This document shows, piece by piece, positions 1 through 64,000 of a stretch of DNA of 64,000 nt. Positions within the stretch are counted from its first letter, which is position 1. The number at the start of each line of letters is the position of its first letter. The DNA is taken from NCBI RefSeq assembly GCF_014385095.1, contig NZ_JACRTC010000004.1, positions 62,001 through 126,000 of the forward strand, given 5' to 3'. The stretch comes from Zongyangia hominis. GTDB taxonomy: Bacteria > Bacillota > Clostridia > Oscillospirales > Ruminococcaceae. The notes beneath the pieces were generated by a model that worked only from the letters and a program-made list of their open reading frames with translations, ran no database searches and was not told the origin of the DNA. A program made the translations under genes and the position numbers.

Positions 1-1035
1 ATCAAGCGGGAGCTCAGGCGGGGCGGCCAGGTGTTCTACCTCCACAACCGGGTGGAGACCATCGACCGCTGCGCCCTGCGCATCCAGGAGATGGTCCCCG
101 ACGCCCGCATCATGGTGGCCCACGGGAAGATGGGGGAGGAGGACCTCTCCTCCATCTGGCAGCGGCTTTTAGACCATGAAATCGACATTCTCGTCTGCAC
201 CACCATCATCGAGACCGGCGTGGACGTGCCCAACTGCAACACCCTCATCATCGAGGACGCCGACCGGATGGGCCTTTCCCAGCTCTATCAGCTCCGGGGC
301 CGGGTGGGGCGGAGTAACCGGAGGGCCTTCGCCTACTTTACCTTCCAAAACGGCAAGGTCCTCACCGATGTGGCCGCCAAGAGGCTCTCCGCCATCCGGG
401 AGTTTACCTCTTTCGGCTCGGGGTTTCGCATCGCCATGCGGGACTTGGAAATCCGGGGCGCGGGCAATATCTTAGGCGCCCAGCAGCATGGCCACATGGA
501 GGCGGTGGGCTATGAGATGTACCTCAAACTTCTTTCCGACGCCGTGGCCCAAAAGCGGGGCGACGCGCCCGAAACGCCGGTGGAGGAATGTCTCATCGAC
601 ATCCGCATCGAGGCCCACATCCCGCCCCGCTATATCGAGAACCAGACCCAGCGCATCGAGGTCTACAAGCGTATCGCGGGCATCCGATCCTATGAGGACA
701 GCCTGGACGTGATGGATGAGCTCATCGACCGCTTCGGGGAGCCGCCCGCGTCGGTCAAGGGCCTCATTGATGTGAGCCTCATGCGGGGCACCGCGGCGCG
801 GATGGGCATCACCGAGATCACCCAAAAGAATAACGAGATCGTCTTCTCCCTCTCCCGGGTGGACATGAATATGATCGGGGCCCTGGTCAGCGAGCTGCGG
901 GGCCGGGTGCTGCTCAGCGCCGGACAAAAGCCCTACCTCACCGTGAAGATCGCCGACAAGCAGACGCCGCTTGCCGCCATGCGGCAGATTCTCTCGGCCA
1001 TGGATATGGCAAGCGCTCCCAGGGAGAGCGAATAA
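1..1035 (+). CDS. mfd: Transcription-repair coupling factor Mfd, C-terminal part (5' end outside window)
   Basis: The frame is open from base 1, so only the last 344 or so residues are present. The visible part holds the second half of the superfamily 2 translocase core: a helicase C-terminal domain with a TTIIETGVDVPN segment and a QLYQLRGRVGRS motif VI, then the TRG-type segment GAGNILGAQQHGHMEAVGYE, then the C-terminal TRCF domain (from about VEECLIDIRIEAHIPPRYI). Mfd is known to remove RNA polymerase stalled at DNA lesions and to recruit UvrA for repair. The family is normally about 1100-1180 residues, so roughly two thirds lie upstream. The gene is followed after about 145 bp by a lipoprotein foldase-like gene. 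Confidence 0.96.
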   Translation: MKRELRRGGQVFYLHNRVETIDRCALRIQEMVPDARIMVAHGKMGEEDLSSIWQRLLDHEIDILVCTTIIETGVDVPNCNTLIIEDADRMGLSQLYQLRGRVGRSNRRAFAYFTFQNGKVLTDVAAKRLSAIREFTSFGSGFRIAMRDLEIRGAGNILGAQQHGHMEAVGYEMYLKLLSDAVAQKRGDAPETPVEECLIDIRIEAHIPPRYIENQTQRIEVYKRIAGIRSYEDSLDVMDELIDRFGEPPASVKGLIDVSLMRGTAARMGITEITQKNNEIVFSLSRVDMNMIGALVSELRGRVLLSAGQKPYLTVKIADKQTPLAAMRQILSAMDMASAPRESE

Positions 1036-1181
1036 GCGAAAAACTTCTCAATAAATCGTGAATTTTCACAGCTTTTCTGGACTTTTTCGCCCCGGACGTG
1101 TATAATTTTATTTTATCAGCGGCATTTTCTACGGAAAGGCCCGCTTTGTGAAAGAATGTAAGAAAATTGGGAGGAAATCAA

Positions 1182-2273
1182 ATGAAACTCGGAAAGAAAA
1201 TTCTTGCCGCGGTCATGGCAATGTGCATGGTGGCACTGACGTTTGCCGGATGCGCCGGGCAGGATACCACGTGGATCGCCACGGATAAAGAGGGAAACAA
1301 AGTTCCCATCGGCATCTATCTCTATCAGCGGTTTGAAGCCTACACCGAGGCGCTGGATCTGGCGGAAGACAAGGGCAGCGATGCCTGGGGCCAGCAGATC
1401 GAGGGCAAATCCTGCTATGACTGGGTCAACGACAAAGCCACCCAAGCGGTCAAGGAGTATGTGGCCGTGGAGGAGAAATTCAAAGAGGGCGGCTATACCC
1501 TGGCCGAGGAACAGCAGGCCTATGCCGAGCAGCAGGCGGCCAACCGCTACAACTATTACAGCGGCCTCTATGACGCCAACGGCATCAGCCTGGATTCCAT
1601 CACCGCCATCTATCTCAACAATATGAAACGCAGCGTCATCTTCCAGGAGACCTATTCCCCCGGCGGCTCCAAGGGTCTTTCGGAGGACGATCTGAAAAAT
1701 GAGCTCAAGGATAACTACCTGCGCTTTAAGGTGGTCATGGTCTCCAAGGACGACACCGAGGGCAAACAGCTGGGCGAGGAAGACCTCAAAAAGGCGGAAG
1801 CCTCCCGGGATGAGTATCTGAAGCGCGCCCAGGCCGGGGAAGACTTTGACAAGCTCATCATCGAGTCGGAGGACGTCTATCTCAAAGCCAAGGCGGGCGA
1901 CGAGAATTACGAGCCCACCGATTCCGATTACGGCCACAAGCACACCAACAAGGACGCCCATCTGACCATCATGAGAAAAGACAGCACCAATGCTTCCGCG
2001 GACCTGCTCGACGCCATCGCCAAAGCGGCCAACGGCACTTTCGGCAAGGCGGAAGACACCGATTACTACTATGTGTTCCAGAAGCTGGACATTACTGAAG
2101 AGATCGACACCACCATCAAGACGCTGGAAGCGCAGCTGACCAGCGACCTGAAAGCCGACGATTTTGATGTAGAGGTGGCCGAGTGGGCTGAGAACACCCA
2201 GATGACCTTCAATGACAAGGCCATCAGCCAGCACAAAAATAAGCAGTTTAAGAAAGGGAAAGCCGCCGCATAG
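1182..2273 (+). CDS. Foldase-like (PrsA/SurA-type) lipoprotein
   Basis: The start is the ATG at 1182, placed 7 bases after a GGGAGG site; an upstream TTG lies inside that site and is unlikely. The 363-residue product has a lipoprotein signal (basic start, hydrophobic stretch, lipobox FAGC with Cys near residue 21). The rest is rich in charged helices, resembling the SurA/PrsA N-terminal chaperone layout, with a degenerate central region where a PpiC-type prolyl isomerase domain would lie (around VVMVSKDDTEGKQ to the YYVFQKLDI strand). Extracytoplasmic foldase helping secreted proteins fold is an inference; I cannot see clear catalytic parvulin residues. Genes of this type often follow mfd in Clostridia. 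Confidence 0.7.
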   Translation: MKLGKKILAAVMAMCMVALTFAGCAGQDTTWIATDKEGNKVPIGIYLYQRFEAYTEALDLAEDKGSDAWGQQIEGKSCYDWVNDKATQAVKEYVAVEEKFKEGGYTLAEEQQAYAEQQAANRYNYYSGLYDANGISLDSITAIYLNNMKRSVIFQETYSPGGSKGLSEDDLKNELKDNYLRFKVVMVSKDDTEGKQLGEEDLKKAEASRDEYLKRAQAGEDFDKLIIESEDVYLKAKAGDENYEPTDSDYGHKHTNKDAHLTIMRKDSTNASADLLDAIAKAANGTFGKAEDTDYYYVFQKLDITEEIDTTIKTLEAQLTSDLKADDFDVEVAEWAENTQMTFNDKAISQHKNKQFKKGKAAA

Positions 2274-2298
2274 CTTTCCCCTTGCGATAACGAGAGAA

Positions 2299-2325
2299 AG
2301 CCGCGCCGTAGGGCGCGGCTTTTTT
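2299..2325 (+). terminator. Rho-independent terminator after the foldase-like gene
   Basis: AGCCGCGCC and GGGCGCGGCT form a strong GC stem around a short GTA loop, followed by six T residues. It begins 26 bases after the stop codon. Confidence 0.85.
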
Positions 2326-2460
2326 GCTGCCCTGGACACAGGGGGCCCTACCGACGGCTCGTCTTTCCAGCGCGGCTTTTTGACGTCCTGGGCACAGGGG
2401 TCTCTACCGGCAGTCCCGTCTTACCAGCGAGACTTTTTGCTGCCCTGGGCGCGGATGTGG
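2319..2460. repeat. Two and a half copies of a 57-bp direct repeat
   Basis: The segment starting CTTTTTTGCTGCCCTGG at 2319 recurs at 2376 (CTTTTTGACGTCCTGGG) and again at 2433 (CTTTTTGCTGCCCTGGG), an exact 57-base period twice. Units share ACAGGGG..C.CTACCG, then CGTCTT.CCAGCG. The array begins in the terminator tail and lies in non-coding DNA. Confidence 0.75.
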
Positions 2461-2594
2461 CGCCGATGCTTTCCTTGCAGCTTTTGGCCGAATCGGTTCC
2501 TTTTTTCTTTTTTCATGGGATGCAACAAATTCTGCGGGCCCCCGCACTATATGATTAGAAGAGCCCATGAAACATCCAGTGAGGAGGGACGCCG

Positions 2595-3062
2595 ATGAAA
2601 CCGATGAAAACCATTTTGCTTGTCTGCCTGGCCATTTTGGCCTTTGCCCTTGGCGGCTGTCAAAAACGGCCGGCGCCCACGCCCCCGGAGCAGCTCCCCG
2701 CCATCCCGCTGCGGGTGGAGGAAGGGCTCACGCCGCAGGCGGTCTACAATGCCCTGGTGGGGCGACTGGGTCTGGTGGGCTCCGTTTTGGAAAATGAAGG
2801 GACGGGTCCTGTCTTCCAGGAGGCTCAAATGTATACCGTCCGCGTCGACCAATCGTCCGCCCCGGCGCTGTATATCTTCGCTTTCACCGACGCCTCCCAG
2901 GCCCAAAAAGCGTTGGAGGGTTTCCTCGGCCAGGACTTGACAGGGAGCGGTTTCGATCAAACCAAAATATACCAAAAGGATAATCTTCTGGCTATTTATA
3001 CAGGAAGTAGCAACGAGGCCTCCGAGGTATTGGCTGGCATGATGGATATCGCCCAGGTCTAA
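2595..3062 (+). CDS. Small lipoprotein of unknown function
   Basis: A GAGGAGGG site lies 8 bases before ATG 2595. The 155-residue product starts with a lipoprotein signal (MKPMKTILL... to lipobox LGGC, Cys near residue 22) and a proline-rich linker. The globular part (about residues 35-150) looks like an alpha/beta fold with alternating strands (MYTVRVDQ, ALYIFAFTD, NLLAIYTG). I do not recognise the family. It is probably anchored to the outer face of the membrane. It stands alone between a repeat array and a terminator. Confidence 0.75.
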   Translation: MKPMKTILLVCLAILAFALGGCQKRPAPTPPEQLPAIPLRVEEGLTPQAVYNALVGRLGLVGSVLENEGTGPVFQEAQMYTVRVDQSSAPALYIFAFTDASQAQKALEGFLGQDLTGSGFDQTKIYQKDNLLAIYTGSSNEASEVLAGMMDIAQV

Positions 3063-3166
3063 GCAAAAAAGCCGAAATCTTTTGTGATTTAATATTACAA
3101 ATAGGATAATATGATATAAAATATACTAATTTTAATGCTAAAGCAGACCTGCCGCATACGCGGCAT

Positions 3167-3201
3167 CAAAAAGAGAGGAGCCCACAGGCCCCTCTCTTTT
3201 T
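3167..3201. terminator. Bidirectional terminator hairpin
   Basis: AAAAGAGAGG pairs with CCTCTCTTTTT around a short loop (AGCCCACAGGC). It lies 105 bp after the small lipoprotein gene and would serve plus-strand transcripts. Confidence 0.75.
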
Positions 3202-3263
3202 CGTTTTGGGTAGCTTCAGCCGCCGTACAGGCCCGACCGGATGACCGCGTCCCATCCGCACGC

Positions 3264-3295
3264 AAAAAAACAGCCGCCTATAGGCGGCTGTTTTT
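3264..3295 (-). terminator. Terminator of the CoA-disulfide reductase gene
   Basis: AAAACAGCCGCC TATA GGCGGCTGTTTTT is a near-perfect hairpin with A and T runs on both sides, directly after the stop codon of the minus-strand gene. Confidence 0.9.
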
Positions 3296-3300
3296 CATTT

Positions 3301-4989
3301 TTATTCATCCAGCGGCGCGCCGCAGGGTTTACAGTTTTGCAGCTCAATGCCCCGGGCGTCCAGGTCGTTTTTGACGGCCGAATACAGACGGTAGCCGCCG
3401 CTCAGGTTCTTGGTCGCAAAGCCATTCTGGCGCAGGATGCACTGGGCCACATAGCCTCTAAGCCCCACCGCGCAGAAAATATGGATTTCCTTGTCCCGTG
3501 GCAGTTCATCCAACCGTCCACGCAGTTCGTCCACCGGAATGTTGGAAGCGTTTCCGATGGTGCCTCTGGCGTACTCGCCGGGGGTGCGCACATCCAAAAG
3601 ATAGGCGTTTTCGGGAAGGTTCCCCAGGTCCTCCACAAAGAAGGGCGTCATCCGGCCCTCCACCACGTTGCCGGCCACATAGCCCGCCATGTTGATCGGG
3701 TCCTTGGCCGAGGAGAAGGGGGGCGCGTAGCTCAGTTCCAGCTCCTGGAGGTCAAAGACGCTCATTCCGGCGCGGATGGCGCCCGCCAGCACATCCATCC
3801 GTTTGTCCACGCCGTCCCGGCCCACGATCTGGCCGCCCAGCACCTTGCCCTCGGGGGTGTAGAGGAGCTTGACGATCATGGTGCTGCCGCCGGGGTAGTA
3901 ACCGGCGTGGGAGGCGGAGATGGTGAAGGTCTTTTTATAGGAGATGCCCGCACGGGCGAGGGTGGTCTCATTTTCGCCAGTGACGGCCACGGTCAGGTCG
4001 AAGACTTTGGCGATGGCGGTTCCCTGGGTGCCATGGTAAGCTCTGGGGATACCGCAGAGGTTGTCGGCCACCATGCGGGCCTGTTTGTTGGCCGGGCCCG
4101 CCAGCGGGATGACGGCGGCGGCGCCGGCGCCGAAGGTCTTGACGCCGATGGCGTCGCCCACCGCGTAGACGTCGGGCACATTGGTTTTCAGGTATTGGTC
4201 CACGATGATTTCACCCCGGGGCCCCAGCTCCACGCCGCTGTCCCGGAGGAAGCCCGTCTCGGGGCGCACGCCGATGGAGAGGATCACCAGATCCGCCGGG
4301 ACCTGATTGCCGTCGGACAAAACCACCGCGTCGGCGGTGATCCGCTGGGCGGTGGCGCCCAGATGCAGATCCAGCCCCTTGGCCCGCAGGTGGTTGTGGA
4401 CCTCATGGCTCATGTCCTCGTCTAAGCTGGCGATCACGTGGGGAGCCGCCTCCACCACGCTGACCTTAAGGCCTAAGTGGCAGAGATTGTCGGCCATCTC
4501 CAGACCGATGTAGCCGCCGCCGATGACCACGGCGGTCTTGGGCGCGTGCTCGGACACATAGGCCTTGATCCGGTCGGTGTCGGGGATGCTGCGCAGGGTA
4601 AAGATCCGTTCTTTGCCCTCCATTTCCATGGCGGGGACGATGGGGCTGGCGCCCGGGGAAAGGATCAGCTTGTCGTAGCTTTCGGTGTAGGTCTTATTCT
4701 GGGCGTGGTCGAGGACGGTGACCGTCTTTTCCTTGGTGTCGACCGAGAGCACCTCGTTTCGCACCCGGACGTCCACGTTAAAACGGGCGTGGAAGCTTTC
4801 CGGCGTCTGCAATAACAGTTCCCACCGGTCGGTGATCACATCGCCGATATAATAGGGGAGGCCGCAGTTGGCAAAGGAGATGTACTCCCCCTTTTCCATC
4901 ATGATAATCTGCGCCTTCTCGTCGTTTCTCCGAAGTCTGGCCGCGGCGCCCGCGCCGCCTGCCACACCACCAACAATGACTGTTTTCAA
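3301..4989 (-). CDS. CoA-disulfide reductase with C-terminal rhodanese domain
   Basis: A flavoprotein of the pyridine nucleotide-disulfide oxidoreductase family, 562 residues. The N-terminus MKTVIVGGVAGGAGAA is an FAD-binding GxGxxG-type site; SFANCGLPYY carries the redox Cys (C42) typical of CoA-disulfide reductase and NADH oxidase; VVIGGGYIGLEMA is the NAD(P)H site; a dimerisation domain follows. Residues from about 455 form a rhodanese domain with active loop CAVGLRGY, and the tail has a CKPCG pair. Known relatives reduce CoA disulfide or polysulfide and act in thiol and sulfur homeostasis. The start is a TTG at 4989 because GGGAGG lies 6-7 bases upstream; a longer frame to 5031 lacks such support. 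A canonical terminator follows. Confidence 0.9.
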   Translation of the reverse strand: MKTVIVGGVAGGAGAAARLRRNDEKAQIIMMEKGEYISFANCGLPYYIGDVITDRWELLLQTPESFHARFNVDVRVRNEVLSVDTKEKTVTVLDHAQNKTYTESYDKLILSPGASPIVPAMEMEGKERIFTLRSIPDTDRIKAYVSEHAPKTAVVIGGGYIGLEMADNLCHLGLKVSVVEAAPHVIASLDEDMSHEVHNHLRAKGLDLHLGATAQRITADAVVLSDGNQVPADLVILSIGVRPETGFLRDSGVELGPRGEIIVDQYLKTNVPDVYAVGDAIGVKTFGAGAAAVIPLAGPANKQARMVADNLCGIPRAYHGTQGTAIAKVFDLTVAVTGENETTLARAGISYKKTFTISASHAGYYPGGSTMIVKLLYTPEGKVLGGQIVGRDGVDKRMDVLAGAIRAGMSVFDLQELELSYAPPFSSAKDPINMAGYVAGNVVEGRMTPFFVEDLGNLPENAYLLDVRTPGEYARGTIGNASNIPVDELRGRLDELPRDKEIHIFCAVGLRGYVAQCILRQNGFATKNLSGGYRLYSAVKNDLDARGIELQNCKPCGAPLDE

Positions 4990-5318
4990 AAAAACTACCT
5001 CCCTTTCTGTTCCAGCCGCGCTGGGTCTCATCTGTATGGATGTTCCCGCCGGCGGCGCCCGTAGGGGGAAACCCGCTCCTTCCTTGGGAAAAACAAAGGA
5101 TTCCCTGCCGGCGTCGCTTTCAGGTCTTTGCCCCTATTATAGCACGTTTTTATCTCCCTTCGCTAGCTCAATTTGTCATAACAAAAAGATTACTTTCACC
5201 ATGGACGGCTATACGCGTCCGGAAAGCCGCTTGCGCGCCGCCCGCGGCGAGCTAGTCTTCCCCATAATCCCCATCAACAAATCCATTGGATGTCCCGTGT
5301 ACCGCTTTAGCTTTGCGT

Positions 5319-5453
5319 CTGCACAGGGACTTGAGCGGATCAATACTGGATACCTCAAAGAATACCGGCCGGGCGCATCATTTCTACGAAAAAGCAGGAT
5401 TCCAAAAAATAGAAGCGGCGGCTTTGCCGGTACAATATGACGATCCCTATTAA
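5319..5453 (+). pseudogene. Relic: C-terminal tail of a GNAT N-acetyltransferase
   Basis: One frame ending at TAA 5451-5453 reads ILDTSKNTGRAHHFYEKAG and continues to PVQYDDPY. The pattern D-T-x(6-9)-A-x-x-FYEKxGF is the conserved last strand-helix of GNAT acetyltransferases. No start codon or acetyl-CoA-binding loop can be read upstream; upstream sequence is non-coding in all frames. The rest of 4990-5502 holds only the leader of the reductase gene and no other feature I can support. Confidence 0.55.
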
Positions 5454-5502
5454 GACAGCGGCTTTTTCGGCTGATCCTGCCTGAATAAATACTATCAAAA
5501 CA

Positions 5503-5557
5503 AAAACGGCCGCGTCACCCCCCCCTTTAAAAGGAGGCAACGTCGGTCGTTTGTTTT
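5503..5557 (-). terminator. Probable terminator of the GntR-type regulator gene
   Basis: On the minus strand AAACGACCG pairs with CGGCCGTTT with one mismatch, across a long loop containing a run of G, and is followed by TTG and T residues. It lies directly after the stop codon. Confidence 0.5.
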
Positions 5558-7042
5558 TTATAGTTGCGCTGTTTCCTCCGTGCTCAATAGGCTGAAGGAC
5601 GGCGACGAACTCAAATCCTCCGGCTCATAGCCGTGTTCTATTAAAATATCTTTCGCAATCCGGTATTCGCTTTGCATAAAGGCATGGACTGTCTGTGAAA
5701 AACGCTCCGCGTCGTTCTCCAAAACGGCCGCTATGACGGCCTGGGTAAATGCGATCAGAGTCTGGTCAAGGCCCGGCATCTCTTTCCTGTATTTCGCCAT
5801 GGGATACCCCCACAGGTTCAGGCCATAGAGCTTCCCGTAAATTTCTTCAATAACCTGCAGCGGACTGTGCTCGGCGACAAAGGCGAAGATGCTCTGCGGG
5901 GAGATATAATACCGTTTGTTCCGCAGGTATCCTTCCAGCAAATCCACAAGCTCTGCTCTTTCCTTTTCGGAAAAAGCCTGCAGCGCCATACGCATAACGC
6001 CTTTACAAGATTCCGCAAGCAGTTCGAACGACTGAAGATAATAGGCCATGTTACGGCGGATTTTGGGAATGGTCAGATCCGGCGTCTGTTCTATTTCAGA
6101 ACCGCTAAGCATTAAAATACGGGTGCCTTTGCCGTTGATGGACTGCGTGGCGCCCAGCTGGTTGAGCACGCCGATGGTCCGCCGCATGGTGCTGACGGAT
6201 ACACCGTATTTTCCAGCCAGTTTTTCGTAGGATGGCAGAAATTCCATTCCCTGAAAATCACCCAAATAGACGTCATGGATGACCCGGATTGCCAGGCTGC
6301 CGCAAATTTCAGGCCGGTCGCGGTACACCTTCCACACAAACGGGAGCGGCTCTATATTTGGTTGTTCCGGAATCCGGGCATTGATATAGGAAATGATCTG
6401 CTTGGAAACGTCCAGCTGAAACGCAAGATGTGCTTCATAAATGTGCTCCGGGTTTTGGTCTCTGCCGGCGGAAATTAATTCCTTTAATCTCTTGCGGCTG
6501 GTTTCAGCGTCGTACAGCCGGTGCCCCTTGTCCTCCATGGGAAACGGAAGGCCGAGGTACAGGGTACTTTCCCAAAACAGGTTCATGACAAGCGGGTTTT
6601 GCGCTTTTTGCAGGATATAGCAGAACAACCGCATCTGATCCTCCGGGTCCGGCTGTTCTGCCAGCCGGGTGAGAATCGCGAAGTCCTGTTCGTCCATCCG
6701 GCAGAAGCTCTTGACCATCATCGGCAGAACCACCAGTTCCGTGGACTGGTAGAGGTCGGGGATCACGGCTCTGCGCTCTGAAAAAAAGCGGACGGCATAG
6801 TCGTTCAACTCCCCGTCGCTCTGCCGGAACAGCACCTGGGCGCTCCGGCCGTGGCACCGGGAGATGTACCCTTCATTCTGCAGTCGCTGCAACGCAGATT
6901 TTATGGTAAGCGACGATACGCTGAACTGGCGGCAAAGGACATCGATTTTCGGAAGGCTGTCTCCGTATTTGTAATACTGAAAATGAAACCGGACGACAAA
7001 ATATTCATAGATTAGGTTTGCAAATCCTTCGTCATTCCGCAT
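5558..7042 (-). CDS. Transcription regulator with two GntR-type winged-helix domains
   Basis: A 494-residue protein with two separate GntR-like DNA-binding segments. The first (about residues 8-75) contains GDSLPKIDVLCRQFSVSSLT, IKSALQRLQNEGYI and a wing CHGRSAQVLF. The second (about residues 250-325) contains FLPSYEKLAGKYGVSVST, MRRTIGVLNQLG and a wing NGKGTRILM. The rest looks all-helical with no recognised ligand domain. ATG 7042 is favoured because AAGGGAG lies 8 bases upstream; the ATG at 7048 is only 2 bases from that site. Regulatory target unknown. It stands alone between terminators, so it may act on distant genes or on itself. Confidence 0.75.
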   Translation of the reverse strand: MRNDEGFANLIYEYFVVRFHFQYYKYGDSLPKIDVLCRQFSVSSLTIKSALQRLQNEGYISRCHGRSAQVLFRQSDGELNDYAVRFFSERRAVIPDLYQSTELVVLPMMVKSFCRMDEQDFAILTRLAEQPDPEDQMRLFCYILQKAQNPLVMNLFWESTLYLGLPFPMEDKGHRLYDAETSRKRLKELISAGRDQNPEHIYEAHLAFQLDVSKQIISYINARIPEQPNIEPLPFVWKVYRDRPEICGSLAIRVIHDVYLGDFQGMEFLPSYEKLAGKYGVSVSTMRRTIGVLNQLGATQSINGKGTRILMLSGSEIEQTPDLTIPKIRRNMAYYLQSFELLAESCKGVMRMALQAFSEKERAELVDLLEGYLRNKRYYISPQSIFAFVAEHSPLQVIEEIYGKLYGLNLWGYPMAKYRKEMPGLDQTLIAFTQAVIAAVLENDAERFSQTVHAFMQSEYRIAKDILIEHGYEPEDLSSSPSFSLLSTEETAQL

Positions 7043-7208
7043 ATCCATCACTCCCTTCTGTTTTTATTTTAACATTGCCGGCATGAAAACGCCAGATAAA
7101 CTTGCGCTTTCCCCTCTGCCCTTACGTGGTGGCGTTGACTGCTGCTCGGCATATAAAACAGAAAAATGAACCGGCGGATTTGGCCTCCCATCCGATTCAC
7201 GCATACCC

Positions 7209-7249
7209 AAAATGGGAGAGGATACCTTGGCGGTATCCTCTCCCATTTT
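7209..7249. terminator. Perfect 18-bp stem terminator
   Basis: AAAATGGGAGAGGATACC is followed by five bases and then its exact reverse complement ending in TTTT. It lies 13 bp beyond the stop of the EFR1 gene and ends the minus-strand redox operon. Confidence 0.92.
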
Positions 7250-7261
7250 CATATATCCCTA

Positions 7262-8014
7262 TTATGGGTTCTCTGGACAAGTGTAGCGCGGCAGGCCCTT
7301 ACTGTGGTTGCCATATTCAATCGCTTCTTTCGGGCACCGGCTGATGCACGCCATACAGTGTGTGCAGTCTTTTCCCCAGACGGGCTTCCCGTTTTCAAGG
7401 CGGACATTCTTAAGAGGGCAGACGCTGACGCATTTTCCACAGGAAACACAGCCGTCGGTGGCATAGAACTTCTTTGCGTGGACGAACATCGGATAGAAAA
7501 GGTCGTTTACGATGCCGCTGTTCATTTTATCCCCGAAGGAAATATCCGCTTTCGGGAAGCTTTCACCGTTTTGAAGGAACCTGGCCGTGCGGTCGATGAC
7601 GTCTTTTGCCTGATCGAGTATTGGCCTGGCTTGTTCCTCAGCCGGAGTGGAAAAGAGCGCGATATAGTTTTCGGGCATCAGAATTCCCATGCACCCGCGG
7701 TACGTCATCTTTTTTTTGGCACACAGCTTTTGAAGATATTTTCCTGCGTTTCCAATACTCCCGCCGCAGGTCATCACAAAATAAATTTCGCTGTTTCCGA
7801 AAAGCGGCGTCTGTTCCAACCACTTCTGCACTATGCGTGGGATTCTCCACGCATAGGTGGGGACGACCACCACCCACGGGCGTTGCGAGTACATTTTGGC
7901 AAAATCAGAACTTTGAATCCTTTCAAAAAGATTGACAACCTCATCGTCTATGGCTTTTCCAATTCTTTTTGCGGCGTATTCGCTGTTGCCTGTTCCTGAA
8001 AAATAGAGAATCAT
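7262..8014 (-). CDS. EFR1-family flavodoxin-ferredoxin fusion
   Basis: A 250-residue protein. Residues 1-160 are flavodoxin-like: MILYFSGTGNSEYAAKRI is an FMN phosphate loop, and VVVVPTYAWRIPRIV fits the flavodoxin fold. The C-terminus has two 4Fe-4S motifs, CVSCGKCVSVCP and CTHCMACISRCP. The family is known as EFR1 ferrodoxin; a role in low-potential electron transfer is accepted but partners are mostly unknown. AAGGAGG stands 7 bases before ATG 8014. It is the last gene of a three-gene operon after the nitroreductase and ArsR genes, so it may supply electrons to that nitroreductase. Confidence 0.9.
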   Translation of the reverse strand: MILYFSGTGNSEYAAKRIGKAIDDEVVNLFERIQSSDFAKMYSQRPWVVVVPTYAWRIPRIVQKWLEQTPLFGNSEIYFVMTCGGSIGNAGKYLQKLCAKKKMTYRGCMGILMPENYIALFSTPAEEQARPILDQAKDVIDRTARFLQNGESFPKADISFGDKMNSGIVNDLFYPMFVHAKKFYATDGCVSCGKCVSVCPLKNVRLENGKPVWGKDCTHCMACISRCPKEAIEYGNHSKGLPRYTCPENP

Positions 8015-8026
8015 CGCTTTTCCTCC

Positions 8027-8377
8027 TTAGGATTGTGAACTGATATGCTGAACACCCGCGTAAATGCGATTGATCAAATCGGAAATCTCTTCCCATCGTG
8101 TTTCGTCAGCACTCAAATAGTAATAATTTTTCGTTCCCTCGCGGCGCATGGCAACGATGCCGGCCTCCTTTAATATCTGAAGGTGGTGGGAAACGGAAGG
8201 CCGTGTAAGATGCGTTTTCTGCGCGATTTCTCCTACCCGGATACCGGAGAGGTCGCTTTCCAACAGCACAAGTAAGATAAGCTGCCTAGTTTCATCGCCA
8301 ATCGCGGTAAAAGCGTTTCGGCATTCTCGAAAGCCGCTGATAATTTGCTTCAGGTTTTCTTCGCATTCTCTTTCCAT
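8027..8377 (-). CDS. ArsR-family winged-helix regulator
   Basis: A 116-residue protein with the ArsR fold. GDETRQLILLVLL starts the domain, VGEIAQKTHLTRPSVSHHL is the helix-turn-helix, and AMRREGTKNYYYLS is the wing. The classic metal site ELCVCDL is absent, so sensing of arsenic-type metals is not supported; other ArsR proteins sense redox state or small molecules. It lies 12 bp from the EFR1 gene and 11 bp from the nitroreductase gene in one transcript, suggesting self-regulation of a redox-responsive operon. Confidence 0.9.
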   Translation of the reverse strand: MERECEENLKQIISGFRECRNAFTAIGDETRQLILLVLLESDLSGIRVGEIAQKTHLTRPSVSHHLQILKEAGIVAMRREGTKNYYYLSADETRWEEISDLINRIYAGVQHISSQS

Positions 8378-8388
8378 ACCAGATTCTC

Positions 8389-9162
8389 CTATCGATACCG
8401 TATGTCTAATTCTTTGTGGGGAGTCGAACGAAGGAATTTCATGTTCGGATAACCAATTACCAACGTCATCGCCACCCTTTTTCCTTTTGGGATGCCGATG
8501 GCCTTTTTGATTTTCCGGGAAGCGTTTGCCGCCATGGTGAAAAATCCGCTGTATAGCATCCCTAATCCGTTCGCTTCCGCAACAAATTCCATGTTCTGTG
8601 CGGCAAGAATGCCGTTCGTCTTATCCTTGGCCAAGATCACGATGACAGACTGCGCATGGAAGAAGAAAAAGTGATCGTCAATCTGGTTGTTCCTCGCCAT
8701 GGGACTCAATACGTCCGCGACCGGCTTGACGGCCTTGAATACCTTAACCGCCATTTGCTCAATGCGGTCCTTTTCTTTCTCCAGCACAACAAAGGACACA
8801 TCTTGCATATTTTTGGCCGTATGGGTGAGCCGGCCGGCTTCTAAAATCTGTTCGATGACCTCCCTGGGGATTTCCTTTTCCCGAAAGCTGCGGATACTCC
8901 TGCGAAAACGAATCACGTTCAACACATCCTCGGGATTCAGGCGGATGTCCTCCGTCTTTTCCACTTGCCCGGTTCCGCAGCCAACTAAAGAAATCGCTTC
9001 TTTCGGGCAGACTGCCGCGCATTGCCCGCACAGAATACAGTCCTCCAGGATGGTGCCCGCCTTTTGGTTGTTAATCTCTATATTATGTGCGGCGCAGACC
9101 TTCCCGCACAAGCCGCATCCGATACAACGGCCGGTATCAATGACTACCTGACGCTGATTCAT
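8389..9162 (-). CDS. Ferredoxin-fused nitroreductase
   Basis: A 257-residue protein. Residues 1-60 hold two 4Fe-4S motifs, CIGCGLCGKVCAAH and CILCGQCAAVCP. Residues 80-250 are a nitroreductase domain: FRRSIRSFREKEIP is the typical FMN-contacting RRSxRxF motif and GLGMLYSGF the later conserved loop. The family reduces nitro or other conjugated compounds with FMN; the fused iron-sulfur domain would deliver electrons from ferredoxin. The start ATG 9162 has only a weak G-rich site (AGGGGGG, about 12 bases upstream). First gene of the redox operon. Confidence 0.9.
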   Translation of the reverse strand: MNQRQVVIDTGRCIGCGLCGKVCAAHNIEINNQKAGTILEDCILCGQCAAVCPKEAISLVGCGTGQVEKTEDIRLNPEDVLNVIRFRRSIRSFREKEIPREVIEQILEAGRLTHTAKNMQDVSFVVLEKEKDRIEQMAVKVFKAVKPVADVLSPMARNNQIDDHFFFFHAQSVIVILAKDKTNGILAAQNMEFVAEANGLGMLYSGFFTMAANASRKIKKAIGIPKGKRVAMTLVIGYPNMKFLRSTPHKELDIRYR

Positions 9163-9351
9163 CGGTTTCTCAACCCCCCTTTCGTTAACAATCTTTAACC
9201 ATTATAGCAAGCACATCATTTTTAAGCAACATCGGTAAAGAAATTGGTTACCAAAGACAAGGAGCGCAAAGGAGCGGCGCCCTTAAAAATTTGACAATTT
9301 CGAATTCGACTTTTCATCCGCCTTTTTTGATTATGAAAACACGCTATGCGA

Positions 9352-9380
9352 TTGCTTTTTGGTGCAGAGTGCCGTATAAT
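9352..9380 (+). promoter_or_regulatory. Likely promoter of the solute-binding/kinase operon
   Basis: TTGCTT and TATAAT are separated by 17 bases, about 85 bp before the solute-binding protein start. The 301-bp gap 9163-9463 also holds a TTGACA at 9291 without a good -10, and the divergent start of the redox operon. No other feature was seen there. Confidence 0.6.
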
Positions 9381-9463
9381 AACAAAAGAATGACTTGAAC
9401 AAGGATTGCGTTGCCTTTTGGAACATAGAGTTACAATCTCAATAGTAAAGGACCATCACAAAC

Positions 9464-10678
9464 ATGAAAAAAACAATACGCGGAAGCTGGAAAAGGATGG
9501 TTGGTCTTGGGCTTTGCCTGGGGCTGCTTTTCAGTTTGGCCGGGTGTGCCGGTGAGCCAGGGCGGAACATCGTCATAGAGAAAGATCCTTTAGCGGCGTC
9601 ACAAGCAAAGCTGACCTTTTTCGGCTATAAATACGAAGCGCTCAACGTCACGGCGATCGAAGATTCCCTGCATAGATTTATGGATTCCCACCCGGAGATT
9701 ACCATCTCTTATGATGGAATCAAGAGTCCGGAGTATTTTGACGTATTGGAAAAGCGGATGGCAACAGGCAATGGAAATGACATTTTTATGGTGGATCATG
9801 CCCGTATGCTGGAATTGGGGCGGCGCGGAAAACTGGCGGATTTGTCCGATTTGTCCACGCTGGAAAACTTCAGCGATCTCGCCAGAAGCCAGATGGGCGC
9901 CGACGGGACCATCGATTATGTCCCCACGTCCATTTCCGCATTCGGGTTGTACTGCAATTTGGATTTGCTGAAGAAACATGGGCAAAAAGTGCCGGAAAAT
10001 CTGTCGGAACTGGAAGCAGTGTGCGACTATTTTGTAGGCAAGGGAATTACCCCCATCGTAGCGAACAATGATATATCGCTGAAAACGGTGGCCATCGCCA
10101 AGTCGCTGCTTCCCATCTATCAGCACGAGGATCCCTCCGCCCTGCTGGCACAGTTCAATAACGGAACCGCCGACCTGGCGGAAACGCTCCGGCCCGGTTT
10201 TGCGTTGGTGGAACAGATGCTGGCACGGGGTTGGATTGATTCGGAAGAGGCTCTGGCCACGGCGAAAACGAAAGACGACTTGACCCTGTTTGCCGGTGGG
10301 GAACGGCCCTTTATGCTGACCGGCGCATGGGCGGTGCCACGGGTCAGAGACCTGGCGCCAAAGCTTGATTTCACGGTTCAGCCTTATCCCATCTTGGAGG
10401 ATGGCAGCGTACTGGTCATCAATGTGGATACCCGCGTCAGCATTAACGCGGACAGTGCGCATGTGAAGGAGGCTAAGCAATTCCTGGAGTATATTACCCA
10501 GCCCGACGCTATGTGGAAATTTGTCAACAGCCAAAGCTCGTTTAGTCCGCTGAAAGAAAACCGTCTGGCGGAAGATAAGGCCGTCCAGCCTATCGGTCCC
10601 TATCTGAGCAACGGCAGAAGCGTGCTGGGCTCGGATGACAATTTGCAAATTCCCATTTATCTATTAAACCCTCTGTAA
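9464..10678 (+). CDS. Extracellular solute-binding lipoprotein (sugar type), 3' end replaced by mobile element
   Basis: A 404-residue family 1 extracellular solute-binding protein. The lipoprotein signal ends in lipobox LAGC (Cys about residue 28). Typical features are LTFFGYKYEALN, NGNDIFMVDHARM, an ISAFGLYCNLDLLKK region and KEAKQFLEYITQPDAMWKF near the end. Codons up to Q-I-P (10652) are native; the last seven residues IYLLNPL and the stop come from the inserted element. The missing native tail of 41 residues is at 19511-19637. No ABC permease or ATPase lies nearby, and the original gene overlapped the histidine kinase gene by ATGA, so a sensory role feeding that kinase is likelier than transport. 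Loss of the C-terminal helices may or may not abolish folding. Confidence 0.88.
   Translation: MKKTIRGSWKRMVGLGLCLGLLFSLAGCAGEPGRNIVIEKDPLAASQAKLTFFGYKYEALNVTAIEDSLHRFMDSHPEITISYDGIKSPEYFDVLEKRMATGNGNDIFMVDHARMLELGRRGKLADLSDLSTLENFSDLARSQMGADGTIDYVPTSISAFGLYCNLDLLKKHGQKVPENLSELEAVCDYFVGKGITPIVANNDISLKTVAIAKSLLPIYQHEDPSALLAQFNNGTADLAETLRPGFALVEQMLARGWIDSEEALATAKTKDDLTLFAGGERPFMLTGAWAVPRVRDLAPKLDFTVQPYPILEDGSVLVINVDTRVSINADSAHVKEAKQFLEYITQPDAMWKFVNSQSSFSPLKENRLAEDKAVQPIGPYLSNGRSVLGSDDNLQIPIYLLNPL
10646..10653. repeat. attL core, 8-bp direct repeat CAAATTCC
   Basis: CAAATTCC at the host/element boundary is repeated at 19503-19510. Joining host sequence before this repeat to that after the other restores one uninterrupted frame, L-Q-I-P-V-W-D-M. 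Confidence 0.85.
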
Positions 10679-10690
10679 ACCCTGCATTTT

Positions 10691-10754
10691 CAAGGCTTTT
10701 CGCCAGTGTAATTCTCAAACCTTATGTATTTTCCCTTGTTTTTGCCCTTATGAG
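10691..10754. repeat. Left-end integrase arm-type repeats
   Basis: CAAGGCTTTT (10691-10700) and CCCTTATGAG (10745-10754) both recur in the same orientation at the right end of the element (19436-19445 and 19349-19358). Sub-terminal repeats like these are usual for integrase arm binding; the function here is inferred. Confidence 0.55.
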
Positions 10755-10771
10755 CCGAAACAAGGGAAAAT
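10728..10771 (-). terminator. Terminator of the integrase gene
   Basis: ATTTTCCCTTGTTT and AAACAAGGGAAAAT form a 14-bp perfect stem directly downstream of the integrase stop, with T residues after it on the minus strand. Confidence 0.75.
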
Positions 10772-10775
10772 TTTG

Positions 10776-12074
10776 TTATTCGCCGCCGACTACCTTATCC
10801 AGCAGCCTTGCGGAAGTACGCTTCGCTTCCCTTGTAGCGTGAGCGTAGATGTTCATTGTGGTACTGACATCAGCGTGTCCGAGAAGCTCCTGCACATCCT
10901 TTGGAGCAGCCCCATTTGAGAGCAGATTACTTGTGAAGGTGTGGCGTAGCTGGTGGAAATGGAAGTCCTCCAATCCCTCAACCTTTTTCCTTGCCGCCCT
11001 GCACATAATCCCTACCGTACTCGGCGATTCAAACGCCCCGTCCGGTCTGAGGCAGACAAAGGATATTTCCTTGTACCCCTCCGGGACTTCTTCCGTTCTC
11101 GGCAGACTGTAAACCTCGTAATAAGTACGGTCTTTTTCTTTGACTTCACGGTAGTAGTTGAGGCTGTAAAGTTCTCCGTAGCGGAAGCGGTTTTTATGCT
11201 GCTCGGCTTTGGCTGCCTTAAGGATTGCCGCCAGCGTGTCGCAGAAGTCAACAGTGCGGACTTTCTTACGCTTCGTTGCTCCTATCTCTGTCTTGTGCCT
11301 TGCTCCGTTGTAGCGCATACTGCGGCGTACCGTGAGGTACTGTTCATTAAGGTTGATGTCCTGCCAAGTAAGAGCGCATACCTCGCCAATGCGAAGTCCC
11401 GTGTAGTAGGCGATTTGAATGGGCAGCAGAGCGGGATTATCTTTCTTTTTCAAGAAATCTTCCAGTTGCAAATATTGCTCATGGCTGATTGTGGGGGCGG
11501 AAGCCACATCACCGTCCTCGTCCGAGAACAGTTCGTATTCTTCCTTTTTGCCCCTCCACACTACATACTGCATCGGGTTAAAGGAAATCAGCCTTTTCGG
11601 GAACACCGCAAAACGGAACGCCCCTTGCAGGACTGCCGAGAACAATCGCAGATACCCTTTACTGAGTGCCTTTGCCTGTGTGCCGTCGGGATTTGTACCG
11701 CCGAAGCTGAGAAGGTCGATATATGCCTGTAAATGGTCAGCCGTTACACTTTTCAGTTTTCGGTTGCCGATAGGGTGCTGCTTGATACGGTTGACTGTAC
11801 CCTGATACGCCATAACCGTACCGTTACTCAGATTACCGGGCTTCAGTTCTTCCTCTACCCATTGATCTAACAGCATTCCCACCGTAACATTCTCCGTTTT
11901 AGCAACAAATTTCTTTTCCTCGTAGTCCTCCATTGCCTTTCGCAGCAGTGCTTCTGTTTCCGCCTTGCTTTCTGTTCCGGGGAACTCCTTCTGCACACGG
12001 TTTCCGCTTTCATCTTCGATATAAAAGCGGTAGTACCACTTTTTGCCTTTCTTTCTTACAGAACCTTTTGCCAT
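10776..12074 (-). CDS. int: Tyrosine site-specific integrase
   Basis: A 432-residue phage/ICE-type integrase. Residues 1-55 form an AP2-like arm-binding domain ([20 protein letters not shown]), about 60-180 the core-binding SAM-like domain, and 195-425 the catalytic domain. Catalytic residues visible: R228 in TGLRIGE, H374 and R377 in HQLRH, H400 in LLGHAD and nucleophile Y410 in MNIYAH. All are intact, so the enzyme is probably active. It would recombine the CAAATTCC cores at 10646 and 19503. It lies at one end of the element pointing outward, as is typical. Confidence 0.95.
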
Positions 12075-12183
12075 AGATATAATTTCTCCTTTCTATCCGT
12101 GGCAATCGGGACTGTGACATATGGTGTGCGTAAAGTAAATAGCGTCACTTGCCGGTTGTTATTTCAGCCGGCATTTTCATTTG

Positions 12184-12846
12184 TCAAGGTGCCACGGAAA
12201 TTTTCTTTTCGGCCAGCCTTTCCTCGGCTGCCGACACTATCCCGAAGAGTTCGCCCATGGATACCTTTGTGCGACCCTCATCGTAGATATGTAAAATCCC
12301 GTCAAGAAATCGTTTCATATCTTCGATCGGTGCTTCCATTTCGTTACGATAGACCTTTTCTGTGATTGCGCCCGATTCAATGGCATATCGCATCAGCGAT
12401 TCTTTCAGCCCCTCGTCAGCAGCTACACGGTCAACCTCTGCCATAGCATCAGCAAAGTGATAACAGAGTACCGAGTACAGGTCTATCATCTTTCCGAGAA
12501 ATGTGGTCAGAAGCTGCTGGTGCGGCTCTCCCTGAACAACGCTCACGCTGTCAAGGTATTTTGCAATGTGACTTTCAATGTCTCTCTGGCAGAGCGTTTT
12601 GGTGTCATATTCCTTTTCTTCGGAAAGACCTGTCAGCCATTCGGGAGTGGTCAGAAGTGCTTCTGCCAGTCCGTTGATAATCATGGTTCGCTTCGGATCA
12701 ACACCGTCTGCTTCATATCGCTGGATGGTGGATTTGTTCACTCCTATGCGTTTTCCGAGTTCCGGCATTGTGAGATTCAGTTCCAATCTTCGTTCCTTCA
12801 CTCGTCCACCGACCTGTTTTGCGGTGAATGTAATTTCTTCTTTCAA
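12184..12846 (-). CDS. Cro/CI-type repressor of the mobile element
   Basis: A 220-residue regulator starting at TTG 12846, which lies 8 bases after AAGGAGGTG; the longer frame from 12912 lacks such a site. Residues about 12-65 form the helix-turn-helix: RVKERRLELNLTMPELGKR then GVNKSTIQRYEADGVDP. The remaining part is helical and of unknown function. Divergent from the excisionase gene across a promoter region with repeated GTTGCAAAATAGG-like sites, so it probably represses xis and its own gene. Small maturation domains such as LexA-type peptidase are not seen. Confidence 0.85.
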   Translation of the reverse strand: MKEEITFTAKQVGGRVKERRLELNLTMPELGKRIGVNKSTIQRYEADGVDPKRTMIINGLAEALLTTPEWLTGLSEEKEYDTKTLCQRDIESHIAKYLDSVSVVQGEPHQQLLTTFLGKMIDLYSVLCYHFADAMAEVDRVAADEGLKESLMRYAIESGAITEKVYRNEMEAPIEDMKRFLDGILHIYDEGRTKVSMGELFGIVSAAEERLAEKKISVAP

Positions 12847-12894
12847 GGTTTTCACCTCCTTGCGAATATAATCATAACACAAAGGTACGCAATT

Positions 12895-13006
12895 TGCAAC
12901 CCTATTTTGCATATTTTCTCAAAAATATTTAATAACAGGTTGCAAAATAGGTTGACACAAGATAGCAAAATAAGTATAATTATGATTGTAGAGTTGCAAA
13001 ACAAGT
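12895..13006 (+). promoter_or_regulatory. xis promoter with repeated repressor-like operators
   Basis: TTGACA (12952-12957) and TATAAT (12975-12980) have exact 17-base spacing. Around them are related sites: GCAACCCTATTTTGCAT (about 12895-12911, inverted), GTTGCAAAATAGG (12939-12951), TAGCAAAATAAG (about 12963) and GTTGCAAAACAAG (about 12993). One site abuts the -35 box, one fills the spacer and one lies just after the -10 box, which would suit repression by the divergent Cro/CI-type protein. Confidence 0.7.
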
Positions 13007-13028
13007 ATTTTACAAAGGAGGAATGAAT

Positions 13029-13244
13029 ATGAGCACAACCAAAATGGGACTTACCATCGAAGAAGCTGCCGAATGTACGGGCATCGGGAGAAATACCATG
13101 CGTAAGTTGGTAGACTGGGGCAAGCTGCCTGTTCTGAAGGTCGGACGAAAAACCATCATCCGCAGGGATACACTGGAACGTTTTATGACCGTCAATCAGG
13201 GCAGAAACCTACTGTGTCAGGATGATGTCCGAAAGGTAGAGTAA
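13029..13244 (+). CDS. xis: Excisionase (Xis), helix-turn-helix family
   Basis: A 71-residue protein. KMGLTIEEAAECTGIGRNT followed by MRKLVDWGKLPVLKVGRK is the MerR-like winged helix of the excisionase family, with a KTIIRRDTLERFM tail. It would bend DNA at the element ends and direct the integrase to excision. ATG 13029 is preferred to ATG 13023 because AAAGGAGG ends only one base before the latter. Expressed from the strong promoter at 12952-12980. Confidence 0.88.
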   Translation: MSTTKMGLTIEEAAECTGIGRNTMRKLVDWGKLPVLKVGRKTIIRRDTLERFMTVNQGRNLLCQDDVRKVE

Positions 13245-13269
13245 ACCGTTCGGGGAGCCCTCGGCGTTT

Positions 13270-13460
13270 GAGAGCGAAATACACCCCTCGCACAAATCTG
13301 ACGATTTGTACTCCGGGTATTTCGCCCTTGCAGGGAGCCTGTATCACAGCATCGGCGCACTCCCTCTGCTATGATACAGAGAAAATTGCATCGCAATTTT
13401 CTGTTGCTGTCCCTCTGTCAAATGCCATCGGAACAGCCGCAACCGACAAGTCGGTTGCAA
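13270..13460 (+). other. Hairpin-rich region before the relaxase gene, probable oriT
   Basis: Four nested or successive inverted repeats fall within 190 bp: GCGAAATAC...GTATTTCGC enclosing ACAAATC/GATTTGT (13292-13309), TGTATCA/TGATACA (13340-13378), GAAAATTGC/GCAATTTTC (13381-13401) and GCAACCGAC/GTCGGTTGC (13439-13458). Dense inverted repeats just upstream of a mobilisation relaxase are typical of transfer origins. The nick site cannot be read by eye. Confidence 0.6.
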
Positions 13461-13494
13461 AATGAGAACGCCCCAATACGGGAGAAAGGACACT

Positions 13495-14904
13495 ATGGCA
13501 AGACACAGCTTCATTCAGATGTCGAAGCTGCCAAATGTCAAAGGACGCATTTCGTATATCACAAGCAAGGCAAAACAGGAGAACCTGTATGCCACCTACC
13601 GCACCGCAGACAATACCTTTTGGAACAATCTTGCAAGGGAAAGTCAGCAGGAATTTAAGCGAAGCGGCACCACAGGAAAGTGTATCGAAGCAAGGGAGCT
13701 TATCATCGCCCTGCCGGAACTCTACACTAAATTTGACCCCGACAAGGTGCTGAAGGACTTCACAGACCTGTTTCGCAAGCGGTACGGCGTGGAATGTGTG
13801 TCGGCACTCCATCACAACAAACGAAAGACCAACTACCATATCCACCTGATTTTCAGCGAACGAAAGCTGCTCCCGGAGCCTGATGTAAAGGTAGCCACCC
13901 GAAGCGTTTTCTTTGATGAAGCAGGGCAAAGGGTACGCACCAAGAAAGAAATCACCGGGGAGGACGGACAGATACGAAAAGGCTGTACAGTCATCAAAAA
14001 AGGTGAGACTTACGAAAGCCACCTCTTTACCACCAAAGACGAGCGTTTCAAAAGCGAACCCTTTCTTGATGAAGTCAAGCAGGTTTACACCGCCCATATC
14101 AACCGCCATATCGCAGACCCCGAACAGCAGCTCAAGGTCTTTGACAAAAACGGTGTGTATCTGCCTACCAAAAAAATCGGCAAGAACAATCCGCGAGAGG
14201 AAGAAATCAAAGCCGACAATGCCGCAAGGCAGGAGTGGAATCGAACAGCGGATATGGCACTTATCACAGGCATTTCGGAAGAAACGATATTGGAGGTCAA
14301 GCAGACGCAGATCCACGAAAAAGTCAGCCAGTCTATCCGTGACAGCGGTTGGCTTCCCAACCTGTTCCGCAGTATCGTGAGTAAGGCAAAAGATTTTCTG
14401 CAAAATCTTATCCGAGAAAAGGATATGCCGCCAAAGCCTACACTGGATATAGATATGGCGGAGTTCCGTCATATGCGCAACCTGATGATAAAACTGCAGG
14501 ATAAGGCAAAAGAAATCAAACACTTGCAGGACAAGGTGCTACCCGACCTGAAACAGCAGCTTGCCGAAACAAAGGGTATTTTCAAGGGCAAGGAGCGTAA
14601 AGCGTTGGAAGCGCAGATACAGCAGACCGAAAGGGAAATCGCTGATAAGCTGGACAAAATCCCTGACACACTGAAAGCAGACGGTTATCCCGATGTACAG
14701 GCGTTTATGGATACCTTCCGAAAAATGGAGGGTGTTGTAGAGCAGTACAACCGTGACCTTGCCAGATGGGAACAGCAGGTTCAGGAGAAAGAAAAGACCC
14801 AAAGACCGCCTGAAAAAGAAAGCGTCCGAGACAGGCTCAGACAGTTACAGGCAGAGGGCAAGCAGCAAAGAACACGAAAGAAGTCCCAAGACAGAGAAAG
14901 ATAG
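13495..14904 (+). CDS. MobA/MobL-family relaxase
   Basis: Start at ATG 13495 (MARHSFIQMSK), preceded by GGAGAAAGGA; 469 residues. The N-terminal relaxase domain contains ARELIIALP and the histidine triad segment NYHIHLIFSERK, used to bind the metal for nicking at oriT. A long helical, charged C-terminal half (about residues 300-469, for example KERKALEAQIQQTEREIADK) is predicted coiled coil. It would nick the adjacent oriT-like region and pilot single-stranded DNA to a conjugation machine supplied by another element. No coupling protein or secretion gene is present. Confidence 0.88.
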   Translation: MARHSFIQMSKLPNVKGRISYITSKAKQENLYATYRTADNTFWNNLARESQQEFKRSGTTGKCIEARELIIALPELYTKFDPDKVLKDFTDLFRKRYGVECVSALHHNKRKTNYHIHLIFSERKLLPEPDVKVATRSVFFDEAGQRVRTKKEITGEDGQIRKGCTVIKKGETYESHLFTTKDERFKSEPFLDEVKQVYTAHINRHIADPEQQLKVFDKNGVYLPTKKIGKNNPREEEIKADNAARQEWNRTADMALITGISEETILEVKQTQIHEKVSQSIRDSGWLPNLFRSIVSKAKDFLQNLIREKDMPPKPTLDIDMAEFRHMRNLMIKLQDKAKEIKHLQDKVLPDLKQQLAETKGIFKGKERKALEAQIQQTEREIADKLDKIPDTLKADGYPDVQAFMDTFRKMEGVVEQYNRDLARWEQQVQEKEKTQRPPEKESVRDRLRQLQAEGKQQRTRKKSQDRER

Positions 14905-15001
14905 TTTTGACACCGAAAACGACACCGCAGGGCAGAACCTCTGCCTTGCGGGATTACATATATCCTTGAAATACTTATCCAATTTCACTATAAAGTAAGA
15001 A

Positions 15002-15036
15002 AGCCCTCCTGTCAGTTTGTATCTGACAGGAGGGAC
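15002..15036. terminator. Hairpin between relaxase and surface-protein genes
   Basis: CCCTCCTGTCAG and CTGACAGGAGGG form a perfect 12-bp stem with a 7-base loop between two convergent genes. The T runs are weak on both sides. Confidence 0.65.
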
Positions 15037-15069
15037 TGTTGTAAGTGTGATAAGCACACTTATATGATT

Positions 15070-17934
15070 TTATTTCGCTCTTTTCTTCTTACCGTAAACC
15101 ATAGTTCCGATTACGCCTGCTCCGCTCATAAAGAGAAGTGCAATCCACAATGCCATATGGCTGTTATCTCCGGTCTGAGGAGACTTTGTATCGTTATCTA
15201 CTACTGCTTTCGCATTCACGGTAAATGTTGTGGTAGCTGTACCGCTTTCGGATACAATGCCGATGGTATGCTCGCCGGCTGAAAGTGTTGCTACATAATC
15301 AGCCTTTAAGGTTACAACCGTACTGCCTTCCTTGACGGTATAATTTTTCGCATCAAGGTTTTTTCCGTCAAGCTCAACTCGGATAAAATCGCTGAACGCC
15401 GCATTGGATTTGAAAATAAGCTCTTTCTTTTCTCCTGCTGTTATGCTTTGTCCTTTACCCTCGATAATTTCAGGCGAGAGCTTTGAGATTATTGTGTCCT
15501 CAAGCTTGATTTCCTTTGTGCCGTTTTCATCGGCGAAGTATTTGCCGCAATCCTGACAATGCCAATACTCTGTGTTTCCTGTTTCTGTAACAGTTGCATC
15601 CTTTGCAGGAATTTTTTCAAGATTATGATTTGCACTGTCAATCTCGCCGTATTCTGCCTTGCAGGTGTCGCAGACTGCTTTGGCTACACAGGTAGCTTCA
15701 CCGCCTGCGCAGTTGCCGTCTTCATAGCCGCTGCAGCCATCAACGGTGCAGTAGCGTGTATGTGTGTCATCACTGTTTGACTGCCATTCGCCGTAGGTGT
15801 GCTTGGCATTTGCCGCAGTAATTACATATCCGCATTCGCAGACAACTGCAGTTGTGCAGTCGCCGTCATCCGTGCAGGAGTGAGGTGTTTCGGTTTCGGC
15901 GACGGTACAGCCATCATTTTGACAAATGTGCCAGTGGTCTGTGCCGTTTTTCTGCCATTCGCCGCTGAAATCGTGAGATTTCGCCGCAACCACAACCGTA
16001 TCGGGATGATAAATGCAGTAAACAGGTGTTGAACAGTTGCCGTCATCATTACCCGCTGTGTGTCCGTTATTGACTGTTACACAAACCTGTGCGGTGTTGC
16101 CTGCATTGTCTGTAACAACAACAGTTACCTTACCAACCCCTTTTGCAAGAGTATATTTGCCGTCAGTGGCTGTTAATTCAACATCGTTTGCCTTTACGCT
16201 TGCAATACCGTCGTTATCGCAGACTTCAAACTCTACCGCATCGCAGTAGATATTGCCGTTTTCAAGTCCTGTGATTACAGGCTTTTGAATATCCTTCCAC
16301 TGGGCAACAAGTGTAACACTTGTAACAGTATCATTAGCCGCAAGATCGGAATACATAGTGTTTGCGTTTACGGTCATATCCCCGCACTTCCAGCCGGTAA
16401 AATCAAAGCCGTCCTTTGTCGGATTCGTAATACCGTCAAGTACTTTATCCGTCCATTTAACACCTGTTTTATCACTTATACCGCTACCGCCATTGGTATC
16501 AAATGCAACGGTGAAACTATTTTTCTCGGTATAATGCGCCGTATAGGCTCTGTCACCTGTACTGCCTTTCGCAATGATAACGGTCATATTGTTTTCGCCG
16601 GTTAAGCCTGTTCCGCTCCAGCCGGTAAAGGTGTAGCCGGTCTTTACAGGATTGTTGAGCGTAATCGCATCACTTTCCGCATTATATGTTGCCGGGTTAG
16701 TTGCCGTACCGCCGTCTAAATCATAGGAAATATTATAAGTTATCGCATCTTTGTATTTTGCCTTCAAGGTAATGGTTTGTGTAACGGGTAGGTTGAAATC
16801 GTACTTTGTATCGCCGTTGTACCAACCGTCAAAGGCTTGGTATCCGTTCTTTGTGGGATCGGCAGGCTGAAGCGCCGTTGCCTTATCTGTATTGACAAAC
16901 CACTGGGTAGGTACGGAGCCTCTGCCGCCGTTTGAGTCAAAGCTGACGGTGTGATATGTGCCGCTGACCGTGCCTGAACTATCCTGAATACCGCCGTAGT
17001 AAACACCGCTGCTGATGGTTCCCTTGTTTGTAACCTTTTCATAAAACCTGGTATAGCTATTGGAGCTTGTGGTTTGAATCGTGCTGTTTGGTTGTAAATA
17101 AACCATGTCTTTCACAATACCGCCGTTTGCGAGAATATTCGAATTGCTGGCAAAAATAGCAGCGGATTCTGATACATATTTTGATGTACAATTCTCAATA
17201 ATGCCGCCGGTCATGGTAAACGTAGAAAGACCACCGGATCCTGAAGCTACAATATACAAACCGCCACCGCCAAATGATGATTTGCAATTCTTAATTTCAC
17301 CATCCCCTATGGTAAAGGTACCACTGGAAACATATATGCCGCCACCGCCTCCAGATTTTGCACTGCAATTCTCAATGGTGCCGCCCTCCATGGCAAAGGT
17401 GCTTTTGTCGACATACACACCGCCTCCATATGTGGCACTGCAATTCTCAATGGTGCCATCCTCCATGGTAAAGGAGCCAGAATGGAAGACATACACACCG
17501 CCTCCACCTGTTGCACTGCAATTCTCAATGGTGCCGCCGGTCATGGTCATGCTGCAGCCACCGCCGACATATACTCCACCTCCGTTTTGTGTTGCATTGC
17601 CGCCGGTGATCACGCCGCCGGCAGGTAAAGTGCTGTCTGTGTGAGTTGCGGTGTTGTTGCTGTCTATCATCGTCAGATTTGCTTGGCTTCCGATGATAAT
17701 CACAGTGCCGCTGCCGGTCATTTTTATCACATGACCGTTAAGGTCAAGGGTAACTGTTCTATCCACGTCCAGAGTTGAGTCGATGGTATAATCCTTGTCC
17801 AGCGTTACCGTGCCGCCGCCGCTGAGCAGGCTCTGCAGCTCAGTGGCATCGTCGTTGGCCGCAAAGGCCGTCACCGGGCAGAGCATCAGCACCATGCAAA
17901 GGGTAAGCACGATACTTAAAATTCGTTTTTTCAT
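15070..17934 (-). CDS. Sortase-type cell-wall surface protein, mobile-element cargo
   Basis: A 954-residue secreted protein. The signal peptide MKKRILSIVLTLCMVLMLCP ends at AFAA. Residues about 90-270 are glycine-rich repeats such as GGTIENCSATGGGGVYV, the signature of a right-handed beta helix. Next come two or three InlB/Listeria-Bacteroides type repeats (VSFDSNGGRGS, ISYDLDGGTAT, VAFDTNGGSGI), an Ig-like segment (VTDNAGNTAQVCVTV), then a Cys/His-rich region with CxxxGC and CxxC pairs (about 640-810). The C-terminus has SPQTGD, a hydrophobic helix and KKKRAK, a sorting signal of the SPxTG kind known in Clostridia. No sortase is encoded nearby, so the host enzyme would be used. Probable adhesin; ligand unknown. 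Confidence 0.88.
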   Translation of the reverse strand: MKKRILSIVLTLCMVLMLCPVTAFAANDDATELQSLLSGGGTVTLDKDYTIDSTLDVDRTVTLDLNGHVIKMTGSGTVIIIGSQANLTMIDSNNTATHTDSTLPAGGVITGGNATQNGGGVYVGGGCSMTMTGGTIENCSATGGGGVYVFHSGSFTMEDGTIENCSATYGGGVYVDKSTFAMEGGTIENCSAKSGGGGGIYVSSGTFTIGDGEIKNCKSSFGGGGLYIVASGSGGLSTFTMTGGIIENCTSKYVSESAAIFASNSNILANGGIVKDMVYLQPNSTIQTTSSNSYTRFYEKVTNKGTISSGVYYGGIQDSSGTVSGTYHTVSFDSNGGRGSVPTQWFVNTDKATALQPADPTKNGYQAFDGWYNGDTKYDFNLPVTQTITLKAKYKDAITYNISYDLDGGTATNPATYNAESDAITLNNPVKTGYTFTGWSGTGLTGENNMTVIIAKGSTGDRAYTAHYTEKNSFTVAFDTNGGSGISDKTGVKWTDKVLDGITNPTKDGFDFTGWKCGDMTVNANTMYSDLAANDTVTSVTLVAQWKDIQKPVITGLENGNIYCDAVEFEVCDNDGIASVKANDVELTATDGKYTLAKGVGKVTVVVTDNAGNTAQVCVTVNNGHTAGNDDGNCSTPVYCIYHPDTVVVAAKSHDFSGEWQKNGTDHWHICQNDGCTVAETETPHSCTDDGDCTTAVVCECGYVITAANAKHTYGEWQSNSDDTHTRYCTVDGCSGYEDGNCAGGEATCVAKAVCDTCKAEYGEIDSANHNLEKIPAKDATVTETGNTEYWHCQDCGKYFADENGTKEIKLEDTIISKLSPEIIEGKGQSITAGEKKELIFKSNAAFSDFIRVELDGKNLDAKNYTVKEGSTVVTLKADYVATLSAGEHTIGIVSESGTATTTFTVNAKAVVDNDTKSPQTGDNSHMALWIALLFMSGAGVIGTMVYGKKKRAK

Positions 17935-17964
17935 TGAATCTTCCTCCTAAGAGAATATTTTTAA

Positions 17965-18576
17965 TTAAACTAATTCTGTAACAGTACCCGACCTTGCTTT
18001 CGGGTTGTATTTCTCGATAAAGAGTGCAAGGGTTTCCTTCAGCACTTCTATCTGGGATTTCAGATAGAACTCATCCTCAAAGAGTGCGTAGTGCACGCAG
18101 GCTCTGATTAGAATGAAAATCAGTGGCGTCAGTTTTTCGTATGGAATCCCCAGCTTTGGTTCTAAACTCTTGGCATATTCGGTATATCGTTCATCTACAC
18201 CCTTAAAGAACTTCTGTCCGTATTCCCTGTATTTGGGGTGGGTGTAGATTTGATACATCAGGCGGTATTTCTTGCCATGGTTTTTTGCTGTCCAATAGGG
18301 TATCTCGTCAATAAACCGCCACAGGTCCTCCACATCCGTGGGAGCTTTCGCCATAAACTCATCTTCCACCTTACTCATGCAGTATTCGGTGGACTTAACG
18401 ATAAGGTCGTCGAGATTGTCAAAATACAGATACAGTGTCGCAACACTGCAATCGCAGGCCTTTGCAATCGCTTTTATTCCGACAGAGGAAAATCCGTTCT
18501 CCGCATAGCAGTTGAAGCTGTTTTCCATTATCTCAATTTGCTTTGCCCTGCGGGCTTCTTCATTTTGGGGGCGCAA
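17965..18576 (-). CDS. TetR-family regulator on the mobile element
   Basis: A 203-residue protein. Helix-turn-helix region: NSFNCYAENGFSSVGIKAIA then KACDCSVATLYLYFDNLDDL. The C-terminal ligand domain (about 80-195) is helical without recognised type. Start is TTG 18576, with GGAGG about 7 bases upstream. It is directly upstream of, and in line with, the surface-protein gene (30-bp gap), so the two form one transcript and the TetR protein probably controls cargo expression. Confidence 0.88.
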   Translation of the reverse strand: MRPQNEEARRAKQIEIMENSFNCYAENGFSSVGIKAIAKACDCSVATLYLYFDNLDDLIVKSTEYCMSKVEDEFMAKAPTDVEDLWRFIDEIPYWTAKNHGKKYRLMYQIYTHPKYREYGQKFFKGVDERYTEYAKSLEPKLGIPYEKLTPLIFILIRACVHYALFEDEFYLKSQIEVLKETLALFIEKYNPKARSGTVTELV

Positions 18577-18643
18577 TATATTACCTCCTTCCTTGTAACA
18601 TAGTGAATGATCGTTAATATTATACTATATTTGCTTTGATTTT

Positions 18644-18871
18644 TCAAGAGGGTAATGCAAAAATCTGAATCATTCTGTGAATCATTCTGTGAAAACGGCA
18701 GGGATTTCTCCCTGCCGCCGAAGCCTGTTTTTGTAACTTTATCATAACCTCATCCACCGCATCCGTATATCTTGCTTGTGCAATCAATTTGTTGCGGAAG
18801 ACGAGTAAGGCATTAAAGATATACATCCGTTCCTCTACTGTGAGATAAAGGTAATACTTCTGCTTTCTCAT
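18644..18871 (-). CDS. Small basic protein, overlapping tnpV stop
   Basis: A 75-residue product starting MRKQKYYLYLTVEERMYIFN, rich in basic and aromatic residues and predicted helical. The ATG overlaps the TnpV stop (ATGA) and GAGGTGATC precedes it, so translation is coupled. Similar short proteins accompany TnpV in clostridial mobile elements, but I know no function. The C-terminus includes a duplicated RFHRMIHRMIQ segment. Confidence 0.65.
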   Translation of the reverse strand: MRKQKYYLYLTVEERMYIFNALLVFRNKLIAQARYTDAVDEVMIKLQKQASAAGRNPCRFHRMIHRMIQIFALPS

Positions 18872-19248
18872 ACGAAGATCACCTCGGCATTGACAGCTTC
18901 CGTAACTGCTGACCGCAGTGCGTTCATCCTGCCGACCCATAACATGGGGCTTTTTGCTTTCAGTGTTTCGGTAATGCCCCCATGCTCCGCCCGTTGCTTC
19001 ATCAGTCGGTCAAACAGCTCCTGTGCCTGTTCCTCAACATCAGCAAGGTAAGATTGCAGCTTGCCGCTTATCACCAAATCGGTGTAAAGTACCTTTTTAT
19101 GCTCCCGAATATACCGCAAATGCCGATGTCCCCATATGCCGATATGCCTTTCTTCTTTTTCGTCAGGTAATACCAGGCAGGGAATGTAATAATCGCCCTG
19201 CAACTCATACCAAAGACCGTTTTTCTCGTTATAAATGTACTTGTCCAT
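18868..19248 (-). CDS. tnpV: TnpV-like transposon-encoded protein
   Basis: A 126-residue protein starting at ATG 19248, with GGAGG 8 bases upstream. YNEKNGLWYELQGDYYIPCL, EERHIGIWGHRHLRYIREHK and LLWVG-like ends match the TnpV family found in Tn4451-type and related clostridial elements. Its role is not established; it is not itself a transposase. Located at the right end of the element and reading inward. Confidence 0.8.
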   Translation of the reverse strand: MDKYIYNEKNGLWYELQGDYYIPCLVLPDEKEERHIGIWGHRHLRYIREHKKVLYTDLVISGKLQSYLADVEEQAQELFDRLMKQRAEHGGITETLKAKSPMLWVGRMNALRSAVTEAVNAEVIFV

Positions 19249-19348
19249 ATTGAAATCCTCCAGTATCATATATTCGCACATATGTCACAGTTTCCCGATT
19301 GCCACAACCTGTTATATTTTGTTATGAGATTTTTTTCCCTCAATTTTT

Positions 19349-19445
19349 CCCTTATGAGATAGCGAGGGAAGAATAAATTGTTGTGAAATCGTATAAAGGG
19401 ATAAGGTGAGCACACTGCGAAAAATCCTTTATTTGCAAGGCTTTT
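19349..19445. repeat. Right-end integrase arm-type repeats
   Basis: CCCTTATGAG (19349-19358) and CAAGGCTTTT (19436-19445) match the left-end copies at 10745 and 10691 in the same orientation. A second GTTATGAG word occurs at 19321. Confidence 0.55.
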
Positions 19446-19502
19446 GGAGGATTTTAATGATAACCTATAACCTCTGTTAAGAGGTCATAATTTGTGGAAA
19501 TT

Positions 19503-19510
19503 CAAATTCC
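19503..19510. repeat. attR core, 8-bp direct repeat CAAATTCC
   Basis: Right boundary copy of the core at 10646-10653. Host coding sequence resumes immediately after it. Confidence 0.85.
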
Positions 19511-19637
19511 AGTTTGGGATATGACGCGCCAGTGCATTGTAAAGATGCTGGAGGGCGCAGACGCGCAGGCGGCCGTTTCCAATATGAACGAACAGATCAG
19601 CGCCTTCAGAGCCATGGAAACGGAGGCTGTGCAATGA
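19511..19637 (+). pseudogene. Displaced 3' end of the solute-binding protein gene
   Basis: Joined in frame after CAAATTCC it reads VWDMTRQCIVKMLEGADAQ and on to MNEQISAFRAMETEAVQ, then TGA at 19635-19637. This is the usual C-terminal helix pair of family 1 solute-binding proteins, 41 residues in all. It has no start of its own. The stop overlaps the kinase start (ATGA), showing that the intact gene was translationally coupled to the kinase. Confidence 0.88.
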
Positions 19638-22183
19638 TGAAAAAGCATTCCGGCAGTTTTCTATTATTTTTAATCGCGTTGTCCGTACTGATCATCATAG
19701 TGGGCGGATTGCTTTATATGGCGAACGTTCAGCAGGCCCTGCACGCCCATTCCGTTACGGATATTCTGGAGGTAACCGACCAGGGACGCCATGCGCTGGA
19801 CACCTATTTGGAAAAGGACGAGGAAATGCTGCAATGGCTGGCTGTCGAGTTGAGCGAGGTGAGCTCCGACAATCACGTGGAATTAAAAAATAAAATGTAT
19901 CTGCTGGACAACGCGGAAGGCGCCTATATTTGTGTCGATCTCACTTCCGGAATGCGGTATACCGATCTTCTACAAGAGGGCCGGGCGTTGGATGCGGAGT
20001 CCCTTGAGAATTACAAAGCTCTGGAAGGCGACGGAATCCGGGAGCCTTTTCTGGATGAACGCACCGGCATATGGACCATCGGATATTATGTGCGTTTTGC
20101 CTTTGCGGACGGCTCCGAAGGATTGGTGCAGAAAACGCAGCCTCTGGAAGATGTCGCCGAGCGTTTTTCCCTTTCCTTCTACAATGACACGGGGTTTTCT
20201 TATGTGGTAAACCGTGCGGGAGACATCCTTATCCGTTCCCAGCACCGCAACAGCAACCGCACATTTCGGAATCTCTTTGATATTGTGGACCTGCAGGGCA
20301 ACGCCGCCGGGGCCGTCCGCTCCTTTAAGGACGCATTGCGTACGGGAAAACAAGGCGTTGCGCAGTTCCGGTATCAGAAAGAGGACTATGTCTTTTGTTA
20401 CGTCCCTATGGAAAATGCCGATGGATGGTATGTGGTGTCCATTATCCCGAACCGGGTCATCATGGAGCAAGCGAACGGCATCCTGCGGCAATCTCAGGTA
20501 CTTTTCGTTATCATCGCGGCCTGTGTGCTGATATTGGCCGCCTTTTTCCTTGTAAACCGTCGCTCCACGCGGCGAATTCTGCTGGCGGAGGAAAAAGCGC
20601 GCAAGGCCGCCGAGAGCGCCAACATGGCGAAGAGCCGGTTTCTCTCCAATATGTCCCATGATATCCGCACCCCCATGAACGTTATCATCGGCATGACGAA
20701 GCTGGCCACCGACCATGCGGAGGAGCCGGCAAAAGTGCGGGAATACTTAAAGAACATCAGTAAGTCCGGCAATCTGCTGATGGGGCTTATCAACGATATC
20801 CTGGATCTGTCCAAGATCGAGAGCGGCAAGATGACGCTCAATGAGGACAGCGTTTCCTTACCGGAATTGATGACGGATCTTGTCAGTATTGTTCAGCCGC
20901 TTGTAGAGAAAAAGGATCAGCAATTTGAGATCCGGCTGCACCAGGTAGAGCATGAGCTGTATTATTTTGACGCGCTGCGGCTCAACCAGGTACTGATCAA
21001 CCTTTTGTCCAACGCCACCAAGTTCACGCCCCCGTGTGGGGTCATAACCGTGGATGTGTCGGAACGTCCCTCTCCCAAAGAGCACTGCGCCCATCTGGAG
21101 TTCCGCGTTGCAGATACCGGTATGGGGATGAAACCGGAGTTTATCGAACACCTCTTTGACGCCTTTACCCGGGAGCAGGACAGCCGGGTCAATCGAATCG
21201 AGGGTACCGGCCTGGGTATGGCCATCACCAAGATGATCGTCGATATCATGCAAGGCTCTATTACAGTGGAAAGTGAGCCGGGACGCGGGACCGTCTTTAC
21301 CGTCAGCCTAGATCTCCGCCTGGACCGGGAAGAATCGGACCAGACGTCGCCGCTGCCTGCGCTGCACATATTGGCGGCGGACGACGATCCGGATACCTGC
21401 CGGTCCATCGAGCAGTTTCTGCACGAATTGGGCATCGATCCGGACGTCACGCAGGACAGCCGGACTGCCGTAAATCTGGCAATCGAAGCCCATGAGCGGG
21501 GCGAGGATTACGATTTAATCCTTTTGGACTGGAAGATGCCCGGCATCAGCGGAGTCGAGGCCGCCACATTGATTCGCCAGCGTACAAGCCGTGAAATTCC
21601 CGTGGTCGTTTTCTCCGGTTATGACTGGGCGACCATTGAAGCGGCCGCGTTGGCGGCGGGGGTTGACGGATTCCTGCAAAAACCGATCTTCAAATCTACG
21701 CTCAACCGTTGTATCCGGCAATATGTTCTGTATACCGCCGCGCCGGACGCGGTACACGGCGGCAGTGCCGACCTGTCCGGCCGGCGGTTCCTGCTGACGG
21801 AGGACAATGCCCTCAACCAAGAGATCGCCAAAGAGCTGCTCACAGAGATGGGCGCTCAAGTAGAAATCGCGGAAAACGGACAGGAATGTGTGGACCGTTT
21901 CCAGCAATCGGCCACCGGATATTTTGATCTGATTTTGATGGATGTCCACATGCCGGTTATGGATGGCTATGAGGCTACCCGGCAAATCCGCCGATTGGAA
22001 CGGGAAGATGCGGCCACCATCCCCATTTTTGCTATGACGGCGGACGCTTTTGCGGAGGATATTCAGCTGGCCCGCCAAGCCGGCATGAACAGCCATATTC
22101 CAAAGCCGCTGAATATTCCGGTCATGCTGCGGGAGATACAGCGCTTCCTTGGCCCAGATAACAAGAAAGCGCATATGGAATAA
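19634..22183 (+). CDS. Hybrid sensor histidine kinase with two receiver domains
   Basis: Start at ATG 19634, overlapping the preceding stop; 849 residues. Transmembrane helix about 8-28, an extracellular sensor of about 260 residues with Cache-like character, second helix about 289-308. Then a HisKA domain with MSHDIRTPMN (phosphoryl His about 342), an ATPase domain with LINLLSNATKF, DTGMGM and GTGLGMAI, and two receivers, LILLDWKMPG (Asp about 632) and LILMDVHMPVMDGYE (Asp about 768). No DNA-binding output is attached, so a further phosphorelay partner or direct protein contacts are needed. The upstream binding lipoprotein probably presents ligand to the sensor. The SipW-type gene starts 17 bp downstream. 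Since the insertion, transcription must come from within the element or a new promoter. Confidence 0.93.
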   Translation: MMKKHSGSFLLFLIALSVLIIIVGGLLYMANVQQALHAHSVTDILEVTDQGRHALDTYLEKDEEMLQWLAVELSEVSSDNHVELKNKMYLLDNAEGAYICVDLTSGMRYTDLLQEGRALDAESLENYKALEGDGIREPFLDERTGIWTIGYYVRFAFADGSEGLVQKTQPLEDVAERFSLSFYNDTGFSYVVNRAGDILIRSQHRNSNRTFRNLFDIVDLQGNAAGAVRSFKDALRTGKQGVAQFRYQKEDYVFCYVPMENADGWYVVSIIPNRVIMEQANGILRQSQVLFVIIAACVLILAAFFLVNRRSTRRILLAEEKARKAAESANMAKSRFLSNMSHDIRTPMNVIIGMTKLATDHAEEPAKVREYLKNISKSGNLLMGLINDILDLSKIESGKMTLNEDSVSLPELMTDLVSIVQPLVEKKDQQFEIRLHQVEHELYYFDALRLNQVLINLLSNATKFTPPCGVITVDVSERPSPKEHCAHLEFRVADTGMGMKPEFIEHLFDAFTREQDSRVNRIEGTGLGMAITKMIVDIMQGSITVESEPGRGTVFTVSLDLRLDREESDQTSPLPALHILAADDDPDTCRSIEQFLHELGIDPDVTQDSRTAVNLAIEAHERGEDYDLILLDWKMPGISGVEAATLIRQRTSREIPVVVFSGYDWATIEAAALAAGVDGFLQKPIFKSTLNRCIRQYVLYTAAPDAVHGGSADLSGRRFLLTEDNALNQEIAKELLTEMGAQVEIAENGQECVDRFQQSATGYFDLILMDVHMPVMDGYEATRQIRRLEREDAATIPIFAMTADAFAEDIQLARQAGMNSHIPKPLNIPVMLREIQRFLGPDNKKAHME

Positions 22184-22199
22184 GGAAAGGGTTGAATCG

Positions 22200-22841
22200 A
22201 TGGAAGAAGCAAAGAAAAAAACAGGCTGGATTTTCAGTGCAGTCAATTTGGCGCTGTGCGTGCTCCTGATACCAGTCATCCTCATCAATGTGACGGTGAT
22301 CATCAGTTCATACATACACCCGGAGGAAATCCCCGGCGTCTTCGGCGTTAAGCCGGTGGCGGTGCTGTCCGGCTCCATGGAGGACACCTTTAGGACCGGG
22401 GATCTCATCTTCGTACAGAAAACCGGCACCGCTTCCCTGAAGGAAAACGACGTCATCTGCTACTTGCAGGACGGACAGGCGGTCACCCACCGGATCGTCG
22501 GCGTGGAGCGGGGTGAGGACGGAACAATTTCCTATATCACCAAGGGCGACGCCAACAATACCGAGGATCGCGAACGGGTGAAGCCGGAGCAGGTGCAGGG
22601 CGTCTGGAACGGCGGAAAACTCGGCGGCATGGGGAATTTTGTGATGTTCCTTTCCAGCACCACCGGCATGATTGTTTTCATCGTCTGCCCGATTCTGCTG
22701 CTGATTCTCTGGGACGTCATCCGCCGCTGGCAGGCGGACAAAAAAGAGAAATCCCGGGCCGCCGAACTGGAGGCGGAGCTGAACGCACTGAAGGCAGCGC
22801 AGAACACGCAAAGGGATTCCCAAGAGGAACCGAAGCTATAG
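22200..22841 (+). CDS. sipW: SipW-type (ER-like) signal peptidase I
   Basis: A 213-residue membrane protease. Helix about 9-31, catalytic domain, second helix about 155-178, charged tail. The Ser is S59 in VLSGSMED; a His (H97 in AVTHRIVGV) stands where bacterial enzymes have Lys; D117 in TKGDANNTED completes the Ser-His-Asp set. Spacing resembles Bacillus SipW, which matures TasA and TapA. It lies 17 bp after the kinase gene and before TasA-like genes, so it probably cleaves their ARY/AKY-type leaders. Confidence 0.92.
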   Translation: MEEAKKKTGWIFSAVNLALCVLLIPVILINVTVIISSYIHPEEIPGVFGVKPVAVLSGSMEDTFRTGDLIFVQKTGTASLKENDVICYLQDGQAVTHRIVGVERGEDGTISYITKGDANNTEDRERVKPEQVQGVWNGGKLGGMGNFVMFLSSTTGMIVFIVCPILLLILWDVIRRWQADKKEKSRAAELEAELNALKAAQNTQRDSQEEPKL

Positions 22842-23014
22842 TCACGTAATTATGTTGGTCACATTTTCGGCGCCGGCACAGGACGCCGCTAATGTTCCAT
22901 ATAGATCAAACCGGGGCCACCCGGTAAAACGCTGTGGGCAAATGGGAAGCGCGCCCCGCAGAAACCAAACGGCATTCTTCCCAAGTCCCAATCCATCTTA
23001 AGGAGGTAACCCCC

Positions 23015-23629
23015 ATGAAAAAGAAGTTATTTGGGCACCTGGGCGTTGTGGCCCTGGCACTCACCCTTATCAGTATGACCCTGATGGGCGGAACGCTGGC
23101 CCGGTATGTCACGGAAGTGACAGGAAACGCAAAAGCCGAGGTAGCCGCTTGGAGTTTCAAGGCGAATGCTTCGGACACCAAATTTACGGATATTGATCTG
23201 GGCAGTACAACCAATCGCACAAAATATGATGCTAAGGACATCAAGGACGGCGTCATCGCTCCCGGGACCAAGGGCACCTTTGATATTGTGCTGGATGGAA
23301 GCACCAGCGAGGTAGGTGTGGACTATACCGTAAAAATTGCAGCCAAGTCCGGAACAACGCTGCCGACCGACCTTACCTTTAAGGTTGTCAATGGCACTGG
23401 GGATGCAACGGCTTATACCTTAAACAGCGACATCACTGGCACCATCGACTATGATGCAACTGCAGCAAACATGAAAAAGACCATTGCCGTATCCTGGGAA
23501 TGGGCGTTTGACGAAAACGACACGATCTCTTCTAATGACAATACTTATGCCGATAAAACTTGGACTTTGGACATCACGGCTTTGGGCAAGCAGACAATAC
23601 CCAACGTGTCGTCACAACCGGCTGCCTAA
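23015..23629 (+). CDS. TasA/camelysin-like fibre subunit 1
   Basis: A 204-residue secreted protein with AAGGAGG 8 bases before ATG 23015. The leader is MKKKLFGHLGVVALALTLIS, then MTLMGGTLARYVTEVTGNAK, with cleavage expected near TLA-RYV. The mature part is a beta-rich sandwich with GVIAPGTKGTFDIVLDG and VDYTVKIAAKSG, the pattern of TasA/CalY fibre proteins. Shortest distance to SipW and the best ribosome site of the subunit genes suggest it is the major subunit. An assignment to the TasA group rests on leader, fold pattern and neighbours, not on a database match. Confidence 0.8.
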   Translation: MKKKLFGHLGVVALALTLISMTLMGGTLARYVTEVTGNAKAEVAAWSFKANASDTKFTDIDLGSTTNRTKYDAKDIKDGVIAPGTKGTFDIVLDGSTSEVGVDYTVKIAAKSGTTLPTDLTFKVVNGTGDATAYTLNSDITGTIDYDATAANMKKTIAVSWEWAFDENDTISSNDNTYADKTWTLDITALGKQTIPNVSSQPAA

Positions 23630-23639
23630 ACCGCTGATT

Positions 23640-23735
23640 GCTCCCCGCCCCTGTGCCAGGCGGGGACCCGCAAGGGCTTTCAGCCCTTCGCAAAGCGCTT
23701 CCGATTCGACAGAGCGTTTTGCAAAAGGCTGAAAT
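23640..23735 (+). promoter_or_regulatory. Hairpin region between subunit 1 and stalk gene, possible attenuator
   Basis: CCCCGCC and GGCGGGG pair around a 9-base loop (about 23644-23666), followed by GGGCTTTCAGCCC and then partly complementary GCAAAGCGCTT/GAGCGTTTTGC. There is no long T run. It could stabilise the 3' end of the upstream mRNA or lower expression of the genes after it. Confidence 0.45.
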
Positions 23736-23762
23736 TCATGCATGCAAAGGAGATTGGACAAA

Positions 23763-25259
23763 ATGGAACAACAAAATCAAAACAACGAGACTCCTTTGCG
23801 GGAGGAAAAACGTAAAAAAAAGCGCGTCGTTGTGCTGCTGCTCCTGCTGGCGCTGTTCTCGTCGGTCATCGTAGGCTTTTTGATCGGACGGAATACCGAT
23901 CCCTATCGCGGGCAGATTATCGACACCATCGTCATCGGCCCGGATCACAACCGGGCGCTGCATGTGGCCGGACAGGTTCTCTACACCGACGGGACGCCAT
24001 ATGCAGACAAGCGGGTGGAGCTGCGCAGCGAGCCCCGCATTACGACGACGGACGGACGCGGCCGGTTTTTCTACGAATCGACGGAGCCTGGGCCGCATAC
24101 CCTTTCCGTTCTGGACGATAACGGAAAGGCACTGGCGAAATGCGAATTTACCATCTTCCGTAACTCCGACGGCCAGCCGATTAACATCCAAAAGCAGGCC
24201 GACGGAAAATACGCGGTGGAGCTTTCCGTCAACGTGCGTTTTGTGGAACTGGCGGTGGAGCTGGACGCAGGTGGCGAGGCTCTGAAGCTGCTGCCGGAGA
24301 AAACGGTGGCGCTGGAGGACGACGGAACCCTCACCGCGGGAGAAAAGAAAATGAACGTAGAGGACGGCGCCGTGGCGCTCCCCTCCGGCACGGTTGTGCT
24401 TCCCGACAAGACGGTGGTGGTGCTGGGAAGCCTGATCCTCCCGGACAACACCGTAACCCCCATCCCGAACGACGGTTATACCGGCGGGAACGGCGAAAAG
24501 GTTAAAGCCGACGCAACAGTGACGCTTCCGGACGGGACGGTAATAGCCCCGGGTGAAGTGAAGAAGCCGGACGGCAGTACCGTAAATCCGGAGGAACCCT
24601 ACCAGATCCCTACGGACAAAAAGCCGGAGAACGCCGATTCTTCCCGTCCTTCCGAGCCTTCTTCCAAGCCTTCGGACACCTCCCGCACGCCCTCCTCCAA
24701 GCCGACGAATCCATCGGAACCCGGCAGCAGCTCCGGCGGGGATATCCCGGTCATCACGCCGCCGGCGTCCTCCACCTCCACTTCAAGCCCGTCCGAACCG
24801 GAAGATCCCGGCACCCTCGGCGTGGAAGGCGAAAACAAGGGCGGCTGGATGCTTTGGGAAAGCCAGAGCGACATCGATTTGTTCTATAACCGCGTGGGCG
24901 GCCCGGCGGACAAAATCCAGCCCGGTTCCGCCGGGTTCTACCGCTTCCGGCTGAAGAACACCCGGTCGAAGGAGCTGCAGATCACCATCACCCTTTCGGA
25001 AGACCGGCTGCACATTCCCCTGAAGCTCACGCTGACGCCTCTGGACGCGCATGGAAACAAAACCGCGGGGCGCGTCACCGGCTCGATTGTCAATGGGACG
25101 CTGGTTCTAGAAGGCTCCATCGGAGCGAAGACGGAAACCACCTACCAGCTGGACTGGGAGTGGCCGTTGACTGGCAATGACAAAGCGGATACGGCGGCAG
25201 GCCTTACCGGCGGCGACTACATCGTCAGCCTCCAAATCCTCGCCCAAGAGAGAGCGTAA
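23763..25259 (+). CDS. Membrane-anchored stalk protein with C-terminal TasA-like domain
   Basis: Start ATG 23763 (AAAGGAG about 10 bases upstream); 498 residues. Cytoplasmic basic head, one helix (about 22-42, VVVLLLLLALFSSVIVGFLI) without a leader-type cleavage site, then a carboxypeptidase-regulatory-like beta domain (residues 60-115, LHVAGQVLYTDGTPYADKRV). Next, strand repeats of the type VTLPDGTVIAPGEVKKPDGS, a Ser/Pro/Thr-rich linker (about 290-355), and a C-terminal domain (about 370-498) with KIQPGSAGFYRFRLKNTRSK and LDWEWPL resembling the neighbouring subunits. It may anchor the fibre to the membrane, as TapA does in Bacillus, but is built differently. Confidence 0.75.
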   Translation: MEQQNQNNETPLREEKRKKKRVVVLLLLLALFSSVIVGFLIGRNTDPYRGQIIDTIVIGPDHNRALHVAGQVLYTDGTPYADKRVELRSEPRITTTDGRGRFFYESTEPGPHTLSVLDDNGKALAKCEFTIFRNSDGQPINIQKQADGKYAVELSVNVRFVELAVELDAGGEALKLLPEKTVALEDDGTLTAGEKKMNVEDGAVALPSGTVVLPDKTVVVLGSLILPDNTVTPIPNDGYTGGNGEKVKADATVTLPDGTVIAPGEVKKPDGSTVNPEEPYQIPTDKKPENADSSRPSEPSSKPSDTSRTPSSKPTNPSEPGSSSGGDIPVITPPASSTSTSSPSEPEDPGTLGVEGENKGGWMLWESQSDIDLFYNRVGGPADKIQPGSAGFYRFRLKNTRSKELQITITLSEDRLHIPLKLTLTPLDAHGNKTAGRVTGSIVNGTLVLEGSIGAKTETTYQLDWEWPLTGNDKADTAAGLTGGDYIVSLQILAQERA

Positions 25260-25273
25260 TATGGGCCAGGCAC

Positions 25274-25378
25274 TTGGAAAGCTCATTCGCAAAGCTTTAC
25301 ACGGCGGGACTGGCGCTGCTATTCCTGCCGGACTTAATTCGTAACTTCATATCCCACAGAAAGGGGTGTGCCGATTGA
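25274..25378 (+). CDS. Possible 34-residue membrane peptide
   Basis: A frame from TTG 25274 reads LESSFAKLYTAGLALLFLPD then LIRNFISHRKGCAD, a single hydrophobic helix followed by basic residues. Its TGA (25376-25378) overlaps the likely TTG start of subunit 2 (TTGA), a coupling pattern. No good ribosome site is visible and I do not recognise it. It fills the otherwise empty 115-bp gap after the stalk gene. Confidence 0.35.
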   Translation: MESSFAKLYTAGLALLFLPDLIRNFISHRKGCAD

Positions 25379-25884
25379 AAAAACAACTGACCGCCGGACG
25401 CATCGCCGGTTATCTCTTCTGCCTGTCGCTCATCTGCATGGCGGTATGCGGCGTATCCTACGCCCGGTATGCCTCTTCCGTGAACGGTAGCGCCATAGCG
25501 ACGGTGGCGGCGGTGGCCGGCGAGATGAGAAATACGGCGATTGACGTCAGCGGCATGCAGCCGGGCGATACCAAAACCGTGGAGTTTGCGGTGGCGAACT
25601 ATTCCGGAGGGAAGACCAGCGAAGTGGCGCAGGAGTACACCGTCACGGTGAAAACCTCCGGGAACCTGCCTTTTACCTTTACTTTAACGCCGAAGGCCGG
25701 GACGGAGAATCCAGCTGGAAGCCTAAAAAATACAAGCGGCGTGTGGAAATCCACAGCCGGGTTTCTGCCGGCGGCGGAGCAAACGACGCATTCCTATACC
25801 CTGACGATCACCTGGCCGGCCGGGCAAACGGCGCCGGATTACATGGATGAAATCGATACGGTTACGCTCATCGTGGACGTCTAG
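25375..25884 (+). CDS. TasA/camelysin-like subunit 2
   Basis: A 169-residue secreted protein, start probably TTG 25375 with AAAGGGG 8 bases upstream (a GTG at 25366 is too close). The leader contains AGYLFCLSLICMAVCGVSYA followed by RYASSVNGSAIATVAAVAGE. The body has MQPGDTKTVEFAVANYSGGK and EYTVTVKTSGNLPFTFTL, ending in an HSYTLTITWPAG strand. The layout equals subunit 1, with the same ARY after the hydrophobic stretch. Probably a minor fibre component. Confidence 0.75.
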   Translation: MKKQLTAGRIAGYLFCLSLICMAVCGVSYARYASSVNGSAIATVAAVAGEMRNTAIDVSGMQPGDTKTVEFAVANYSGGKTSEVAQEYTVTVKTSGNLPFTFTLTPKAGTENPAGSLKNTSGVWKSTAGFLPAAEQTTHSYTLTITWPAGQTAPDYMDEIDTVTLIVDV

Positions 25885-25931
25885 CAGGCGATTCCTACAG
25901 ATGCGAAATAAGAGGAAGGCGGTGAAATGGA

Positions 25932-26725
25932 ATGAAATTCCATCGGCCACAACATGAAAAACCAAACAAGCAGAAAAAGCGGCGGTGCCTGCTGCTGGCC
26001 GGCGTCGTTCTGACGGCCGCCGCCCTGGTCACCGGGCTGACGATGGCGAAATATGTGCAGCAATGGAAAAGCGAGCCCGCGCTGGTCGGCACCAAGGCAT
26101 TCTATTTCACCAGCGACCTGCTCAAAGACGCGAGCGAGAATGCTTCCTATGAGCTATACAGCTGGGGCGATGGTATTAAAATCCAGCTTCAAAACTTTGA
26201 GGATGAAAAACGGATTTCCGAAACCGATATTACATACGAGGTCTCTTATACTCTAACCGGGGGAGCCAAGAGTGAAGTTACAAAAGGGACAATCGCCTCA
26301 GGTGCGGGAACCGCCGTGAGTGATACGATCACCGTCAAACCGGAACCAGGGGCAAAAACGGTGACAGTGACCGCAAAAGCGACATCTCCTTATGAAAAGG
26401 CACTGTCGGCACTTTTGTGCTGAAGGATACGGAATCGCCGAAATATCAGGTGGTGGATTCCGTGGGTAGTCCCACCGCCGAACTGATTATCAAGGGCGGC
26501 AACACGACGCAGGAATTTACACTGAAATGGGACGCCAGCCTGCTGTCCCCCGACCGGACCAATCCGTTATTCAAAGAAGCCGTCTTTAGCAGCAGTACCG
26601 TATCCATAAAGATAACCGCCAGCGGGAGCTGCAGTTTCCTTCTCTTTAAAAAAGATCCTGTGCACAATTACAGCATAAAAGAACAGGAAATCATAAACAG
26701 CACGATTTCACTAAACGGTAATTGA
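25932..26725 (+). pseudogene. TasA/camelysin-like subunit 3, broken by a frameshift
   Basis: The first frame (25932-26423) begins MKFHRPQHEKPNKQKKRRCL with a leader ending VTGLTMAKYVQQWKSEPAL and runs to a stop after KALSALLC. The second frame (to 26725) continues with FVLKDTESPKYQVVDSVGSP and ends STISLNGN. Adding one A to the run at 26395-26398 gives SPYEKGTVGTFVLKDTESP in one frame, about 264 residues. The long basic head before the hydrophobic segment differs from the other two subunits. The break may be a real inactivation, a switch, or a sequencing error. No classical slippery heptamer is present. Confidence 0.75.
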
Positions 26726-26756
26726 CAGGTGAGAAGAGCGAAAGGAGCTAAGCGAA

Positions 26757-29700
26757 ATGCATGATAAAATGATGAAATTATCGGAAGCCCCAAAGCGCCT
26801 GCTGGCGGTTCTGCTGGCTGTCTGCCTGCTGCTCTGCGCTGTCAATCTTCAAAGCCTTACGGCGTTCGCGGCGGCGGATATGGGCAGCGAGACGCTGACC
26901 GCCACGGTTGTCAAAACCGACGGCAGCGACTCCGTTTCCCTGGTATCTGAAGGAGACGCAGTTGCTTCAGAGTGGGCCTATGACGAAACCCGGAGGCTCA
27001 CCATAACGGCGGATTTCACCGGCGTGGACGGCGAGAGAAAAATCAAAATCGAGCTGCCGGTGGGGATGTGCTTCAATAAGGGCGGATATCCCACCGAAGC
27101 GAATTCCCAGATTCAGACGTTTACTTATGTTAAATCCAAGCTGCCGACCAATTACAGTCCGGCCGATAAGGATCCTGCGCTGGGTGGAACGCTGACATAC
27201 ACCATCAAGCCGGCTGTGGACAAAGTCTCTCTCGATATTTTAATTTCCTACGATGAACAGCTTTGGAATAAAGAAAACGGCGGTTCGGTGACAGGATCGC
27301 CCGATGATAAGACTTCCAATTATGCAGTTCCTGTTGCGGTAACGAAGACAGCCGGCAATTTTACCGAAACAAAAATCCTTTCTAAAGTCACGACGTATAC
27401 CGGTACGGATAAGACCAAAACCTATTATGTTTCCTATAGCAACGATCCGGATATCATGTATGACAAACCGCTTGATACAGCCGTCTCAATGGGCCGGCAA
27501 TATATCTATAACGGACGCAGCGGCAGCCAAATCAACAGCACCCCGAACCTGTACTGGAAAAAAGTGACTCTGATCCAGGAAGCGCCGTATAAGACTTTGC
27601 ATGATGGAACAAAGGTTCATGCTGAATATGCAGGCATTGCCGCGGTATCTCCCACAGATTATACCAACGCCGAGACGAAAGACCACACAACTACGCTCAC
27701 CTGGACGGACAATGGTAATTTCGGCTATGGCATGCCGAGCATCAATGCAAAATATAGTTTTCCGTCGGGCAATTTCCAGGCGGGTGATAAGATTACCTAC
27801 CCGCAGCCGCAGATTCGCGTACAGGGAATCTATGGAGGAGAACGCGATTACTATACTCCGAATACTGGGGCAGCCGTTACATTTAATCTCAGCAACGAGG
27901 GACAACTTGTCATCGGCCGGGGAGCCGGGGGAAAATCGTTTCCGGCCAGCGAAACGAACACAGACGTCGCCTACTATCTCGATAACTTTCTGTTATCCAA
28001 TCAGGGAGCCGCGGCGTCCGGGCCGCAGAAATTCACCTATACCTTTGCCGGTAAAAGCGGCGTAGGCGTCACGTCCATGCGGCTCATTATGCCCAAACAA
28101 GCCGACTGCAAGCTAAATGAGAACCAAAAGGTGGATGTCACTTGCACGGTGACGGATAAGGACGGCATAGAAGTACCTAACGATACCGTAAAGATTGAAG
28201 TAACCCCCAGCCTCAATGACACCGGCCGGGATGTGATTGTATCCCGGAACGCGGAAATGGTAGAAAAAAACTACTACTTCCATACCATCTCCTATGAAGT
28301 GGGGACGCTCCAGCCGGGAACGCTTTATTACGCCAGTTCCTCCCCCTTCATGAGCGGCGGCGCGATTTACGGAAAGCTGATCGAGGGCAGCGCAAACAAA
28401 CCGGAAGCCGGCAAGGAATGCCTGAGCGCCTCGCTTGTAATTGAATCTGTCGAGACAGGCAAAACCACGGCAAAATATGAACAGATGTCGATCAAGGTCC
28501 AGGATGAACCGCGCACAACTACCATTGGACTTCGGAATACCGATCCGCTCAAAGGGAATGAAAGCACCACCATACCAGCCGGGGGCACGCTGAAGGTCAC
28601 GGCTCAGCTCGAAGCCAGCGATTACCCGTATCATAGCACCACCTTTATCTCGCATCCCGTTTTTTATCTGCGGCTGCCTAAAGAGCTTTCCTTGGTGAAA
28701 AACTCTCTGAGCACCGACCGCGTGAATGCTCTTCCCGTCGAGCAAACTTCTGTTGCGGAAATCGTAGACGGAAAAGAAACAGGCTATACGCTTACCGCCA
28801 TCAACTTTGGAAATACCGAAGTCCCGATTGGCTACTATGGCGAAAATTTAAATGCTGTAAATGGCTTCCAATCTCTGACCCTGACGTTCACCCTGCAAGC
28901 CTCCAATACCATCTCACAGACCACCCAGTACGACTTGCGGGATTTGGTATGTGCGGCTGATGAGGAAGTAGGCCTGAGTACAATGAACAGCGGCTGGAAT
29001 CCTTGTAACTGGACGCACAATCCAAGTAAAGAAGATCATTTCAGCGCAGGGACGTACCGCGCAACCTATAAGCACAACGCGGACACGAATGCCACCTTTA
29101 CCGTGCAGGCCGCCGCCCCGATGGTGGAGTTTCATGCGGCGGTAAAAGACCATAGCGGGACGACGGACGCCGATTATAGCTCGGAGATGATCTTCATCGA
29201 CAATTCGGGCAGTATAGACTACCGCATTTCTTTCCAAAACAATCAGGGCGGCACGGTGGACGGCGACAAATTCTATTATCTCATCCAGCTTCCCAAAAAA
29301 GGCGAAGCGATGTCCGGGCATATGACGGGCAATACAGAGGCTCCTGCATTCGACCTTTCCCTCACCGGCCCGGTGACGCTCAAAAGCGAATATGCCAATT
29401 TGTATGATGTGCGGTATAGCACGGATATTTCCACGGATCCAGCAAACACGGATTTCTACAACAACGGCAAGGCGGATTTCAGTATGGATGGCGGCTTTGC
29501 CTCATATTTCACCGAAGAGGAAATAAAAAAGAAATTTGAGGGTCATGAACTGAGTTGGGACGATGTCCGATGCATCAAACTGGTGGTGAAAGACAAGGGT
29601 GCTGAAAACAAACGAGTGATCCCCAACGGGGAGTCCTGCACCATCACCCTGGAGAATGTTAGCTGGGATGTATCCGGTGCGAAAGGAGATACCGATTTTG

Positions 29701-31514
29701 TTTGGTCGGCCTGCGGGCTGCAGCGGTACGATTTGAAAAGTGCTGCATCTGAGGGCCATACGCCCACGAATCCGGTGACCTTTCATATCCACCCCTTCAA
29801 GATAGCCTCCAGCGTAACGCTGACCGGCGTGAAAGGGACTTCCCCGGCAGGAGCCGCCAAGACGACAACCATTCTCATTCCTGCCTACATCAATTCGAGA
29901 ACGCTGAAAATAAAGTCGGTGACTATCAGCGACGGAATCCATTTAGTTTCCTCCACTGAAATGGATTCTAACAGGAACGCGGGAATTCCCTGGGGAGATC
30001 AAAACTTTACTCTGACAGCTTCGCTGAATTCAGGCGCTTCGCTAGATATCCTAAAAGAGAATACCGATGTGATTGGAACGACCACAAAAGAAGTTGTCTC
30101 TACGCTCACTATTACTCTGGACCACGCCAATCTGCTATCCACGAAATCCAAAGCCGGCACGGTGACGGTGGTTATCGGTGAAGATGGCACCGATGGCGTG
30201 GAGATAACCGAAACAATTACCATCCGTACCATCGGCACTGAAATGGACGAAAATTATCCTTCCAGCGTCTTGTCCCAGGGCAAAAACTTTTCCGATATTA
30301 GGACAGGAAACGATCAGGTGAAAATCACCTCCGACAGCGCCGTGAGCGTACAGTTCAATTTGCAGAGCTACCTGTCCGCAAATTACGGAAAACCGTATAT
30401 CACAGGAGCCTTCCCAGCCGGCGCCACGCTGATCCTTGCGGATATCTCCAACGGCAAACAGCCGAAGTATTATTACTATTCGTGTTCGGAGGCAAAGACT
30501 GACAGCTCGCAAATCCCCTTGTCGTCATTCGTAAGTATGAATGACGGAATATCTCCGTTTATCAGTGAGCGTCTGCCTGTTGACGCTAAGCTGCTTTTCG
30601 TGGTGGACTATGCGCAGGCCACGGTGACGATATCAGGCAATGAGCTTCCGCAAACGCTAAAGCTTGTATTTCCAGGCGCGAAAGACGGGGCGCAAACCGA
30701 GCGCAGTGCCGCAGCCGCATGGGTACTTACACCCAAAAGGGAGTTCACGATCGCTGTGGATACAAGCGAAAGCGGTATGAGCATGGCAAGCAAAGGAACG
30801 GCTGCGCTTTCCGGCTCTCTCAACAGCAAGCAGCTTGTAGGAAACGATACCTGCCATGCCTCCGACTATCTCACACTGTCTCTTACCCTCTATGCGGAGG
30901 ACGGATCAACCCCGGCAAATTTCCCGGCGGGCGCCACTATAACGGCCAACCAGGTGAAGACGGGAACGGCCGAGAACAAAGCGCTTCTCACCCTGGGAAA
31001 AGCAGGAGCCAATACCGTTTTATTTAACATCCTTCTGGAAACCGCGGGATGGGGACTTTCGCCGGGGAAATATAAGCTACAAGCAGAGCTGTATTTTTCC
31101 CGTGCCGAGGGCTATGTTTCGGCCGTTTCTCAGAAGCCAGAAGCAAGTATGGAGATTACATTGACAGTCACGGATGATCCCTCCTACGGTCTGAAGGTCG
31201 AGCAGACGGATAAGGTTGGCCGGCTGGTGGATTCCGGGGCCATATTAACGTTTAAGCTGGATTACGCGGTCCCGGCAGGAAGCCCCATCACTTATAGCGC
31301 CGCACTGTATGAGAAAACAAACGGCAATTACAGCAAAACAGCCACAGCATGGACAACACCGCCGGTGTTTAACGATGATGGGAAAGAATCCTGTATGGTT
31401 TCATTGCAGGTCCCATCTACAGTGAAAAAAGGTCCTACCTACCGTATCATGTTCCGGATGGAGTGCGACGGCAAGGCGATCGAGGTGCCGTATAACATCA
31501 TTATCCGGGAATAG
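26757..31514 (+). CDS. Giant secreted protein (1585 residues) of the fibre locus
   Basis: AAAGGAG lies 9 bases before ATG 26757. The N-terminus has a standard type I signal (RLLAVLLAVCLLLCAVNLQS, then LTAFAAAD) rather than an ARY leader. The rest is beta-rich and Thr/Ser/Lys-rich, with many segments of about 100-150 residues that look like Ig-type sandwiches (for example RRLTITADFTGVDGERKIKI, PQKFTYTFAGKSGVG, GTLKVTAQLEASDYPY, KAGTVTVVIGEDGTDGVEI). The C-terminus VPYNIIIRE has no SPxTG, LysM or SLH anchor. It is last in the operon and may be the adhesive or scaffold protein carried by the fibre. Family not recognised. Confidence 0.8.
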   Translation: MHDKMMKLSEAPKRLLAVLLAVCLLLCAVNLQSLTAFAAADMGSETLTATVVKTDGSDSVSLVSEGDAVASEWAYDETRRLTITADFTGVDGERKIKIELPVGMCFNKGGYPTEANSQIQTFTYVKSKLPTNYSPADKDPALGGTLTYTIKPAVDKVSLDILISYDEQLWNKENGGSVTGSPDDKTSNYAVPVAVTKTAGNFTETKILSKVTTYTGTDKTKTYYVSYSNDPDIMYDKPLDTAVSMGRQYIYNGRSGSQINSTPNLYWKKVTLIQEAPYKTLHDGTKVHAEYAGIAAVSPTDYTNAETKDHTTTLTWTDNGNFGYGMPSINAKYSFPSGNFQAGDKITYPQPQIRVQGIYGGERDYYTPNTGAAVTFNLSNEGQLVIGRGAGGKSFPASETNTDVAYYLDNFLLSNQGAAASGPQKFTYTFAGKSGVGVTSMRLIMPKQADCKLNENQKVDVTCTVTDKDGIEVPNDTVKIEVTPSLNDTGRDVIVSRNAEMVEKNYYFHTISYEVGTLQPGTLYYASSSPFMSGGAIYGKLIEGSANKPEAGKECLSASLVIESVETGKTTAKYEQMSIKVQDEPRTTTIGLRNTDPLKGNESTTIPAGGTLKVTAQLEASDYPYHSTTFISHPVFYLRLPKELSLVKNSLSTDRVNALPVEQTSVAEIVDGKETGYTLTAINFGNTEVPIGYYGENLNAVNGFQSLTLTFTLQASNTISQTTQYDLRDLVCAADEEVGLSTMNSGWNPCNWTHNPSKEDHFSAGTYRATYKHNADTNATFTVQAAAPMVEFHAAVKDHSGTTDADYSSEMIFIDNSGSIDYRISFQNNQGGTVDGDKFYYLIQLPKKGEAMSGHMTGNTEAPAFDLSLTGPVTLKSEYANLYDVRYSTDISTDPANTDFYNNGKADFSMDGGFASYFTEEEIKKKFEGHELSWDDVRCIKLVVKDKGAENKRVIPNGESCTITLENVSWDVSGAKGDTDFVWSACGLQRYDLKSAASEGHTPTNPVTFHIHPFKIASSVTLTGVKGTSPAGAAKTTTILIPAYINSRTLKIKSVTISDGIHLVSSTEMDSNRNAGIPWGDQNFTLTASLNSGASLDILKENTDVIGTTTKEVVSTLTITLDHANLLSTKSKAGTVTVVIGEDGTDGVEITETITIRTIGTEMDENYPSSVLSQGKNFSDIRTGNDQVKITSDSAVSVQFNLQSYLSANYGKPYITGAFPAGATLILADISNGKQPKYYYYSCSEAKTDSSQIPLSSFVSMNDGISPFISERLPVDAKLLFVVDYAQATVTISGNELPQTLKLVFPGAKDGAQTERSAAAAWVLTPKREFTIAVDTSESGMSMASKGTAALSGSLNSKQLVGNDTCHASDYLTLSLTLYAEDGSTPANFPAGATITANQVKTGTAENKALLTLGKAGANTVLFNILLETAGWGLSPGKYKLQAELYFSRAEGYVSAVSQKPEASMEITLTVTDDPSYGLKVEQTDKVGRLVDSGAILTFKLDYAVPAGSPITYSAALYEKTNGNYSKTATAWTTPPVFNDDGKESCMVSLQVPSTVKKGPTYRIMFRMECDGKAIEVPYNIIIRE

Positions 31515-31584
31515 CAGACGGCACAGGCGACACTTAGAAGAAATATAAAATCAAAAAACGGCGGGCGGCAAGCCCCGGATGTGA

Positions 31585-31734
31585 AAAGTGCTGGCCGAAA
31601 ACGGCGTACCGTCGAAGTATTTGCAGGAACGGCTCGGGCATAAAGACTTGCAGGTCACCATGAAATACGATCCGCATTGAACCGACCAGATGAGCGGAAA
31701 GGGACGGGATGTACTAAAACATGTACCGGTATAA
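31585..31734 (+). pseudogene. Relic: C-terminal end of a tyrosine integrase
   Basis: The frame reads LAENGVPSKYLQERLGHKDL then QVTMKYDPH, a stop (31678-31680), and TDQMSGKGRDVLKHVPV. LGHKDLxxTMKYD is the conserved box with the second catalytic His and the nucleophile Tyr of phage-type integrases. Only the tail of the gene remains and it contains an in-frame stop. It is not the same protein as the integrase at 10776. The remainder of 31515-31816 shows nothing else. Confidence 0.75.
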
Positions 31735-31816
31735 AGCGCAAAACGAATGATTTTTGCCAAGCATCCCTCCCCGGCAGCCTGACACGCGGCGGAAGGCATC
31801 CTCCGGCGGCAGCCGG

Positions 31817-31851
31817 AAAAAGCCCCCGGAATATAATTCCGGGGGCTTTTT
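31817..31851. terminator. Bidirectional terminator after GGGtGRT gene
   Basis: AAAAAGCCCCCGGAAT and ATTCCGGGGGCTTTTT form a perfect 16-bp stem with a 3-base loop, 20 bp past the stop of the minus-strand gene. Confidence 0.93.
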
Positions 31852-31870
31852 GATCGGTTAAAAGTGGGAC

Positions 31871-32869
31871 TTATTTGTTTGCCTCTTCGACCGCGACAGC
31901 GCAGGCGACGGTGGCGCCGACCATGGGGTTATTGCCCATGCCGATGAGGCCCATCATCTCTACGTGTGCGGGGACGGAGGAGGAACCGGCGAACTGGGCG
32001 TCGCCGTGCATGCGGCCCATGGAGTCGGTCAGGCCATAGGAAGCCGGGCCGGCGGCCATGTTGTCCGGATGCAGGGTGCGGCCGGTGCCGCCGCCGGAAG
32101 CGACGGAGAAGTATTTGACGCCGTTTTCATAGGACCATTTTTTGTAGGTGCCTGCCACCAGGTGCTGGAAGCGGGTGGGGTTGGTGGAGTTGCCGGTGAT
32201 GGAGACGTCCACTTTCTCGTGCTTCATGATGGCGACGCCTTCCAGGACGTCGTTGGCGCCATAGCATTTGACCTTGGCCTTGTCGCCGTCGGAGAACGCT
32301 CTCTCCTCCACGACATTGAGCTCGCCGGTGGCGAAGTCATAATCGGTCTTCACATAGGTAAAGCCGTTGATTCTGGAAATGATGTAAGCGGCATCCTTGC
32401 CCAGGCCGTTGAGGATAACCCGGAGGGGTTTCTTTCTGGCCTTGTTGGCGGTTCTGGCGATACCGATGGCGCCCTCTGCGGCGGCGAAGGACTCATGGCC
32501 CGCCAAGAAGCAGAAGCAGTCGGTCTCTTCTCTGAGCAGCATAGCGCCCAAGTTGCCGTGGCCCTTGCCCACGTCTCTCTGCTCGGCGACGGAGCCGGGT
32601 ACGCAGAAGGCCTGCAGGCCCAGACCGATGGCCTCAGCGGCGTCGGCGGCAACGGTAATGCCTTTTTTCAGTGCGATGGCAACGCCCAGGGTGTAGGCCC
32701 AGACGGCGTTCTCAAACGCGATGGGCTGTACGCCTTTGACAATGGCGTCCACATCTATGCCTTTGCTCAAGCAAAGGTCGCGGGCCTCTTCGAGGGATGC
32801 AAAGCCGTACTCAGCCAGGCATTTCTCAATTTTGGCCATTCTTCTTTCTTTACCTTCAAACTGTGCCAT
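31871..32869 (-). CDS. GGGtGRT family protein
   Basis: A 332-residue cytoplasmic protein with the family signature SVASGGGTGRTLHPDNMA around residue 265. Other conserved-looking parts are GHGNLGAMLLREETDCFCFL, AGHESFAAAEGAIGIARTAN and ITGNSTNPTRFQHLVAG. The family is widespread in anaerobes and its biochemical role is unknown to me. AAGGAGG stands 8 bases before ATG 32869. It lies 20 bp after an iron-sulfur scaffold-like gene in one transcript, so it probably works with iron-sulfur cluster chemistry. Confidence 0.9.
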   Translation of the reverse strand: MAQFEGKERRMAKIEKCLAEYGFASLEEARDLCLSKGIDVDAIVKGVQPIAFENAVWAYTLGVAIALKKGITVAADAAEAIGLGLQAFCVPGSVAEQRDVGKGHGNLGAMLLREETDCFCFLAGHESFAAAEGAIGIARTANKARKKPLRVILNGLGKDAAYIISRINGFTYVKTDYDFATGELNVVEERAFSDGDKAKVKCYGANDVLEGVAIMKHEKVDVSITGNSTNPTRFQHLVAGTYKKWSYENGVKYFSVASGGGTGRTLHPDNMAAGPASYGLTDSMGRMHGDAQFAGSSSVPAHVEMMGLIGMGNNPMVGATVACAVAVEEANK

Positions 32870-32889
32870 GTTTGTTACCTCCTTCTCCC

Positions 32890-33582
32890 TTATTCTTCAC
32901 GCGGGTCGACATATTTGGCAGCGCCTTCATAGCGGCCGTATGTACCGGTTGCTTTTTCAAAAGCCTCTTTCGGGTCCATGCCGTGGCGGATGTTTTCCAG
33001 CATGACGCCCAGCTTTACGAATTTGTAGCCGGTGACTTCGCTGTTTTCATCCAAGGCGATGTTGAGGACATAACCCTCGGCCATCTCCAGATAGCGCACG
33101 CCCTTGGCGTTAGTGGCATACATGGTGCCCACCTGGGAGCGAAGGCCCTTGCCCAGGTCCTCGAGTCCGGCGCCGATGGGCAGTCCGCCCTCGGAGAAAG
33201 CGGTCTGGCTGCGGCCGTAAGCGAGCTGTTTGAAGATTTCACGCATGGCCACGTTGATGGCGTCGCACACCAGGTCGGTGTTGAGCGCCTCCAAGAGGGT
33301 CTTGCCGGTGAGGATCTCCGCCGCCATGGCCGCGGAATGGGTCATACCGGAGCAGCCCAGGGTTTCCACCATGGCCTCCTCGATGATGCCCTCCTTGACG
33401 TTGAGGGTCAGTTTGCACGCGCCCTGCTGGGGTGCGCACCAGCCCACACCGTGGGAAAGACCGGAAATATCCGAAATCTGATAAGCTTTGACCCATTTGC
33501 CCTCCTCGGGGATGGGTGCCGGGCCGTGTTTCGGGCCCTTTGCGACGACGCACATTTTCTCAACTTCATGAGAATAGTTCAT
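32890..33582 (-). CDS. NifU-like iron-sulfur cluster scaffold protein
   Basis: A 230-residue protein, start ATG 33582 with AAAGGAG 7 bases upstream. Three Cys are placed as in the IscU/NifU scaffold: WCAPQQGACKL, ETLGCSGMTHS and DLVCDAINVAM. GLSHGVGWCAP and EILTGKTLLEAL support the fold. It is longer than IscU (about 130 residues), with an extra C-terminal half. It probably holds or passes a cluster for the GGGtGRT partner. No IscS or SufBCD genes are nearby. Confidence 0.82.
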   Translation of the reverse strand: MNYSHEVEKMCVVAKGPKHGPAPIPEEGKWVKAYQISDISGLSHGVGWCAPQQGACKLTLNVKEGIIEEAMVETLGCSGMTHSAAMAAEILTGKTLLEALNTDLVCDAINVAMREIFKQLAYGRSQTAFSEGGLPIGAGLEDLGKGLRSQVGTMYATNAKGVRYLEMAEGYVLNIALDENSEVTGYKFVKLGVMLENIRHGMDPKEAFEKATGTYGRYEGAAKYVDPREE

Positions 33583-33597
33583 ATCGGTACTCCTTTC

Positions 33598-33620
33598 GCT
33601 TTCGCGGAAACCCGCGAAAA
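33598..33620 (-). promoter_or_regulatory. Hairpin just before the scaffold gene's ribosome site
   Basis: On the minus strand TTTCGCGG, GTTT and CCGCGAAA form a short perfect stem ending about 3 bases before AAAGGAG. It may affect translation start. It lies in an unusually long leader (about 265 bases from the promoter at 33855). Confidence 0.45.
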
Positions 33621-33854
33621 AAGATTTGTTCGTCCCAGCCGCCTCGCACCGCGTGCCGCGGCCGCAGACCCGCGATACCATTCCCGCTTTCTAGCGGCAT
33701 CCCGCCATGGAGCGTCCGGGCCCCGGCGCCGCGCCGCAAAACCCAGATGGAACGAATGGAATCTGCCGGAGACAATCGTTGTCCCGTCCGCCATTCCCAA
33801 CCTTTCGACGGCGAAAACCGTCCCCTTTGGACAAGAAGGGCGCAACTACTTTGT

Positions 33855-33883
33855 ATTATAATATGGGGCGGAGTATTAATCAA
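33855..33883 (-). promoter_or_regulatory. Promoter of the scaffold/GGGtGRT operon
   Basis: On the minus strand TTGATT (33883-33878) and TATAAT (33860-33855) are 17 bases apart. The resulting leader is about 265 bases. The plus-strand gap to secA otherwise holds only the secA promoter. Confidence 0.6.
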
Positions 33884-34033
33884 GAGAATCGGGAGTTAAA
33901 TTTCTGTCAATCTCTCTCAAAACCGCCTTCCAGGGCCATTTATTTACTGAATGTTCATCCTTTTGTCCGGGGGCTTCTATATAATGTTTGCTGAGTGCCA
34001 GTTTTCTTATTTATATACTTCTCCATCCTTCAA

Positions 34034-34062
34034 TTGACAAAATTAGGAAACCTCGGTAGAAT
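34034..34062 (+). promoter_or_regulatory. secA promoter
   Basis: TTGACA and TAGAAT with exact 17-base spacing, about 75 bases before the secA start. Confidence 0.75.
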
Positions 34063-34137
34063 AGGAATGTTCCAGTGAATTTCGGTTTGCACCGGGTTTT
34101 GTTCCCGGTGTTTCCAATATGTTAGAGGTGAAAGTAC

Positions 34138-36891
<2,754 letters not shown>

Positions 36892-36892
36892 C

Positions 36893-37482
36893 CTGCGGTC
36901 GGCAAGCGGCCTCCCGGCCGTAATCAAGCATAATAGTGCCCGCTTTCATGTCGCGTCCCAAGTCTAATGCGCAACACTGCCGCGCAGCACGCGATTCAAT
37001 TTCATATGATGCCGCAGCGCGTCATCCCCCACCGGTAGGTGGGCGGTCGGCAAGCGGCCTCCCGGCCGTAATCAAGCATAATAGTGCCCGCTTTCATGTC
37101 GCGCCCCAAGTCTAATGCACAACACTGCCGCGTCACCCGCCCACCTGCCGGCGAGGATATCGCGCCCTTAGTCTTGTTCGCACCACTGTCGCGTAGCTCG
37201 CACCCAAATCACGTACAAAACTGCAGCGCGGTCTGTCGGCGGACACTGTCCGCCCACCGGTAGGTGGGCGGTCGGCAAGCGGCCTCCCGGCCGTAATCAA
37301 GTATAATAGTGCCCGCTTCCATGTCGCGCCCTTAGTCTTGTTCGCACCACTGCCGCGTCACCCGCGCGCCTGCCGGCGAGGATATCGCGCCCTTAGTTTT
37401 GTTCGCACCACTGCCGCGCAGCTCGCACTCAAATCACGTACAAAACCGCAGCGCGGTCTGTCAGCGGACACTGTCCGCCCGG
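36893..37482. repeat. Cluster of GC-rich intergenic repeat units (about 60 bp)
   Basis: The 590 bp after secA consist of mosaic repeats. CGGTCGGCAAGCGG with 80 or more following bases recurs at 36896, 37044 and 37269. TCGCGCCCTTAGT.TTGTTC recurs with a 61-base period at 37324 and 37385. CACCGGTAGGTGGGCGG occurs at about 37031 and 37256. The units match, in reverse complement, those at 51636-51755. No gene is present before 37483. Confidence 0.85.
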
Positions 37483-37626
37483 CAGATCGTACTGTTCGTC
37501 TTAGCGGGCAGCCAAAACGCCATCGCGTTTTATGAACACATGGGCTTTACCCTCACGGGAAAGCAGCTCGTACAGCAGACGCCTTTCGGCGATCTGCGGG
37601 AATTAGAAATGCTGCTCCTCCGGTAA
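37483..37626 (+). pseudogene. Relic: C-terminal tail of a GNAT N-acetyltransferase
   Basis: The frame ending at TAA 37624-37626 reads QIVLFVLAGSQNAIAFYEHM then GFTLTGKQLVQ and LRELEMLLLR. N-x-x-AIxFYExxGF is the GNAT C-terminal signature. The upstream part of the gene is missing, replaced by the repeat cluster; there is no start codon with a ribosome site. Probably a remnant left when repeats recombined. Confidence 0.75.
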
Positions 37627-37636
37627 TGCAAACACA

Positions 37637-37668
37637 AAAGGGCCGTGGAAACTTCCACGGCCCTTTTT
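37637..37668. terminator. Bidirectional terminator
   Basis: AAAAGGGCCGTGGAA and TTCCACGGCCCTTTTT form a perfect stem with a one- to three-base loop. It ends the aldo/keto reductase gene on the minus strand. Confidence 0.92.
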
Positions 37669-37698
37669 CTATTGCATATGCTGTGTCGATCTGGGAAA

Positions 37699-38652
37699 TT
37701 ACTCCGCGAAGATGCGGTCGTACTCGCTGTTGATGTAGGCGATCTCTTTTTCGGAGAGCTCCCAGTTGGCGGCGGCCACATTCTGAAGCGCCTGTTCGGG
37801 GGTTCTCATGCCCACCAGGGCGCTGGTGACCAGGTCGTTCTGGGTGGTCCAGTTGATGGCCACCTGACCCACCGGCACATTGTGGTCCGCGGCGATGGAG
37901 CGCAGCACTTCGACGAGCTGCATGCATTTGCTCCACTTGGGCTCCTGGAAAAAGTCGTAGAAATTGGCGCGGTTGTCGCCCGGGCCAAACTTGGGCAGCT
38001 CCTTATATTTGCCGGAGAGGACGCCGGAGCCGAGGGATCCATAGGTCAGCACACCCATGCCGTGCGCTTTGGCGTATTCCAGCAGATGCTGCTCATCGCG
38101 GTAGATGAGGGAGAACTGGGGCTGGATGCTGACCACCTCACCCGCTTTGCGGCAGGCGTCCATCTGCGCGGGGCTGAAGTTGGAGACGCCGATGTAGCGG
38201 ATTTTGCCCTGATCTTTGGCCTTCATCAGCGCGGCCATGGTGTCCTCAAAGGGAGTCTTCTGGACCGGCTCAGGCCAGTGAATCTGCATCAGGTCGATGG
38301 TGTCCACGCCCAGGTTTTTGAGGGATTTGTCGATGCCGTAGGTGATATATTCCGGGGAACAATCCTTGTAGACCGGGGAAGTCTGATCGTCCCAGCGGAT
38401 GGCGCATTTGGTGGCCAAAATGACCTTGTCCCGCACGCCCTTGATGGCCTCGCCCACGATCTTCTCCGCGTGGCCGCGTCCGTAAGCCGGCGCTGTGTCC
38501 ACCAGGGTGACGCCCGCGTCAATGGCGGTGCGCAGGGTCTCGATGGAATTCTTGTCGTCCGCCGGACCCCAGAAGTCCCCGCCGATGGCCCAGGTTCCCG
38601 CGCCGATGACGGATACATTCAGGTCTGTGTTGCCCAGTTTTTTAAAACGCAT
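37699..38652 (-). CDS. Aldo/keto reductase
   Basis: A 317-residue NADPH-dependent reductase. The start ATG 38652 (MRFKKLGNTDLNVSVIG) has an AGGAGGTAAGG site. Catalytic residues visible: Asp and Tyr in VDTAPAYGRGHAE, Lys in ILATKC, His in LMQIHWPEP. The (beta/alpha)8 barrel is complete, with the phosphate-binding segment near ALVGMRTPEQ. Substrate not predictable; members reduce sugars, aldehydes or quinones. It is a single-gene unit with its own terminator. Confidence 0.93.
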   Translation of the reverse strand: MRFKKLGNTDLNVSVIGAGTWAIGGDFWGPADDKNSIETLRTAIDAGVTLVDTAPAYGRGHAEKIVGEAIKGVRDKVILATKCAIRWDDQTSPVYKDCSPEYITYGIDKSLKNLGVDTIDLMQIHWPEPVQKTPFEDTMAALMKAKDQGKIRYIGVSNFSPAQMDACRKAGEVVSIQPQFSLIYRDEQHLLEYAKAHGMGVLTYGSLGSGVLSGKYKELPKFGPGDNRANFYDFFQEPKWSKCMQLVEVLRSIAADHNVPVGQVAINWTTQNDLVTSALVGMRTPEQALQNVAAANWELSEKEIAYINSEYDRIFAE

Positions 38653-38786
38653 CTGTACCTTACCTCCTGTTTTTCCTAAGAGCTCATTTCTCAAACAACC
38701 CCTATTATAGCACTTTTTGACAGAGGAACAAGCCCTCATTCTGTGCAACTTGTTCCTATTTTTGCGTCATTGTGTTTGATTGGGGC

Positions 38787-38826
38787 GAAAAAGGACGGCT
38801 TTGTTCACAAAGCCGTCCTTTTTTAT
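38787..38826. terminator. Terminator hairpin
   Basis: AAAAAGGACGGCTTTGT pairs with ACAAAGCCGTCCTTTTTT. It is 170 bp downstream of the alcohol dehydrogenase stop on the minus strand, past a repeat unit. Confidence 0.85.
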
Positions 38827-38839
38827 TTGAGAAATTTTC

Positions 38840-38998
38840 GCCAGCTGCCGCGCCTACCGGCGAGGATGGCGCGCCCTCAATCTTGTTTGCTACATTGCCG
38901 CGCCGCACGCGTTCAAATTTCATACGATGCCACAGCGCGACACCCCCCGCTGGGAGGCGGCGCCGCTGCGCGGTATGGGTGCGGACACTGTCCGCGGC
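38840..38998. repeat. Intergenic repeat unit, same family as 36893-37482
   Basis: CGCCTACCGGCGAGGATGGC, GCGCCCTCAATCTTGTTTGC, TTTCATACGATGCCACAGCG and GCGCGGTATGGGTGCGGACA follow each other as in the other clusters. The TTTC.TA.GATGCC.CAGCG word also occurs at about 36999 and 49052. Confidence 0.75.
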
Positions 38999-40113
38999 TA
39001 GACGAAGAGTTCGGTCAGGACGCGCTTCGTGTCGTCCAGCGTAAAGACGCCCGGGGTGTTTTGGAAGTTGGCGTTGCCCTTAAACCGGGGGAGATAGTCC
39101 TCGATTTGGGGCGGGGTCATCTTCACTTCCATGCGGGCTAAGTCTTTAATGAGGTCCACGAAGGTCTCACAGTGGGTGCCCAGCGCGGCCTCGAACCCGG
39201 CAAACTTCTTCGGGTAAGCCTCCTGGGCCCGGTGGATGTACTCGGGCAGGAAGATGGCGCAGGCCTTGCCGTGGGCGATGTGGTAGTCCTCGGTCAGGAC
39301 ATAGCTCAGGGCGTGGCAGAAGGTGGTGCCGGTGATGTTGATGACAAGCCCGCCGTAGAGGGAGGCGTAATAGAGCCGCTCTCTCAGGGTGTGGGGCAGA
39401 TGCTCGCCGCTGTCGCCCTTGTGCATATAGAGCTGAATGAGGCTCCCGCCCAGGATGGAGATACCCCGCAGAGCATAGGCGTCGGATACCTCGTTACCCT
39501 TGGCCGCGAAGAGGCCTTCCAAACAGTGGGCAAAGGCGTCCAGGGCGGTGCTGACGGTGAAGTCATAGTTTAAGCTGTAAGTATATTTTGGGTCCCCAAA
39601 GGAGAGGGCCGCATAGGTCTCATCGCTTTTAAAGCTCTTTTTCTGGCCGGTGGCGTCGTTTGTCAGGACGGATACCGCCGTCACCTCGCTGCCGGTGCCC
39701 GCCGTAGTGCCCACCAGCACAAAGGGAAGGGCGCGGTTCTGCCATCCGCCGTAGATATCCAGTCCCGAAAGCTGGGGATTGGAAGCAAAGACCGCCACCG
39801 CCTTGGTGGAGTCCAGCGGCGAACCGCCGCCGATGCCTAAGATGAACTGGGCGCCCATCTCCCGGGCGATTTGGCCCGCTTTATGGCAGGTCATGACGTA
39901 GGGGTTCTGCACCACCTCGTCGAACACCTGGTAGCCGATGCCCTCCTTGTCCAGCGCCGCCGTGACGTCATCCAAGGCGCCGCAGGCCTTGGCGCTGTGC
40001 TTGCCGGTGACGATGAGGCATTTGTCCCCCAGCTTTTTGAGGGCGGCGCTGTTTTTGAGCACGCAGTCCTCCCCGCTGGTGACCCGGGCCGGCATATACA
40101 TATTAAAATTCAT
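38998..40113 (-). CDS. Iron-containing alcohol dehydrogenase
   Basis: A 371-residue group III metal-dependent dehydrogenase. The nucleotide site is ILGIGGGSPLDSTKAVAVFA. Metal ligands are the Asp and His around TALDAFAHCLEG, the His in FCHALSYVL and the His in HIAHGKACAIFLPE. The N-terminus MNFNMYMPARVTSGEDCV is typical. It probably interconverts an alcohol and aldehyde with NAD(P)H in fermentation. AAGGAG lies about 8 bases before ATG 40113. Single gene; its end borders a repeat unit. Confidence 0.93.
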   Translation of the reverse strand: MNFNMYMPARVTSGEDCVLKNSAALKKLGDKCLIVTGKHSAKACGALDDVTAALDKEGIGYQVFDEVVQNPYVMTCHKAGQIAREMGAQFILGIGGGSPLDSTKAVAVFASNPQLSGLDIYGGWQNRALPFVLVGTTAGTGSEVTAVSVLTNDATGQKKSFKSDETYAALSFGDPKYTYSLNYDFTVSTALDAFAHCLEGLFAAKGNEVSDAYALRGISILGGSLIQLYMHKGDSGEHLPHTLRERLYYASLYGGLVINITGTTFCHALSYVLTEDYHIAHGKACAIFLPEYIHRAQEAYPKKFAGFEAALGTHCETFVDLIKDLARMEVKMTPPQIEDYLPRFKGNANFQNTPGVFTLDDTKRVLTELFV

Positions 40114-40225
40114 GTCTTTCCACTCCTTGTCCTTGCTCTTGTTCCCGTTCTTACCGCGTTTTCTCTATGATACCATGATCGTTTCTCCCAGGCAAGGGAC
40201 CCGTCCCGTTCCCAGGGGGAAGCGG

Positions 40226-41581
40226 CTACTTTCGTTTGTCCTCGCCGTCCGGCTGGTCCTCCCAGGGCGCGGGATAGGGCTCGCTTCTGGGCGGTTTGGG
40301 CGCATCGTCCTCGATCTTCTTGGGCGGGGGGTAGACCTCGTTGTTGCCGTATTTGCCCTTTCTCATGAAGGGCATCTGCACCTTTTTGCCGCTGCCCAGA
40401 TGAATTTGCTGGGGCTCGGCCTCATATTCCGCCGTGCGCCAGGGCAGGCCACGCTTTTCCAGCCGCTTCTCGGTGAGGCCCCGGACGATGGAGTAGATCA
40501 CCGCGAAGAGGGGGATACCCAGCAGCATGCCAAGGAATCCGAATTCCCCGCCGGCCACGATGATGGCCAGCAGCGCCCAGAAGGCGGGCAGGCCCGTCTT
40601 GCTGCCGGAGATTTTCGGGTCGATGATATTGCCGTCGATCTGCTGGAGGACGACGATAAAGATGACAAACCAAATGGCCTGGATGGGGTTGACCATCAGA
40701 ATGATGAGGGTGGAGATCACCGCGCCGATGATGGCGCCGAAGAAGGGGATGAGGCTGCACACACCCATGATGACCGCCACCAGAATGGGGTAGGGCCACC
40801 GAAACAGGGTAAGGAAAAGAAAGCACAGGGAGCCGACGATGCAGCCGTCCAAGACCTTGCCGGTGATGAAGCCGTTAAAGATCTGATGGCTGTGCCGGGC
40901 CAGGTTGATGGCCCCGTCCACGAAGCCCTCGGGCAGGAAGGCGTACATGACCTTCTTGATCTGGGCGCAGAATTTTTCCTTGCTCATGAGCAGATAGAAG
41001 GACACCACGATGCCCAAGAAAAAGTTGGCCACGCCGGAGCCTAAAGACATGGAGAAATCCAGCACCTTGGGCAGGGCGATGTTGGCAAGTTCCAGGGCTT
41101 TGGTCATGATCTCCTCGCCGGAAATCATGAACTTGGACACCGCGTCATAGATTTCGGGTTGCTCCTGCAAAATCTTGTTGACAAAGGTGGTCAGCTGGCT
41201 GACATAATAGGGGATGTTGCGGGCCAAAAGATAGACGCTGTTGACAAGCTGGGGCAGAATAAAGGAAAACAGGGCCACCAGCACGATGAGGGCCACCAGA
41301 TAGGTGGTAATCACCGCCAAAGTCCGCTTGGCCTTTTTTCTGGGTTTGTCCCGTTCCAGCATCCGCCCGTAGAGCCGCTCGAAAAAATTCATGGGGGTGT
41401 TGAGCAGATAGGCGATGGCAAAGCCGAACAAAAACGGGGTCAGCAGGCTGAGAATACGGCGCAGGCCGCTGAAAATGGAGCCCATGTTCCAAAAGATGAG
41501 AAAGATGGCCACCCCGGCGGCTAAGACGAGAATATTGGAAATGGTGCGGGAAGTATATCTTCTATCCCAATGAAATTTCAT
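40226..41581 (-). CDS. AI-2E family membrane transporter
   Basis: A 451-residue protein of the AI-2E/PerM family. Start ATG 41581 (MKFHWDRRYTSR) after GAGGTG. There are about eight helices, arranged as two or three, then a long loop, then five, with the family signature region LIPFFGAIIGAVISTLIILM and QQIDGNIIDPKISG. A cytoplasmic proline- and acid-rich tail of about 60 residues ends PAPWEDQPDGEDKRK. The family includes exporters of autoinducer-2 and Na+/H+ antiporters, so the substrate is uncertain. Confidence 0.92.
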   Translation of the reverse strand: MKFHWDRRYTSRTISNILVLAAGVAIFLIFWNMGSIFSGLRRILSLLTPFLFGFAIAYLLNTPMNFFERLYGRMLERDKPRKKAKRTLAVITTYLVALIVLVALFSFILPQLVNSVYLLARNIPYYVSQLTTFVNKILQEQPEIYDAVSKFMISGEEIMTKALELANIALPKVLDFSMSLGSGVANFFLGIVVSFYLLMSKEKFCAQIKKVMYAFLPEGFVDGAINLARHSHQIFNGFITGKVLDGCIVGSLCFLFLTLFRWPYPILVAVIMGVCSLIPFFGAIIGAVISTLIILMVNPIQAIWFVIFIVVLQQIDGNIIDPKISGSKTGLPAFWALLAIIVAGGEFGFLGMLLGIPLFAVIYSIVRGLTEKRLEKRGLPWRTAEYEAEPQQIHLGSGKKVQMPFMRKGKYGNNEVYPPPKKIEDDAPKPPRSEPYPAPWEDQPDGEDKRK

Positions 41582-41786
41582 CCGATCAGACACCTCATTT
41601 TTCTTCCGTTGCATCCGGGGGTGCTCCCCAGGTGCCATTATCAAGTAGTATAGAGGATTTGCCTGGAAAAATCCAGCAAACGGGCAGAAAATTAAGGAAA
41701 GTTTTCATTTTATTCGCTCCAGAGACGTCTTGGGGCCTGTCGGGGGAAATGGGGTGCCTGTGCTCCTGGGATAGGCGCATCCGCCG

Positions 41787-41816
41787 TTGAAAAAACGGCG
41801 CTGTTTGTGGTATATT
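41787..41816 (+). promoter_or_regulatory. Possible promoter in the AI-2E/CorC gap
   Basis: TTGAAA and TATATT are 18 bases apart, next to a CGCCGTT/AACGGCG hairpin (41782-41800). It would start transcripts about 330 bases before the CorC-like gene. Weak evidence. Confidence 0.35.
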
Positions 41817-41918
41817 ACTACATACGAAATTCTTTTTTCCCCGGCGGCGCGGCGTCCGGCGAAGCTCCCAGTCCGCGTCGCCTATTCGGCGCTGCTTTTT
41901 AGCCTGGTTCTTCCGAGC

Positions 41919-42040
41919 GCCGCCGGGCCCTCTTCGCATGCGCCCCCTGACCGCGGCGGTCATCGTGTCCCGCTCCCGCCGCCCGGGCCCTCTTGGACGC
42001 GCCCTCTGACTGTGGTGGTCATCCGTGTCCCGCTCCCGCC
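41919..42040. repeat. Two copies of a 58-bp GC-rich direct repeat
   Basis: GGGCCCTCTT..CATGCGCCCC then GGTCATC.GTGTCCCGCTCCC is found twice, about 58 bases apart, followed by a fragment. It fills part of the 571-bp gap 41582-42152, which otherwise shows only the possible promoter. Confidence 0.65.
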
Positions 42041-42152
42041 GCCGCATGCCCGCTGGAAATCGTTCCGCGCCAGGACGGGACCGCTTTCTTCGCTGCCCAT
42101 CCCGCTTTTCCACCGGGGAAAAGTGATCTGTTAAAAATAAGGAGAGATTTCT

Positions 42153-43424
42153 TTGGACGGAGCTTCATGGCTCTACTATCTGCTCATTGTGGTACTCGTG
42201 GCCCTGTCGGCCTTCTTTTCATCCACCGAAACGGCCTATTCCAGCGTCAATATGATCCGCATGCGCCACTACGCCGACAGCGGCGACAAGCGGGCCAAGA
42301 CGGCCCTTGGCATCGCGGAAAACTTTGACCGGGCCCTGTCGGCCATCCTCATCGGCAACAACATCGTCAATATCGCGTCGGCCTCCATCGGCACGGTGAT
42401 CTTTACCGCGCTCATGGGCCCGGCGGGCGTGGGCGTCTCCACAGCGGTCATGACGGTGGTGGTGCTCATCTTCGGCGAAATCCTGCCCAAAACCCTGGCC
42501 AAGGATAACGCCGAAAAGACCGCCCTGGCCGCCGCCGGGCCGCTGCGGGCGCTGATGACCATCTTTTCCCCGCTGGTCACCGTCTTCGTCTGGCTGACCA
42601 AGGTGGTGCGCCGCAAGGACGGAGGCAAACAGCCCTCGGTGACAGAGGAAGAGCTCAAATACATCATCGAGGAAATTGAAGACGAAGGCGTCCTGCAAAA
42701 GCAGGAGAGCGAGCTGCTCCAATCGGCGCTGGAATTTGACGACATCACCGTGTCGGAAATTTGCACCCCCCGTGTGGACATGGTGGCCGTTGATCTCGGC
42801 GACAGCGTGGAGGAAATCAAGAATGTCTTCCTCTCGGAAAAATATACCCGCGTCCCGGTGTATGACAAGACCATCGACTCCATCGTGGGCGTCCTCCACG
42901 AGCGGGAGTTCTTGCGCGCCTACATCGAGCACGGGGACCAAGTGGACGTGCAAAGCCTCATCCAGGAGGTCCTCTTCATCCCGCCCAAGAAGCGGATCTC
43001 CACCCTCTTGCGGGAGCTGCAGCGCAGCCGCAGCCATATGGCCATCATCGCTGACCAATACGGCGGCACCTTCGGGCTCATCACCTTGGAGGACATCCTC
43101 GAGGAACTGGTGGGGGAAATCTGGGACGAGGAGGACGAGGTGGAACGGGACATCGAGGTGCTGGGCGAAGGGCGCATCCGGGTCAAAGGCGACATCGACG
43201 TGGACGACGTCTTCGATTATTTCGGCCTGCCCGATCCGGACGACTCCATCACCGCCGTCACCATCTCAGGCTACATCATGGACGTGGCGGGCAAAGTCCC
43301 CGAATCGGGGGAGCGCTTTTCGGCCGACGGCTTTGTGTTTCACGTCGAGCAGGTGGAGGAGCAGCGCATCCTGTCGGTCGTCATCTCCCGCCGGCCCCAA
43401 GAGGAGCCGCCCCAGGACAGCTGA
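42153..43424 (+). CDS. CorC/HlyC-type membrane protein with CNNM and CBS domains
   Basis: A 423-residue protein. The CNNM membrane domain (residues 1-150) begins LYYLLIVVLVALSAFFSSTE and contains IGNNIVNIASASIG and FGEILPKTLAK. A CBS pair (about 200-330) starts VSEICTPRVDMVAVD, and a CorC_HlyC domain ends the protein. The family includes magnesium or cobalt efflux proteins and proteins once called haemolysins. Start is TTG 42153 after AAGGAGA. A terminator follows at 43547. Confidence 0.92.
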   Translation: MDGASWLYYLLIVVLVALSAFFSSTETAYSSVNMIRMRHYADSGDKRAKTALGIAENFDRALSAILIGNNIVNIASASIGTVIFTALMGPAGVGVSTAVMTVVVLIFGEILPKTLAKDNAEKTALAAAGPLRALMTIFSPLVTVFVWLTKVVRRKDGGKQPSVTEEELKYIIEEIEDEGVLQKQESELLQSALEFDDITVSEICTPRVDMVAVDLGDSVEEIKNVFLSEKYTRVPVYDKTIDSIVGVLHEREFLRAYIEHGDQVDVQSLIQEVLFIPPKKRISTLLRELQRSRSHMAIIADQYGGTFGLITLEDILEELVGEIWDEEDEVERDIEVLGEGRIRVKGDIDVDDVFDYFGLPDPDDSITAVTISGYIMDVAGKVPESGERFSADGFVFHVEQVEEQRILSVVISRRPQEEPPQDS

Positions 43425-43546
43425 CCCCAAGCGCCCTGGCGCTCCAGAGCGTCCGGCTCGTGTCCACCGGCATCCGGGGCCATGGCCCGCGGGAAACCGC
43501 GGCGCTCACAAAATGCGCGCCACGGCCGGCACAAAAAGGAACGATC

Positions 43547-43591
43547 AACGGCACACGCCGCAGGTTGCCTGCGTTGTGTGCCGTTTTTGCG
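43547..43591 (+). terminator. Terminator after the CorC-like gene
   Basis: AACGGCACAC and GTGTGCCGTTTTT pair, extended inside by GCAGG/CCTGC, ending in five T residues. Confidence 0.8.
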
Positions 43592-44038
43592 TCCCGGCGC
43601 GGAGTCCGTCCTGGCCCCAATGCCATCGCGCCCAGGTCACACCGACGGCTATCCGACGGCATCCTGCATGCTATCAAAAAAATGGTCCCCATTTTGTTTA
43701 ACTTGCCACTTGCGTTTTGAAAAACCGTACAACCTGTTTTCTTCCCTATTTCGACAGATTCCCTCTCGATCTTCTTTACTACCGCCTCCATTGGTACCCG
43801 TTGTCAATTTTCGGAGAAAATTCCCAGAGGACAGTTGAAAAATCTGTTAAATATGTGGAAAGTTTATTTTTTGTACTTTTGATTTGGAAAAAATCAAAAA
43901 GAAGCGGCAAAATTTTTTATTTGGCATGTTTGTGTAAACCTGCAAAAAAACCGGTTAGATTCTTATGCATTTGCGAGAATCCATCCAAATCTTCCGCCGA
44001 TCTTCCCTCACTCCTTGCATCTATCTACCAAGAGTGAT
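43592..44038. other. AT-rich non-coding stretch before nrdJ
   Basis: About 450 bp without a supported gene. It is clearly more AT-rich than its surroundings and has several short A and T runs. I looked for a cobalamin riboswitch because the next gene is B12-dependent and could not recognise the B12-box or its core. Confidence 0.5.
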
Positions 44039-44054
44039 ACATTATATAGTATGT
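44039..44054 (+). promoter_or_regulatory. NrdR-box-like sequence upstream of nrdJ
   Basis: ACATTATATAGTATGT resembles the NrdR box (roughly ACAcwATATwTwGTgT) that controls ribonucleotide reductase genes. It lies 66 bases before the start. I did not find the second box that usually sits three helical turns away, so this is tentative. Confidence 0.4.
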
Positions 44055-44119
44055 GAAAAACAAATACTTCAAGATCATGTAGTCCCAGGAAAAGTCTTGG
44101 CTGTTTCGGAGGTAATAAA

Positions 44120-46375
44120 ATGCAGATGAATAAAAATGGGCAGACGGTGCTGGAGCGCCGGTATCTCATCAAGGACGAACACGGGCAAAACATCGAGACG
44201 GTGGAGGGACTCTTCCGCCGGGTGGCTGACGCCATCGCGGGCGCCGACACGCTCTTTGACAAAAAGGCGGATGTGCGGGCGCTGTCCGATCAGTTCTACG
44301 ACCTGATGACCAACCTGGAATTTCTGCCCAACTCCCCGACCCTGATGAACGCGGGGCGGCCGCTGGGCCAGCTTTCGGCCTGCTTCGTGCTGCCCATTGA
44401 GGACAGCATGGAGGAAATCTTTGAGACGGTCAAAAACGCGGCCCTCATCCACAAGTCCGGCGGCGGCACGGGATTTAGCTTCTCCCGCCTGCGCTCGGCG
44501 GGCTCCACCGTCAAGACCACCGGCGGCGTGGCCAGCGGGCCGGTCAGCTTCATGCGGGTGTTCAACATGGCCACGGAAGCGGTCAAGCAGGGCGGAACCC
44601 GCCGGGGCGCCAACATGGGCATTCTGCGGGTGGACCATCCCGACATCCTGGACTTTATCGACTGCAAAAAAAATAACGCCGACATCACCAATTTCAATAT
44701 TTCGGTGGGCATCACCGAAGACTTTATGAAGGCCGTGGAATTGGGGATCGACTACGATCTTGTCGATCCTCACACCAAAGAGGTGGTGGGCCAGCTTTCC
44801 GCCAAGGAGGTCTTCGACAAGATCGTGGAGGCGGCTTGGCGCAACGGGGAACCGGGCATCATCTTCCTCGACCGGCTCAACCGGGACAATGTGGTCCCCA
44901 GCCAGGGCGAAATCGAGAGCACCAACCCCTGCGGCGAGCAGCCGTTGCTTCCCTTTGAGTCCTGCAACCTGGGCTCCATCAACCTCTGTCAGATGCTCAA
45001 AGAAACGGACGGGGGCTGGGAGCTGGACTACGACAAGCTGGACCGGACCGTGGGCCTTGCCATCCATTTCTTAGACAATGTTATCGAAGTCAACAAATAT
45101 CCTCTGCCCATCATCGACGAGGTGACCAAGTCCACCCGGAAAATCGGCTTGGGCGTCATGGGCTTTGCCGACATGCTGGCCCGTCTGGGCCTCTCCTACA
45201 ACTCCGACGAGGGGGTGGAAGTGGGCGAGAAGGTGATGGACTTCATCACCACCCGGGCCAAGGCGTACAGCCAGGAGCTAGCCAAGACGAGAGGAGCCTT
45301 CCCCCTCTTTGCCGAGAGCATCTTTAAAGACGAGGCGCCTTTGCGCAACGCCACCTGCACCACCATCGCCCCCACCGGCACCTTGTCCATCATCGCGGGC
45401 TGTTCCTCCGGTGTGGAGCCGGTTTTTGCCTATGTCTTTATCCGCAATGTCATGGACAACACCGAAATGATCGAAGTCAACCCCATCCTCCGGGAGACCC
45501 TGGAAAAACGGGGGCTTTACAGCGACGAGCTCATGCGCAAGATCGCCAAAGAGGGGACGCTGGCCCACATCGACGAGATTCCCGAGGACATCAAAAAAGT
45601 CTTTGTCTGCTCCCACGACATCTCCCCGACCTACCACGTCAAGATGCAGGCGGCTTTTCAGCGCCACACCGACAACGCCGTTTCCAAGACCGTCAACTTC
45701 ACCCACGACGCCACCACCCTGGACGTCCGGGAGGTGTATATGCTGGCCTACCGCCTCGACTGCAAGGGCGTGACCATCTACCGTGACGGCAGCCGGGACA
45801 GCCAGGTGCTCAACATCGGCTCCGTCAAAAAGGGCGAGGCCCCCGAAGCCGCCAACCTGGAAATTCCCACCCACATCCTGCCCCGTCCCCGGCCTGAAAT
45901 TACCAGCGGCATGACCGAACGGATGAAGATCGGCTGCGGCAACCTGTACGTCACCGTCAATTACGACGAAAACGGCATCTGCGAGGTCTTCACCTCCACC
46001 GGCAAGGCGGGGGGCTGTCCCTCCCAGTCCGAGGCCACGGCTAGACTCGTCTCCATCGCACTGCGTTCGGGCATCGATCTCGACGAGATCATCGACCAAC
46101 TCCGGGGGATTCGCTGCCCCTCCACCATCCGGCGTCAGGACGTCACCTGTACCTCCTGCCCCGACGCCATCGCCAAGGTCATCAAAAAGGTGGCGGATTT
46201 CCGGGACCTGCACAAGGATGAAGCTTGCCCCTTTTGTTCCGACACGGCCGCAGGGAAGCGGCCCGTCATCAGCCACCCCGGCGCCATGAAATACTGTCCC
46301 GAATGCGGCGCCGAGATGGAGCACGAGGGCGGCTGTGTCTCCTGCCGCAGCTGCGGCTACTCCAAATGCAACTAG
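44120..46375 (+). CDS. nrdJ: Adenosylcobalamin-dependent ribonucleotide reductase (class II)
   Basis: A 751-residue enzyme converting ribonucleotides to deoxyribonucleotides without oxygen. Motifs: LPNSPTLMNAG, LSACFVLPI (first active-site Cys), SGGGTGFSFSRLR, and the radical-site segment STNPCGEQPLLPFESCNLGS. ATCTTIAPTGTLSIIAGCSS is the phosphate loop. A C-terminal TSCxxC-type region follows, and a zinc ribbon with CPECGAEMEHEGGCVSC ends the chain near a SRSCGYSKCN-like tail. The length fits the clostridial NrdJ type. GGAGG stands 8-9 bases before ATG 44120. Confidence 0.95.
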   Translation: MQMNKNGQTVLERRYLIKDEHGQNIETVEGLFRRVADAIAGADTLFDKKADVRALSDQFYDLMTNLEFLPNSPTLMNAGRPLGQLSACFVLPIEDSMEEIFETVKNAALIHKSGGGTGFSFSRLRSAGSTVKTTGGVASGPVSFMRVFNMATEAVKQGGTRRGANMGILRVDHPDILDFIDCKKNNADITNFNISVGITEDFMKAVELGIDYDLVDPHTKEVVGQLSAKEVFDKIVEAAWRNGEPGIIFLDRLNRDNVVPSQGEIESTNPCGEQPLLPFESCNLGSINLCQMLKETDGGWELDYDKLDRTVGLAIHFLDNVIEVNKYPLPIIDEVTKSTRKIGLGVMGFADMLARLGLSYNSDEGVEVGEKVMDFITTRAKAYSQELAKTRGAFPLFAESIFKDEAPLRNATCTTIAPTGTLSIIAGCSSGVEPVFAYVFIRNVMDNTEMIEVNPILRETLEKRGLYSDELMRKIAKEGTLAHIDEIPEDIKKVFVCSHDISPTYHVKMQAAFQRHTDNAVSKTVNFTHDATTLDVREVYMLAYRLDCKGVTIYRDGSRDSQVLNIGSVKKGEAPEAANLEIPTHILPRPRPEITSGMTERMKIGCGNLYVTVNYDENGICEVFTSTGKAGGCPSQSEATARLVSIALRSGIDLDEIIDQLRGIRCPSTIRRQDVTCTSCPDAIAKVIKKVADFRDLHKDEACPFCSDTAAGKRPVISHPGAMKYCPECGAEMEHEGGCVSCRSCGYSKCN

Positions 46376-46377
46376 CG

Positions 46378-46544
46378 GGCAGTGCCCGCTTCCATACCGC
46401 GCCGTAGTCTCGTACAAAACTAAAGCGCGGGTGTCGCGGCTGTGCCACAAGCGAAACCCAGAGCGCGACACGCCCGCCGCAGGCGCGCGGGTGTCGCGGC
46501 TGTGCCGCAAGCGAAACCCAGAGGCCGATTTGCCACCCGCAGGC
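46378..46544. repeat. Two 60-bp tandem repeat units after nrdJ
   Basis: GCGCGGGTGTCGCGGCTGTG at 46425 recurs exactly 60 bases later at 46485, followed in both by CC.CAAGCGAAACCCAGAG. The preceding part (46378-46410) matches, inverted, the GCGCGGTATGG...GCGG.CACTG element at about 38971. Confidence 0.85.
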
Positions 46545-46576
46545 GCGGGGAACATCAAAAATGAGTGAGGTAGCCC

Positions 46577-47005
46577 ATGACGAAACAAGAGATGAAAATC
46601 AAAATGTACGCGTTCACCATCGACTGCCAGGACCCCTATGCGCTGGCAAAATTCTACGCGGCGCTGCTCGGCTGGGAAGTCCCATTCCATGATGGAGATT
46701 GGGCATGTGTGGGCGCGCCGGGAGCGGAGCAGGGGGCTTATCCCGGGATCATGTTGCAGCGAAACGAGGCCTATCAGCCGCCGGTGTGGCCGGAAACGCC
46801 TGCCGCGCAGCAGCAAATGGCGCATTTGGACTTTGCCGTCAATGATCTGGAAAAGGCGGTGGCGCATGCCATTGCCTGCGGGGCCACAATGGCAAAGGAG
46901 CAGTTTTCCGACGGCTGGCGGGTCATGATCGACCCGGCCGGGCACCCATTTTGCTTGTGCCTGATGAAAGAAATGATGGAAAGCCCTCATTTTGCGCTGT
47001 TATAA
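46577..47005 (+). CDS. VOC-superfamily (glyoxalase-like) protein
   Basis: A 142-residue protein with two beta-alpha-beta-beta-beta units. Unit 1 is MYAFTIDCQDPYALAKFYAA LLGWE-type; unit 2 contains MAHLDFAVNDLEKAVAHAIA and ends VMIDPAGHPFCLCLM. The His and Glu/Asp positions expected for a metal site are partly visible (HLDF, IDPAGHPF). Probably an enzyme or small-molecule binding protein; no substrate can be named. A second ATG (46592) is possible as start. Flanked upstream by repeats and downstream by a terminator. Confidence 0.88.
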   Translation: MTKQEMKIKMYAFTIDCQDPYALAKFYAALLGWEVPFHDGDWACVGAPGAEQGAYPGIMLQRNEAYQPPVWPETPAAQQQMAHLDFAVNDLEKAVAHAIACGATMAKEQFSDGWRVMIDPAGHPFCLCLMKEMMESPHFALL

Positions 47006-47111
47006 ATTAGCCGGGAAGGTTTGCCCGTGCTCCGGCACTACAAAAGCCGGCGGCAAGCGCGTCATGATGAACCGGCGCGCCGAGGCCAATGCACTTACTT
47101 TATCGCGAAAT

Positions 47112-47145
47112 AAAAAGGGACCGCTGTGAAAAGCGGTCCCTTTTT
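47112..47145. terminator. Bidirectional terminator
   Basis: AAAAAGGGACCGCT and AGCGGTCCCTTTTT form a perfect 14-bp stem between convergent genes. Confidence 0.93.
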
Positions 47146-47224
47146 CATGTTGCCGTCCACAACTCCATGCGATCCCTGTGCCGCCCAAAGTCTAGTGCTT
47201 GTCCTGCGCGAGCCGGATAGGCGC

Positions 47225-47530
47225 TCAATTTCTCAGATCCAGGTATTTGAGGACCCGATAGATTCTCTCCCGGCCGTTGCGGATAACCCGGCTGACGCTG
47301 GATTTGTTGATGCCCCGGTCCTGAGCGATCTGGGTCATGGTCTCCTTGCCGAAATAGAACCGGGTCATATATTCTAACTGCAGGGGGGTCAGCTCCTCTT
47401 TCATCACCCGATGCAAAATCTTTTTGGCCCGATAAAGCTGCCGGGCATTGTCTTCTCCTTTTTCCGCCGCAAATTGGTCGAAGCTCGCTTTGTCGTACAG
47501 ATGAAAGTCAAGACTGAGTTTGGAAGCCAT
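47225..47530 (-). CDS. Small sigma-region-4-like helix-turn-helix protein
   Basis: A 101-residue protein, start ATG 47530 with AGGAGG about 10 bases upstream. LTPLQLEYMTRFYFGKETMT then QIAQDRGINKSSVSRVIRNG is a sigma-70 region 4/LuxR-like helix-turn-helix. There is no region 2, so it is not a full sigma factor. Similar proteins occur in phage and mobile-element regulatory blocks. Its start overlaps the end of the upstream small gene by 23 bp. The pair is divergent from an XRE regulator. Confidence 0.8.
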   Translation of the reverse strand: MASKLSLDFHLYDKASFDQFAAEKGEDNARQLYRAKKILHRVMKEELTPLQLEYMTRFYFGKETMTQIAQDRGINKSSVSRVIRNGRERIYRVLKYLDLRN

Positions 47531-47738
47531 ATCCCTTGTCCTCCTGTTCATAGTTGGCCAAATAAAACGCGGTCTTTCTCAGCTCCAGCAGCTCCGCGTA
47601 CAGCGCCGCAATACGGCTCTCCAAGAGGATGCTCTCCTCTCCCAGCACATGCTTGCGCTGTTCCTTAAGAATGTATAAACGGTCCTCCACCCGTTCCGCC
47701 GTAGTCCGGTACTGCATCGACAACTCCTGCAAATCCAT
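47508..47738 (-). CDS. Small coiled-coil protein of unknown function
   Basis: A 76-residue protein from ATG 47738 (GGAGGTG 8 bases upstream). The sequence MQYRTTAERVEDRLYILKEQ and LESRIAALYAELLELRKTA predicts two long helices. Not recognised. Translationally overlapped with the helix-turn-helix gene, so probably a partner of it. Confidence 0.7.
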   Translation of the reverse strand: MDLQELSMQYRTTAERVEDRLYILKEQRKHVLGEESILLESRIAALYAELLELRKTAFYLANYEQEDKGYGFQTQS

Positions 47739-47759
47739 AAATAAGCACCTCCATATACA

Positions 47760-47956
47760 CATTTCGTGTAGATTGTGTTGTAAAAAATGAGCCTGTCCTC
47801 GTTCTCCCCACAGGCCATTTTCCCAATTTTATGCAACAATCACCGATCTTCTTCTCACATGTTTCATTGTATCACACAATATGAATTATATCAATATCCA
47901 AAACGTAAAAATAAGTTTCTATTTTTCTTGCATTGTCACACAAAATGTGGTATCCT
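47760..47956. promoter_or_regulatory. Divergent control region with repeated TCACACAAWATG sites
   Basis: TCACACAATATG (47872-47883) and TCACACAAAATG (47936-47947) are direct repeats; CATTTCGTGTAG (47760-47771) is a related inverted copy. The second site lies in the spacer of a likely XRE promoter (TTGCAT 47928-47933, TATCCT 47951-47956, 17-base spacing). The inverted copy lies just before the minus-strand genes. The sites probably bind the XRE protein. Confidence 0.55.
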
Positions 47957-48002
47957 AAGAAGGAATAGAAAGTATGTTCGTTTGGGAAAGGGAGTGTTCT
48001 GG

Positions 48003-48380
48003 ATGTTTGCGGATACCCTTCGGGCTTTGCGGCAGAATAAGGGGATGACCCAGGCACAGCTGGCCCGCCGGCTGGGGGTGAGCAGCAGCACCGTGGGCAT
48101 GTACGAGCAGGGAAGGCGGGTGCCACACAGCGAGATGTTGGGAAAAATCGCGTCCCTGTTTGGGGTCTCGGTGGACTATCTGCTGGGGGAGCATCCCATC
48201 TCCGGCACTATGGAGCTGCGAGATTTGGCTCCACAGGTGCGGCGGCTCCTGCTGCAAAACGAGGGCCTGATGTTTAACGGCACGCCGCTGAGCGCCGATG
48301 ACGTGGACAAACTTCTTGACGCGCTGATGATGGGCGCGGCCATTATTTTACAGCAGGATAAAAAGACAGCAGAGAATTGA
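48003..48380 (+). CDS. XRE-family regulator (ImmR-like)
   Basis: A 125-residue protein. The helix-turn-helix is in residues 5-60: LRALRQNKGMTQAQLARRLG then VSSSTVGMYEQGRRVPHSEM, ending VDYLLGEH. A short helical tail follows. AAAGGGAG precedes ATG 48003. Directly followed (27 bp) by an ImmA/IrrE peptidase gene, the arrangement of the ImmR-ImmA switch of ICEBs1, where the peptidase cleaves the repressor. Confidence 0.88.
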   Translation: MFADTLRALRQNKGMTQAQLARRLGVSSSTVGMYEQGRRVPHSEMLGKIASLFGVSVDYLLGEHPISGTMELRDLAPQVRRLLLQNEGLMFNGTPLSADDVDKLLDALMMGAAIILQQDKKTAEN

Positions 48381-48407
48381 CAAGCCTAGGGGAGGCAGAG
48401 TGACAAC

Positions 48408-48869
48408 ATGGATTATATCAGAACATTGGCGGCAGATCTCATTGCCGCTTTTTCTACCCGCGACCCTTTTGAACTTTGCGACGCGCTGGACATTTTGGTC
48501 CTCAAGGCGGACCTGCCCATCGGCATGAACGGCTTTTTCACCACCCTATTAGGCCATCGGGTCATCTACCTGGCGTTGGGGCTTCCCCGGGAGAGACAGC
48601 GCCAGATATGCGCCCATGAGTTGGGGCACGCCCTGCTCCATCAACAGATGAACCGCCTTTTTATGGAGAAGTCCACCCATCTGGCACAGGGGCGGTATGA
48701 AAGGGAGGCCGACCTCTTTGCCGCCTGTCTGCTCATCGACGACAATATGCTCAAAGAGGGGGAGGGCCGGACCATCGAGGAGCTTTCCTGCCTGGCCGGG
48801 GTGGACCGCCGTCTCATGGAACTGCGTTTCCCGGCCACCCCCGGCGCGGCACCTGCCGGTGCGGGATGA
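48408..48869 (+). CDS. ImmA/IrrE-type metallopeptidase
   Basis: A 153-residue protein. The zinc motif HELGHALLHQ (HExxH) lies at about residues 70-74 and the downstream Glu in YEREADLFAACLL supplies the third ligand. Such enzymes cleave the adjacent XRE repressor when triggered. The last residues GAAPAGAG and the stop are encoded by the first 23-bp repeat unit, so the native C-terminus has been overwritten by the array. Confidence 0.9.
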   Translation: MDYIRTLAADLIAAFSTRDPFELCDALDILVLKADLPIGMNGFFTTLLGHRVIYLALGLPRERQRQICAHELGHALLHQQMNRLFMEKSTHLAQGRYEREADLFAACLLIDDNMLKEGEGRTIEELSCLAGVDRRLMELRFPATPGAAPAGAG

Positions 48870-49110
48870 CGGCACCTGCCGGTGCGGGATGACGGCACCT
48901 GCCGGTGCGGGATGACGGCACCTACCGGTGCGGGATGGCGGCACCTACCGGTGCGGGATGACGGCACCTACCGGTGCGGGATGGCGGCACCTACCGGTGC
49001 GGGGATGACGCGCCCTCGGTTCCATTTGAACCACTATCCGCGTCACCCGCGCTTGGTTTCGTACGATGCCACAGCGCGACAACCCCCGCCGGCAGGCGGT
49101 TACAAAATTT
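48848..49110. repeat. Seven 23-bp tandem units leading into a 60-bp-family repeat
   Basis: GGCACCTRCCGGTGCGGGAT plus GRC repeats seven times from 48848 to 49009 (periods exactly 23; the last copy has one extra G). Copies 1-3 read CCTGCC and 4-7 CCTACC; GAC and GGC ends alternate later. It continues into CGCGCCCTCGG and TTTCGTACGATGCCACAGCG (about 49052), the larger intergenic repeat. There are no spacers, so it is not a CRISPR. Confidence 0.92.
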
Positions 49111-49171
49111 TCATGCAATGTTCTTTCGTATGTGGTATTCTGAGGCTAGATGCAGGAAGGGAGCTGGTTTC

Positions 49172-50482
49172 ATGAAAAAAGGGCTGGTGCTGGCGGGCGG
49201 CGGGTCCCGGGGCGCCTATCAAATTGGCGTCTGGCAGGCTTTAAGGGAGCTGGGCTTTGAAATTGAAGCGGTAGCGGGCACCTCGGTGGGCGCTCTCAAC
49301 GCCGCTATGATTGCCCAGGACGACTTCGACACGGCGTTATCCCTATGGGAGCAGCTAACCACCGAGGACATCCTGGAAGGCATCCCGGAGGCGGACCTGT
49401 CCACGCCGGAGGGTTGGCTCCAGGCGGCCCGTGGGTTCGTGGAAAATATCGGCAGCGCCTCCGCCGCGCCGCTCCATCATCTGGTCCGGCAGGTAGTGGA
49501 CGAAGAGAAGGTGCGGCAAAGCCCCATTGACTTTGGCATTGTCACCGTCCGTTTTCCCGACTTTAAGCCCATGGTCCTCACCAAAGAAAAGATGGAGCCG
49601 GGAAAACTCACGGATTACATCCTGGCCAGCGCCTCCTGCTTCCCGGCCATGAAGAGCTACCAGATTGGAAAGGAGCAGTTCATCGACGGGGGCTATTACA
49701 ACAACCTCCCCATCGAGATTGCTGTAAAGCAGGGGGCGGACGACATCATCGCCGTGGATTTGCAGGCCATCGGCCTCGTCCGGAGTGCCCATTATCCCAA
49801 GGTGCGCATCCGCACTTTGCGATGCCACTGGGATTTGGGGCCGGTGCTGGTCTTTGACCCGGCCGTCTCCCAGCACAACGTGCGTCTGGGCTACCTGGAC
49901 GGGCTGCGCCTGTTCGGGAAGGTGTCGGGTCGCTTTTACGCCTTTGTGCCGGGACAATTGCGCCGTGTTGCCGCGCTCCTCATGCCCTTCCTAGGGGAAA
50001 GCTGCGCCCGGTGTTCCTTTGGCCTTGTGGCCAGCCAGGGCCTCCCCATGGAAGAACAGGGCAAATTGCGCCTCCTTCAAACCCTGGGGCTTAAGGGGGA
50101 CCATCGGTACGAGCTGGACCGCTTTCTCATGCGTTGCGCGGAGACGGGCGGGGAGGCCCTGGGGCTCGATCCCTGCGCCCTTTACGACGCGGACGCCTTT
50201 GTAGACGCGGCCCTGGAGGCCTACCGGGCGCATATCCAGCACGCTGCCGATGATTTATCCGTCACCCGCGCCGACGCACTACTTGCCGCCGCGCTCCGGC
50301 TGTCCAAAAGCGGGCTTCCCGCGCTGTCGGCCTTTGCCGCCGACTGCCTCTGGGAGGTCTTCACCCACCGGACAAGGCCTCATTGCCTCTGGGTCCTGGC
50401 TGTCCACCACCCTGAAGCCTTTGTTGCGGGCATCTTTCTCCTCCTCTGCCGCCAGCTCCGGGAGCCCCGCCTCCTCGATTAA
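49172..50482 (+). CDS. Patatin-like phospholipase
   Basis: A 436-residue protein. The start ATG 49172 has AAGGGAG upstream and gives MKKGLVLAGGGSRGAYQIGV. The oxyanion loop is GGGSRG, the nucleophile Ser is in AGTSVGAL (GxSxG) and the Asp in FIDGGYYNN (DGG). The patatin domain spans about residues 3-200; the C-terminal 230 residues are helical and not recognised. No signal peptide, so probably a cytoplasmic lipid acyl hydrolase. Starts right after a repeat cluster. Confidence 0.93.
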   Translation: MKKGLVLAGGGSRGAYQIGVWQALRELGFEIEAVAGTSVGALNAAMIAQDDFDTALSLWEQLTTEDILEGIPEADLSTPEGWLQAARGFVENIGSASAAPLHHLVRQVVDEEKVRQSPIDFGIVTVRFPDFKPMVLTKEKMEPGKLTDYILASASCFPAMKSYQIGKEQFIDGGYYNNLPIEIAVKQGADDIIAVDLQAIGLVRSAHYPKVRIRTLRCHWDLGPVLVFDPAVSQHNVRLGYLDGLRLFGKVSGRFYAFVPGQLRRVAALLMPFLGESCARCSFGLVASQGLPMEEQGKLRLLQTLGLKGDHRYELDRFLMRCAETGGEALGLDPCALYDADAFVDAALEAYRAHIQHAADDLSVTRADALLAAALRLSKSGLPALSAFAADCLWEVFTHRTRPHCLWVLAVHHPEAFVAGIFLLLCRQLREPRLLD

Positions 50483-50564
50483 CGGGCCCGAAAAAGCGCC
50501 CCAAACTCCGTCTGGGACAGTCCAAACGCTTCGCAGGGGAGGGGGCGTTCCCTTCTCACTTTAC

Positions 50565-50600
50565 AAAAAACGCCCCGGCTTCTTTAGCCGGGGCGTTTTA
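50565..50600. terminator. Terminator shared by convergent genes
   Basis: ACGCCCCGGCT and AGCCGGGGCGT form a perfect stem with loop TCTTT, A run before and T run after. Lies between the patatin and YhfC genes. Confidence 0.9.
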
Positions 50601-51509
50601 TTATTCCTGAGAAGAATCGTCCCCTGCTGCGCCTGTGGGGACATAGGGACAAGGGGGGACATAGCCGGGAATGGGACCCCGAGGCATCTTTCCTGTGGTG
50701 TGGTCGTGGCCGTCCATTTGGAGGAAGGCCTTGTGGCTACGCCAGAGATACACGCCCGCCAGCACCGCCATGATGCCGATGAGTCCCTCCACCAGGTAAA
50801 CATTCCACCCAAAGCCGTTGAGCAGGATGACGGGCGGCGCGTCCACCAGGGTGTGGAGCAGGACCGCCAGCCCCAGCCAGAGCAGGTTCCGTTTGCGGAC
50901 GGCATAGAGCACCAGTACGGAAAACGCGATCTGGATGGTGATGACAAAGACGCGTTCCAGGCCGGCCAACAGCAGCTCACCAGGGCCCACCTGCACCATC
51001 TGCTGGAAGATAAGCTCCGCCGTACCCGGGTCCAGGGTCTTGGCATAGGCTTCATAGCCGCCGGTATTGATGAGAAACGCGAGGGTCAAGTTATTGATAT
51101 TGGTCATGCCGGTGAGCAAAACCGCCTCGATGCCGCCGTGGCCCACACCGAAAGCAAAGCCGTCCCACCAGGCGTTTTGCCGCTTAAGCAGCGCCTTATA
51201 GCCGATAAACCGGCCGACTTCTTCAAAGATGCCTGCCGTCAGCGCCAAAAACAGGGCATAGACCCAGATATTTTTGGCCATGGACTGAAACCAAGGTTGG
51301 GGGGCCAGCACATTCTGCAACAGCGGGATGCGCAGTATCATCTGAAAGACAAAGAACACCAGCATGCCGGTGAGTATCGGGCGCATGGTGGATTTTTTCT
51401 TGAGCACCAGCCAGATCATCAGCCCAATGGGCAATCCAAAGCAGACAAGGACATTGACAGCCATGGCGGCGATGGCCAGGGCGGATACCGTTCCTGTCAC
51501 GAGATTCAT
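50601..51509 (-). CDS. YhfC-family intramembrane metalloprotease
   Basis: A 302-residue polytopic protein with about eight helices. FEEVGRFIGYKALL (EExxR-type) and FGVGHGGIEAVLL with later AVLLHTLVDAPPV are the conserved glutamate/histidine motifs of the YhfC and CPBP-like proteases. A soluble His/Gly/Pro tail of about 45 residues follows. Substrate unknown. GGAGGAGG lies very near ATG 51509; a GTG three codons later is an alternative start. Confidence 0.88.
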   Translation of the reverse strand: MNLVTGTVSALAIAAMAVNVLVCFGLPIGLMIWLVLKKKSTMRPILTGMLVFFVFQMILRIPLLQNVLAPQPWFQSMAKNIWVYALFLALTAGIFEEVGRFIGYKALLKRQNAWWDGFAFGVGHGGIEAVLLTGMTNINNLTLAFLINTGGYEAYAKTLDPGTAELIFQQMVQVGPGELLLAGLERVFVITIQIAFSVLVLYAVRKRNLLWLGLAVLLHTLVDAPPVILLNGFGWNVYLVEGLIGIMAVLAGVYLWRSHKAFLQMDGHDHTTGKMPRGPIPGYVPPCPYVPTGAAGDDSSQE

Positions 51510-51635
51510 CCTCCTCCAATGAGATACTACGGCCCGGGGACACTGTCTCCGGGCCTATATCAAATCTTCCCCCATTGTACACCGGACAACCTCACAAATC
51601 AACCGAATCGGCATTAAGATCGCATTAAGATTCCG

Positions 51636-51755
51636 CGGCAGTGTCGCGCATAAACTTAAGAGCGCGTCTTCCCCGCCGGTAGGCGCGGGTCACTCGGCAG
51701 TGTCGGGAATAAAACGTAGGGCGCGTCTTCCCCGCCGGTAGGTGGGATGTCGCCG
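51636..51755. repeat. Two 59-bp repeat units, plus orientation of the intergenic family
   Basis: CGGCAGTGTCG begins units at 51636 and 51695 (59-base period). Each continues with AGCGCGTCTTCCCCGCCGGT (second copy GGCGCGTCTTCCCC...). The unit is the reverse complement, with few changes, of the unit at 37324-37384. It lies in the 492-bp gap 51510-52001 between divergent genes. Confidence 0.85.
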
Positions 51756-51928
51756 TCCCCGTCTTGCCGCATAATTCGTCTGCATGCTGGGTATCCTCAA
51801 AGACATAGGGCGCCTCTGATAAAAATGGGCTCCGGCCCAGGATTTGGTGTTTTGTCATCCCCTAGGGAGCCGCCGGGTTTTACCATACAAGCGAATATGA
51901 ATTTTTTATCAATATCTTTCTTTCCGCC

Positions 51929-51986
51929 TTGACAACAGCCGCTGTGAAGCCTATAATCCTATATCATAGTTAATTGATAGGAATTA
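51929..51986 (+). promoter_or_regulatory. cysK promoter with CymR-like operator
   Basis: TTGACA (51929-51934) and TATAAT (51952-51957) have 17-base spacing. The next bases, TAGTTAATTGATAGGAATTA (51967-51986), resemble the ATAGGAATT-type sites bound by the Rrf2-family cysteine regulator CymR. The promoter is near-consensus; the operator assignment is from memory of the motif. Confidence 0.65.
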
Positions 51987-52001
51987 GAACGGAGGAATAC
52001 A

Positions 52002-52943
52002 ATGGGAACGTATTACACATCTTTAACCCAGCTTATCGGCCGCACGCCGCTGCTGGAAATCAAAAACACGAGGGAACAACTGCATTTGCCTGGCAGAATT
52101 TTAGTCAAGCTGGAATCCATGAACCCGGCGGGGAGCGTCAAGGACCGGATTGCGGCGGCCATGATTGCCGACGCCGAGGAAAAGCGGCTGTTAAAACCGG
52201 GCTCGGTCATCATTGAGCCTACCAGCGGGAATACCGGCATCGGACTTGCCAGCGTGGGCGCCGCCAAGGGATACCGGGTCATTCTTACCATGCCCGACAC
52301 TATGAGTGTGGAGCGCCGCCGTTTGCTGGCGGCTTATGGGGCAGAACTGGTGCTGACCGAGGGAGCCAAGGGCATGAAGGGGGCCATCGAAAAGGCCCGG
52401 GAGCTGGCGGCCCACATCCCCGGCGCGTTTTTGCCCGCCCAGTTTGAAAATCCGGCCAATCCCGCCATCCATCGGACCACGACCGGCCCCGAGATCTGGC
52501 AGGACACCGATGGCGCGGTGGACATCTTTGTCTCGGGCGTGGGCACCGGCGGCACCGTCACCGGGGTAGGCGAGTATCTCAAATCCCAAAAGCCCTCGGT
52601 CCGGGTGGTGGCGGTGGAACCCACCGACTCCCCCGTCCTGTCGGGCGGCAAACCGGGTCCCCACAAGATTCAGGGCATCGGCGCGGGCTTTGTCCCCGAC
52701 GTGCTGCGCACCTCCATCTACGACGAGATTATCGCCGTCTCCAACGAGGAGGCCTTTGCCGCCGCCCGCCGGTTCGCCCGCACCGAGGGTATCCTTGCCG
52801 GCATCTCCTCCGGCGCCGCCCTCCACGCGGCCATCACCCTGGCTTCCAAGGAGGAAAACCGTGACAAAATGATCGTGGCCCTCCTCCCGGACAGCGGAGA
52901 CCGTTATCTCTCCACACCGGTGTTCGAAAACGCCGAAAACTGA
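52002..52943 (+). CDS. cysK: Cysteine synthase (O-acetylserine sulfhydrylase)
   Basis: A 313-residue PLP enzyme making cysteine from O-acetylserine and sulfide. [13 protein letters not shown] start, PLP lysine in [15 protein letters not shown], substrate loop [25 protein letters not shown] phosphate loop, and [10 protein letters not shown] near the end. Length is standard. GGAGGAAT precedes ATG 52002. Near-consensus promoter with a likely cysteine-responsive operator upstream. Confidence 0.96.
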
Positions 52944-53060
52944 GGCGCTGCCTCCCCCCCGCCAAAGGGTCCGCCGCGGCGCAGCCCCGTCCGTACCCAC
53001 CCCGGTGGGCGGATACCGCCCTCATCCCGCGGTCGACGCCGGTGCTAAGCCAATTTTCTC

Positions 53061-53090
53061 TTGACATTCTTCCCCCAGATGTGCTATTAT
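53061..53090 (+). promoter_or_regulatory. tRNA-Arg promoter
   Basis: TTGACA (53061-53066) and TATTAT (53085-53090) with an 18-base gap, about 40 bases before the tRNA. Confidence 0.75.
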
Positions 53091-53131
53091 ATTTAGGCAC
53101 CCAAGCCGCTTGACGGCCCGGGAAGCAAAAA

Positions 53132-53208
53132 GCGCCAGTAGCTCAGCTGGATAGAGTGTTTGGCTACGAACCAAAAGGTCGGGGGTTCGAGTCCCTTCTG
53201 GCGCACCA
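53132..53208 (+). tRNA. tRNA-Arg (anticodon ACG)
   Basis: A 77-base gene. Acceptor GCGCCAG pairs with CTGGCGC; D arm GCTCAGCTGGATAGAG; anticodon stem TTGG/CCAA with loop CTACGAA (ACG, decodes CGN after inosine editing); T arm GGGGGTTCGAGTCCC; the CCA end is encoded. Confidence 0.97.
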
Positions 53209-53209
53209 A

Positions 53210-53247
53210 GCCTGCGATGAACATTTGCGTTCACCGCAGGTTTTTTT
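53210..53247 (+). terminator. Terminator after tRNA-Arg
   Basis: CCTGCGATGAAC and GTTCACCGCAGG pair (one bulge) followed by seven T residues. A second hairpin, AACAGCC TTCG GGCTGTTTT-like, lies at about 53300-53320. Confidence 0.88.
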
Positions 53248-53449
53248 ATTATTGCGCCGCCGGCGCGGGACAGCCGCGCGATGCCTTCGTCCTTTGCCTA
53301 AAAACAGCCTTCGGCTGTTTTGACGGCCCCCGCCATCAAACCCAGAGGCGCGGGACGCTTCGTTCTCTTGCGGTATCATCTTTTGTCGTGTATGCCCGCC
53401 GCAAAAGCGGGCTCTTTGCCATAACTGCCACATGGGAGGGAATTTCACC

Positions 53450-53794
53450 ATGAAAAAAGTCAAAATCACCGTGCTCAAAACCACCTTGGACCAGCAGCTC
53501 GCAAAGGAGTATGGGGCGGAGGGGCTGGGGCCCTGCCCCATGATGAAGGCGGGCCAGATCTTTTACGCGGACTACGCCAAGCCCGAGGGCTTTTGCGACG
53601 AGGCGTGGAAGGCCGTCTATCAGTACGCGTTCGCCCTGGCCCACGGCATGGGGGAGGAGCTGTTTTATTACGGCGACTGGATTCGCAAGCCCGGCGTCGC
53701 CATCTGTAGCTGCAACGACGGACTGCGGCCGGTGATTTTCAAGCTGGAAGCCACCGATGAGGTCTCCGAGCTCGATTACGAGCCGGTGCGGTAA
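53450..53794 (+). CDS. TIGR04076 family protein
   Basis: A 114-residue protein, ATG 53450 after GGGAGGG. MKKVKITVLKTTLDQQLAKE begins it; GPCPMMKAGQIFYADY and GFCDEAWKAVYQYAFALAHG, then a late CSCNDGLRPVIFKLE, are typical of TIGR04076 proteins, which have conserved Cys and Trp residues. Function unknown. It may bind a metal or cluster through the Cys residues (Cys in GPCP, GFCD, CSC). Confidence 0.8.
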   Translation: MKKVKITVLKTTLDQQLAKEYGAEGLGPCPMMKAGQIFYADYAKPEGFCDEAWKAVYQYAFALAHGMGEELFYYGDWIRKPGVAICSCNDGLRPVIFKLEATDEVSELDYEPVR

Positions 53795-53852
53795 TTGAAA
53801 ACTCAAATCATCGCGCCAAAATTCGGCGGACTTTCCGCCATCGGATTTTAAT

Positions 53853-53891
53853 AAAGGAGGGGCGGCCCCATAGGGCCGCCCCTCCTTTTTT
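53853..53891. terminator. Bidirectional terminator between convergent genes
   Basis: AAAGGAGGGGCGGCCC, CATA, GGGCCGCCCCTCCTTTTTT: a 15-bp perfect stem. Confidence 0.95.
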
Positions 53892-53942
53892 GTGCGCCAA
53901 TGGCTGGAACGCCTTTCCGATAAAAGAGGCGCATTCCCGCTC

Positions 53943-54200
53943 CTACAATTCCAGGAGCCTTCGCAGCTCGTCCTCCCTTTCCTCTGGAGTGCACTCCACG
54001 AGCTTTCCATCCACAATCTGAAAGCGGTGGCACATCTGTTCATCCAGCAGCTGATAGCGCAGCGGGAAGTAGGCGCAGTCATCCCCATATCCCTCAGCGA
54101 TCAGTACATCGCGGTCCGTAATCTCCCTCATGTGGTGAGCGCTGTCCAAAATGGCCAGCACCTTTCCCTCCTCATTGCATCTGGCATAGACCTGAATCAT
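53943..54200 (-). CDS. Small phage-tail-associated protein
   Basis: An 85-residue protein, start ATG 54200 (AGGAGG 6 bases upstream; the ATG nearer to that site is too close). MIQVYARCNEEGKVLAILDS, then AEGYGDDCAYFPLRYQLLDE and VDGKLVECTPEERE, is the style of short proteins that follow tail-fibre genes in clostridial prophages. Role unknown, perhaps fibre folding or capping. Last gene of a three-gene minus-strand operon. Confidence 0.65.
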   Translation of the reverse strand: MIQVYARCNEEGKVLAILDSAHHMREITDRDVLIAEGYGDDCAYFPLRYQLLDEQMCHRFQIVDGKLVECTPEEREDELRRLLEL

Positions 54201-54210
54201 GGACATCCTC

Positions 54211-56487
54211 CTAATAATAGATGCAAGCATCAAAATCAATTTCCTTATTGTACGCTTTTCCCGCAGTAAACACGTTGTTTTCCGTTGTGACGGCCAAAAG
54301 GCTCTTATTGCTCATATCCACCCAAGTCAAGGTCCCCGTCATGGCGGTAATGCTCACCTGGGCAATGGCGAAGGAGGTGGAAGCGGTCGAGACGCTGGGA
54401 ACCACCCGCATGGGGAAGAAGTTCATGCACAGAGAAAGCGATTTGGCCGACGTGGCTACCCCTTCCACCCGCATTTTGCGGTAATACCGCATACAGCGGG
54501 CGGTTTCCACTCCCGGATCAAAAAGGTTCCAGCCGGTGAACTGCGCCCCTTCCTCCAGTTTTACCCGCTGGATGGTGGTGAATTCACCCGAATAGGTGTC
54601 AATCTGGACCAAAAGGTAATCCATGTCCGCATCGGGCACCGTGCAGGTCATGAACAGATCCTTTTCCCCGGTAAATCCCTGTTGGAGATAGGAAATCTGG
54701 GTTTTGTTCCCGCCTTTGACATAGTTTAACCGGATATAGATGGCTGTACTGACGCTATTGAAGGCTTTTACCGTCAGCGCCAACTGTTTGCCGATAAACT
54801 GTTGGGGATTTTCGATATACTGGCAAATTCCATGATAATTGGCGGTCGGCCTGATGGTACAGCCATTGTCTCCCACGGTCATGGAGCAGTTGCCGGTAAA
54901 TTTCCAGTCATCAACGGTATATTGATCGAAATCGGAAGTGGAGTAGGTGGTTTTGCCCCGCTGGTTGATGACCCCTTTTTTTAAGTAGCCGTTGGTCACC
55001 AGGTTGGGCAGGGGCTGGGCATAGAAACTGGCCGGCTGGTTGCCAAGCATATTGGCGTTGACGGCGTTGCCCGACGCGTCCCCTAGGGCCCCGCCCAGGG
55101 AAGTGAGGGCGTCGGACGCCGTCTTGGCGGCCAGGGTCCCATTGGCGCCTGTAAATACGGGCAGACCGGAACCGGTTCCCGTCAGCTTATCCACCTTGCC
55201 GGAAATATCCACCTGTCCGGCAGCCTGTGTGGCCACTGCCGCGATATCCGCCGTGGTAAAGTAGTCCACCCCCTTGACGGGAGTGCGGCCTGCCGGGCCC
55301 GGTTCCCCTTGGAGGCCTCGCAAACCGGTGGCTCCGGTGTCCCCCTTGGGTCCCGCTGGGCCCGTTTCTCCCGGATCGCCTTTGTCTCCTTTGGGCCCCG
55401 GTTCCCCTTGGGGGCCTGGCAAACCGGTGGCTCCGGTGTCCCCCTTGGGGCCCGCTGGGCCCGTCTCGCCCGGATCGCCCTTATCTCCCTTGGGGCCCGG
55501 TTCCCCTTGAGGGCCTACCTCACCGGTGGCTCCGGTGTCCCCCTTGGGTCCCGCCGGGCCCGTTTCTCCCGGATCGCCCTTATCTCCCTTGGGGCCCGGT
55601 TCCCCTTGAGGGCCTGGCAAACCGGTGGCTCCGGTATCCCCCTTGGGTCCCGCTGGGCCCGTCTCTCCCGGATCGCCCTTGTCCCCTTTGGGGCCCGGTT
55701 CCCCTTGGGGGCCTCGCAAACCGGTGGCTCCGGTGTCCCCCTTGGGTCCCGCCGGGCCCGGATCGCCCGGATCGCCCTTGTCTCCTTTGGGGCCTTTGAT
55801 TTCCCCCAAATTCTGCCACTGTGCCCCCGACCATGCATAGACAAAACCGCCCACGATATAGGCGTCCCCCAGTCCCGGATCGGTGGCGGTGGATTGAAGC
55901 TCCTCCAAGGTGGCAAAGGTGCCCAGGATACGGAAGGAGGTCCCATCCTCCCCCTTGGGGCCTGGTTCCCCCTTGGGACCCGCCGGGCCCGTCTCGCCCG
56001 GATCGCCCTTGTCGCCCTTGGGGCCTGGTTCTCCCTTGGGCCCTGCCGGGCCCGTTTCTCCCGGATCACCCTTATCTCCCTTGGGGCCTTTTTCCCCCTG
56101 GGGGCCCGGTTCTCCCCGGGGTCCCGCGAGACCGGTAGCGCCCGTGTCCCCCTTCGGGCCTGCCGGACCTATCGGCCCGGTGGGGCCTGCGTCGCCTTTC
56201 TCTCCCTGGGGGCCGGCGGGCCCCGTCAGGCCGACGTCGCCGGCGTCTCCTTTGGGCCCTGCCGGACCTGCCTCGCCCGGGTCGCCCTTGTCCCCTTTGG
56301 GGCCGGTGGCGCCCGTTCCCAGCCGCATCCAAACGGCGGTATCGCTCAGTGGCGCGCCAGCGCCGTCCTTCCGGGCCAGATAGGAGAGCCCTGTTGCCTC
56401 ATCAAAGACCATATCCAGCCGCTCATAGCTGCGCTGTGGGTCAAACGCCCCCTGGGGCGTGATGGATACCTTTCCCAGTGTGATCAT
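54211..56487 (-). CDS. Collagen-like fibre protein (phage-tail type)
   Basis: A 758-residue protein. Residues 1-58 form a virion-type N-terminal domain (ITLGKVSITPQGAFDPQRSY, then WMRLGTG). Gly-X-Y collagen tracts run 59-182 and 231-400, parted by a small domain, FATLEELQSTATDPGLGDAY then WSGAQWQNLGEI. Tract 2 is built of 33-residue units (GPKGDKGDPGETGPAGPKGD). The C-terminal 350 residues include a carbohydrate-binding-like sandwich (YTVDDWKFTGNCSMTVGDNG) and a tip domain with CMRYYRKMRVEG. No signal peptide. It looks like a trimeric tail fibre; its ATG overlaps the upstream stop. No capsid or sheath genes are seen here. Confidence 0.85.
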   Translation of the reverse strand: MITLGKVSITPQGAFDPQRSYERLDMVFDEATGLSYLARKDGAGAPLSDTAVWMRLGTGATGPKGDKGDPGEAGPAGPKGDAGDVGLTGPAGPQGEKGDAGPTGPIGPAGPKGDTGATGLAGPRGEPGPQGEKGPKGDKGDPGETGPAGPKGEPGPKGDKGDPGETGPAGPKGEPGPKGEDGTSFRILGTFATLEELQSTATDPGLGDAYIVGGFVYAWSGAQWQNLGEIKGPKGDKGDPGDPGPAGPKGDTGATGLRGPQGEPGPKGDKGDPGETGPAGPKGDTGATGLPGPQGEPGPKGDKGDPGETGPAGPKGDTGATGEVGPQGEPGPKGDKGDPGETGPAGPKGDTGATGLPGPQGEPGPKGDKGDPGETGPAGPKGDTGATGLRGLQGEPGPAGRTPVKGVDYFTTADIAAVATQAAGQVDISGKVDKLTGTGSGLPVFTGANGTLAAKTASDALTSLGGALGDASGNAVNANMLGNQPASFYAQPLPNLVTNGYLKKGVINQRGKTTYSTSDFDQYTVDDWKFTGNCSMTVGDNGCTIRPTANYHGICQYIENPQQFIGKQLALTVKAFNSVSTAIYIRLNYVKGGNKTQISYLQQGFTGEKDLFMTCTVPDADMDYLLVQIDTYSGEFTTIQRVKLEEGAQFTGWNLFDPGVETARCMRYYRKMRVEGVATSAKSLSLCMNFFPMRVVPSVSTASTSFAIAQVSITAMTGTLTWVDMSNKSLLAVTTENNVFTAGKAYNKEIDFDACIYY
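55288..55797. repeat. 99-bp repeats coding for collagen units
   Basis: Within the fibre gene, units of 33 codons recur five times (starts at residues 256, 289, 322, 355 and 388) with very similar DNA. Such arrays expand or contract by slippage, so strain length differences are likely. Confidence 0.85.
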
Positions 56488-57518
56488 TCTGTCCTTCCTT
56501 TCCCCTCTGGAAATTCAATCTGCAATTCCCCGGTTTCCTCTTTGATCGAAAAGGTGCAAAGGCGCAGATCCGCCTCCGCCCTGCGCCCGGTGGACTGATA
56601 AGACGCCGTCTGAGCGTCCCAGAGGTGCCAGCATCCGTCCTCCCCGATGACAGGGCCCTTCTGTGCCGCCGTCGCAGAGGCCGCCGCCCACCGCTTGGCC
56701 TCCCCGGCCGCCTGCTGGGTCTTTTCCAGCATCCCGTCCAGGTAAGAGGGGGTGCCGGGCACCGCCGGTTCCCCGTCCAAGGAGGGAATAATTTCTACGC
56801 TGGCGGCCTCGCTCTCCCACCGAAAGCCCTCGCCGGTGATGCGCAGCTGGAGGGAGAGGCTGCCCGCATAGGAAGTCTGGGGCGGACCGAGGGTCCATAG
56901 GCATTCGATCTGGGTGGCGTCCACCCGGGTGGGTATGAGCGCCACATCGTCCCGTCCGCCGCTGGAAACCGTCTTTAAAAAGATGTCGTATTCCGACAGA
57001 TCCCGGCCGCTGAAATAGCGGGGCAGGCGCAGGGGAACCTGCTGGGAATTTTGGTCGTTTTGGGCCGCTATGCGCCGGTAGGCGGACGGGATCTGGAGCC
57101 GCCGCTCGGCCACCGTGATGGGGAGGCAGGCTTCCGGCTCCAGGGGCAGTATGCTTTGCCCGCTGTCCTCACTGATACTTTTCCCCACCGCAAAGCCCGC
57201 AATCTCGCTGTGCCAGAGGACGTCCTCCAGCCCGCTGATTTTCAGCTGCACCTGCAAGAGCCCCGGCGCTTCGGTCATCTGCCGCCCCACCTGCCAGGAT
57301 AGGACCATCCGGTCCCCCTCCAGCGCCTTGTCCAGCGGGACGACGCCCTTTTTGCCGTCCGCCCGGCAGAAGGTGAGGTAGGCCACCCCCTGGGAAAGAT
57401 CGGTCCCCCCCATGGTTTGGGGGAGGACAAAGGCAACCGTTTCCACTTTATTGTCGTGCTGGAGTCCCAATGGTTGACCGTCACATCGTATTTTCCGGTC
57501 ATGCACTTCTATCCGCAT
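56484..57518 (-). CDS. BppU-like baseplate upper protein
   Basis: A 344-residue protein. Residues 1-120 begin MRIEVHDRKIRCDGQPLGLQ with strands such as VAFVLPQTMGGTDLSQGVAY and a VQLKISGLEDVLWHSEIAGF stretch, the pattern of BppU N-terminal domains of lactococcal-type phages; a second similar domain (about 155-245) follows, then a helical region KTQQAAGEAKRWAAASATAA. In phages this protein joins fibres to the baseplate. AAGGCGG precedes ATG 57518. First gene of the island; no other phage genes are seen. Confidence 0.75.
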   Translation of the reverse strand: MRIEVHDRKIRCDGQPLGLQHDNKVETVAFVLPQTMGGTDLSQGVAYLTFCRADGKKGVVPLDKALEGDRMVLSWQVGRQMTEAPGLLQVQLKISGLEDVLWHSEIAGFAVGKSISEDSGQSILPLEPEACLPITVAERRLQIPSAYRRIAAQNDQNSQQVPLRLPRYFSGRDLSEYDIFLKTVSSGGRDDVALIPTRVDATQIECLWTLGPPQTSYAGSLSLQLRITGEGFRWESEAASVEIIPSLDGEPAVPGTPSYLDGMLEKTQQAAGEAKRWAAASATAAQKGPVIGEDGCWHLWDAQTASYQSTGRRAEADLRLCTFSIKEETGELQIEFPEGKGRTE

Positions 57519-58002
57519 TCTTTACACCGCCTTTTGTTAGTGAAGGGAAGTTCCTTCTCTCCTTTCCCTTGGATTTTCTTTCCCGTTGTATCTTTTTGTC
57601 TCACTTTCCCCATCTCCATTCTCCGGCGTTTGCAGCGCCCTGGCGGGACACCCCGGAGTCCCTGTCAGCGTACCGCAAGCGTGGGTTTCCCGGCAAAATC
57701 CGCCGCCCGCCGCCGGACCCGGCCGTTCTGCAAGAAGGGGAGGGGAGCGCCTGCCTCATCCTAAGGCGGGAATTGTCAGATATGTGCAAATATCCCCGAA
57801 TTATTCTCCATCCTTCCCGCCGTCCGCCCATTTTAAATGGGGGGATAACCTGGTATACTGTTGTCAAAAGAGGAAAGGATTGGTCGAATCCTGCCATTTC
57901 TTTTCCTCGGTTTCCTTGCGGATTGGCCCGGGACCCGCGCCCTGGGCGGGGCCCGCTTTTAAAAAATCTGCCGGCGCGGCGGCGTACAGGAGTTGAAATT
58001 TT
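57519..58002. other. 484-bp gap before the zinc-ribbon gene
   Basis: Contains the leader of the BppU-like gene on the minus strand. GC content is high and no gene, hairpin with T run, or repeat of the families described here was recognised. A CCCATTTTAAATGGGG palindrome lies at about 57828-57843. Confidence 0.5.
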
Positions 58003-58737
58003 ATGGAAGTCAACAATAGCACCGCCAATGCGCTCAAGGTGACCGGCACGATCATTATCGTCCTCTGCATACTTGCAGGCCTCATCTGCGCGGTTACGTT
58101 GAAAAGTCTCTACATCTTTCTGATCTGTATCTTCTCCGGACTCATGTCGGGCCTCATCTTCCTGGGGCTTGCGGAGATCATCGACTATCTCAATCTCACC
58201 GAGACCAATTTAAACCTGCATTGCGCCGAAATCGAGAAGCTCTTGGAAGAGCTGGTGGCCCAGGGCAAGACGGGCTATGACCCCAACGCCCCCGCTCCCA
58301 ATCCCTCCAGACCTACGCGCGGCAAGGGCGTCCAGCCCCTGACCCAGCCGAGATCCGCTCCCGCCAGCCCGCCGCCCACGCGCCCCGCCCCTTCGGCCCA
58401 GCCCTTTACGCCGCCCCAGCGGCCGGTACAGCCGGCAGTCGGGGCATCTCCGTCCACGCCTCCCGCACCGCCAAGCGCACAGGCGCCGGTTCCTCCCGCC
58501 CCGCCAAACCCGGCCGAACCGCACACCCCGTCTTCCGGGCCGAGCCAGCCGCCCGCGCCCTCCGCGCCCCCGCAGGCTCCTGTTCCCCCCAATGACGCGG
58601 CGGCGGCAGGCCAAAGCGTTTCAGTCACCACGTCGGGCATCTCCCCCCAGGAGGAATATTTCTTCTGCCCCAACTGCGGGAAAAAACAGTTTCCCGGCCG
58701 TCCGACCTGTTGGAACTGCGGCGTCAAATTTGAATAG
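58003..58737 (+). CDS. Membrane protein with proline-rich linker and zinc ribbon
   Basis: A 244-residue protein. Two helices (about 12-33 and 36-59) start with VTGTIIIVLCILAGLICAVT, followed by a helical segment IEKLLEELVAQGK. The region 85-205 is a Pro/Ala/Ser-rich linker. Residues about 222-240 hold two CxxC pairs, FCPNCGKKQFPGRPTCWNCG, a zinc ribbon. Both ends are probably cytoplasmic. Function unknown; such proteins often link membrane and cytosolic partners. CAGGAG precedes ATG 58003. Confidence 0.8.
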   Translation: MEVNNSTANALKVTGTIIIVLCILAGLICAVTLKSLYIFLICIFSGLMSGLIFLGLAEIIDYLNLTETNLNLHCAEIEKLLEELVAQGKTGYDPNAPAPNPSRPTRGKGVQPLTQPRSAPASPPPTRPAPSAQPFTPPQRPVQPAVGASPSTPPAPPSAQAPVPPAPPNPAEPHTPSSGPSQPPAPSAPPQAPVPPNDAAAAGQSVSVTTSGISPQEEYFFCPNCGKKQFPGRPTCWNCGVKFE

Positions 58738-58747
58738 CTCCGCACAT

Positions 58748-58777
58748 AAGACCCGGCCCCCAGGGCCGGGTCTTTTC
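58748..58777 (+). terminator. Terminator after the zinc-ribbon gene
   Basis: AAGACCCGGCCC and GGGCCGGGTCTTTT form a perfect stem with loop CCA, 11 bases past the stop. Confidence 0.93.
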
Positions 58778-59063
58778 CATAGGTAAAGGCCTGTCCTTAC
58801 ATTCCAGATGGGGCGGGTGGCCCGGCGCGATGCAACCATACAACTCTTGCATCTGTTCATGCATTTTGGGCAGTCCCTTTTGTCATATCATACGAACCTA
58901 TGGGAAAAGGGCCATTTTCGTTTGCATGGAAATGAATCCCATTTTATAATAAGATAACAAAGCACTTTGTTACATAAGAAAAGAGGTGGTACACCTTCGC
59001 TAAAAGCGGGAAAAGCCCGCTTTGTATCCGCATTTTATTCGAGAAGAAAAAAGGAGAAGAAGT
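58778..59063. other. Leader of the GH32 gene
   Basis: About 285 bp, AT-rich in its second half (TTTTATAATAAGATAACAAA around 58942). The TATAAT at about 58944 may be a -10 box, with no clear -35. No gene is supported. Confidence 0.4.
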
Positions 59064-62000
59064 ATGAATCCAAAACGCGGCAAAGGACGGATGCGCGCCT
59101 TTTTAAAAAAACGTGTGCTTCCCGCCATCCTGTCCCTGTCCATGGGCTTATCCATGGCGCTTCCCGGTTCTCTGACCGCCCTGGCGGCTGGAACCTTTGA
59201 GACGAATTTGACCAATCTCCACGGCCTCTCCGGCACCTGGAGCGAGACGGCCGACGGCTACCACGGCGTGGCCTACGGCCCCGGCGGCAACTCCTTCGCC
59301 ATCGCCGATGAGCAGGTGGGCAAAGACGACCTGTTCACCTACGAGGCGCAGGTTTCCTCCACCAGCACCAATCCCGACTTTAACGCCTCCCTCATCTTCG
59401 GGCTCAAAAACCCGCAGAACCCTGCGGAGCGCTTTTACGACTTCGGTATTATGACGGGCAGCAACCGCTATATCCGCTTTGACCAAATCAATGGAGAGCT
59501 TTCCTCCAACAGCCTCCAGGCGAGCGCTCTGGCGGAAGTCAAGGACAGCTATCAGCTCAAAATCGTCCGCTCGAGCCAGACGGAGTTTGAGTTTTTTATC
59601 GACAACGCCTCCATCCTCAAAATGGACCTGCCCGGCTTTGAGGGCGGTTATGTGGGCATGATGACTAACGATGTGGGCACCTATCAGAACGTACGCCTCA
59701 CCATCGACGGTTCCACCCAGGGCTTTGTCTCCAACCTCACCGGCTGGAAGGCCCAAAGTGGGACCTGGACCGAGACGTCCCAGGGCTATAAAAGCGAGAA
59801 CGCGGGCGGCAACAACTTCCTCATCTCGGATAAAACCCTGGGCGCAGACGATCTGTTCACCTATGAGGCCGACGTCACCCCGCTTGAGGACAACGCGGGC
59901 CTTGCCTTCGGCATCGAGGACCCCGCCAATCCCACAAAGCACTGGTACTGCTTCTCGGTGGTCAAGGGCAACGTGGGGCTGGTCTTCGAGCAGGTCAACG
60001 GCGAGGCGGTGGGGGGACTGCCCACCTTCGTGGCGCTGACCGACGAAGAAAAGGCCCAGACCACCCACCATCTCAAGGTGGTGCGCAAGGACGCCGCGAC
60101 CTTTGCGTTTTATATCGGCGACCGGCTGGTCCACACCGCCACTTTCGCCGGTTATTCCGGCGGCACCTTCGGTCTTCTGTGCACCGTCAAGGCCGCCTTC
60201 CAAAACGCCAATCTCACCGAGGAGGGCACCTCCATCGAGGGCTTCCAGTCCAATATCACCGGCTGGCATCAGGTGTCTGGGACCTGGACCTTCACCGAAC
60301 AGGGCTATGAAGGCGTGTGCTCCGGCAACCACTTCGCCATGAGTGAGAAGCGCATCGACGCCGACACCCTCTTCACCTACGAGGCGGACATGACCCCCAA
60401 GAGCGCCGCCTCGGGCATCGTCTTCGGCGTCCTCAACCCCGCCGACCCCGTCACCCGCTGGTACTGCTTCAATGTAGTGCGGGACGCTGCGGGCAACGAC
60501 ATTTCCATGATCTTTAACCAGACAAACGGCGACCCGGGCGGCAGCATCAAGGCCAGCGCCCTCACCGAGGACGAAAAGGCCAAAGCCACCTACCACATGA
60601 AGGTAGTCCGGGAGGACAAGTCCACCTTTAAGTTCTATCTGGACGAGCGCCTCATCTTCACCGAGACCCTCGACGGCTTTGCCGGCGGCGCTTTCGGCAT
60701 CATGAGCACCGGCAACGGCATCTTTAACCAAGTCAACTTTACCGACAACGGCAAGGTGGCCGGGGAAGGCTTTGTCTCGAATCTTTCCGGATGGCGCGGT
60801 GTGAACGGCTCCTGGGGCGAGACCGACAACGGCTACCATGGCGAAGGCAGCGGCAACGTCTTTGCCATGTCCTCCAAGGCGGTCAACTCCCACGACCCGT
60901 TCACCTATGAGGCCGACATGGAGCTCCCCCTGGATCAGACCGCCGGCGGCATCACCTTCGGCGTCAAGGATCCCACGAACCCCTCCGCCAAGTGGTTTTG
61001 CATGAACGTGGACCGGGGCGGTCCATTGTCCCGCATTTTTGCCCAGACAAACGGCAATCCCGACTTCATTCTGGACTATCCGCTGACCGATGAGGAGAAA
61101 GACCTCACCTCCTATCACCTGAAGGTGGTCAGAGAGGTGAAGGACGGCCCGGTCAAATTCTATCTGGGCGAGCGCCTTCTCTTGGAAAAAGAGCTCACCA
61201 CCTTTGAAGGCGGCTATTTCGGCGTCATGACCTGCAATGCCGCCGCCACCTTCAATCATGTCAACTACACCATCAACGGCTCCGACGCCGCCTTCACCTC
61301 CAACCTGACCGGGTGGACTCCTATCAACGGCACCTGGAGCGTGGAGTCCAATGGCTACAAGGGCGTCACCGGCGGCGGCGACACCTGGTCCTACGCCAAG
61401 GACAAAGAGATCACCGCCGACGAGGGCTTTATTTACGAAGCCGATGTGCAGATCAAATCCGGCAACCACGCCGCGGGCCTCATCTTCGGCGTGCGGGACC
61501 CCGCGGACCCGGCCGGACGGCCCAGCAGGCTTTACAGCCTCCTCGCCATCAAGGATGAGGGCAAAGTCATGGCCTTCACCCACAAAGACGGCTCCGCCGA
61601 GTGGATTGAGGTGGCTGATATGACCGCGGCCGACAAAGCCGCCGATATTTTCCACCTGCGCATCGAATACCTGGAATCCAAGACCGCCAATTTCTATGTC
61701 AACGGCACCCTTTATAAGACCGTTGCCATCCCCAAATTTGAGGGCGGCTTCTTCGGCGCCATGGTATCCGGCGGCACCACCGCCACCTTTGACAACGTCA
61801 ATTACTATCCCGCGGTCACCCCCAAGCTCCAGGGCTTGGAGCTCATCGGCGCCGAGATGGATACCCCCTTTGACGCGGGCGATCACTCCTACTGGGCCGA
61901 AGTCGGCCACAGCGTGGACGCCGTCAAGGTCAAGACCCAGTTTGACAGCGCCCTCTACGAAGTGACCGTGGCCGGCCAGAAGGCAAACCCCGGCGTTGAA

Positions 62001-64000
62001 GTGAACGTGGGCCTTGCCGACGGCCTCAACGCCGTGCGGGTCATTGTCAGAGACCCGGGTTCCGATCTCTCCGACACCTACACCGTTAATATCACAAGGG
62101 AACCCAACCCCGACACCCTCTATAAAGAGACGGCCCGTCCCCAGTTCCACTTTACCCCCTATATGTATCAGATGAACGACCCCAACGGCCTTGTCTACGA
62201 CGACGCCAGAGGGGAATACCACCTGTTCTTCCAGTGCAACCGTCCCTTTGACACCGGCGTAGAGGGCTTAAACGGCACCACCTGCTGGGGCCACGCCGTT
62301 TCCAAGGACATGGTCAACTGGGAGGAGCTGCCCCTGGCCATCACGCCCGACGAGCTGGGCTTTGCCTATTCCGGCTCGGGCGTCATCGACCGCAATAACA
62401 CCTCCGGGCTCTTTGTAGATGACCCCGCCGACCCGAACTACACCCCGCCGGGCTCGAGAATCGTGGTCTTCTACGCCAGCGTGGCTGGGGATACCACCTA
62501 CGGCTACGCCAAACAGAGCATGGCTTATTCCGCCGACGGCGGCCGCACCTTTATCAAATACCCGGGCAATCCGGTGGTCAAAAACCCGGGCAATATGTAT
62601 GGCGGCGGCATGCGCGACCCCAAGGTCTTCTGGTATGAGGACGCCAGTCTTAAAGACGGCGGCATCTGGGTCATGGTCACGGTGGGAGACTTACACATCT
62701 TCACCTCTCCGAACCTGATTGACTGGAAGCATTGCGGACGTCCCCAGATCAACGGCCAGGTCTTTGACTCCGAGTGTCCCGACCTCTATCCGCTCCCCGT
62801 GGACGGCGACCCGGACAATATCAAATGGGTCTACACTGGCGGCGGCATCTTCTATGTGCTGGGCCACATGGAGGTGACAGGGGAGGACACCGTCATGTTT
62901 GTCCCCGAGACCGACAAGCTCTACGCCCTCAACGGCATCGCCGACCAGGGCCCTGGCAACCCGGCTCCCGAGACCTACGCCACCCAGACCTTTAACAATG
63001 AGAAACTGGGCCGCACCATCTCCATCAGCTGGCTCAGAGACCCCTCCATGCAGTGGAAGGACAAAAACTGGAATTCCGCGCAAAGCATCCCCATGGAGCA
63101 TTCCCTGCGCACCGTGGACGGGAAGGTGAAGCTCTTCAGCTACCCCGCCGCGGAAGTAAAGGACATGCGGGATGAGAAGATTTTGTCCCTCAAGGGCGTC
63201 CAGGTGGACGAGAGCAGTGAGAACGTTCTCAAAGACCTCAAAGCCACCTCCTGCGACATGGAGGCCACCATCACCCTGGGCACCGCCACCGAAGTGGGCT
63301 TTAAGCTCCGCGTCGGGGCGGCAGGCGGCGGTCAAGAGCTCAAGATCACCTACAATAAAAACGACGGCAAGCTCTATGTGGACAAGATGAAGACCGGCGG
63401 CGGCAGTTATCTGGGCGTCTACGAGCCGGAAATGAGCCTGCTCGACGGCAACAAGATCAAGCTGCGGATGCTCTTAGATCAGATCTGCTTCGATGTCTAC
63501 GGCAATGACGGCGAAGCTGCTATTGCGGGACTCATTTACAGCGAGTTTGAGAATAACGGCATGGAATTTTTCACAAACGGCACAGCCACCCTGGATCTGG
63601 ACGTTTATTCCATGAAGGCCATGGACCGCACCGTACCCGATCCTGTGGTTCCGACGGTTCTCACCGACCTGACCCTGTCCTCGGCCCTCCTCACCCCCAA
63701 CTTCTCCGCCGATGTGACCGAGTATACCGCCACCGTGGCGAACTCTATGGACTCCATCAAGGTCCTCCCCACTTACACCGGCGACGCGGCCGTCACCGTG
63801 AACGGCACGGAAGTGGCTTCCGGCGCTTACTCCACCGACATCAGCCTGAGCGTCGGCGAGAACACCATCACCGTCGTCGCGGGAGAGAAGACCTACACCA
63901 TCAAGGTCACCAGAGAGGAGCCCGCTCCGGTTCCCACGGTTCTCACCGACCTCGCCCTCTCCACCGGCACCTTAGCTCCCAACTTTAGCACTGAAGTCAC
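59064..64000 (+). CDS. Large secreted GH32 fructan hydrolase with five N-terminal repeat domains (3' end outside window)
   Basis: At least 1645 residues, open at the window end. AAGGAG lies 8 bases before ATG 59064. Signal peptide ends at LTALAA (about residue 42). Five LamG-like domains of about 175 residues start near residues 45, 220, 393, 569 and 743 (each xFxSNLTGW-type start, FTYEADV strand, FYIGDRLV strand, YSGGTFGLL). A cadherin-like beta domain (about 920-1013) precedes the GH32 domain. Catalytic residues: D1039 in MNDPNG, D1185 in MRDPKVF, E1237 in SECPDLY, all present. A LamG-like module and cadherin-like repeats follow (LTDLTLSSALLTPNFSADVT, recurring at the window end). Probable levanase or inulinase; any cell-wall anchor must lie beyond the window. 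Confidence 0.93.
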   Translation, partial: MNPKRGKGRMRAFLKKRVLPAILSLSMGLSMALPGSLTALAAGTFETNLTNLHGLSGTWSETADGYHGVAYGPGGNSFAIADEQVGKDDLFTYEAQVSSTSTNPDFNASLIFGLKNPQNPAERFYDFGIMTGSNRYIRFDQINGELSSNSLQASALAEVKDSYQLKIVRSSQTEFEFFIDNASILKMDLPGFEGGYVGMMTNDVGTYQNVRLTIDGSTQGFVSNLTGWKAQSGTWTETSQGYKSENAGGNNFLISDKTLGADDLFTYEADVTPLEDNAGLAFGIEDPANPTKHWYCFSVVKGNVGLVFEQVNGEAVGGLPTFVALTDEEKAQTTHHLKVVRKDAATFAFYIGDRLVHTATFAGYSGGTFGLLCTVKAAFQNANLTEEGTSIEGFQSNITGWHQVSGTWTFTEQGYEGVCSGNHFAMSEKRIDADTLFTYEADMTPKSAASGIVFGVLNPADPVTRWYCFNVVRDAAGNDISMIFNQTNGDPGGSIKASALTEDEKAKATYHMKVVREDKSTFKFYLDERLIFTETLDGFAGGAFGIMSTGNGIFNQVNFTDNGKVAGEGFVSNLSGWRGVNGSWGETDNGYHGEGSGNVFAMSSKAVNSHDPFTYEADMELPLDQTAGGITFGVKDPTNPSAKWFCMNVDRGGPLSRIFAQTNGNPDFILDYPLTDEEKDLTSYHLKVVREVKDGPVKFYLGERLLLEKELTTFEGGYFGVMTCNAAATFNHVNYTINGSDAAFTSNLTGWTPINGTWSVESNGYKGVTGGGDTWSYAKDKEITADEGFIYEADVQIKSGNHAAGLIFGVRDPADPAGRPSRLYSLLAIKDEGKVMAFTHKDGSAEWIEVADMTAADKAADIFHLRIEYLESKTANFYVNGTLYKTVAIPKFEGGFFGAMVSGGTTATFDNVNYYPAVTPKLQGLELIGAEMDTPFDAGDHSYWAEVGHSVDAVKVKTQFDSALYEVTVAGQKANPGVEVNVGLADGLNAVRVIVRDPGSDLSDTYTVNITREPNPDTLYKETARPQFHFTPYMYQMNDPNGLVYDDARGEYHLFFQCNRPFDTGVEGLNGTTCWGHAVSKDMVNWEELPLAITPDELGFAYSGSGVIDRNNTSGLFVDDPADPNYTPPGSRIVVFYASVAGDTTYGYAKQSMAYSADGGRTFIKYPGNPVVKNPGNMYGGGMRDPKVFWYEDASLKDGGIWVMVTVGDLHIFTSPNLIDWKHCGRPQINGQVFDSECPDLYPLPVDGDPDNIKWVYTGGGIFYVLGHMEVTGEDTVMFVPETDKLYALNGIADQGPGNPAPETYATQTFNNEKLGRTISISWLRDPSMQWKDKNWNSAQSIPMEHSLRTVDGKVKLFSYPAAEVKDMRDEKILSLKGVQVDESSENVLKDLKATSCDMEATITLGTATEVGFKLRVGAAGGGQELKITYNKNDGKLYVDKMKTGGGSYLGVYEPEMSLLDGNKIKLRMLLDQICFDVYGNDGEAAIAGLIYSEFENNGMEFFTNGTATLDLDVYSMKAMDRTVPDPVVPTVLTDLTLSSALLTPNFSADVTEYTATVANSMDSIKVLPTYTGDAAVTVNGTEVASGAYSTDISLSVGENTITVVAGEKTYTIKVTREEPAPVPTVLTDLALSTGTLAPNFSTEV

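What the first reader, a model, noticed from the sequence alone, without database searches (positions are those of the whole stretch)
9464..31514. Sensing-and-fibre locus: binding lipoprotein, hybrid kinase, SipW peptidase, TasA-like subunits and a giant secreted protein in one series
Read on the plus strand: solute-binding lipoprotein, hybrid histidine kinase (ATGA overlap in the pre-insertion gene), SipW-type peptidase 17 bp later, subunit 1, membrane stalk protein, subunit 2, subunit 3 and a 1585-residue protein. Apart from the insertion, all genes point one way and no permease genes are present. SipW with TasA-like substrates is known from Bacillus biofilm fibres, but its direct linkage to a binding protein/kinase pair, a TasA-domain stalk protein and a giant partner is, to my knowledge, not described. 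Inference: ligand-controlled surface fibre assembly.
Basis: partly seen in the sequence, partly recalled or inferred. Interest (0 to 1): 0.85.

Follow-up and report, generated by a model that had tools for sequence, protein, structure and literature searches.

The report
Fibre-building gene cassette beside a sensor
This stretch of bacterial DNA holds a widely shared gene set that probably builds a TasA-like surface fibre; it sits next to a ligand sensor by what looks like local accident, while in some relatives the same gene set lies behind what looks like a flippable DNA on/off switch.

Summary
The gene series is real, with corrections. The binding-protein gene is cut by an 8.9-kb mobilizable element (8-bp repeat CAAATTCC at 10646 and 19503), subunit 3 is broken into two frames, and the kinase-SipW gap is 16 nt. 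It is two modules. (A) Binding protein + hybrid kinase: a pair in 8 of 8 orthologous loci fetched, with no SipW in the 7 whose downstream side is visible. (B) SipW - TasA-like subunit - membrane 'stalk' - more subunits - giant: 71 of 80 related loci keep a TasA-like gene followed by the stalk gene; 0 of 80 (58 with at least 4 kb upstream held) have this binding protein upstream. Models of subunit 1 and of the stalk's C-terminal domain match the TasA fibre and other strand-exchange fibres at middling scores. Fibre assembly is reasonably supported; ligand control of it is not, although the sister cassette (Dorea sp. D27) has other binding-protein and kinase genes upstream. Unexpectedly, 12 of 80 cassettes follow a tyrosine recombinase and a promoter-like segment between inverted sites ACATAAT-N4-ATTATGT; in the other 68 no such site was found. 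Control of the cassette appears interchangeable and, in some relatives, phase-variable.

The parts
9464..10678 (+). solute-binding lipoprotein gene, cut at its 3' end by the insertion (a stretch resembling the lost end lies at about 19503-19637)
   Evidence: PF13416 3.8e-27; C-terminus compared with relatives; relatives 65-74% identical
9352..9380 (+). possible sigma-70 promoter upstream of the binding protein (TTGCTT-N17-TATAAT)
   Evidence: reached by 14% of shuffles, so weak
10646..19510 (.). integrated mobilizable element between 8-bp repeats CAAATTCC (10646-10653, 19503-19510): integrase, HTH, MobA/MobL relaxase, 954-aa surface protein, TetR
   Evidence: its small ORFs were not scanned; the ends rest on the short repeat and on where the binding-protein reading breaks off
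19634..22183 (+). hybrid histidine kinase: weak dCache, HisKA, HATPase_c, two receiver stretches; no DNA-binding output domain in the Pfam scan
   Evidence: orthologs 55-63% over the longest piece
22200..22841 (+). SipW-type (archaeal/ER-type) signal peptidase
   Evidence: TIGR02228 above cut-off; S61, H99, D119 invariant in the 25-row alignment A1
23015..23629 (+). subunit 1: TasA-like fibre subunit with SipW-type signal (GGTLARY)
23763..25259 (+). membrane stalk: N-terminal helix, transthyretin/CarboxypepD_reg-like domain, short beta strands, low-confidence linker, C-terminal TasA-like domain (the ORF can start at 23742, which is the form modelled)
25366..25884 (+). subunit 2, SipW-type signal (GVSYARY)
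   Evidence: profile hits shared with subunit 1 and stalk
25932..26725 (+). subunit 3, broken into two frames (25932-26423 and 26417-26725)
26757..31514 (+). giant secreted protein (1585 aa), N-terminus like an ordinary Sec signal (by eye), no LPXTG seen at the C-terminus
   Evidence: weak pAdhesive_6 below cut-off; C-terminus compared

Best explanation
Two separately inherited modules abut. Module B (22200-31514) builds a surface fibre: the SipW-type peptidase cleaves subunits 1-3 at an alternate signal (about [GS][GS]T-x-A-[KR]-Y); the stalk stays in the membrane by its N-terminal helix, reaches through the wall and presents a TasA-like domain on which subunit 1 can polymerise by strand exchange; subunits 2 and 3 are minor or adaptor parts; the giant protein is secreted by the ordinary Sec route as tip or matrix partner. 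Module A (binding protein + hybrid kinase) is a free-standing ligand sensor that came to lie upstream in this lineage. The control module in front of the cassette changes between relatives: sensor genes, a divergent ~500-aa protein, LytTR-type regulators, or a recombinase with a probable invertible promoter. In this genome a mobilizable element has cut module A and subunit 3 is broken, so the copy may be partly inactive. Shown: gene order, conservation, fold similarity, breaks. Inferred: cleavage, polymerisation, anchoring, expression, who regulates whom.
Confidence: 0.66

Rival explanations
1. One reading: one ligand-controlled fibre locus; the binding protein loads the kinase, whose phosphorelay switches on SipW and the fibre genes.
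For: Same strand, 16-nt gap; sister cassette in Dorea sp. D27 has Peripla_BP_4 binding proteins, hybrid kinase, His_kinase and a response regulator upstream; in C. perfringens the BsaRS two-component system is needed for sipW operon expression.
Against: 0 of 80 cassettes (58 with at least 4 kb upstream) have a relative of this binding protein upstream; 0 of 7 readable orthologous pairs have SipW downstream; the kinase has receiver domains but no DNA-binding output domain and I saw no response regulator gene in the series; the Dorea genes belong to other families.
Confidence: 0.2
2. The window copy is a decaying remnant: insertion in the sensor, broken subunit 3, missing second peptidase; no working fibre is made by this strain. 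(Compatible with the best explanation.)
Against: SipW, subunits 1 and 2, stalk and giant are open; the second peptidase is also missing in L001, L004 and L005, which otherwise have full cassettes; the subunit 3 break could be an assembly error, which reads would settle.
Confidence: 0.35
3. The exported proteins are soluble secreted proteins or enzymes (Pfam calls camelysin a metallo-endopeptidase), not fibre subunits.
For: Weak camelysin hit for subunit 2 only; no experimental data.
Against: Fibre subunits head the structure lists for subunit 1, and CanA and TasA are the best matches to the stalk's C-terminal domain; an anchored TasA-domain stalk makes little sense for a soluble enzyme.
Confidence: 0.1

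Closest known systems
Bacillus subtilis tapA-sipW-tasA and Bacillus cereus sipW-tasA/calY/capP
   Same: SipW-type peptidase beside TasA-like exported subunits (gene order recalled); sortase-independent filaments of TasA and CalY with CapP (PMC13082335, abstract and outline).
   Different: Here a membrane-anchored TasA-domain stalk, three subunits and a giant secreted partner; most relatives have a second SipW-like peptidase; sequence relation to TasA not detectable by Pfam.
Clostridium perfringens sipW-bsaABCRSD
   Same: SipW with polymer-forming BsaA and putative secreted partners, a two-component system in the same operon, bimodal expression; strain SM101 naturally has insertion sequences in the operon (PMC7395162, passages).
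   Different: Kinase/regulator pair inside the operon instead of binding protein + hybrid kinase upstream; no stalk or giant mentioned in the passages read. Its sequences were not compared here.
Binding-protein-dependent sensor kinases (XylFII-LytS; CuaD with adjacent genes; P. aeruginosa SBP-activated kinases)
   Same: Solute-binding protein gene near a sensor kinase gene (PMC10384115 and PMC11113362, abstract openings in the search listing only; XylFII-LytS recalled).
   Different: Here a hybrid kinase with two receiver stretches; ligand unknown.
Gut invertons, group 139 with invertase group 35 (PMC11892184)
   Same: Mostly clostridial invertible segments tied to a nearby tyrosine recombinase; orientation shifts in reads reported for Clostridium sp. 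D5 and Intestinimonas (passages and section 8).
   Different: Identity with the site found here is likely but unproven: the main text holds neither half-site (0 occurrences); SipW and signal peptidase have 0 occurrences in the main text. Supplements not readable.

Membership tests
SipW/TasA-type fibre system | ER/archaeal-type signal peptidase beside its substrates | tested here: met
   TIGR02228 above cut-off; S61, H99, D119 invariant in A1; their catalytic roles are recalled
SipW/TasA-type fibre system | Substrates carry the SipW-type signal motif | tested here: met
   T27 and A29 invariant, Y31 nearly so, in 34 subunit-1 sequences; similar motif in most subunit-2 and -3 homologs; the motif itself is recalled from TasA
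SipW/TasA-type fibre system | TasA/camelysin fold of the subunits | tested here: inconclusive
SipW/TasA-type fibre system | Polymerises into fibres | not testable with these tools
   needs electron microscopy
sipW-bsaABCRSD (C. perfringens) | Two-component system that controls the operon promoter | not tested
   A kinase gene lies upstream here; control untested; no cognate DNA-binding regulator seen in the series
Binding-protein-dependent sensor kinase | Binding protein gene adjacent to kinase gene | tested here: met
   8 of 8 orthologous loci fetched keep the pair; permease-like genes noted by eye only in L185/L186
Recombinase-driven invertible promoter (relatives, not the window) | Paired inverted sites with identical crossover letters, adjacent recombinase | tested here: met
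   28 sites at <=1 mismatch, all in 14 pairs with reverse-complement N4; the 12 such loci among the 80 are the same 12 that have the recombinase upstream
Recombinase-driven invertible promoter (relatives, not the window) | Promoter inside the segment whose direction changes | tested here: inconclusive
   best promoter-like match away from SipW in 12, toward in 1 (L005), tied in 1 of 14; two orientations were not seen within one species
Recombinase-driven invertible promoter | Present in the window | tested here: not met
   no site at <=1 mismatch in the window

The most novel reading that the evidence does not exclude
A TasA-like fibre cassette with a membrane-anchored TasA-domain base is a mobile, widely shared surface device of Clostridia, Coriobacteriia and Erysipelotrichia, whose control is swapped like a plug: sensor kinase sets in some, regulators in others, and in at least 12 of 80 loci a tyrosine recombinase with an invertible promoter, so that single cells switch the fibre on or off by flipping DNA.
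Probability: 0.6. Interest if true: 0.76.

Novelty: new variant of a known kind. Interest (0 to 1): 0.58.

Why it matters
TasA fibres are known to me almost only from Bacillus (recalled). This points to a large, little-characterised family of related cassettes in anaerobes, gives a concrete anatomy (peptidase, anchored base, subunits, giant partner), and offers a directly testable switch: the orientation of a 190-364 bp segment (930 in one) can be read from existing sequence data. It also warns against reading sensor-effector logic from adjacency in one genome.

Tried and rejected
Sequence families: Pfam and NCBIfam pass no TasA/camelysin cut-off for any subunit, even listing up to E 10, apart from one sub-threshold hit. 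PDB profile searches: one chance hit (E 0.63) for subunit 1, none for subunit 2, and for the stalk mainly its carboxypeptidase-like region. Remnant of a second SipW in 25260-25365: no convincing match. IMG/VR: 11 stretches matched a pattern, none a SipW relative. Invertible site in the window: none at <=1 mismatch; my first pattern with a 6-base spacer was wrong and gave 5 sites against 5-11 in shuffles, corrected. Promoter scores taken singly are mostly unimpressive: only 4 of 14 segments beat 97% of shuffles (L043, L044, L047, L052); the argument rests on the constant place of the -10 (54-68 nt from the segment end in 13 of 14, L049 excepted) and the spacer of 17 (18 in L061). In 20 other site pairs the best match falls 50-72 nt from an end in only 11. 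The recombinase device is not specific to SipW: of 20 fetched site regions SipW lies in 2 (L145, L154); others flank surface proteins, capsule-like genes or unknown genes, named by eye. Literature: invertible + SipW 0 papers; phase variation + invertible + TasA 2 papers, by title and abstract opening not about this; solute-binding protein + hybrid histidine kinase + TasA 0 papers; the listed parts (8 of 8; 12 of 134; 12 of 116; 10 of 358) showed no such link by title and abstract opening. Supplements were not readable, and most subscription papers are not in the library.
Full report
What is there. The binding protein is a SBP_bac_8 lipoprotein; the kinase has HisKA, HATPase_c and two receiver stretches with a dCache hit below cut-off; the peptidase passes the archaeal-type signal peptidase model TIGR02228 and hits the Bacillus SipW model at 4e-33, below that model's cut-off. 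Subunits 1-3 carry the alternate signal motif GGTLARY / GVSYARY / GLTMAKY, which recurs in the homologs of subunit 1 (T27, A29 invariant). The stalk has an N-terminal helix in its model; the giant's N-terminus looks like an ordinary Sec signal (by eye) and no LPXTG was seen at its C-terminus.

What is broken. An element of about 8.9 kb with a tyrosine integrase, an HTH protein, a MobA/MobL relaxase, a 954-aa surface protein and a TetR protein lies between two copies of CAAATTCC (10646, 19503). The stretch right of it reads, in one frame, like the C-termini of six relatives' binding proteins and overlaps the kinase start as ATGA. Subunit 3 is split into two frames: its halves match positions 5-149 and 155-243 of a profile of eight relatives. 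The second SipW-like peptidase present in 69 of 80 related loci was not found here; it is also missing in L001, L004 and L005. The copy may therefore be partly inactive, unless the subunit 3 break is an assembly error.

Module B is a widespread cassette. A scan of one genome per species found 461 stretches encoding relatives of this SipW; only the best 80 were kept. In 71 of 80 a TasA-like gene and then a stalk-family gene follow on the same strand; the nine others are L003, L014, L018, L046, L049, L056, L061, L071 and L074, some of them short contigs or cut flanks. 26 of 80 have a subunit-3 relative and 16 of 80 a giant of this family. Carriers include Clostridia, Eggerthella and Gordonibacter (Actinomycetota), Holdemania and Enterococcus hulanensis. 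In a tree of 75 SipW sequences (the window and 74 of the 80 loci) the window is sister to Dorea sp. D27 (100/99) inside a 14-row clade (99/97). SecA points elsewhere: of 24 genomes tested the best match is Candidatus Soleaferrea massiliensis (77%), while Dorea gives 65% and 53% in two parts. This suggests horizontal movement of the cassette (inference).

Module A stands alone. A search with the kinase's sensor part found close orthologs (54-60%) in 4 of 297 genomes of the Soleaferrea family and 3 of 299 of the Dorea family; weaker matches (36% or less) in 1 and 13 further genomes were not followed. The eight loci fetched around the close orthologs all keep binding protein (65-74%) next to kinase (55-63% over the longest piece). 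SipW is absent in the 7 with a visible downstream side; L172 ends inside the kinase, and L185/L186 are near-copies in one genome. Conversely, a relative of the window's binding protein lies within 6 kb upstream in 0 of 80 cassettes; 58 of the 80 hold at least 4 kb there. Kinase genes lie there in L001 (Dorea), L034 and, 5.6 kb away on the other strand, L047. Dorea's upstream genes are two Peripla_BP_4 binding proteins, a PAS hybrid kinase, two His_kinase genes and a response regulator: similar in idea, other families. The C. perfringens sipW operon also contains its own two-component system (PMC7395162, passages). So sensor control of such cassettes is plausible in general, but for this pair the adjacency looks local.

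An unexpected switch in relatives. Upstream of SipW a ~280-aa tyrosine recombinase (PF00589 in the one scanned, from L044) lies on the same strand in 12 of 80 loci, the commonest upstream gene that I classified (the divergent ~500-aa protein 6, LytTR/response-regulator types 9, a phage-type integrase 4). The sequence ACATAAT-N4-ATTATGT at <=1 mismatch occurs 28 times in 1.48 Mb (111 loci plus window). All 28 form pairs in 14 loci, and the N4 letters of the two sites are reverse complements in each pair; three Markov shuffles gave none at that stringency. Twelve of these 14 loci are the 12 recombinase loci of the 80; in the other 68 no such site was found, though 22 of the 80 hold under 4 kb upstream; the remaining two (L093, L111) come. 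The segments are 190-364 bp (930 in L049). The best sigma-70-like match points away from SipW in 12, toward it in 1 (Eggerthella, L005) and is tied in 1 (L061); its -10 lies 54-68 nt from the segment end in 13 of 14. Gordonibacter (L006) has the same TTGCAA-N17-CATAAT as L005 in the opposite direction. This is what an invertible promoter caught mostly OFF would look like. I did not see two orientations within one species; the near-pairs that align (L002/L003, L043/L044/L093, L047/L052) all lie the same way round.

The switch is general. Exact sites occur in 15 of 24 genomes tested and in 27 of 297 of the Soleaferrea family; the reversed control pattern gave none in the first set and one genome in the second. 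In 20 fetched site regions the recombinase lies beside the site in 19 (not L144), and SipW lies nearby in 2. A published inverton set (group 139 with invertase group 35, 32 of 33 from Clostridia, orientation shifts seen in reads) is probably the same device (PMC11892184, passages and section 8); its main text does not mention SipW or signal peptidase, its supplements were not readable, and searches joining the two topics found nothing.

How it most likely works. Shown: gene order, conservation, signal motif, fold similarity, breaks, site pairs. Inferred: SipW cleaves the subunits; the stalk anchors and seeds; subunit 1 polymerises; the giant binds the fibre or matrix; the upstream module sets when. 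Within the 14-row clade that holds the window, four kinds of upstream module occur (the window's sensor pair, Dorea's sensor set, the ~500-aa divergent protein in 6, recombinase plus sites in 5; in L024 none was recognised), so control appears to be swapped while the cassette stays.

Noticed in passing
L002, L003, L005, L006, L012, L023, L043, L044, L047, L049, L052, L061, L093, L111: Paired inverted sites ACATAAT-N4-ATTATGT beside SipW genes, with a tyrosine recombinase found in 13 of these 14 loci (not seen in L111): putative invertible promoter of the fibre cassette.
   Followed up: yes
L142-L161: The same recombinase/site device elsewhere in the genomes, next to surface proteins, capsule-like genes (L156) and unknown genes, named by eye.
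   Followed up: partly
L051, L055, L069, L078: Another, phage-type integrase family upstream of SipW cassettes; L055 also shows a 27-bp imperfect inverted repeat.
   Followed up: no
L004, L007, L008, L010, L013, L015: Divergent ~500-aa protein with no Pfam match (only the L004 one was scanned), upstream of 6 of 80 cassettes: candidate regulator.
   Followed up: partly
window 31871-33681 and L187:2042-3746: Genes that I read by eye as L-serine dehydratase (77-81% identical) flank a SipW-containing surface locus both in the window and in G437, where that locus is of another type (1567-aa protein, SipW-like, recombinase sites): a possible insertion hot spot.
   Followed up: partly
window 10646-19510: Mobilizable element carrying a 954-aa surface protein with Listeria-Bacteroides repeats and a TetR regulator.
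   Followed up: no
L183:5090-6484 and window 5558-7051: A homolog (26%) of the window's GntR-like protein (named by eye) lies directly upstream of the binding protein in L183; in the window that gene lies a few kb upstream.
   Followed up: no
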